Virus record (IMG/VR): IMGVR_UViG_3300034092_002703
Span: 1 to 23,866 of that record
Source of the DNA: a virus
Direction: 5' to 3' (one strand)
DNA length: 23,866 nt
Below, in pieces: positions 1-23,866 of the stretch. Positions within the stretch are counted from its first letter, which is position 1. Each line of letters opens with the position of its first letter. The notes below the pieces were generated by a model. The model was given only the letters and a program-made list of their open reading frames with translations. It made no database searches and was not told where the DNA came from. The position numbers were made by a program, and so were the translations under genes.

Positions 1-5
1 TGCCT

Positions 6-77
6 ATCCCGTGGCTGTGCGGTCAGCCCCCACAGCGCTGGATATATGACGCGCCCTGGAGCGCCACAGCACGGGAT
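6..77 (-). terminator. Imperfect inverted repeat after the large terminase gene
   Basis: Bases 6-13 and 15-19 can pair with 65-77 to give about 13 base pairs with one bulged base and a 45-nt loop. The right arm touches the stop codon of the terminase gene. There is no T-run after the stem on the minus strand, so this is only a weak candidate for a terminator or 3'-end-stabilising structure. Nothing else is visible in bases 1-76. Confidence 0.25.
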
Positions 78-1645
78 CACCTCACTGCAATCCCTCCACC
101 TTGTGCCACTGCCTTGTGGATGGTGAAGAAGTACCACAGCAGCTGATCAACACAGTCGCTGAAGTGTGTGGTCTCGGACTGATCAATGGATGGGTACCGA
201 TGGGTGAGCTCATACTTCTTATCCTTCTTGGTCTTACCTCGCTCAGTGATAGCGCCCGATGCCTGCATGCTGATCAGCGTCTTGGGGCATTTGTCTGCGT
301 TGAACCGGATAAGCTTAGACTGCTCATCAGTACCCTCCATCCAGGCTTTCATCTTCTCAAACTTCAGATAGTGTTCGGGTGGTACACCTGTGTAGCACTC
401 AATGACATTCCATCCCTTTGACCTGAACTGAGTGACTACGATATCCTTGTACCGTTGTGCGCTCTGACGTTCACCAACAGCGGTATGATCGTAGATGTAG
501 TACACCATCTTATTGAGATGTCCAGCATAAGTATTGCAGAACAGATCAATGCACTCCTTTAAGCCCATAGGATGTAGTGTGTAGAATTCATTGGTGAAGT
601 TGATGGTAGGTCTATCCTCGCCAATGATCTTATCATCTTGCACCACACACATGGGTGATACGCTATGCTGGTAATCCATGCTGATGTAGAACGGCTTATG
701 CGGGTTGTAGTCGCTGCCGCGCTCATGGTTGTAGAGATTGGTATTAGATAGCGATGGGTAGAAGGAATTTTCCGACCTGATTGGATCATCGTTCATAATG
801 GCCACATCAAATTCATAGCTGCTCATGGTGCGCTTCTTATCAGCCAACCACTTGGCACCCAGATTATCCTGGTTTTCCACCGCACTGGCTTCAGACACAT
901 ACAGCAGATCTTTGCGAAGGAGCTGCAAACGTTGGCGAATGTGCCTGATATAGCTTTCCACTTTCTTTTTGTTACGTCCAGCAGTAGGTAAGGCGTTGTA
1001 CAGATCAGTGAGGTGGAGCTGCAACCGGATCACGGTCTCAACTTTCTTCTGGTCCACCTTTTTGCGCATATCCAGGATCCATTTCAGTTCCAGATAATCA
1101 CCGTACTTATCCGTGGCATAGATCTTCGAAAGATACTCAGGTTTATGGCCAAAGAGCTTATCAAACCCTCTGAATGTTGGATACACCTCATCTTCAAGTT
1201 GGTTCTTGTCCATGAACTTGACCTCATCAAACACGCCTGATTGAAAGTCAAACGCATTGGCAGATCCGCGGTTGAATAGCGACACCTCCTGAAAAACCGT
1301 TCCATTGTGCCAGGCTATGGTCTTATCCCATTTTTTCAGTGAGTAGAGGCAGCTCGGCCAGCTAGCCGGTGGCCGCTTACCGATCACGTAGTGCTGATCC
1401 CGGTAGTAACCCACCATCTCCATGCCTTGGATAAATTTGGGCAGTATGTTCTTTTCAAGGGTCTCATAGTCTTTACCGAATAGCCCGGAAAGATGCCCGG
1501 GCATGGCCTCAGCCACCCTGGCCATCCATGGGCCAATGCCACCGACGGTTTTACCAGTACCCCGACCCCATAAGAGCAGCGTGCTATTCGCCTGCACCAT
1601 CTGCACCATCATCTGAGGCAGATTCAAGGTCACTATCTTCTTCAT
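77..1645 (-). CDS. Phage terminase large subunit (DNA-packaging ATPase/nuclease)
   Basis: Packaging motor subunit that hydrolyses ATP to pump DNA into the prohead and cuts the concatemer. Counted from the chosen start, a Walker A motif GRGTGKT lies at about residues 27-33, preceded by the adaptor-like stretch ending ANSTLLLWG. A Walker B-like GVFDEV lies near residues 137-142. The C-terminal half has acidic positions expected of an RNase H-like nuclease domain: the D in YISMDYQ, the D in YIYDHTA and the D in HFSDCVDQ. The length of 522 residues is normal. The frame stays open up to 1699, but that start would overlap the upstream gene by 116 nt. I chose the internal MKKIVTLNLP start; 1612 is also possible. 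It is the last gene of the visible block. Family sure, start uncertain. Confidence 0.9.
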   Translation of the reverse strand: MKKIVTLNLPQMMVQMVQANSTLLLWGRGTGKTVGGIGPWMARVAEAMPGHLSGLFGKDYETLEKNILPKFIQGMEMVGYYRDQHYVIGKRPPASWPSCLYSLKKWDKTIAWHNGTVFQEVSLFNRGSANAFDFQSGVFDEVKFMDKNQLEDEVYPTFRGFDKLFGHKPEYLSKIYATDKYGDYLELKWILDMRKKVDQKKVETVIRLQLHLTDLYNALPTAGRNKKKVESYIRHIRQRLQLLRKDLLYVSEASAVENQDNLGAKWLADKKRTMSSYEFDVAIMNDDPIRSENSFYPSLSNTNLYNHERGSDYNPHKPFYISMDYQHSVSPMCVVQDDKIIGEDRPTINFTNEFYTLHPMGLKECIDLFCNTYAGHLNKMVYYIYDHTAVGERQSAQRYKDIVVTQFRSKGWNVIECYTGVPPEHYLKFEKMKAWMEGTDEQSKLIRFNADKCPKTLISMQASGAITERGKTKKDKKYELTHRYPSIDQSETTHFSDCVDQLLWYFFTIHKAVAQGGGIAVR

Positions 1646-2222
1646 CGTATTCGATGTATTCTCCATGGGCACTTGGTTTGAGTAGGTTATCAGCTTCAAT
1701 GAGCGATTCGGCCAGTGATTTTTGAGTTACCGGTATTTGACCGTTTAATACAAACAGGATCTGAGCCGGTGGTGCTTCTTTGGCATCTTCTTCAACGGGT
1801 AGTGAGTTGAGCGCATAAGTGTAGTTATCAAACAACTTGGGCAGCAGCTCCAGCTGATCCTTTTCCTGGCATTTTTTGATCATCATACCAATTTCCTCGA
1901 TGTGGTGAGACACCAGGTATGCTTTGCTCAGTTTACGGGTGGCCCCAAATACCTTATGGCAGTCGTACATGTCCTGCTCGGCCCGGTAAGCCGTGATATT
2001 AAACTCAGACATCAGTTTTTCAACGATCTCATCCGTGGTATGCTTTCTGCTGCGGATAAGGGCATCAGTACGGATCAGCCGGGTGCATAGAAAATCCTGC
2101 GATTGGGTGAGTTTGATGTTATCATTCACCAGGTACTGCACCACTGCCTCTACATCATTTTTGGGCTGCCTTGTCTGCTTCAGCTTCTTCTTGAATATGA
2201 TCTGCTCCAAATCTTTGCGCAT
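1584..2222 (-). CDS. Putative terminase small subunit
   Basis: A 212-residue, charged, mostly helical protein directly upstream of the large terminase and overlapping it. Position and size fit a small terminase, which recognises phage DNA and regulates the large subunit. The N-terminal and middle parts could form helix-turn-helix-like helices (around TQSQDFLCTRLIRTDALIRS and the following ITAYRAEQDMYDCHKVF). The C-terminus is strongly acidic (EYDEEDSDLES...DDGADGAGE), which is common in packaging adaptors that contact partner proteins. I see no diagnostic motif, so the function rests on context. The start overlaps the upstream gene by 68 nt, which is long; a later start cannot be excluded. 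Confidence 0.6.
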   Translation of the reverse strand: MRKDLEQIIFKKKLKQTRQPKNDVEAVVQYLVNDNIKLTQSQDFLCTRLIRTDALIRSRKHTTDEIVEKLMSEFNITAYRAEQDMYDCHKVFGATRKLSKAYLVSHHIEEIGMMIKKCQEKDQLELLPKLFDNYTYALNSLPVEEDAKEAPPAQILFVLNGQIPVTQKSLAESLIEADNLLKPSAHGEYIEYDEEDSDLESASDDGADGAGE

Positions 2223-2820
2223 AGTGGTTGTATTCGTTCATGAATTTCTGTTTACGGGCGGCAGCGCCTACATTCGAGGGGTCTTTTTTCAGTGCCGTAC
2301 GCTCCCGCCTGATATACCTTCCAAGGATCTCCATGCGCTTTGCCGCTTTGAGGGGATCAACGATGTACTCTTCTTTTTTTGCTGCTGGCAGTGTTCCGTG
2401 TTCCAGATAGTGATTTCGCTTGGAATAGATGCTATAGCATAGATCATCCAGATCAAGGATCCGGTGAGCCGCTTCCCCGCGCTGATCATCATTGGCCAGC
2501 AGCATCAGTTGTGAACGCAGATCGTGCATTTCTTTAAAGGCTTTCAACCACTCTGCCCGCAAAGCCTTCAGTACATCATCGCTGGCAGCTTCTATCGGCC
2601 AGCTCTTCATCAGGCTGGATGCAGGGCGTTCTTCTGGTTTTACCACCTCTGTACCTGCCAGGATTTCACGCAGGGCACGTTCCAGGCGTTGCTGTTTGTA
2701 CGGCGTTCCTTTTTCGGCTGTGAATAGGTTTTTCAGCACAGGATCTTGCCCATGCTCGATGTAGAGGCGCACGCCTTCTATGTAGTCTTTGGATTGGAGC
2801 CAGTGAACAATGGATTGCAT
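2155..2820 (-). CDS. Hypothetical helical protein upstream of terminase genes
   Basis: A 221-residue protein rich in Lys, Arg, Glu and Ala, probably all-helical, with no transmembrane segment or motif I recognise. The frame is open to a TTG at 2847, but the ATG at 2820 (MQSIVHWLQSKDY) is preferred because it lies 3 nt after the second box of the phage-type promoter at 2824-2859. As first gene of the unit that carries both terminase genes it may take part in packaging or head completion. That is inference from position only. Confidence 0.75.
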   Translation of the reverse strand: MQSIVHWLQSKDYIEGVRLYIEHGQDPVLKNLFTAEKGTPYKQQRLERALREILAGTEVVKPEERPASSLMKSWPIEAASDDVLKALRAEWLKAFKEMHDLRSQLMLLANDDQRGEAAHRILDLDDLCYSIYSKRNHYLEHGTLPAAKKEEYIVDPLKAAKRMEILGRYIRRERTALKKDPSNVGAAARKQKFMNEYNHYAQRFGADHIQEEAEADKAAQK

Positions 2821-2823
2821 ACA

Positions 2824-2859
2824 GCAATTTCCCACCTGTCCGGACAATGTGAAAGGACA
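2824..2859 (-). promoter_or_regulatory. Phage-type promoter copy 1 (upstream of terminase unit)
   Basis: On the minus strand TGTCCTTTC (2859-2851) follows the TAG stop of the preceding gene immediately. After 19 nt comes GAAATTGC (2831-2824). The next ATG (2820) is only 3 nt further on, so transcription from here would give a leaderless mRNA. It is one of five matching elements in the window. Confidence 0.6.
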
Positions 2860-4680
2860 CTATTTGATTCGCTGGGCCTCAATATCAACGTAGCCGGCAT
2901 ACGGAAGGATCTCGCTGATCTTCTTGATCAGGTATGGAGTATTCTGGATCAGCAAAACTTTTGACCAATCCCACTGAATGTATTCGTGAAATTTCAGGTA
3001 CAATCTCCCTTTGATCAGTTCGTTCAGCTCGAGGGCCGGTAGCCAGTCTTTCCAGAACCGGTCATAGATACCGAAATCATCATCTCCCACTTTGTAAGAC
3101 AAAGACCACTCACCTACAGTGGGTAGTGTGCCTACGGGAGGGAATGAGGCGTTCAAGTTGTAGATGGAATTGGTGGCCAGCGGCATGGTACCGCCACCAT
3201 GGTAAGCTTTTTTCCCGCGGTAGAAAAACAACCGCGCTGGCCATGGCGTGAATTCGTCGCCGCCACTGGCATACCAATTGCCTTTTCGTTTTGCACTTAA
3301 AAAGTTACCTGCTATACCCACACCAGGCATCTCTTCCTGGGTAAGCAAACTCACCGCAAAATTGGAGATAATGGTCTGTGTCTGATTGCCGGGTAGATAA
3401 GAGCCGACATTGTACCAAACCGGAAACCAACTGTAGATGGTACCAGATCCGCCGCCGGCTTCTGCAAAGCTCATGCAAGCGTAGTAGATGTTTAGGTTCT
3501 TGACATAATACATCTGCTGCTGCCGTGACACACCTGGTGTTGGCAACGCGCTAAAGCTTAATACCGTGCCCATGTAGCTGTACTCTTCTTCGCTCGACAG
3601 CAGCGTAGTCGGGTTGTCATCTGCGCGCTCAAAACCATATATGGCAGGCTCGGCAGCTTTGTCAAACCTGATCGAGTAGCCAGGGCTGAAGTTCTGGGTA
3701 CGATCGACAGCTCCAGCGTTGGTGAGCTTGCTGAGTAGTACCACTTCGCAGGATTTGGAACGGTCGTTGATCACGAAGGCAATGGGCAGCAGCTTCTGCA
3801 GCTCCACCAAGAATTCACCGACGGTCATCACCGGCGGCACGTGCTGGTTGAGCTTAATCACCACCGGGTTCTTTGGAGCTATGGTGAAGGTAGGCGTGGC
3901 CAGCGGTCCGTTGATCGTTGGCACTTGCCAATCCACCGAGCGGTATGATTCAAAACAAATTTGCTTGAAATCCGGATCATCGAGGATCTCACCGCTGATG
4001 CTATATCCGTGCTCCAGGAAAATCTGCTTGATGATATATACAACGAACGGCTGGGGGCATAGCGAAATGAAGTTTTTCTCTCTGGCCAGCTGTAGCGTGC
4101 CGGAATAATCCTGCCAGCCGTTGATCCAGGTAACCTGCCCTTCTTTTTCGTAATCCATGCAATACATGGGAGCAAAAACATAGTCGCCATCATCAGCATC
4201 ATTGTAAGCCCAGGTATCATGGCAGTGCTTCCAAAATCCAGCAGTAACTAAGCTATAGCCAGACCAGGCAAAACTGCGATTACCGCCCAGCGCAAGATCA
4301 CTGAGCTTTTTAGCCTTTACACGCTGCCAAAACTCTGAGATGTTGGAAAGCAGGTGGCAGTCCAGATTACCTACATTGGCCTTATTCTGATCGGCGGTAA
4401 CTCCGTCCAGGATCAGTTTGCCGGCGGAGATCTGCATGCCGCTATCCTCCAGTACTACATCGTGCTGAAGCTCCTTTGAGATAGACAGCATATCAGGGTA
4501 GTTCATCAACCTCAAATTCCGGTCACTCAGGGGAAGGCTAAACGGGTAAGATATCTCACCCGGGATGCCATCTTTCCCATCACTGGTTTGATCTAAAAAC
4601 ACAGGTGATTGGCGCTCCCGTTGCAGCTGCGTACCAGGCTGCATATCCAAGTTCTCCGATCCTTTTTTTATGCTGATCAT
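2860..4680 (-). CDS. Large tail/baseplate-type structural protein (putative hub)
   Basis: A 606-residue protein with no signal peptide, many aromatic and Gly/Pro-rich loops (for example GGNRSFAWSGYSLV and SPGYSIRFDKAAEPAIYGF) and a predicted beta-rich make-up. This fits a distal tail or baseplate hub protein. The N-terminus (KDGIPGEISYPFSLPLSDRN) resembles the way host-contact or hub proteins of Bacteroidota phages begin, but I cannot name a family. The start is firm: ATGA overlap with the preceding gene (stop at 4677). A phage-type promoter follows directly after its stop codon, so it is probably the last gene of the portal-to-tail unit. Gene certain, function from context. Confidence 0.75.
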   Translation of the reverse strand: MISIKKGSENLDMQPGTQLQRERQSPVFLDQTSDGKDGIPGEISYPFSLPLSDRNLRLMNYPDMLSISKELQHDVVLEDSGMQISAGKLILDGVTADQNKANVGNLDCHLLSNISEFWQRVKAKKLSDLALGGNRSFAWSGYSLVTAGFWKHCHDTWAYNDADDGDYVFAPMYCMDYEKEGQVTWINGWQDYSGTLQLAREKNFISLCPQPFVVYIIKQIFLEHGYSISGEILDDPDFKQICFESYRSVDWQVPTINGPLATPTFTIAPKNPVVIKLNQHVPPVMTVGEFLVELQKLLPIAFVINDRSKSCEVVLLSKLTNAGAVDRTQNFSPGYSIRFDKAAEPAIYGFERADDNPTTLLSSEEEYSYMGTVLSFSALPTPGVSRQQQMYYVKNLNIYYACMSFAEAGGGSGTIYSWFPVWYNVGSYLPGNQTQTIISNFAVSLLTQEEMPGVGIAGNFLSAKRKGNWYASGGDEFTPWPARLFFYRGKKAYHGGGTMPLATNSIYNLNASFPPVGTLPTVGEWSLSYKVGDDDFGIYDRFWKDWLPALELNELIKGRLYLKFHEYIQWDWSKVLLIQNTPYLIKKISEILPYAGYVDIEAQRIK

Positions 4681-6119
4681 CCTACAGAAAGGTAAACGAA
4701 GTCAGTAAATGGGGTTTCCGAAAATCCACAGATAGCCTTCACCCTAACATATCCCAGCATACCAAATGTGGTGAACGTGTGTGTAGGACTGGAGGTATAG
4801 ATCACTTCCTGGACAGTAGTCTGAAGCAGATCCCAGCGCTCCAAAACGTACTGCACGTGGCCCGGGCTTCCTGTCCAGGTAACAACGCCTGCCGTATTGA
4901 TAAGCCCGGTCACCAGTGGGCATGATGGAAGTTCTCCAAAGTATATATCTGGCGAGTAAGACTCATTGACATATCCTGGCGTGAAGTCCACCGGAAAATC
5001 TTTAACCGGATCACCCTCGTTTCCGAGATCCACATTTGAGTTGGTGATCAGTACCGGTCTCCATCTTTTGAACTTCAATTGATATACCCGGGTGCTTACC
5101 ATCAGATCCCGCAGGCGATCGTAGGCATCAGGATCATCCATCAGTCCAACGGAGCCGGAGTAGGTTTCCTGTTCCTGGGTTTTTAGGTTTTCCTGCATGG
5201 TGGCCAGCTCAGTGGTCGAGTAGTAATCAGCGCCAATCATTTTCTCGGCAAACTGGCGCTCGTAGACGGTTTTTTTGTTCAGCTCGCCACGTAAGCGAAG
5301 GCTATCAAACCCGCCCAGTGAGTTAAACCAATGCAGCGTAGTGACGCTATACGTGTTGCGATAATCCACCACGTACTTGAACTCAGTGGTTACGTTCACC
5401 GTGTTAGCCACTACCCTCACGGTGTAGTAATGGACCACCTTGGTATCATCAAAATCTTTCAGCCCCAGCTGAGCACCGGTGGGTATATGGTAAATGCCGT
5501 ACTTAGGCACCGATCCAGCAAAGGGCATGGTAACAGCGTTGATGCTCGAGGTACCATCGGTGTAGTAAATGTTCACCTTGGCAGACATATTGGTCTGGTT
5601 GTTCAAACCCAAATGCAGATAGGTGAGCCAGGATTGCTCACGTGGTGCGATCAGTCTGCCAGTCTTCTGCCAGGTGAGGATCCCCGGAAAGTTCAAAAAG
5701 TATTTAGGGCCCTGCCAATGTTGGTAGGGGATACCTCCTTTTACACAGATGATAGATTCACTGAGGTCTGATGTCCATGCCGGGCTTGGCGCGGCTGTGG
5801 TGACCTCACGAAAATCAATATACAGCTGCCCAGCGTGCTCAAAGGCGGGTTCAATCACCGATGTGTTGATGGCTGGTAATTTGTAATCAATCAGCGAATC
5901 TAGTATCTTTTTGAGATCGATAGATGCCCGGCCAGCACTATCGGGGACCAGTGAAGTCTGGAAGATCTGCACAAAGCCAAACGTGCCAAACTTCCGGTGG
6001 AACATCCGCACGTCAATCCTTAGGCCCGGCGTTGTCAGGGCCGCATCTGTCTGGAACCGGTACACTACCGGGTTTCTGGAAAAGCACACCTCATAGGGCC
6101 GCTCTGTCATTTGCACCAT
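4677..6119 (-). CDS. Putative tail/baseplate protein with C-terminal beta-sandwich-like region
   Basis: A 480-residue protein that begins MVQMTERPYEVCFSRNPVVY, a style seen in phage tail-tip or fibre-associated proteins that start with a beta-domain. The last about 90 residues (from roughly GELPSCPLVTGLINTAG) read like a fibronectin type III-like sandwich, with alternating hydrophobic strands and the pattern VTWTGSPGHVQYVLERWD. The gene overlaps the next one by ATGA, which implies coupled translation and paired structural roles. No enzyme motif is visible. Function is inferred from position between the portal block and the putative hub. Confidence 0.7.
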   Translation of the reverse strand: MVQMTERPYEVCFSRNPVVYRFQTDAALTTPGLRIDVRMFHRKFGTFGFVQIFQTSLVPDSAGRASIDLKKILDSLIDYKLPAINTSVIEPAFEHAGQLYIDFREVTTAAPSPAWTSDLSESIICVKGGIPYQHWQGPKYFLNFPGILTWQKTGRLIAPREQSWLTYLHLGLNNQTNMSAKVNIYYTDGTSSINAVTMPFAGSVPKYGIYHIPTGAQLGLKDFDDTKVVHYYTVRVVANTVNVTTEFKYVVDYRNTYSVTTLHWFNSLGGFDSLRLRGELNKKTVYERQFAEKMIGADYYSTTELATMQENLKTQEQETYSGSVGLMDDPDAYDRLRDLMVSTRVYQLKFKRWRPVLITNSNVDLGNEGDPVKDFPVDFTPGYVNESYSPDIYFGELPSCPLVTGLINTAGVVTWTGSPGHVQYVLERWDLLQTTVQEVIYTSSPTHTFTTFGMLGYVRVKAICGFSETPFTDFVYLSVG

Positions 6120-6122
6120 ATC

Positions 6123-6590
6123 CTATTCCTCCCATGCGTTTATATCGTAATCTGGTTGATCAGTTGAAAAGCGCCAGGTGTACATCCAACCTATTGCACT
6201 TTGATCGGTAAGGCCTACCGGCTCCAGTGTTGGAGGTTGTAACCTTTTTACAAAGTAGCACTCATCGTTGTACTGCTCGCGGATCCGGGCCTCAAAATCG
6301 TACATGATCTCTTGGGTGAGCTTGGAAGCAGCATCTATGTCAGCATTGGTGCGCATAGCTGGCAGTTCTTTGAGAAACACCATGCTAACCGTCCAGATCA
6401 TGTATTCGTTCTGTATGGAGCTGGAAACGTCCATGATTTTCATGTAGACTTTCTTTCGCCCGTTCACAGTAGTCACCTCATCGGCTATACCCATTTGAAT
6501 GAATGCCACCCCGCCGTTGCCATGCAGCAGTTGTTTGTGCTTGGTAGCGAGATCCCTCAGGTAATTTTCTATGTCCTCAAAATATGTCAT
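6123..6590 (-). CDS. Small phage structural protein, possible connector or tail component
   Basis: A 155-residue soluble alpha/beta protein, acidic at its C-terminus, with no membrane segment and no motif I can assign. Its size and place, two genes after a presumed connector and just before the large tail proteins, would suit a head-tail joining or tail-terminator protein. It starts with an ATGA overlap with the upstream gene and stops 3 nt before the next, so it belongs to one tightly coupled unit with both. Confidence 0.65.
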   Translation of the reverse strand: MTYFEDIENYLRDLATKHKQLLHGNGGVAFIQMGIADEVTTVNGRKKVYMKIMDVSSSIQNEYMIWTVSMVFLKELPAMRTNADIDAASKLTQEIMYDFEARIREQYNDECYFVKRLQPPTLEPVGLTDQSAIGWMYTWRFSTDQPDYDINAWEE

Positions 6591-7381
6591 CGTTCCACAG
6601 TTACTTTATTGCGCTCCATTTCGATTCTTTCGGCCTCGACAACCGTTTCATTCAGCTCCATCAACACCGTGCCGACAAACTGATCCGCTACCTTGTCGAT
6701 ATCGCCCATATGCCCGCCTTTAGCGACTGAGCGCATGATCGACCAAAGACCATACAAGCTTTCCCCGCCGTCATTGTTATCGAAGACCTTGTGGTTACGG
6801 GCAATGATCGTTGCCCTGGCACCCTGGTAAAAGTGGAAGATGGCCAGCTTTACGTGGGTGGGCCATTTGGCTATTCTTTTCTGGTGGTAGCCGGTTGTAT
6901 TGGAGTTAAACGGCGTGCGAAAATCCCCATCTATATTCAGCTTGTAGTTATACTTCCACCGGCTCTTTTTGGGCCGGTAGATAATGGCTACAAAAGCATC
7001 CAGATTTTCTAGTTTTTTGTCCTTATCGTACTTGTTATAGTAAAACTCGGCGTTGCAAAACTCAGCCATTTTCAGGTTTTTCAGCTCCTCAGCCGGGCCT
7101 GCATATCCCTTATAGAAGGGCAGGAGGTTTTTGGATAGACTATTGCCTTTAAACAAGAACTCCGTGGCATCGAGTGCCGCCGGGATCAGGTTGGGGGATC
7201 TCATGCCAAAAAACTGCCACCAGGGGATGCCTGCCAGTGCCCGGAACAACATCAGTACCCCCCGGTCATTTTCATACTCGGTGAAAAACACTTTCATCAG
7301 CGGCAGGTAGTTTTTGCTGCTGATCTCGTTCCAGCTATCGGGAACGGCATAGCTCCATTTTTTGAAAAATGCTGACCTCAT
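6587..7381 (-). CDS. Hypothetical phage protein of the portal-tail block
   Basis: A 264-residue protein rich in aromatic and basic residues (e.g. IPWWQFFGMRSPNLIP, IIYRPKKSRWKYNYKL) with a helical, acidic C-terminus. I do not recognise the family. It overlaps both neighbours by 4 nt (ATGA type), so it is translationally coupled in the portal-to-baseplate unit and is probably virion-associated or an assembly factor. No catalytic motif or membrane segment is apparent. Confidence 0.7.
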   Translation of the reverse strand: MRSAFFKKWSYAVPDSWNEISSKNYLPLMKVFFTEYENDRGVLMLFRALAGIPWWQFFGMRSPNLIPAALDATEFLFKGNSLSKNLLPFYKGYAGPAEELKNLKMAEFCNAEFYYNKYDKDKKLENLDAFVAIIYRPKKSRWKYNYKLNIDGDFRTPFNSNTTGYHQKRIAKWPTHVKLAIFHFYQGARATIIARNHKVFDNNDGGESLYGLWSIMRSVAKGGHMGDIDKVADQFVGTVLMELNETVVEAERIEMERNKVTVER

Positions 7382-8355
7382 CTGATGAAGGTGAAAAATC
7401 CGCGGCCTTTATTGTGATCTACCCGCTCCGTTGTTGGGCTGGTGTAGAAATCGCTTGAAAAATATGTGGCGAACACAATGCCGCTGGCATTGGTGTCCAG
7501 GATCTTTTTGGCTTTTTTCAGGTAGGTCTGCCCATCCCTTTGGAGCGCATTCATGGTGAATGTCATCATATCAGCAGTAGGCTGGGCACGATCATTCCCG
7601 CTCCGATCGGCGTAGCGGTCATAGATGGATGGCCCCTTTTCGGTCATAGTGACTGTCTGCTTTTCAAAGGCGTGATGGATGGTAAAATGGCAGATGGCTT
7701 TTTTCAAATAGCCCACCACTTCTTTTTCCAGGGTTGTTGCGGCTGATGCTTTCAGCTGCGCAAAGAACGAAGTACCGATCAGTGAATTGATATAGAGCTG
7801 CTCCACATCATCCATGGTGGTCAGCAGGGCATGGTATGTGCGAAATTTTTGATCGATCCGGTAGTACTCGTTAAAGTCATGAGCAGATTTTATCAAGAAC
7901 CGGTTGCGATCAGTATAGGCCTGGGAAGAGGTATAGGTTGGGAAAGATGCTTTGTTATCTTCCAACCATTCCAACAGCGCTTCCATGCCTTGGGATGCTT
8001 TGATAGCGAGCGCATCTTTGACGCCGTCAAACTCCCAGCGGAAGGCGGATGGCATGTTATCTGTGGTGGTGCGCCTTACTCCTGCATCCGTGATCATGGC
8101 ATGCTGCATAGCCAGGTCATCGTAATAAGCAAAGGCTGCCAGGGGCTTTTGAATCTTTAGCAGCAGCTGAGCCTGGATGGAGGTAAGGGTATTGCCCACG
8201 TAAGCAGCAAGAATCTCATTAAAAAGCGGCTTACCAATTTTGGGTATGATGTGCGTGTACTCGGCCTCCGCGATATCGGGAAGTGAGCTATCTGAATCTA
8301 CACTCGCAATCCTCAGAACCTGTTTCACCTGTTGTATAGATGTGATCAGTGGCAT
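7378..8355 (-). CDS. Putative connector/structural protein next to portal
   Basis: A 325-residue protein directly after the portal gene. The N-terminus (MPLITSIQQVKQVLRIAS) followed by helices with AEYTHIIPKIGKPLFNEIL resembles conserved uncharacterised proteins of Bacteroidota phages and looks like the adaptor or connector proteins that begin with a short helical bundle. The rest is mainly helical with a central WLEDNKASFPTY segment. It ends with an ATGA overlap to the next gene. A head-tail connector role is inferred from size, fold impression and position. I cannot confirm the family. Confidence 0.7.
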   Translation of the reverse strand: MPLITSIQQVKQVLRIASVDSDSSLPDIAEAEYTHIIPKIGKPLFNEILAAYVGNTLTSIQAQLLLKIQKPLAAFAYYDDLAMQHAMITDAGVRRTTTDNMPSAFRWEFDGVKDALAIKASQGMEALLEWLEDNKASFPTYTSSQAYTDRNRFLIKSAHDFNEYYRIDQKFRTYHALLTTMDDVEQLYINSLIGTSFFAQLKASAATTLEKEVVGYLKKAICHFTIHHAFEKQTVTMTEKGPSIYDRYADRSGNDRAQPTADMMTFTMNALQRDGQTYLKKAKKILDTNASGIVFATYFSSDFYTSPTTERVDHNKGRGFFTFIR

Positions 8356-8356
8356 A

Positions 8357-9691
8357 CTATCCTCCTGTTTTTACTTCTTTTGTAGATCCACCTGTATCAA
8401 GGGTGGTGAGAACCAGTCCGGGAAACCGCCAAACGATATCCGCTGGCCAGCCGTTGACTTTTTTGACGATGTTAAGGATCCTGGAAAGCTGCTGGCGTTC
8501 AAATTCCTGGATCATCACCTGCACCAGTGCAGCTTCGCGGATGTTAGAGCCCGACCCAGCACCGCCGCTGTATGGGCCGCCTGGCGTGTCGGCCCCCATT
8601 AATGCCGGATTCATCATCAGGGCAAACAGGATTTCAGAATTGGCGGCAGCGCTGTCGGGCAATAATTCACCGGGTACAGTGCTATCTTGTATGGTTTCGA
8701 TCTTGAGATCCGAAACGGTTGTTTTTGAAATAGGATCAAATGATCCTGAGTTGAATATCGACTTATAGGCATTGTCATTGCCCACCAGGTATTTATCAAT
8801 GGCATCATAAACCTCTGCCCTTTTTTCCTCTTGGGTTTTCAGATCATAACCACTCCACTCATCGCCGAATACCCTTGTCCAGTAACTGTCGAATATAGTC
8901 ACCAGGTACTTGATGCGGATGTTGTTTTTAAACATCGTGGCTTTCATGGAAGGCACGTTCTTGGCGATATCCACCCATTTCTTTGCGGCGTACCATGTAG
9001 GCATGGAATAGTAATGGCGGTTCCATCCTGGCACACGGCCCGTGATAGAAAACTCCTTTCCTTTTCGCTGCTCGGGCTTCATGTTCAAGAGGTAGCTGGC
9101 CGTGCCTATTTCTGGAAGCAGGGTAAACTTGAGCAGGGTGTTATCGTTCTCTTTATTGGCTTTTGTCCAATCAGCTGCCAGGTAAGTGTGGGTGATGCGG
9201 CCGGCTTTGTCTTTTTTCGCATAGCGCATCTCGGTGACATCATCGCGGATCATCAGGCCGATCTTGGTGCCATCGTTGTTGAACTTCACCCGGCAATGGA
9301 AATTGGCAAACCCGATAACATCTTTTAAAAGTCCAAAAGACTGCATAAAGATGTTGCTTTCTTCCAGCCACTCTTCTATCTCGGGGTTGTTCACCGGCTC
9401 CAGCACTTCTTCACCCGATGGCTTGGTTTCAATCAATCTGAATGGCTTCACGCCCTTACCCAGTCCAAACCTCGCTTTACCGTCAATAGCGCCCATCAGG
9501 ACGCTACAATTCTCAATATCATCTACCATCTTCTTGGGCAGAAGATTATCCTGGCCCCAGCGAGCCCATTTATCGGTATCAAGCAAATCCGTTTCTTTCG
9601 GCTCTTTTGGGGCGGCCTGATTAGGGTCACCCGAGAGGCTGACAAATGCCACCCCTCTCGTTGAAAAGCCAAATCCGTTTTGAATAATCAT
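8357..9691 (-). CDS. Phage portal protein
   Basis: A 444-residue protein of usual portal length. Portals form the dodecameric ring at one capsid vertex through which DNA passes and to which the terminase and tail attach. Supporting features are an N-terminal region typical of portals (DNLLPKKMVDDIENCSVLMG), a long central wing/stem region, and the segment at about residues 365-390 with NPALMGADTPGG followed by SGSNIREAALV. This matches the portal hallmark where a helix after a Gly/Ser-rich loop lines the channel. It overlaps the upstream small gene by 4 nt and ends 2 nt before the next gene. There is no fusion to a protease or head-morphogenesis domain. Confidence 0.85.
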   Translation of the reverse strand: MIIQNGFGFSTRGVAFVSLSGDPNQAAPKEPKETDLLDTDKWARWGQDNLLPKKMVDDIENCSVLMGAIDGKARFGLGKGVKPFRLIETKPSGEEVLEPVNNPEIEEWLEESNIFMQSFGLLKDVIGFANFHCRVKFNNDGTKIGLMIRDDVTEMRYAKKDKAGRITHTYLAADWTKANKENDNTLLKFTLLPEIGTASYLLNMKPEQRKGKEFSITGRVPGWNRHYYSMPTWYAAKKWVDIAKNVPSMKATMFKNNIRIKYLVTIFDSYWTRVFGDEWSGYDLKTQEEKRAEVYDAIDKYLVGNDNAYKSIFNSGSFDPISKTTVSDLKIETIQDSTVPGELLPDSAAANSEILFALMMNPALMGADTPGGPYSGGAGSGSNIREAALVQVMIQEFERQQLSRILNIVKKVNGWPADIVWRFPGLVLTTLDTGGSTKEVKTGG

Positions 9692-9999
9692 ACTACACGT
9701 TTTCCGTTAAACTCTGTGATCAATCTGATATGAACCTTCCGGATGTCTCTGGTTGCCGGGTTCATGATATTTTTGGTTCTATGCTCGATGTGTTTTGGAT
9801 CTCTGGCCACCTCATACATCTTGTTACGTCTGAGGATGGGTTCAGGCATGGTGGCCAGATCGCATTTCACCCAGTTTTTGCAGGCTTTGATCTGGCCACC
9901 GGTCCCTTTCTTTCTGTCAGCGGTGATGTAGGTCATGCTGAACGGCTCGCCGCTGTCGATTTGGTTGATTACTTCATATAGTTCGATTATCGGGTTCAC
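9688..9999 (-). CDS. Small basic hypothetical protein preceding portal
   Basis: A 103-residue basic alpha/beta protein of unknown function. The best start is a GTG at 9999 (MNPIIELYEVINQ...), because no ATG lies nearer and the stop overlaps the portal start by 4 nt. It is the first gene after the phage-type promoter at 10024-10059 and begins the portal unit. Possible roles are a minor head protein or an assembly factor; nothing in the sequence decides this. Confidence 0.7.
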   Translation of the reverse strand: MNPIIELYEVINQIDSGEPFSMTYITADRKKGTGGQIKACKNWVKCDLATMPEPILRRNKMYEVARDPKHIEHRTKNIMNPATRDIRKVHIRLITEFNGKRVV

Positions 10000-10023
10000 A
10001 AAATCTATCTGACTTTTGAACTG

Positions 10024-10059
10024 TGAATTTCAGCATGAAAACCAGCCAATGAAAGGACA
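10024..10059 (-). promoter_or_regulatory. Phage-type promoter copy 2 (upstream of portal unit)
   Basis: TGTCCTTTC (10059-10051 on the minus strand) starts 4 nt after the stop codon of the tape measure gene. After 19 nt comes GAAATTCA (10031-10024). The next start codon (GTG, 9999) is 24 nt downstream. The spacing equals that of the other copies; the second box is the weakest of the five. Confidence 0.5.
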
Positions 10060-10063
10060 GGTT

Positions 10064-12733
10064 TTAGTTCACCATGGACTGCGCCCGGATGGTTTTGATC
10101 CTGTCATCCACTTCTTCATACTCGCCGTAAATCACGTTGGCGCGGATAGGTCTTGCCAACCTTTCATTGAGCATCTGCACAGCCTCCACCAATCCCGCCG
10201 TTTGGCTATTGTCCGTCCGGGGGATGAACCCGCCAGTTTCAAACATGGTCTTAAAAGAATCGCTGATCCTGGGAATGTTCATGCTCATGCCGCTTCCCTG
10301 AGCAATCAGTGAATCAATTAGGGGCCGATTGGCGGCATATACTTTTTTGCTGATGATAGGCTCACCTCCTTCCACTTCGCCTACTGTAACCCCTGATCTG
10401 TTATCGACAAGGGCAATTCCACCCTGCCGGTGAGATGAACCCTGGGGGATAAATCCACCCTGTTCAAATTGCGGAGCTTTTTGGGAGCGGATGGCAGCGA
10501 TTTGGGCGGCGGTAGTGGCTGCTACCAGTGCCACTTGAATGCCTCTTAGCACTCCAAAAGTGGCAACATCAGACGTGCCGGGCCGGGCAGCGAGGGTAGA
10601 CACAACGGCCATAGCTCCTGACATCAATGCCTGCACGGTCTGGGCATTTTTATCACGCTCAAACTGGCGTTTGCGGATCTCCTTTTCCTTTTTCTCCTGC
10701 TCCCTATTGATCTGGTCTACCCGACGGTTGTACTCTTTTTCAGAGATCAGCTTGTTCTCATACAGCCTGCGGGTAGATTCACGGCGTTTATCGTTATTGG
10801 CAATTTCTTGTTCAAGCCTGGCATTATCGTTTTGGGAAAAGATATCCGAGATAGCCGTTGTCAGGTTGCTTACCTCCTGGATATTAGCAAACAGCATCTG
10901 GATGTTGGCTTGTTCCCTGTCCAAAAAATCTTGGACGGGTGAGGTGGATCCGCTTGATTGGAGCGCTTCATCCACACCATCTTTGATCGCGTTGCCTACT
11001 TTGATGCCCAGCTCCTTGGCTCCCAGTTCAGCATCTTTCCCAAATGTATCTTCTATGGCGCCGGTGCGAACATCTGCACCCAACCTTTCCGGATTGATGT
11101 CGAATTTCTTAACCAGCGTATCCCGCTGGCTACTCAGCACCCGCTCAATGTTTTGGAGTGCCTGCTCCGCTTCCGCTGGTGTGATCAGGTTTTTCTTCAG
11201 CTTATCCTTGATGGTTTCAACATCCTTTAGGGCAGCTTCATTGATCTCCCGGAAGCCTGCGAGAATGGGGGCCAGGATTTTTTCGTTCTGGCGAACTATT
11301 TCCTCAAATTCGGCCCGGGTTTCGGCGGGAGTGGATTTTGTTTTACCGGCGCCGGTTTTGCCACCCCTATCTGATGAAGTGCCAACCACGCGGGTGTCAG
11401 CAGTTTTCTTAAAAGCAGCTATATAACCATTGAACAGCTTGACCTCTTCATCAAATTCCTGCTTTAGTTTAGCCCTCTCTTCACCACGGGCCGCTTTTAC
11501 CTGTTCACCCAATGTTTTAATCAAACCGGCCTGCCCCTGTATCAATCGGCCCTGGCGTTCTTTGGTTTGGGATTCAAAATCTTTTTGCAGACTTACCAGC
11601 TGCTCTTCCCTCGCCCTGATATTTGCGCCGAATTGTGTTTCGCCACCTACGATAGTACCCGTACTGAGTAGCCGGGAAACCCAATCAGTTATTCCTGAAA
11701 CACCTTGGAAAAAAGCGCGTACGGCAGGAAGGAGTTTTGTCCCGATATCCTCCTGTAAATTGGCAATCTCCTGCCTGCTTCGTTTGATCTGACCGGCTGT
11801 GGTTTCGCCAAATGCCTGGGCTGCTCCATCCACCTTAGGCTTGAGATCTTCCATGATGACACCAAACGCTTCTGTAACATCCTTGGCATCCTTTATATCT
11901 ACACCATAGGTTTTGAGTGCCTTACCATTGCCTTCCAATGCCTTCACCACTACGTTGGTAGCTTCTGAAAGATCTATCCGCTGTTTGGCGGCAAAGTCAA
12001 TGATGACCGGCGTGAGCTCTTTGATCTGATCCTCGGTCAGCTTACCGTAATTGATCAGCTGCTCAAACACTCCCACTATTTCATCATTGTCGATAAATCC
12101 AAGGGAGTTGGCAAATTCATCAGCAGCGGCGGTCAGCCTTTCAAACACATCCAGCCTCCCCAGGTTGTCCAGCTGCGCCCGAAACCTGGCTGTAGCTTCT
12201 TCTGCCTGCAATGCCTCTTCCACGGCACCAGAAAAGAAAGATTTAAGGCCGCTCAATGCACCTTCTGCCACCCCCAGCAATCCACCACCGAGAAACGCAC
12301 CACCGGCAAATTCCATCAGCCTTTTTAACCCGCTGCCACTGGCCACTTCCTTCAGCGAATTATCCACGCCGCTAACCGCCTTTCTTACCTGGTTAAGGGT
12401 AGTTTCAGCTTTTCTGAGTTCCTGCAACTTATTCCCCGCCGCTTCACTATCTGCAGGTATGTTTCTCAGCTCCCGGCGCAGCTTGCTCACTGCAGCCTCG
12501 GCCATCCTGAGTGATGGCAGCACCTTGCCGTCCATCACATCTTTGAGCTGCCCGATCTTCCCCTGGGTGTTGGCCAGCTCCGTCATCTCTCTGGTGAGAT
12601 CCTTCCCGGCTTTTTTGCCCTTTTCAATGGCGGCCACCAGTTCATTTTCTTTTCTGGTCAGCCGCTCCAGTGCCACCGCTCCTGCGCTTTCGTCAATGTA
12701 AATATTGACCCGCCTATTCACTACTTCTGCCAT
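10064..12733 (-). CDS. Tail tape measure protein
   Basis: An 889-residue protein that sets tail length and is thought to travel with the DNA on infection. The first about 130 residues are coiled coil rich in Lys/Glu/Leu heptads. A hydrophobic Gly-rich patch (FAGGAFLGGGLLGVAEGAL) follows near residues 140-165. Then come long helical stretches and an Arg/Glu/Lys-rich coiled coil near residues 640-700. The C-terminal segment (FEQGGFIPQGSSHRQGGIAL, then a GEVEGGEPIISKK segment) is typical of tape measure proteins. At about 1.5 angstrom per residue it predicts a tail of roughly 130 nm, so a long flexible or contractile tail rather than a podovirus. No peptidoglycan-hydrolase domain is obvious. Confidence 0.93.
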   Translation of the reverse strand: MAEVVNRRVNIYIDESAGAVALERLTRKENELVAAIEKGKKAGKDLTREMTELANTQGKIGQLKDVMDGKVLPSLRMAEAAVSKLRRELRNIPADSEAAGNKLQELRKAETTLNQVRKAVSGVDNSLKEVASGSGLKRLMEFAGGAFLGGGLLGVAEGALSGLKSFFSGAVEEALQAEEATARFRAQLDNLGRLDVFERLTAAADEFANSLGFIDNDEIVGVFEQLINYGKLTEDQIKELTPVIIDFAAKQRIDLSEATNVVVKALEGNGKALKTYGVDIKDAKDVTEAFGVIMEDLKPKVDGAAQAFGETTAGQIKRSRQEIANLQEDIGTKLLPAVRAFFQGVSGITDWVSRLLSTGTIVGGETQFGANIRAREEQLVSLQKDFESQTKERQGRLIQGQAGLIKTLGEQVKAARGEERAKLKQEFDEEVKLFNGYIAAFKKTADTRVVGTSSDRGGKTGAGKTKSTPAETRAEFEEIVRQNEKILAPILAGFREINEAALKDVETIKDKLKKNLITPAEAEQALQNIERVLSSQRDTLVKKFDINPERLGADVRTGAIEDTFGKDAELGAKELGIKVGNAIKDGVDEALQSSGSTSPVQDFLDREQANIQMLFANIQEVSNLTTAISDIFSQNDNARLEQEIANNDKRRESTRRLYENKLISEKEYNRRVDQINREQEKKEKEIRKRQFERDKNAQTVQALMSGAMAVVSTLAARPGTSDVATFGVLRGIQVALVAATTAAQIAAIRSQKAPQFEQGGFIPQGSSHRQGGIALVDNRSGVTVGEVEGGEPIISKKVYAANRPLIDSLIAQGSGMSMNIPRISDSFKTMFETGGFIPRTDNSQTAGLVEAVQMLNERLARPIRANVIYGEYEEVDDRIKTIRAQSMVN

Positions 12734-12734
12734 C

Positions 12735-13115
12735 TTATCTGATTAAAATGTTATTGACAATGCCTGATCCCAGTTCCTCGGCCACGATGTCCGCCAGCCC
12801 ATCAATGTTTTGCTCAATGATGGGGTTAAACCATGGCTTGGCTTTCCTGTTGGTGTTTCCCACCTGGCTGATCTTGGTGCCACGGCCCACCCCTTTGTGA
12901 ACGTAGATCATGTGGCGCGGCATGATGTAGGACACCCGCTCCACCAATCCACCTTTTTTGGGAGTGCGCGCCACCAAAGCTTTTTCTGCTGCTTGGGGAG
13001 ATCGGGAGCTGGCCACGTGCCGGATGCCCTGGTTGTTGATTTCAGTACGCAGTTTTAGCAGGATGTCTTTGCTCCACCCTACTATCTTACTGTTCGCCTC
13101 ATCATAGTTCACCAT
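12735..13115 (-). CDS. HK97 gp10-like tail completion/connector protein (putative)
   Basis: A 126-residue basic protein with the layout of gp10-like head-tail proteins: an N-terminal helix, a central RHMIYVHKGVGRG hairpin, then AKPWFNPIIEQN followed by a C-terminal helix. The IYVHKG...KPWFNP pattern is shared by many neck/tail-completion proteins. It lies 1 nt upstream of the tape measure gene. The ATG at 13115 is the first in-frame start and lies 5 nt after the second box of a phage-type promoter, so its message may be leaderless. Confidence 0.7.
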   Translation of the reverse strand: MVNYDEANSKIVGWSKDILLKLRTEINNQGIRHVASSRSPQAAEKALVARTPKKGGLVERVSYIMPRHMIYVHKGVGRGTKISQVGNTNRKAKPWFNPIIEQNIDGLADIVAEELGSGIVNNILIR

Positions 13116-13120
13116 GTCAG

Positions 13121-13155
13121 CAAATTCAGCTATGAAACCGGCGGGAGAAAGGACA
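13121..13155 (-). promoter_or_regulatory. Phage-type promoter copy 3 (upstream of tape measure unit)
   Basis: TGTCCTTTC (13155-13147, minus strand) comes 2 nt after the T-run of a terminator. After 18 nt comes TGAATTTG (13128-13121), the closest of the five to the host TAnnTTTG box. The next ATG (13115) is 5 nt away. It restarts transcription of the tail genes after the cargo operon. Confidence 0.6.
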
Positions 13156-13173
13156 TGAAAAACCCTCCGAAGA
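13156..13173 (+). repeat. Direct repeat copy A (left border of cargo operon)
   Basis: The 18-mer TGAAAAACCCTCCGAAGA on the plus strand is identical to bases 17082-17099. It covers most of the terminator hairpin at this end of the cargo operon. The two copies are 3,926 bp apart. Confidence 0.85.
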
Positions 13174-13178
13174 GGGTT
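13158..13178 (-). terminator. Intrinsic terminator of the cargo operon (UUCG hairpin)
   Basis: The minus strand reads AACCCTC-TTCG-GAGGGTT followed by TTT: a perfect 7-bp stem closed by the very stable c(UUCG)g tetraloop and continuing into a five-T run (13162-13158). The stop codon of the last cargo gene lies in the stem. It separates the cargo operon from the tail genes that follow. Confidence 0.85.
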
Positions 13179-13353
13179 AGTTAGAATCGTTTTTTTGCCG
13201 AAGTAAAAATTCCTTGACCAGATGCTTTATGTCAGGTGCCAGATAGATAGGCACCCTAAATGATATTGTTGTGGTTGGAGTTGCCCACTCGGCTGGCCTG
13301 CCAGCACCTTCCCTGACTCCACCTCTGCCGTCTTTTTTTCTTTTCTTTTTCAT
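13177..13353 (-). CDS. Small DNA-binding-like protein, possible ribbon-helix-helix
   Basis: A 58-residue, very basic protein. It opens with KKKRKKDGRGGVREGAGRP, the GGxREGAGRP signature found at the N-terminus of many short phage and plasmid proteins. Then TTTISFRVP could be the beta-strand and YLAPDIKHLVKEFLLRQ the first helix of a ribbon-helix-helix fold; a second helix is missing or very short. The start at 13353 is chosen because it makes an ATGA overlap with the stop of the PP-loop gene; an ATG 15 nt upstream is possible. It is the last gene of the cargo operon. It could act as an autoregulator or DNA-targeting partner, but that is inference. Confidence 0.75.
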   Translation of the reverse strand: MKKKRKKDGRGGVREGAGRPAEWATPTTTISFRVPIYLAPDIKHLVKEFLLRQKNDSN

Positions 13354-14480
13354 AAGCTTTCCATCCATTTTTTAATGATCTGATCCTCTCTTTTCAACAC
13401 ATTCTTTTGCAAAATCTGATCCTTTGAGTAATTGAACTCATAGTCCCGCGCCCAAGTGATACTGCCCTCCCAATCACAGAGTAGAATACGCTTCACCATG
13501 TACTTGCAAGCCCCCACATCATCTGTGTCTCCGAAACGGCTCCATTGATAGGCAAATAATTTAGCTAAGTCTGGGTGGATGCTTTGCAGTAAAAAGTCTT
13601 TATACTCCTTCCAGCTATTGAACCGATCCGGTAAGCTTTTGATTGAGTACATCAGGTTTTCCTTAGCGTAAATTGCTGCCGTATGAACGCCCTGCAACCT
13701 CTCCTCCAGCTTATCGTAAGTATCTGGCTCTAATTCTTGCAAATCTGCCAGACATCGAAAAGCCTTTTCATGAACTAAGTTTGACACCCTCATTGTTCGA
13801 ATGTCGTGCCCAAGCATGTACATTTTGTCGTAGATTTTGTTATAGAGAAAACCGCCTTCAATCAAGTATTTCCATACATCCCGGTAAAGCCAGTCAATGA
13901 TTGGATAAGCCCTGTGAGGCTCGTTTTTTTTGCGAATCCAGAACATCTCACTATCCTCACCAAACATCACAAATCTCCGGTCAGGGCTTTCCTCAGCCCG
14001 TAAACCAATCACTGATATACTTTTCCCTTCTCGCCTTCTCAACTGCTGGCCAACCCATAAGTTAAACTTATGGAACCGCCGTGGGTACTTCACATCAATC
14101 GAGTGAATAGCCAATGGATGCTTTTCTCTTACCCACTTTTCTTCTGTACCCCAAGCCCAAAGGAAAAGCTGCTGCTGGCTGGCCGCATTGGTCATGAAGA
14201 TCGGGACCTGGTACCACAAAGGGATCACATTGGGCTGGCTCATTGCCCATTCTACAAGATCTATGGTAGCCTGGTATTCGGCTTCTTGGTCCTGAAAGTA
14301 GAGGATGAATTTCCGATCTCTTTTTTTTGCCTCTTCGTTCAATAAATGGAAAAGCACGGTGCTATCCTTACCAGCCGAAAACGATAGCTGGATGTTGTCG
14401 TAGTTATCGAACAACCACGCCACCCGCTTCTCCGCTGCTTCCAGCACATTTTCCACACCCCTTACCGCTGTTCTTCCCAT
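13350..14480 (-). CDS. IbrA-like PAPS-reductase-family PP-loop protein
   Basis: A 376-residue member of the adenine-nucleotide alpha-hydrolase (PP-loop) superfamily, PAPS reductase branch, closest in layout to IbrA-type (DUF3440) proteins. The PP-loop SFSAGKDS is at residues 33-40. The conserved GLRAEESPDR is at 159-168 and PIIDWLYRDVWKYL at 193-206, both characteristic of this family. Such enzymes adenylate or bind ATP-derived substrates, but the IbrA substrate is unknown. Only three cysteines are present (243, 325, 335), so the four-cysteine iron-sulfur site of DndC-type enzymes is not evident. It overlaps the ParB-like gene by 19 nt, as ibrA and ibrB are paired in E. coli, where they activate prophage eib genes. 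Confidence 0.88.
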   Translation of the reverse strand: MGRTAVRGVENVLEAAEKRVAWLFDNYDNIQLSFSAGKDSTVLFHLLNEEAKKRDRKFILYFQDQEAEYQATIDLVEWAMSQPNVIPLWYQVPIFMTNAASQQQLFLWAWGTEEKWVREKHPLAIHSIDVKYPRRFHKFNLWVGQQLRRREGKSISVIGLRAEESPDRRFVMFGEDSEMFWIRKKNEPHRAYPIIDWLYRDVWKYLIEGGFLYNKIYDKMYMLGHDIRTMRVSNLVHEKAFRCLADLQELEPDTYDKLEERLQGVHTAAIYAKENLMYSIKSLPDRFNSWKEYKDFLLQSIHPDLAKLFAYQWSRFGDTDDVGACKYMVKRILLCDWEGSITWARDYEFNYSKDQILQKNVLKREDQIIKKWMESL

Positions 14481-15022
14481 GCGTCCGGTTTTATGTCTTC
14501 CCCTGCCTCAACGATCTGCCGTTCAATAGAATATGGCACTCCCTTAATTTCTGAGGCGATCCCCTTCAAGCCTATAAGTCTCTGCACCTCTTCCAGCGTC
14601 ATTCCAAGCTCTTTCATGATCTTCAATTCATCCCACCCGGCTTTCAGCATGCCCACCAATGAAGCCTGTAATTCTACATCATGCTTACCCCTGGCTCTGT
14701 TGTGTCTGACAGTGGAAGCCATTCGGTCATTGATATCCTTCTGAATGACTGACACCGGCAACATACCTTTTTCGCGCTCGAAAATGTCCTTGTACCTCAT
14801 GATCACGGTATAGCGGTGAAAACCATCAACGATCACGTATTTGTCGCGGACATCGTCATAATAGCAGACAATGGGCATTGTATAGCCGTCGCACTTGATC
14901 GACTGGTACAGCAGATCCATTTCCCTTTTGGCAACATGGTTAGGGTTGTAATCATTGGCCTCGATTTTGTCCAGCGGAACTGCGATCACACTGTACACCG
15001 GACTTCTGAATTCTTTATTCAT
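14462..15022 (-). CDS. IbrB-like ParB/sulfiredoxin-fold protein
   Basis: A 186-residue protein with the N-terminal ParB/Srx fold. It carries PLDKIEANDYNPN (residues 16-28), the nucleotide-binding-type VDGFHRY (65-71) and RHNRARGKH (106-114), followed by a helical segment (about 130-155, MTLEEVQRLIGLKG) that could form a helix-turn-helix. The combination VDGFHR plus RHNRARGKH is typical of IbrB-like proteins that accompany PAPS-reductase-like partners in prophages and mobile elements. True chromosome-partitioning ParB features (long DNA-binding and dimerisation domains) are missing. It starts with an ATGA overlap with the helicase gene. Likely role: DNA-binding or nucleotide-dependent partner of the PP-loop protein. 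Confidence 0.85.
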   Translation of the reverse strand: MNKEFRSPVYSVIAVPLDKIEANDYNPNHVAKREMDLLYQSIKCDGYTMPIVCYYDDVRDKYVIVDGFHRYTVIMRYKDIFEREKGMLPVSVIQKDINDRMASTVRHNRARGKHDVELQASLVGMLKAGWDELKIMKELGMTLEEVQRLIGLKGIASEIKGVPYSIERQIVEAGEDIKPDAWEEQR

Positions 15023-16227
15023 ATTTCTTCTTTGATTTGTGCCCCTGTTTTCCCTTTCAGATATTGGAGCATTGATTGTTTTTTCTCATTGTTTTTGGCC
15101 ATCAGCAAGTCCAATTTCGGGCCGTTCAATCGGTAGAATTTCAGCGGTTGATCCTGCCCCGTTCGCTTTGTCCTATGCCTGCTCTGATCAACTACTGCCC
15201 AATCCCAGGTGTGATCCCAGTAAATGGTGTTGTGGTAGTGCTGCAAGTTCAAGCTATAAGAATTGGCCTGTAAACTCAATATCTGGCACTTTGGGAAAGC
15301 CTTTCGACACTCTTCTTGGCTGCTGATAAATTTGCAAAAAATAATCGTTCGCTCTGGATCTATCGTTGTCAGTAGTTTTTTGACAATAGTGAACTTATCT
15401 TCTGCACAACAGTAGATGTGCTGCATTTTCTGCGTCATCTCTAAAAAGATATTATTGTTCATCCGCATCAGCACCTCATTATCAAGATATAGTTCCTTCA
15501 ATCGGTTGTATTCTGCCTGCAAATCGTCATCCAGCTTATATTCCAGATCAATGTCCTGCTCCCCAACATCCAAATGCAGATCAGCTTCGTAAATATAAGG
15601 GCTGATGATGCTGTACAGGTAGTCGATATTGTGGTATCCAGCGATAAACTCCCGCTGATTAACGATCCTGTTGCCCTTGTACTTGGTTATCTTGACCGTC
15701 TCACAGAATGTGCGTTTGTATTCCGCCTGCTGCATCCGCAGGATAAGCGGAGATAAGAACTCCAGTTGTGCCCACAAATCCAGCAAATTGCGGCTGATCG
15801 GCGTGCCATTCAGGATCAGCTTGTATTCGCACTCTCTCGATAGTTCGATGATTCTCTTGGTTCTGATGGCATCCCAATTCTTGATTTTCAGCGATTCGTC
15901 GCAAACCAGAAATACCCGTTCCCGCTTGACCATCTCCAACAATCTTAAATACTCCCTATCGCTGCTACTCAGCGTCTCTATACCCACAAATTCTACCGGG
16001 CAATTCATCCCCCACCTATCCACCTCGTCCGCTATCCCTGATCCTTCAATTGGAGGATTAACTGATTGAAATGGAGCCAGCCAAATACAACGATCCACAT
16101 AAACGCTATTCACAAGCTCCACGGCGGGCCTTGTCTTGCCCGTTCCCGGCCTCATGAATAGTGCGCCTACCTTTAGTGACTGAAGGCGGCTAATGGCCTC
16201 AGATTGGATTTTTAACGAGGGAATCAT
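15019..16227 (-). CDS. Compact SNF2-family DNA translocase/helicase
   Basis: A 402-residue superfamily 2 ATPase. Visible motifs in order: motif I RPGTGKT (26-32); motif II DESLKIKN (110-117), matching the SNF2 DExxxxKN form; motif III with LNGTPISRNLLDLWAQLEF (139-157), the classic SNF2 LTGTP..N...ELW pattern; motif VI QSRHRTKRTGQ (348-358), matching QxxxRxxRxGQ. It is short for the family: only the two RecA lobes are present, with no accessory DNA-recognition or nuclease domain. Specificity may come from the neighbouring proteins. It overlaps the upstream gene by 29 nt and the ParB-like gene by ATGA. Expected activity is ATP-driven movement on double-stranded DNA. Confidence 0.92.
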   Translation of the reverse strand: MIPSLKIQSEAISRLQSLKVGALFMRPGTGKTRPAVELVNSVYVDRCIWLAPFQSVNPPIEGSGIADEVDRWGMNCPVEFVGIETLSSSDREYLRLLEMVKRERVFLVCDESLKIKNWDAIRTKRIIELSRECEYKLILNGTPISRNLLDLWAQLEFLSPLILRMQQAEYKRTFCETVKITKYKGNRIVNQREFIAGYHNIDYLYSIISPYIYEADLHLDVGEQDIDLEYKLDDDLQAEYNRLKELYLDNEVLMRMNNNIFLEMTQKMQHIYCCAEDKFTIVKKLLTTIDPERTIIFCKFISSQEECRKAFPKCQILSLQANSYSLNLQHYHNTIYWDHTWDWAVVDQSRHRTKRTGQDQPLKFYRLNGPKLDLLMAKNNEKKQSMLQYLKGKTGAQIKEEI

Positions 16228-16543
16228 CTGGTAAAATGTTTTTGGGCTCTATTTTTGTCGGTATATGACGCTCAACCACCGTGGTGATCACTGGCTCTAT
16301 TCGGTAGGTAGATGGATTGAACCAGCCTTCTTTTTTCGTGCTATATTGAAGCTCTTTTTTTTCGAGTATCCACGCTGAGATCCAATATGCCTCACTTTTC
16401 TGCACGTCATCATCTGGACATAGTACCTGGCTTTTAGGTATGATGGCTTCAGATCCATCGAAACCTTTGGCTAAAAAAGCCTTATCGGATATGCTCCGGA
16501 GGCTTTGAAGCCTCACGGAGTAACAGCGGATTTTCCCTACCAT
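16199..16543 (-). CDS. Hypothetical protein with IPKSQ motif, helicase-associated
   Basis: A 114-residue basic protein. It contains KAFLAKGFDGSEAIIPKSQV (about residues 22-41), a pattern I associate with small phage and plasmid proteins where a short beta-hairpin ends in (W/I)(I/L)PKSQ, usually near recombination or helicase genes. The C-terminus is charged and Pro-rich. The ATG at 16543 overlaps the upstream stop by 7 nt; a TTG at 16549 is less likely. Coupled translation with the helicase suggests a partner or nucleic-acid-binding role. Not a recognised named family. Confidence 0.7.
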   Translation of the reverse strand: MVGKIRCYSVRLQSLRSISDKAFLAKGFDGSEAIIPKSQVLCPDDDVQKSEAYWISAWILEKKELQYSTKKEGWFNPSTYRIEPVITTVVERHIPTKIEPKNILPDDSLVKNPI

Positions 16544-16995
16544 ACCCAAATGAAACTTGCATTCACACTCTCAAACTGAGATACAAAGGTTGCCAGTTTA
16601 CCTTTAGTTTCGGACTCATTGCGAAAATTTATAGGATCGCAAATCTCTTGAAGCTTTTGAACATAAGCATCAGCGGCTGCGTTTAACTCCTTCACTTGAT
16701 TGTCTGTCAGCAGATTGGAAAATACATGGTACCTACCGTGGTTCCAGTCTATTTTTTTATGGCTATCTGATATCTCTTTTAGCTCTGCAAATTTATCCTG
16801 TGAAAGATCTACAATTTTATGATAGGTTCTACTTCTACCTTCATCAGCTGGCTTGTTGACAAACCCTTTCAAGAAAATATTCTTAATTTCTCCATCTACC
16901 ATTACCACATATTGCTTTTGCTGGGATTCGCCGTAGTTTGCGTTCATGTGATAGCAATCTGTAAGTGTGTACCCGAGTTCGATTTGATTAGCCAT
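16537..16995 (-). CDS. Hypothetical first protein of the cargo operon
   Basis: A 152-residue soluble protein with a beta-rich N-terminal half (LGYTLTDCYHMNANYG, QQKQYVVMVDGEIKNIFLKG) and a helical C-terminal half (LTDNQVKELNAAADAYVQKL). I do not recognise it. It is visibly more AT-rich than the structural genes. Its ATG lies about 28 nt after the -7 box of a good host-type promoter, so it heads the cargo operon and is likely its most strongly translated product. Confidence 0.75.
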   Translation of the reverse strand: MANQIELGYTLTDCYHMNANYGESQQKQYVVMVDGEIKNIFLKGFVNKPADEGRSRTYHKIVDLSQDKFAELKEISDSHKKIDWNHGRYHVFSNLLTDNQVKELNAAADAYVQKLQEICDPINFRNESETKGKLATFVSQFESVNASFIWVW

Positions 16996-17023
16996 AAAAG
17001 ATGTTTTTGTTTTTTTGATAGAT

Positions 17024-17054
17024 CAAAGATAAACATACTTTTTGATTTTGCAAA
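17024..17054 (-). promoter_or_regulatory. Host-type (Bacteroidota) promoter of the cargo operon
   Basis: On the minus strand TTTG (17054-17051), exactly 19 nt, then TATCTTTG (17031-17024). This fits the Bacteroidota primary-sigma consensus TTTG / TAnnTTTG in both boxes and in spacing. The predicted start is near 17018-17020, giving a leader of about 25 nt before the ATG at 16995. It lies between the terminator at 17084-17107 and the first cargo gene, as expected for an independently expressed cassette. Confidence 0.8.
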
Positions 17055-17081
17055 CTTTTTCTAATTTATTTTTTCACCCAC

Positions 17082-17099
17082 TGAAAAACCCTCCGAAGA
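17082..17099 (+). repeat. Direct repeat copy B (right border of cargo operon)
   Basis: The plus-strand 18-mer is identical to bases 13156-13173. It forms most of the terminator that ends the 50-residue gene just upstream of the cargo promoter. Confidence 0.85.
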
Positions 17100-17107
17100 A
17101 GGGCTAA
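17084..17107 (-). terminator. Intrinsic terminator before the cargo operon
   Basis: The minus strand reads AGCCCT-TCTTCGG-AGGGTTTTT. The stem is six pairs including one G-T, or can be drawn with the UUCG loop and an internal wobble; a five-T run follows (17088-17084). The stop codon of the 50-residue gene lies in the 5' arm. It is nearly identical to the terminator at 13158-13178. Confidence 0.75.
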
Positions 17108-17256
17108 GTATGTTCCAGCAAACAGTAGAGGTTGTAAATGGTCTCGGGATCCACGGGCGTGTCATTGCGGCTGAGCAGGTACACCAGGGCTCTTAACAAT
17201 TCAGGGCGGTGGTCGTGGATAAACTGCAGCAGCAGTTGGTGTTCTAGTGCTTCCAT
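17104..17256 (-). CDS. 50-residue helical protein between two terminators
   Basis: Open frame of 50 codons, ATG at 17256 (MEALEHQLLLQFIHDHRPEL...) to TAG at 17104. It is acidic, Leu-rich and probably two or three helices, with clear coding character (amphipathic Leu spacing, no rare stretches). The stop lies in the arm of a terminator. Upstream lie a highly structured RNA element and, further up, another terminator, so this gene appears to have its own transcription unit. In siphophages this place, between tail-tube and tape-measure genes, usually holds tail assembly chaperones; this could be a reduced one, but nothing proves it. Confidence 0.6.
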   Translation of the reverse strand: MEALEHQLLLQFIHDHRPELLRALVYLLSRNDTPVDPETIYNLYCLLEHT

Positions 17257-17307
17257 GGGGGTGCAGGTTTAATAAAAATGGCGCGGGTTCAGCATCTCTT
17301 TCCAGGC

Positions 17308-17383
17308 CTACCACAGCCCATCAGGGAATACCTACTTCCACGCCGTAGCGTGTCACTGCTTCCCTGATTTCTGATTGTGGTAG
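17308..17383 (-). ncRNA. Unassigned structured RNA, three stacked helices with UACG loop
   Basis: On the minus strand three helices nest exactly. Outer helix: 8 bp, CTACCACA (17383-17376) with TGTGGTAG (17315-17308). Middle helix: 9 bp, ATCAGGGAA (17368-17360) with TTCCCTGAT (17328-17320). Inner helix: 5 bp, CACGC with GCGTG, capped by c(UACG)g, a UNCG-class tetraloop (17352-17339). The internal loop below the inner helix has GA on both sides, fit for tandem sheared G-A pairs. It matches no riboswitch or self-cleaving ribozyme core I know. It could be a leader regulating the 50-residue gene, a stand-alone small RNA, or a DNA-level palindrome. Confidence 0.65.
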
Positions 17384-17417
17384 TTTGGAAATGAAAGCTC
17401 GCGAATAATTTATAAGG

Positions 17418-17448
17418 CAATAGTATAATGCCATCGCTATTCCGAAAA
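17418..17448 (-). promoter_or_regulatory. Weak candidate host-type promoter for the structured RNA
   Basis: TTTT (17448-17445) is separated by 19 nt from TACTATTG (17425-17418), one mismatch from consensus in each box. It would start transcription about 30 nt before the structured element and explain expression after the terminator at 17487-17514. Confidence 0.3.
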
Positions 17449-17486
17449 TAGAAAAAAACGTCTATACCGTGAGGAAAACACCAAAC

Positions 17487-17514
17487 AAAAAACCCTTGTG
17501 TATGCAAGGGTTTT
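17487..17514 (-). terminator. Strong intrinsic terminator after the 68-residue gene
   Basis: The minus strand has AAAACCCTTG-CATACA-CAAGGGTTTTTTG: a stem of at least 8 bp (17491-17498 with 17505-17512, extendable by A-T pairs) followed by a T-run. It ends the head/tail-tube transcription unit 28 nt after the stop at 17542. Confidence 0.85.
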
Positions 17515-17541
17515 AAAACTGTTATGAGCTGTGAAAAACTA

Positions 17542-17748
17542 CTATTTAGCCTTCACCCGGTTATATCCCTCAGCTATAAGTTGCTGTGCTGCTTCAGGAG
17601 TGATGTCGGAAAACCAACCAGGATCGCCGTTTGCTGGCCAATTGGCTTGGGGTACCCTGATCTTAAAGTCCTGTGGGCAGTCCACAGCTTCAAACTTATC
17701 CGCTACTTCCGGATTTTTGAAGGCAAATACAAATGCTTCTTTTTTCAT
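17542..17748 (-). CDS. Small hypothetical protein after the major tail protein
   Basis: A 68-residue protein starting MKKEAFVFAFKNPEVADKFE, with ITPEAAQQLIAEGYNRVKAK at the C-terminus, which reads as a helix. No known family. It lies where many siphophages carry a tail assembly chaperone, but it is much shorter than lambda G and I see no slippery frameshift site. A hairpin separates it from the tail protein gene and a strong terminator follows it. Confidence 0.7.
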   Translation of the reverse strand: MKKEAFVFAFKNPEVADKFEAVDCPQDFKIRVPQANWPANGDPGWFSDITPEAAQQLIAEGYNRVKAK

Positions 17749-17765
17749 TGCTTAGGAGTTGGTTA

Positions 17766-17789
17766 AACCCCGGCTGTTACACCGGGGCT
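17766..17789 (-). terminator. Hairpin after the major tail protein gene
   Basis: CCCCGG (17768-17773) and CCGGGG (17782-17787) form a 6-bp GC stem with an 8-nt loop, 7 nt after the stop at 17796. The following T-run is only three long, so it is likely a partial terminator or mRNA-end stabiliser that lowers expression of the next gene relative to the tail tube. Confidence 0.5.
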
Positions 17790-17795
17790 AATTGG

Positions 17796-18341
17796 TTACG
17801 CTTTGATGGTGACAGCACCGGAGTACCAGTACTTGTCATTGCTCTGGATGGTGATCTCATACTCGCGCACACCACCGTCATTGCGTGATCCACTCTTTGA
17901 AGTGTACGCGCTGATCTGGGCGGGGTTGCAAGATGACCCCAGCTGGACATAAGCATTCACCCCGCACTCAGGCGAGTTGAACAGCCAGATGCCATCTGAG
18001 TTGAGGGCTTCTTCCAGCCACTCTTCAATCACAGCTGAATGACCTTTGACTGTAATCAGGTATTGGTACACGGGTACCAGGCCACCTTTTTCGCCAACGG
18101 CATTGGATCCTTCCTGACGAACAGATCCAGATTTAGCCCTCATTTGGGCAAAACCCTTAGGAGACGAAAAAGTATGCGCGGTGGTGATTTTCTTTCGATC
18201 CCCAGCAACGGCATATGTAGATGGGTTTGCCAGGACGAGAAACTCTTCAATGGGAGCAAACAGGGCTACATCTGAGTGGCCTGGTTTTACATCAGCATTG
18301 CCCACCACGGTTGTTGTAATGTTTGAAAAATTGTATGGCAC
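17796..18341 (-). CDS. Putative major tail (tube) protein
   Basis: A 181-residue beta-rich protein in the expected place downstream of the capsid gene. It begins MPYNFSNITTTVVGNADVKP and contains an AGDRKKITTAHTFSSPKGFA segment and a C-terminal REYEITIQSNDKYWYSGAV. Alternating hydrophobic strands and length fit the tail-tube fold shared by lambda gpV-type and Hcp-like proteins. It is followed by a GC-rich hairpin. Assigned by composition, length and order; no unique motif. Confidence 0.65.
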   Translation of the reverse strand: MPYNFSNITTTVVGNADVKPGHSDVALFAPIEEFLVLANPSTYAVAGDRKKITTAHTFSSPKGFAQMRAKSGSVRQEGSNAVGEKGGLVPVYQYLITVKGHSAVIEEWLEEALNSDGIWLFNSPECGVNAYVQLGSSCNPAQISAYTSKSGSRNDGGVREYEITIQSNDKYWYSGAVTIKA

Positions 18342-18360
18342 GTTATTTTATTTTTTGATG

Positions 18361-18609
18361 TTAGATTTCTTCAACGCAAGCTGATCCAGCTTTCACCATG
18401 TACTCATTGATGGTAGCATTGCCAAGCTCTTCATATACGGTGTCATCTGTGGCAGCTTCCAGCGAGGTTCTTTCACCACATGGAAGGATGAACTTTCCGA
18501 TAACATATTTGAATTTCTTTTCACCTACTTTGAACTCATGACCGGAAGCCGGTGATAAGTCCTGAGCTGCTTCTACTGAATCGAGTTTGCTGTTTTTTGA
18601 CTTTGCCAT
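18361..18609 (-). CDS. Small hypothetical protein between capsid and tail-tube genes
   Basis: An 82-residue acidic protein. The N-terminus is polar and disordered-looking (MAKSKNSKLDSVEAAQDLSP), followed by a compact region with EFKVGEKKFKYVIGKFILP. No known family. Position directly after the major capsid protein suggests a head decoration, head-completion or capsid-associated role. It follows a hairpin that may reduce its transcription relative to capsid. Confidence 0.7.
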   Translation of the reverse strand: MAKSKNSKLDSVEAAQDLSPASGHEFKVGEKKFKYVIGKFILPCGERTSLEAATDDTVYEELGNATINEYMVKAGSACVEEI

Positions 18610-18626
18610 TGTATTTGGTTGTATAA

Positions 18627-18648
18627 GGGTAGCCCCGTAAGGCTACCC
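18627..18648 (-). terminator. Hairpin after the major capsid gene
   Basis: GGGTAGCC (18627-18634) pairs perfectly with GGCTACCC (18641-18648) around a 6-nt loop, 12 nt past the capsid stop. The tail on the minus strand is TTATAC, so termination is probably partial. Such a hairpin would protect the capsid mRNA and set its excess over downstream genes. Confidence 0.6.
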
Positions 18649-18659
18649 CTATTGATTAT

Positions 18660-19544
18660 TTATGCTACGTCATTGACGAAGATGGCCTCAGTGTCCTGGA
18701 TCGCCATGCCAACGGGCATCATGAGACGAACCTCAATGATGTTCCTGCGCTGAGATGCGGCAACTTGCACACGCTCAACATCGGTACCGAATACCAGGTT
18801 GTTTTCGAGCGTTGCGATAAGGCGGCCTGAAGTTCCCATCCACGCTACGGGGCGGATCTCAACATTCAGGTTGTCCAGCTTGTACATGCCTTCAACATTC
18901 TTGTCGAAGTTGAAGCCGAACCGGGTGCGGTAGTCTTTCCTGAAGTTGTCGAACTTGGCATATGAGCAGTAGATGACGAAACCATTTTGCCGCATCCAAG
19001 CTGGCACGCCAGCAACCATCAACTCAAATTTGTCAACACCAGTGGTATCAGAGATAGCACCAGTAACAATTGGGCTGAGGGTTGTTGCAGTGATCAAGGC
19101 AGCGATATCAGTACCCCAACCGGTTGCAATAGCAGCAGCGGTTGTGCCTGAAGCATTACGAACACCGAGGTACAAGGTGTTCCTTTGGATGTCATCCAGG
19201 TAGGCCCTGGAAATGTGATTGAGCGACGCCTCATAGAAAGGCATGTCAGGATCTGATGCCAGGTATGTGTTGCGGAAATCTTCGGCATCAAAGTCGTAGT
19301 CCCACTTTGACTGGAAGGCTGTCAGCGTTCTGTCCGTGAACTTGGGTCCGTTTGTCAGCGCATCAGCAGCTGTGTACGGACGTGGGTTACCAACGGCAGA
19401 AAGTTTTGTCATTGCCTGAGGCGTGTTGACATTTGTGCGAACCTGGATGCCCTGGCCACGTAAGTTCCAGTTAAGCAAGTTCTTTTCAAAAATAGGTCCA
19501 CCGCGCTCAACAAAGCTGGTGGTTAGTGCTGATAAATCTGGCAT
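18660..19544 (-). CDS. Major capsid protein (HK97-fold)
   Basis: A 294-residue protein. It has the N-arm (MPDLSALTTSFVERGGPIFE), an E-loop-like region around AMTKLSAVGNPRPYTAADAL, a spine-helix region (MPFYEASLNHISRAYLDDIQ) and a P/A-domain-like C-terminal half ending VRLMMPVGMAIQDTEAIFV. Size and order right after the S49 protease/scaffold gene fit the shell protein. The start is preceded by a purine-rich AAGAAGAAA, one of the few Shine-Dalgarno-like sites here, as expected for a highly made protein. It is followed by a perfect 8-bp hairpin. Confidence 0.85.
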   Translation of the reverse strand: MPDLSALTTSFVERGGPIFEKNLLNWNLRGQGIQVRTNVNTPQAMTKLSAVGNPRPYTAADALTNGPKFTDRTLTAFQSKWDYDFDAEDFRNTYLASDPDMPFYEASLNHISRAYLDDIQRNTLYLGVRNASGTTAAAIATGWGTDIAALITATTLSPIVTGAISDTTGVDKFELMVAGVPAWMRQNGFVIYCSYAKFDNFRKDYRTRFGFNFDKNVEGMYKLDNLNVEIRPVAWMGTSGRLIATLENNLVFGTDVERVQVAASQRRNIIEVRLMMPVGMAIQDTEAIFVNDVA

Positions 19545-19576
19545 TTTCTTCTTTTTTTTTATTTAATAGGTCTGAA

Positions 19577-19975
19577 TTACTTTCTGCGAGCCCGGATCCT
19601 TGCCGCTTCGGCATCTATGCTGGTCATGTACTTGGCCTCAGGATCTGCGCCAAATTCATCCTCACTTTTTGCTGTGCTGATGGGGGCTATGGTGGCAGCA
19701 TTGAGCGCGGCTAGTTCTGTTTCGAGTTCTGTGATGCGAACCTGGGCGGCATCACGCTGGCCGGCGATCTCGGTATTGGCGGCTTCCACGTTGGCAAATG
19801 CTATACGGGATTGCTCAGCAGCCGAGGTAAGATCTTCTACCTGAGTGGCAAGGGTAGCCAGTTCAGTGTCGATGTTGTTAATGGCTTCTTCGCTCAGAAG
19901 AAAACCATTCTCCACCACTTCAAAGGCATCCACCTTTGCTGCAGCGATTGTTTTTTGAAAAGCGCCTGCGCTCAT
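19577..19975 (-). CDS. Possible nested scaffold protein from internal start
   Basis: The in-frame ATG at 19975 (MSAGAFQKTIAAAKVDAFEV...) lies exactly at the border between the protease and coiled-coil parts. It is preceded by an AT-rich stretch (TAATAAAAAACAGAATACA) that looks like a ribosome landing site in this genome rather than average coding sequence. Initiation here would give a 132-residue scaffold on its own, as lambda Nu3 is made from inside gene C. Known by analogy; initiation itself is inferred. Confidence 0.5.
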   Translation of the reverse strand: MSAGAFQKTIAAAKVDAFEVVENGFLLSEEAINNIDTELATLATQVEDLTSAAEQSRIAFANVEAANTEIAGQRDAAQVRITELETELAALNAATIAPISTAKSEDEFGADPEAKYMTSIDAEAARIRARRK

Positions 19976-20893
19976 TGTATTCTGTTTTTTATTAATTGAA
20001 AACTTGCTGGCCAGCGTAGAGATCCGATCTACGATCTGGTCAAATGATTTAATACCGTCTATCAGTCCCATTTTTGTGGCTTCTTTTGCGTTAAACATGC
20101 CGCCCTTGCTCCATTTGTCTTTTTGGGATACTGCCTTGGGCCGGTTCTCGGAAATGGTTTCTATAAAAGTGTCAGCGATTTGCCTAAGGTCATCTTTCAT
20201 ACCCGAATAGTCACCGTTGAGGGCATCGCGGTAATCCTTATTCTTTTCTTCTGATTGGGGAGCGTAGATCTCATGAACAGGAATGCCTTCTTTTTTTAGG
20301 TAGGCATTCCAATCGTACAGGGTGGCGTAAACGCCGATGGATCCGAATGAATCGGATTTCTTGGTGGCGTAGATCTCATTGGCGGCTGAACCGATCCACA
20401 TGGCAGCACTGGCCATCAGGCCATCATCCACCATGGCTATAATGGGCTTACCCATGGCTTTCACCTGGTCAGCCAAAAGAGTAGTGCCATCAACTTGCCC
20501 ACCAGGAGAATCCACGTTCAGGATCACCCCGGATACATTGGGGGCGTTGTCGAGTTTACGAAGGATATTGGCATGATCAATAGATCCGTAGCTGCACATA
20601 CCACCGTACTTCATAACCGGGCCAACCAGATCAACAAACGCAATGGAGCCATCAGGTAGAGATGTCATCTCTGTCCACTTGCCTACCTTGTAAACAGCTT
20701 TACCTGCAACGGTAGCCATGAGGATGGCTTCTGTCTGTTTCTGCTCATTTTGCGCAAGGTTTTCACCGCGGTAAGCAAAATTGACCTGATGATTTTTGAT
20801 CATCCCAACAATTAACGGCAATTGCGTTTCCGCATAGCTGGTGTCAATGAGCCACCGGCCTCTGAGTATTGCTGATATTGTGGAATAATTCAT
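19577..20893 (-). CDS. S49-family prohead protease with C-terminal scaffold-like domain
   Basis: A 438-residue protein in two parts. Residues about 85-300 form a ClpP/SppA-fold protease: VILNVDSPGGQVDG (oxyanion region, 123-136), GLMASAAMWIGSAANEIYA with the likely nucleophile Ser162, and SFGSIGVYATLYDW (182-195). I could not assign the partner lysine with confidence. From about residue 307 on it is an Ala/Glu-rich coiled coil ending in KYMTSIDAEAARIRARRK, like the scaffold part of lambda C/Nu3-type genes. It matures the prohead next to the capsid gene. The start at 20893 lies 5 nt after the second box of a phage-type promoter. Confidence 0.88.
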   Translation of the reverse strand: MNYSTISAILRGRWLIDTSYAETQLPLIVGMIKNHQVNFAYRGENLAQNEQKQTEAILMATVAGKAVYKVGKWTEMTSLPDGSIAFVDLVGPVMKYGGMCSYGSIDHANILRKLDNAPNVSGVILNVDSPGGQVDGTTLLADQVKAMGKPIIAMVDDGLMASAAMWIGSAANEIYATKKSDSFGSIGVYATLYDWNAYLKKEGIPVHEIYAPQSEEKNKDYRDALNGDYSGMKDDLRQIADTFIETISENRPKAVSQKDKWSKGGMFNAKEATKMGLIDGIKSFDQIVDRISTLASKFSINKKQNTMSAGAFQKTIAAAKVDAFEVVENGFLLSEEAINNIDTELATLATQVEDLTSAAEQSRIAFANVEAANTEIAGQRDAAQVRITELETELAALNAATIAPISTAKSEDEFGADPEAKYMTSIDAEAARIRARRK

Positions 20894-20898
20894 GATAC

Positions 20899-20934
20899 CA
20901 AAATTGTAGATATCTTAAAAATGATGAAAGGACA
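20899..20934 (-). promoter_or_regulatory. Phage-type promoter copy 4 (upstream of protease/capsid unit)
   Basis: TGTCCTTTC (20934-20926 on the minus strand), 19 nt, then CAATTTTG (20906-20899), and the ATG of the protease gene 5 nt later at 20893. Preceded by AAAACC, as in copy 2. Confidence 0.6.
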
Positions 20935-21060
20935 GGTTTTAAATCCTCAGTTACTGTCAGCTGATTGGTATTGAACTGCACCGTGATGCCGTTGGACACG
21001 TTCAGCGAATTGATTCTGTTTTTTGAATTACTCTCATTTTATTATGTGTATTGTAAAAAT

Positions 21061-21096
21061 CAAAATTCGCAATGATCAATAAATACTGAAAGGACA
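21061..21096 (-). promoter_or_regulatory. Phage-type promoter copy 5 (after lysis-block terminator)
   Basis: TGTCCTTTC (21096-21088), 19 nt, then GAATTTTG (21068-21061). It comes directly after the T-run of the terminator at 21099-21125. Downstream to 20935 there is no convincing gene: an ATG at 21037 opens only 11 codons. It may therefore be a second promoter for the protease/capsid unit with a roughly 160-nt leader. Confidence 0.6.
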
Positions 21097-21098
21097 CT

Positions 21099-21125
21099 AA
21101 AAAGCCCGGTGTGGAAACACCAGGC
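21099..21125 (-). terminator. Intrinsic terminator of the lysis block
   Basis: On the minus strand GCC-T-GGTGT-TTCC-ACACC-G-GGC followed by TTTTT: 3 + 5 base pairs around one mismatch, a 4-nt loop and a five-T run. A phage-type promoter follows at once. Confidence 0.8.
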
Positions 21126-21150
21126 AATTAAAACCAACTGCAAGGAAGCT

Positions 21151-21225
21151 TTAGGAGTAGGTGACATCTACCCGTTGATCTGTTGTGGTACAAACCCACT
21201 GCGGGTTGTTTTTATTCAGTTCCAT
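21151..21225 (-). CDS. Possible 24-residue micropeptide after endolysin
   Basis: ATG at 21225 to TAA at 21151, starting MELNKNNPQWVCTTTDQR. It is soluble and polar and lies between the endolysin stop (21241) and the block terminator (21099-21125). The spacing (15 nt after endolysin, 25 nt before the terminator) is what a real last gene would show, but no homologous family is known to me and so short a frame can arise by chance. Confidence 0.35.
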   Translation of the reverse strand: MELNKNNPQWVCTTTDQRVDVTYS

Positions 21226-21240
21226 AGGTATGAAAATTGT

Positions 21241-21762
21241 CTATGCTTCATTGGTGGATAATCCGCCGCGGGCATCAACGAGGTAGCTATCTACGCTGGT
21301 GGGTTGGCTAATGTATTCGGGCCTTCGCGCAGCGATCAATCTGGACTTTAGGATGCGGGTGATGCTTACCATGTTCCCCTGGTTGCCGCCCAGCACGTGA
21401 TAAGCCACTGGATCCTCGGCTATATAAAGCCCTACGTGACCGCCCGTGCGTCGAGAAAATACCAGGATATCGCCGAGCTTGGGTTTGTCAGCTGCAACAC
21501 CCCATTTTGCCCAGTTTCTGGCCCATAATGGATTGATAACCGGCTCGCGATTGGTTTCTGCCACCACGAAAGCCATGAATAATCCGCACCAGGCGATGTC
21601 ATCGTTCACATAGATGGTGTGGATCCCCAGGGACCTCGCCCAGCTCATGATCACGGGATTGCTTTTCTTGCCAGGGATCTCAGCTGTACCCATAAGCTCC
21701 AGGCCCTTGGTTACCATCCTGGGCAACGTGCCCACTCTTTGAAGGAAATTGTACCTGCTCAT
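21241..21762 (-). CDS. Endolysin-like NlpC/P60-CHAP cysteine hydrolase (TIGR02594-like)
   Basis: A 173-residue peptidoglycan hydrolase candidate. The catalytic Cys is in DDIAWCGLFMAFV (Cys59), the His in TGGHVGLYI (His109), and a third conserved segment is LGGNQGNMV (124-132). LGDILVFSRRTGGHVG is the usual run-up to the catalytic His in these papain-fold amidase/endopeptidase enzymes. No signal peptide, so release needs the holin. The C-terminal about 30 residues are outside the domain. It starts in an ATGA overlap with a 20-residue membrane peptide and sits beside a u-spanin-like gene, consistent with host lysis. Confidence 0.85.
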   Translation of the reverse strand: MSRYNFLQRVGTLPRMVTKGLELMGTAEIPGKKSNPVIMSWARSLGIHTIYVNDDIAWCGLFMAFVVAETNREPVINPLWARNWAKWGVAADKPKLGDILVFSRRTGGHVGLYIAEDPVAYHVLGGNQGNMVSITRILKSRLIAARRPEYISQPTSVDSYLVDARGGLSTNEA

Positions 21763-21821
21763 TTTTTATCCATTAGGTATTCAATCAGCAATACGAAAAA
21801 AAGCATTGAAAGGATTATCAT
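21759..21821 (-). CDS. 20-residue membrane micropeptide in the lysis cassette
   Basis: Frame of 20 codons encoding MIILSMLFFVLLIEYLMDKK: one hydrophobic helix with a short acidic/basic end. Its ATG overlaps the stop of the u-spanin-like gene (ATGA, 21818-21821) and its own TGA overlaps the endolysin ATG (21759-21762). A frame that fits between two genes with the same 4-nt coupling at both ends is unlikely to be chance. It could be a small holin, antiholin or pinholin-like regulator, or only a coupling device for endolysin translation. Confidence 0.6.
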   Translation of the reverse strand: MIILSMLFFVLLIEYLMDKK

Positions 21822-22270
21822 AACCATTTGAACATTTTTGCAACCCGAAAAGCAAGTGCGGCAACGAACAAACCAACTATCCCCAGAAGAAAATACAGCC
21901 TTGTACGGGCTTCTTTGCGCCAGTAGTCGCGCTCTGTTGTCATTTGAACGAGTAGGTTCTCTACCACGGTCAGCCGCTTATTCAAGGCATCCAGCAGCTC
22001 CCTATCCTTGATCTTTGAGGTGTCCACCCTGGTCACCTCTTTGTAGTGCCTTTCGACATACCTTTCTTTGACCGGATAGGGCAAGGGGATAGTGTCCAAT
22101 TCCACCCGCTCAATAACTGAATCTTTACCACGAATAAATGTGGTGTCATTCTTTGGCGGGTTTGCTTTCACATACTCCCGTACCACCTCCTCGGTGGCTT
22201 CCTGTGATTTCAAGACCTTCTTAACCGGGTTGCAAGAAGCAAAAAGTAATATGATAATTAGTAATCTCAT
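21818..22270 (-). CDS. Unimolecular spanin (u-spanin)-like lipoprotein
   Basis: A 150-residue protein with both ends membrane-bound. The N-terminus MRLLIIILLFASCNPVKK is a very short lipoprotein signal with lipobox LFASC (Cys13 lipidated after cleavage). The C-terminus has a transmembrane helix (LYFLLGIVGLFVAALAF, about 125-141) and a short basic cytoplasmic end. The periplasmic middle contains charged helices (ERHYKEVTRVDTSKIKDREL, then NKRLTVVENLLVQMTTERDY). This is the topology of T1 gp11-type u-spanins, which bridge and fuse inner and outer membranes in the last step of lysis. ATGA overlaps link it to the holin-like gene and the micropeptide. Confidence 0.75.
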   Translation of the reverse strand: MRLLIIILLFASCNPVKKVLKSQEATEEVVREYVKANPPKNDTTFIRGKDSVIERVELDTIPLPYPVKERYVERHYKEVTRVDTSKIKDRELLDALNKRLTVVENLLVQMTTERDYWRKEARTRLYFLLGIVGLFVAALAFRVAKMFKWL

Positions 22271-22437
22271 TTTTTCTCATCTCCTGCAACCCTGCCAAGT
22301 ACTGCGATAGCAACCGCAATGGCAATTGTCCACCGTGAGGTAACGCCCTTGTCAATCAAATCTTGAGCGACCAAAAGCCCTGCGAGAAGTAAACCCGCTA
22401 ATGTCGTGTGCCAACTGTCTCCAAAAATCTTTTTCAT
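22267..22437 (-). CDS. Small holin-like two-helix membrane protein
   Basis: A 56-residue protein, MKKIFGDSWHTTLAGLLLAG..., with two hydrophobic helices (about 12-28 and 37-50) joined by a short charged turn (DLIDKGVTSR) and ending GDEKK. Size, two-helix form and charged tail fit class II holins, which perforate the inner membrane to let the endolysin out. I chose the ATG at 22437, which lies 4 nt after the stop of the upstream gene; an ATG 30 nt upstream would add a polar segment and overlap it by 26 nt. Family not proven by motif. Confidence 0.7.
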   Translation of the reverse strand: MKKIFGDSWHTTLAGLLLAGLLVAQDLIDKGVTSRWTIAIAVAIAVLGRVAGDEKK

Positions 22438-22441
22438 AAAA

Positions 22442-22744
22442 TTATTGTTTATCCATTTTTCTTTCAATACGCTCCCATAGCTTTTCCATGCGGGTAAAAG
22501 TCATCTGCATGGCGTTCATCATGCTTTCATGTTTGGTTAGTACGCTCATCAGTTCATCATTGAATTTTTCCTGAAGTGAGTGCACTTGATCTTCTAACGC
22601 TTTTATCCTGGATTCCTTGCTTTTCCTGTCCTGTTCAACGTAGCTCCGTGTCCAGCTGGCGAATACCACAAGGCCCATCAATAGAACTACGGCAAAAATG
22701 CCCATCGCTGTGTTCTGTAATAACGAATCTGTAACTTTATCCAC
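22442..22744 (-). CDS. Membrane-anchored coiled-coil protein of the lysis block
   Basis: A 100-residue protein with one N-terminal helix (GIFAVVLLMGLVVFASW, about 15-31) followed by a long, strongly charged coiled coil (about 40-98, SRIKALEDQVHSLQEKF ... WERIERKMDKQ). The shape resembles XhlA/BhlA-like holin-associated proteins or antiholins. It is directly upstream of the two-helix holin-like gene, which supports a lysis-timing role. Inference from topology and position. Confidence 0.7.
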   Translation of the reverse strand: MDKVTDSLLQNTAMGIFAVVLLMGLVVFASWTRSYVEQDRKSKESRIKALEDQVHSLQEKFNDELMSVLTKHESMMNAMQMTFTRMEKLWERIERKMDKQ

Positions 22745-22780
22745 GTCTGAAAAATATCCTGTTATAAAAAATATTGATAA

Positions 22781-23275
22781 TCAACCTTTGCTTTTTATGA
22801 TGATCATATCATGGGTTGCAGGCGAATTACCGCCAAAGTATGCGCCAAGCTTGTACCCCACCATAATCATATGTTTTTGAACTGTTACGCTTTTACTGCA
22901 TCGAAACCCCTTGTTATCTGTCACCACGAAAACATACAACCCTTTTTCAACGTATATGCGATAGTTATAAAAGGCACCCATCTTTACCTGGCAAACAAAT
23001 TGAGACATCCTTTCACCACGGCTGTAGACATATGCCCATATCTCCATTGCTTCCGTATCAGTATTCCATCTCCAACAAAACCTGGCAGACTCCTTGTGAT
23101 GGTGCGGCCAGTAGCCGACCCCAAACAGCTTGTTTAAATCCATCTGATCACTGGTCTTCAAATCGTACTTACACGAATAGTCAAAGCATATCTGCTTACT
23201 GACAGATTTTGAAAACACCAGCCCCAAGCTGCGTGGCTTGAAGCGGTGTTCAGATGCTTTGACTTTGTAGTTCAA
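22781..23275 (-). CDS. Hypothetical beta-rich protein, TTG start
   Basis: A 164-residue protein rich in aromatic residues and beta-strand patterns, with an unusual cluster GYWPHHHKESARFCWRW near residues 54-70, suggesting a metal- or ligand-binding loop or a carbohydrate-binding-type sandwich. The only sensible start is TTG at 23275, whose TTGA overlaps the stop of the upstream gene; the next ATG is far inside. No signal peptide. Unknown family. It lies between a putative tail gene and the lysis cassette, so either a virion-surface or a lysis-accessory role is possible. Confidence 0.65.
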   Translation of the reverse strand: MNYKVKASEHRFKPRSLGLVFSKSVSKQICFDYSCKYDLKTSDQMDLNKLFGVGYWPHHHKESARFCWRWNTDTEAMEIWAYVYSRGERMSQFVCQVKMGAFYNYRIYVEKGLYVFVVTDNKGFRCSKSVTVQKHMIMVGYKLGAYFGGNSPATHDMIIIKSKG

Positions 23276-23589
23276 TTGATCGGGTTTGTAGTTGTACCCA
23301 ATGCCCCGGAATGAAACACTCCCAGGATTAGCAATGCCGCAATGATGAACGCTGCTGTAATTGCGATTTTGAACCAGTTTGCCCGGTTGCCGTTTTCAGC
23401 ATTGGGGAAAATAGAATCCTTTGCACATGAAACCAAAAAACCTGCTGCACCGAAAAGGCAAAGCCAACCGCCTATTTTGTTTCCAATAGGCGCCCGACCG
23501 AATGACATGGACGGATCAAATGTTGCATAAGCCATAACGGCAATAATAAGTGCCGCAATGATCAGGACGATGGGGTTACTTTTTTTCAT
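23272..23589 (-). CDS. Small three-helix membrane protein
   Basis: A 105-residue protein with three hydrophobic segments: about 5-25 (NPIVLIIAALIIAVMAYATF), 40-58 (GGWLCLFGAAGFLVSCAKD) and 72-95 (WFKIAITAAFIIAALLILGV). A charged loop (PNAENGNRANW) lies between the last two. It could be a class I holin or a prophage-encoded membrane protein affecting superinfection. Its start lies inside the 3' end of the upstream 51-residue gene and it ends in a TTGA overlap with the next gene. Confidence 0.7.
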   Translation of the reverse strand: MKKSNPIVLIIAALIIAVMAYATFDPSMSFGRAPIGNKIGGWLCLFGAAGFLVSCAKDSIFPNAENGNRANWFKIAITAAFIIAALLILGVFHSGALGTTTNPIN

Positions 23590-23731
23590 GATCTTTTTCT
23601 TTTTCTTTTTTTACTCTTTCCATTAATTCAACTTCAATTATTTTCATCTGCTGCTGAAGTTGGTACATGGCTTGCTCCATGTCGACTTTCATTACTACCA
23701 GTTCGATGTCTGTTTTGTTTTTTAGTTCCAT
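23576..23731 (-). CDS. 51-residue coiled-coil protein
   Basis: ATG at 23731 to TAA at 23576. It starts MELKNKTDIELVVMKVDMEQ and continues as a single helix ending in a Lys/Glu-rich tail (KKEKEKDHEKK). The ATG directly follows the TAA of the upstream gene (TAAATG) and the 3' end overlaps the next gene by 14 nt, so it is part of the same compact operon. Coiled-coil heptads are clear. Function unknown. Confidence 0.7.
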   Translation of the reverse strand: MELKNKTDIELVVMKVDMEQAMYQLQQQMKIIEVELMERVKKEKEKDHEKK

Positions 23732-23866
23732 TTATGTCAGTGTTATACTTTTAATTGTTCCGCCATCATTGACGTATAATTTGACCGCCCCGCTTGACGT
23801 GTTTTTGCTTACTTGATATGTATCAGCGGGAAGGTCAGACGTTGTAAGATCGCCCGCCTTTGTGCG
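23732..23866 (-). CDS. 3' end of a larger gene cut by the window edge, probably tail-related
   Basis: The frame is open from the right edge to a TAA at 23732 and encodes 44 residues, RTKAGDLTTSDLPADTYQVS... ending GGTIKSITLT. The Thr/Ser/Gly-rich, beta-prone end is like the C-termini of tail fibre or tail-tip proteins. It is immediately followed by the ATG of the 51-residue gene. The 5' part lies outside the window. Confidence 0.6.
   Translation of the reverse strand, partial: RTKAGDLTTSDLPADTYQVSKNTSSGAVKLYVNDGGTIKSITLT

Follow-up and report, generated by a model that had tools for sequence, protein, structure and literature searches.

The five copies of the nonpalindromic 9-mer TGTCCTTTC found in the analyzed stretch of viral DNA (23,866 nucleotides of the IMG/VR record IMGVR_UViG_3300034092_002703, hereinafter the window) are supported, by sequence comparison, as members of a putative promoter class located 5' of virion-building genes in a wide group of Bacteroidota viruses. 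Their promoter activity and late timing are inferred. According to the reading preferred here, to which a probability of about 0.7 was assigned, these elements are late promoters read by the host RNA polymerase only with a phage factor, the best candidate for which is the protein gp177; transcript 5' ends, data on expression timing and binding data are lacking.

All five copies of the 9-mer were found on the minus (coding) strand of the window, with their first bases at 2859, 10059, 13155, 20934 and 21096, and none on the plus strand (0.34 expected); none of 100 dinucleotide shuffles of the window reached five copies. According to the ORF list of the window, each copy was intergenic, as had been claimed in the original prediction, the start of the small-terminase gene being taken as the ATG at 2820 in the case of the 2859 copy. 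No copies with one mismatch were found on either strand of the window, about six being expected by chance, and the 9-mer was rare elsewhere, a relevant host with a 5.5-Mb genome having 16 copies of it. The copies lay directly after a stop codon or a terminator-like hairpin or within the short gap 5' of the protease gene. Counted from the first base of the 9-mer, a second box, AnnTT, began at offset 29 (20 nt past the end of the 9-mer) in five copies out of five (chance bound for such agreement at any single offset of about 5 × 10−8). The distance from TTTC to the octamer was 19 nt in all five copies, which met the spacing criterion of about 19 nt for sigma-ABfr promoters. Of the spacings initially reported (19, 19, 18, 19 and 19 nt), only the 18 nt at 13155 had to be corrected, as it was a register slip in which TGAATTTG had been read in place of GAATTTGC. 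The second box, described earlier as GAAnTTTG-like, is better given as AAnTT(T/G), its leading base (G or C in most of the versions first listed) not being conserved.

In the window, the element 5' of the small-terminase operon has its −33 box TGTCCTTTC at 2851..2859 (minus strand, as for all features below), directly after the stop codon of ORF 2860-4680, and its −7 box AAATT (GAAATTGC) at 2826..2830, with the predicted +1 at about 2819 and an ATG at 2820; orthologous sites were found in the relatives G001, G003, G005, G006, G007 and G008. The −33 box of the portal operon element (10051..10059) begins four bases past the tape-measure stop codon and is followed by the −7 box AAATT (GAAATTCA) at 10026..10030, by ORF 9688-9999 and then by the portal gene (8357-9691); since the predicted +1 is at about 10019 and the GTG start codon is at 9999, the transcript of this copy would be leadered. 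In the tail operon element, the −33 box at 13147..13155 and the −7 box AATTT (GAATTTGC) at 13122..13126 place the predicted +1 at 13115, exactly on the A of the ATG of ORF 12735-13115, which precedes the tape measure gene (10064-12733), and a terminator-like hairpin AACCCTCTTCGGAGGGTT with a T-run, read from the sequence, lies directly 5' of the element (13161..13178). The element 5' of the head-maturation protease gene (ORF 19577-20893), an orthologous operon head, includes the −33 box at 20926..20934 and the −7 box AATTT (CAATTTTG) at 20901..20905, with the predicted +1 at about 20894 and an ATG at 20893. The fifth element (−33 box, 21088..21096; −7 box AATTT (GAATTTTG), 21063..21067; predicted +1 at about 21056) stands at a variable cargo slot without a gene of its own in the window, and directly 5' of it a hairpin of the terminator-like kind, GCCTGGTGTTTCCACACCGGGC, with a T-run was again read from the sequence (21104..21125). 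Outside this class, and given for contrast, is a host-type promoter, TTTG-N19-TATCTTTG-like, at 17024..17056, 5' of a PAPS-reductase/ParB-like moron cluster.

Several other features of these regions were observed. The spacer of the small-terminase element (2826-2859) contained the palindrome TGTCCGGACA or a close form of it, in the window group in this element only; sites of this type orthologous to that of the window were present in G002, G003, G008 and G005-G007, and other palindromes were found in the spacer of some prophage terS sites. This palindrome might be a terminase/pac site or the site of a second regulator. The cargo slot behind the 21096 element (20935-21087) was empty in the window and in G002, held about 3.3 kb in G001 and contained different large genes in G003, G006 and G008. 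The PAPS-reductase/ParB-like/helicase-like moron cluster (13350-16995), located between late operons and having its own host-type promoter (17056-17024), was apparently missing at the same spot in G001, and similar genes were found elsewhere, on the other strand, in G006.

Relatives in IMG/VR, found by protease and terminase searches, comprised the near-identical records G001 and G002, G003 (65-82%), G005-G008 (68%) and G009 (37%). The 9-mer was present on the coding strand in each of these records, with five or six copies in most of the larger ones; a further 37% relative, G010, which lacked the exact 9-mer, had four copies of TGTCCTTTT with the same geometry. In the aligned sites of the relatives, the 9-mer and AAnTT were kept and the spacer and surroundings had diverged; A29, T32 and T33 were each found in 24 of 25 non-redundant sites. 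Among 58 non-redundant TGTCCTTTY sites from related phages and prophages, AnnTT occurred at one fixed offset (29) in 53, and at other offsets in 0-5, except for 18 at the next base. Altogether, the compared sequences contained 84 full two-part elements, all of them on the coding strands. The box-to-box spacing remained unchanged at sites where the start codon was displaced (10059 and 21096 in the window and other sites at 49-83 nt), so that the two boxes form a unit to which the start codon does not belong. In the cargo-slot copy of G002 (18670), the −7 box was lost. A contrast scan for host-type promoters revealed few of them, mostly away from late operons, and in the control, Columnaris phage FCV-1, in which a tail sheath is present, the element was not found. 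In G504 (L088-L089), the box was extended upstream, with TTAACACGC-TGTCCTTTT in four copies out of four.

Clustering of the genes behind 81 elements yielded five orthologous operon heads, namely, the head protease gene (16 sequences), the small gene preceding the portal gene (16), the first late gene behind gp177 (12), the small-terminase gene (9) and the gp10-like gene preceding the tape measure gene in the tail operon (8), these counts including near-identical records of one phage. Placement on the coding strand before structural and packaging operons, a criterion for phage late promoters, was met. In many phages the elements stood before the same late operons, with fixed spacing and on a single strand, and the interpretation of the repeats as putative late promoters with a host-like −33/−7 geometry and a phage-specific upstream box is supported by these features and by a candidate regulator, without transcript 5' ends. 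The candidate regulator, the predicted leaderless geometry and the clade-specific boxes go beyond the original prediction.

The register of the element was set on the numbering of F. johnsoniae promoters, in which the −7 element is T-12, A-11, T-8, T-7, T-6 and G-5 and transcription starts 4-5 nt past it (PMC6847099), so that offset 29 corresponds to −11 and offset 40 to +1, and the two boxes occupy −40..−32 and −11..−7 on the Bacteroidota numbering. A start codon was located exactly at offset 40, the predicted +1, in 35 of 66 non-redundant full elements (29 ATG and 6 GTG or TTG), and the base at this offset was A in 44 of 66; about half of the sites had no start codon exactly at +1. Since the predicted +1 and a start codon coincide at about every second site, leaderless mRNAs are predicted for many late operons, an inference made without transcript data. 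The A-11, T-8 and T-7 of the host −7 box were kept at nearly all sites (24/25 each). The sigma-ABfr −7 criterion was not met, as T-12, T-6 and G-5 were found in 12, 37 and 30 of 66 elements, respectively; the absence of the leading T from most second boxes had been noted in the original prediction. In F. johnsoniae, T-12 is nearly invariant and the −33 box is weak (PMC6847099), and the scarcity of T-12 would, as we infer, weaken unaided use of the elements by the host sigma factor.

The gene of the candidate regulator gp177 (171-177 aa) was the last one before the first element in G002, G003, G008 and G010. By synteny with G002 (window 21096 = G002 18670; gp177 at G002 12049-12579), it lies beyond the window, about 3.3 kb past its end. 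No credible match of gp177 was found in Pfam, NCBIfam or PDB, nor was there a match to a known transcription factor or sigma factor; homology to sigma regions 2/4 was not found by HMM or fold, and likeness to Mor/C-type activators was not found at the Pfam level or by fold. The structure model (pLDDT 82, pTM 0.76) had no Foldseek match in PDB below an E-value of 0.46. The window branch of gp177 had no PHROG match; PHROG 21888, to which no function is assigned, was matched by one A4 member (4.7 × 10−31), most likely of the G004 branch. A tblastn search of the phage collection with the G010 homologue gave no match, and peptide-pattern searches yielded few new loci. A terminal [LIVM]F was present in 8 of 19 members of the gp177 family (in five as Q..[LIM]F) versus 15 of 270 phage ORFs; this hydrophobic-F tail was missing from many members and is not family-wide. 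In L036, L037, L038, L045 and L047, QxxLF-like tails resembling beta-clamp-binding motifs were observed behind a variable linker.

In cultured phages, homologues of gp177 were Leef_1 gp39, laban6-1 gp42 and 6H gp40. Polaribacter phage Leef_1 contained six copies of TGTCCTTTT, on the coding strand only, and its gp39 was a homologue of gp177 by profile (2.5 × 10−6) and, among the fold matches of the gp177 model, the only one that reached significance (E-value = 8.6 × 10−7). According to a sequence search against G002, G003, G008 and G010, Leef_1 had mainly virion and packaging genes in common with them, as well as an integrase with G010, and gp177/gp39 was the only non-virion protein besides integrase found to be common to Leef_1 and the window group. 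Diverged homologues of gp177 accompanied other boxes with the same geometry, namely, TGTCTTAAA (6H), TGTCACAA (laban6-1) and CGTCCTA (G734). Four copies of CATGTCTTAAA each were found in F. psychrophilum phage 6H and in G004, a related record, and Flavobacterium phage laban6-1 had five copies of ATGTCACAA. In G004, AnnTT was at offset 29 in three sites out of four and one position further on in the remaining site, and its register was weaker in 6H. The gp177 counterparts of 6H, G004 and laban6-1 formed a separate branch; a profile-profile comparison showed this branch to be related to the first (probability 91.5, E-value = 8.6 × 10−7). A distant homologue in G734 led to CGTCCTA before five genes, including protease-like and portal-like ones, which was found by geometry alone, and in G788, with a distant gp177-like match, no element was found. 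Common to all boxes was (T/C)GTC at −40..−37, with AnnTT at −11..−7 in most sites, and the bases between were clade-specific. In 6H (L039), six copies of TTTTTGTCC were also observed on the strand opposite the late genes, and they remain unexplained.

A protein similarity search revealed gp177 homologues in 11 of 399 Chitinophagaceae genomes, and in most of the prophage regions around them the coding strand carried TGTCCTTT. The majority of these sites had AnnTT at offset 29, and in many of them a start codon followed after six bases. In the reverse test, a strict pattern, TGTCCTTTH-N20-AnnTT-N6-ATG, was found in 10 of 11 gp177-positive versus 17 of 388 gp177-negative genomes (Fisher p = 3.5 × 10−12); the test is partly circular, as some of the sites that shaped the pattern come from gp177-positive genomes. 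Most of the additional matches in gp177-positive genomes were 5' of phage late genes (protease, small terminase), and in gp177-negative genomes, the matches with a recognizable downstream protein appeared to lie before ordinary genes (isocitrate-dehydrogenase-like, transporter-like; names assigned by reading the sequences).

According to the proposed mechanism, a factor that the phage expresses from the last part of its early region, presumably gp177, would bind the −33 box at −40..−32 and place the host RNA polymerase on a reduced −7 box that keeps A-11, T-8 and T-7 but not T-12, and transcription of most late operons would begin on, or only a few bases away from, the start codon of their first gene. 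The role of gp177 as the reader of the box is inferred; it is preferred because of its gene position, its co-occurrence with the element and its being the sole non-virion protein besides integrase common to Leef_1 and the window group. The main caveat is that this co-occurrence might be due to inheritance of the late module as a whole from a common ancestor, although this is softened by the changing boxes. The protein may act either as an activator or in the manner of a sigma factor, and neither sequence nor fold decides between the two. The possibility that gp177 or another phage protein is a sigma-like factor replacing the host sigma at these late promoters is unlikely but has to be kept in mind: the presence of T-12 in only 12 of 66 elements means that the −7 box is not simply of the host type, and T4 gp55 is a precedent of a small phage late sigma (PMC2988020), whereas no sigma-region match of gp177 was revealed by HMM or fold, the host A-11, T-8 and T-7 are kept, and positions −6/−5 lean to T/G.

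It is rather improbable that a different regulator of the phage, such as an early protein of the HTH or LuxR type, reads the box of the late promoters, with gp177 playing some other role in the late switch. Leef_1 and laban6-1 do encode LuxR-type regulators, 6H has an annotated transcriptional regulator and G008 encodes a DnaA_C-type HTH protein; however, a sequence search of Leef_1 against four element-bearing phages (G002, G003, G008 and G010) showed mainly virion and packaging genes and, with G010, an integrase to be common, to which profile and fold add gp177/gp39, and the box variants follow the divergence of gp177. The near-constant distance of many elements from the start codon and the extra palindrome in the terS copy would also suit repressor operators or signals for mRNA processing or translation, but the constancy of the box-to-box spacing at displaced start codons (10059, 21096 and others at 49-83 nt), the nonpalindromic 9-mer and the geometry of the host −33/−7 promoter make this very improbable. 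Elements do lie between mosaic modules, and the sequence downstream of the cargo-slot copy differs among near-identical phages, as would be the case for chance repeats or recombination junctions between modules; this explanation is already contradicted by the two boxes, whose spacing is constant across dozens of diverged sites and which are restricted to one strand, and it can hardly be maintained. Within the preferred reading of phage-dependent late promoters, a broader and doubtful hypothesis is that gp177 represents a new family of Bacteroidota phage late factors, with a fold that has no match in the PDB search, which would read clade boxes with a (T/C)GTC core and give rise to leaderless mRNAs, one branch being tethered to the clamp via QxxLF and thereby coupled to replication, in analogy to T4.

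No description of the motif, of late promoters of Bacteroidota phages or of promoters in the Leef_1 paper was found in open full text, most subscription papers being outside this coverage, and no account of late-gene switching in these phages was found. Phage-activated late promoters are a known kind; the box, the regulator family and the leaderless geometry are new as far as the searches show. The element provides a precise putative promoter with predicted starts. A candidate regulator is named for it, homologues of which are present in cultured phages, and the naturally occurring combinations of box and candidate regulator lend themselves to tests of specificity. In addition, late operons of prophages that lack annotation can be annotated by means of the pattern, and the element might be developed into an orthogonal expression system for use in Bacteroidota.

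In T4 middle (MotA/AsiA) and Mu late (C protein) promoters, the site of a phage activator replaces or extends the upstream element and is combined with a host-type −10/−7 box. The putative promoters described here are similar in this combination; however, no relation of gp177 to MotA/AsiA or Mu C was found by HMM or fold, and the host phylum, box and geometry differ. T4 late promoters lack a −33 box, in contrast to the element, and gp177 has no detected similarity to sigma-2 or to flap-binding proteins. The likeness to T4 late transcription (gp55/gp33/sliding clamp) consists in a small phage factor dedicated to late genes, and part of the gp177 family has the hydrophobic-F tail resembling clamp-binding motifs, although many members are without it. 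The elements are similar to sigma-ABfr promoters (TTTG-N19-TAnnTTTG) in geometry and in the retained A-11, T-8 and T-7, and they, too, presumably use the host RNA polymerase. They differ from them in that T-12 is mostly missing, in that the −33 box consists of nine near-invariant bases, whereas that of the host is weak (PMC6847099), and in that the predicted start coincides with the start codon; in F. johnsoniae, by contrast, most transcripts are leadered, with leaders longer than 10 nt in 87% of the predicted ones (PMC6847099).

Follow-up and report, generated by a model that had tools for sequence, protein, structure and literature searches.

Does a 76-nt imperfect palindrome lying between two small late genes in an uncultured phage represent an RNA of a new class? 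The question was raised by an earlier note on positions 17308–17383 of a virus fragment of 23 866 bases (the whole fragment is called the window below). The hairpin described there was confirmed. Its reading as an unknown RNA class was not supported, and it looks like an ordinary stem-loop, either cis-acting or neutral, rather than a new kind of RNA. Taken alone it matters little, as a lineage-specific intergenic stem-loop of a kind common in phage mRNAs; the result is a useful negative for the 'orphan RNA class' reading.

Fold and strand preference of the hairpin

The core hairpin lies on the minus (coding) strand and reads, from 17383 to 17308, CTACCACA, ATCAGAA, ATCAGGGAA, GCAGTGA, CACGC and TACG, followed by GCGTG, GAAGTAGGTA, TTCCCTGAT, GGGC and TGTGGTAG. 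The three mismatch-free helices that had been claimed were recovered exactly, with Watson–Crick pairs only: 8 bp (CTACCACA/TGTGGTAG), 9 bp (ATCAGGGAA/TTCCCTGAT) and 5 bp (CACGC/GCGTG, capped by the cUACGg loop). The internal loops also have the sizes given for them, 7/4 (ATCAGAA/GGGC) and 7/10 (GCAGTGA/GAAGTAGGTA). Only the minus strand gives a UNCG reading of the tetraloop (UACG vs CGUA), as had been noted, but the closing C-G pair, which had likewise been assigned to the minus strand alone, is present on both strands. Folding of the minus strand gave an MFE of −33.6 kcal/mol (z −5.46; none of 200 dinucleotide shuffles was equally good) vs −28.2 kcal/mol (z −4.58) for the plus strand, in agreement with the coding-strand preference proposed earlier.

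Pairing runs beyond the core through TTTCCA/TGGAAA and further, forming an outer helix (CATTTCCA/TGGAAAGAGATG), with about 35–40 predicted pairs in four stacked helices. The extent of 76 nt is exact for the core, but the stem reaches further outward and, on the predicted fold, the natural unit is the extended hairpin of about 113 nt (17404–17292, minus strand). A nested 8 + 7-bp palindrome of this kind was found once in the window vs once in 20 shuffled windows. After GC correction, the hairpin ranked sixth in the window when 80-nt segments were compared and third with 110-nt segments. Two other stretches of the minus strand, 23156–23265 and 22211–22320, fold at least as strongly; one of them is within a predicted frame and the other over a gene start. 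The hairpin was not reported as an intrinsic terminator (a G+C-rich stem directly followed by a T run) on either strand, and no terminator directly follows it. A 72-aa frame over the hairpin was considered as a coding explanation and excluded by a 1-nt deletion in the sibling phage L014; since this deletion shifts any frame, the hairpin is, judged by sequence, noncoding.

Gene context and distribution

The coding-strand order is protease (20893–19577), capsid-like protein (19544–18660), an 82-aa protein, tail-tube-like protein (18341–17796) and p68 (68 aa; 17748–17542, minus strand). These are followed by an intrinsic terminator (17514–17489, minus strand, conserved in L013 and L014), the hairpin, p50 (50 aa; 17256–17104, minus strand), a second terminator (17102–17089, minus strand), a cargo, a 126-aa gene and an 889-aa gene. 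The setting had thus been described correctly, between a terminator and a 50-residue gene and outside the cargo border. Protein roles were assigned by gene order and protein size; the capsid-like protein, in addition, weakly matches the major capsid protein of a Microcystis phage. The capsid-like, tail-tube-like, p68, p50 and 126-aa proteins had no match in Pfam or PHROGs. Homologues of p68 (66–70% identity) and of p50 (40–44%) were found in the sister phages L010, L015 and L016, and on these comparisons p50 is a real gene family.

Rfam 15 gave no covariance-model match at 17308–17383, even at E up to 5. No match was obtained by blastn of the hairpin against phage and plasmid records, and a structure-aware pattern applied to 84 980 prokaryote genomes returned a single Lachnospiraceae hairpin, which was taken as chance. 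When a covariance model was used on 15 related or comparison phage records, the element was detected in two and in none of the other 13. The carriers are three near-identical phages: the window, L003/L009/L013 and L007/L008/L014. The record holds one copy, and no dispersed copies were found in related records outside the siblings, nor among the prokaryote genomes apart from the chance match. The hairpin shares with REP/BIME and MITE palindromes its nature of intergenic imperfect palindrome, but differs from them in being single copy, with none dispersed in the genomes searched. In viral contigs, core and structure patterns recovered only the siblings and unrelated hairpins (L004, L002, L005 and L006). 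In the unrelated phage L004, a capsid-like gene is immediately preceded by a long, stable hairpin (5226–5326) whose tip reads CACGC-NNNN-GCGTG. This hairpin was rejected as a relative and regarded as coincidental: the shared features were imposed by the pattern, for which a rough chance estimate is several matches.

Over the 76 nt, L003/L009/L013 shows no change. L007/L008/L014 shows one deletion and two substitutions (17372, 17353 and 17332), each within an internal loop; the three differences of L014 are at unpaired columns and none is at the 70 paired columns. The chance of all three falling in loops is about 6% by our own arithmetic. None of the 35 pairs varies among the three near-identical siblings, the only copies, which gives no covariation evidence either way. 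The earlier note had also pointed to GA on both strands under the inner helix, as possible sheared pairs. Both are present in the window, but in L007/L014 one partner is U: the change at 17353 (A to U, coding strand) removes one of the two G.A oppositions, and sheared tandem G.A pairs are therefore not a conserved feature.

In L010, L015 and L016, whose tail-tube protein is 78–79% identical, p68 and p50 are kept and the hairpin is absent. Their p68–p50 spacers (about 155 and 105 nt) are not significantly structured compared with shuffles (z −1.5 to −0.3). A position-conserved structure before p50 was considered in these sisters and discarded, as only weak hairpins occur there and the spacers are not clearly stabler than shuffles. 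A functional RNA with a class of its own is unsupported by an element restricted to three near-identical phages and absent from sisters with the same flanking genes. The compact fold and the UNCG loop on the coding strand would suit a free-standing small RNA or ribozyme, but Rfam offers no match at gathering or relaxed thresholds (the hairpin is, as had been stated, of no known class), no terminator comes after the hairpin, L014 lacks the tandem G.A pairs and homologues are confined to siblings; such an RNA is very unlikely.

Relative to L015/L016 the spacer is longer by roughly 180 bases, which include the hairpin, and the hairpin may well be a lineage-specific palindrome without selected function. 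Its absence from every sister that shares the flanking genes and the lack of relatives in the genomes, plasmids and phages searched point in this direction, as does the rate of change, which at three changes per 76 nt in one sibling is no slower than in the surrounding spacer. Against a functionless palindrome, all three changes are in loops and none in helices, and mismatch-free nested core helices would hardly be expected to withstand drift over long periods.

The adjacent cargo

A 4-kb cargo (13156–17102) is inserted in the tail operon and bounded by a duplicated terminator. It contains PAPS reductase/IbrA-like, ParB-like/IbrB-like and SNF2-type helicase genes and small genes, and most of its nearest named relatives are in Flavobacterium phages. 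A perfect Bacteroidota promoter, TTTG-N19-TATCTTTG (17054–17024, minus strand), is located just ahead of its first gene, and the cargo is therefore probably equipped with a promoter of its own. Because of this promoter type and of the cargo's relatives, the phage host is probably a member of the Bacteroidota.

The cargo is bounded by a 21-nt repeat, TGAAAAACCCTCCGAAGA(A/G)GG, with one copy per border in the window (13156–13176 and 17082–17102); the terminator after p50 is also part of one copy. The sibling L003 represents the empty site: the 4-kb cargo is missing, and only one copy of TGAAAAACCCTCCGAAG is present, through which the sequence continues without a break. Since the hairpin does not differ between the phage with the cargo (window) and the one without it (L003/L013), it is not a cargo end; the earlier proviso, that only a DNA palindrome at mobile-element ends might be conserved, does not apply. 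A palindrome of a mobile element or a recombination site at the cargo end would agree with the distance of about 0.2 kb to the cargo border and with the plus strand folding almost as well, but besides the identity in the cargo-free sibling, the bounding repeat is a different sequence, the hairpin is single copy in the record and no copies occur among the prokaryote genomes searched. This origin is extremely improbable.

Putative late promoters and the p50 message

A late-promoter-like motif, TGTCCTTTC...CAATTTTG (20934–20894, minus strand), is located upstream of the protease-MCP-MTP-p68 operon that holds the hairpin. The window contains five copies of TGTCCTTTC (21096, 20934, 13155, 10059 and 2859) where 0.06 would be expected; all five are at operon junctions and on the coding strand. 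In the form TGTCCTTTC-N19-nAnnTT(T), it recurs in most related phages on the coding strand only, and the reversed pattern was not found; the motif is also present in L010, L014, L015, L016, L019, L020, L031, L033, L034 and L035. Twenty-five copies were compared, mostly distinct, with a few from near-identical siblings. An A is found at position 29 after the box start in 92% of them and TT at positions 32–33 in 96%, and these positions superimpose at N19 spacing on the −7 element of the host, nAnnTTTG. In most of the 25 copies the next long reading frame begins at +40 or +41, which is the predicted transcription start; in the window, a start was found at +39 to +41 for 20934, 13155 and 2859, and not for 21096 and 10059. 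The motif is likely the late promoter of the clade, whose messages would then be largely leaderless. The Flavobacterium phages FCL-2 and 2A (of the latter, 43 kb of 46.6 kb were read) lack it, and searches for papers on this motif or on late promoters of Flavobacterium phages brought up nothing relevant. With its predicted start often on the start codon, it offers a stronger lead than the hairpin, and one directly open to testing, on how late genes are controlled in Bacteroidota phages, and deserves a separate follow-up.

No clade late promoter is present between p68 and p50, so that the hairpin and p50 most likely form the 3′-terminal part of the transcript from the capsid operon. Our preferred explanation, held tentatively and at less than even confidence, is a lineage-specific untranslated p68–p50 stem-loop acting in cis on the processing or stability of the p50 message. 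The capsid/tail-tube late transcript would probably start at the motif at 20934, and read-through of the p68 terminator would yield transcripts that contain the imperfect stem of roughly 110 nt, followed by p50. The long duplex might be cut by host RNase III or obstruct exonucleases, and in this way the stem could protect the short p50 message and separate it from the abundant capsid message. The stem with its coding-strand preference, its position among p68, the p68 terminator and p50, the unpaired location of all L014 differences and the lack of a late promoter in the interval argue for this account. Against it, the only copies are three near-identical ones, too few to demonstrate selection on the stem, the p68–p50 pair is also found in L010, L015 and L016 without significant spacer structure, and equally strong folds exist elsewhere in the record. 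A neutral stem-loop is almost as probable.

Alternatively, the hairpin could be the 5′-leader stem-loop of a separate p50 transcript, with an RNA start near 17413 and a role in mRNA protection or translation tuning. Bacteroidota promoters have the consensus TTTG/TAnnTTTG, with nearly invariant positions in the −7 element (PMC6847099). A weak promoter-like site, TTTT-N19-TACTATTG (17448–17418, minus strand), has the Bacteroidota spacing and is kept in all three siblings (L013 and L014 retain it), and terminators flank p50 on both sides. The site is one of about a dozen of its kind on the same strand of the window. It has two mismatches to the consensus, one of them at a nearly invariant −7 position (PMC6847099), and is absent in L010, L015 and L016, which makes a separate leader unlikely.

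The cis-acting stem-loop favoured here was compared with known phage RNAs. T7-like RNase III signals resemble it by shape only, as an interrupted long stem in phage mRNA; in R1.1, cleavage of such a stem matures and protects the mRNA (PMC8708148). The present hairpin differs in that an intrinsic terminator precedes it and the host phylum is probably different. A stem of about 12 bp with a tetraloop is reported to be sufficient for E. coli RNase III (PMC8708148), and the predicted fold, with about 35–40 pairs, exceeds this length (at least about 12 bp) when the interrupted helices are counted together, which speaks for the cis-acting account. It is highly improbable that the hairpin is a phage-encoded cis-acting RNA that arose de novo in a single lineage of Bacteroidota phages, a put-like antiterminator or processing signal allowing late transcription through the p50 terminator or otherwise determining how p50 is expressed. 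Like the hairpin, the HK022 put RNA comes from a phage, is about 70 nt long and has interrupted stems (PMC9378689); put consists of two stem-loops binding RNA polymerase, whereas the hairpin studied here is one long predicted stem.
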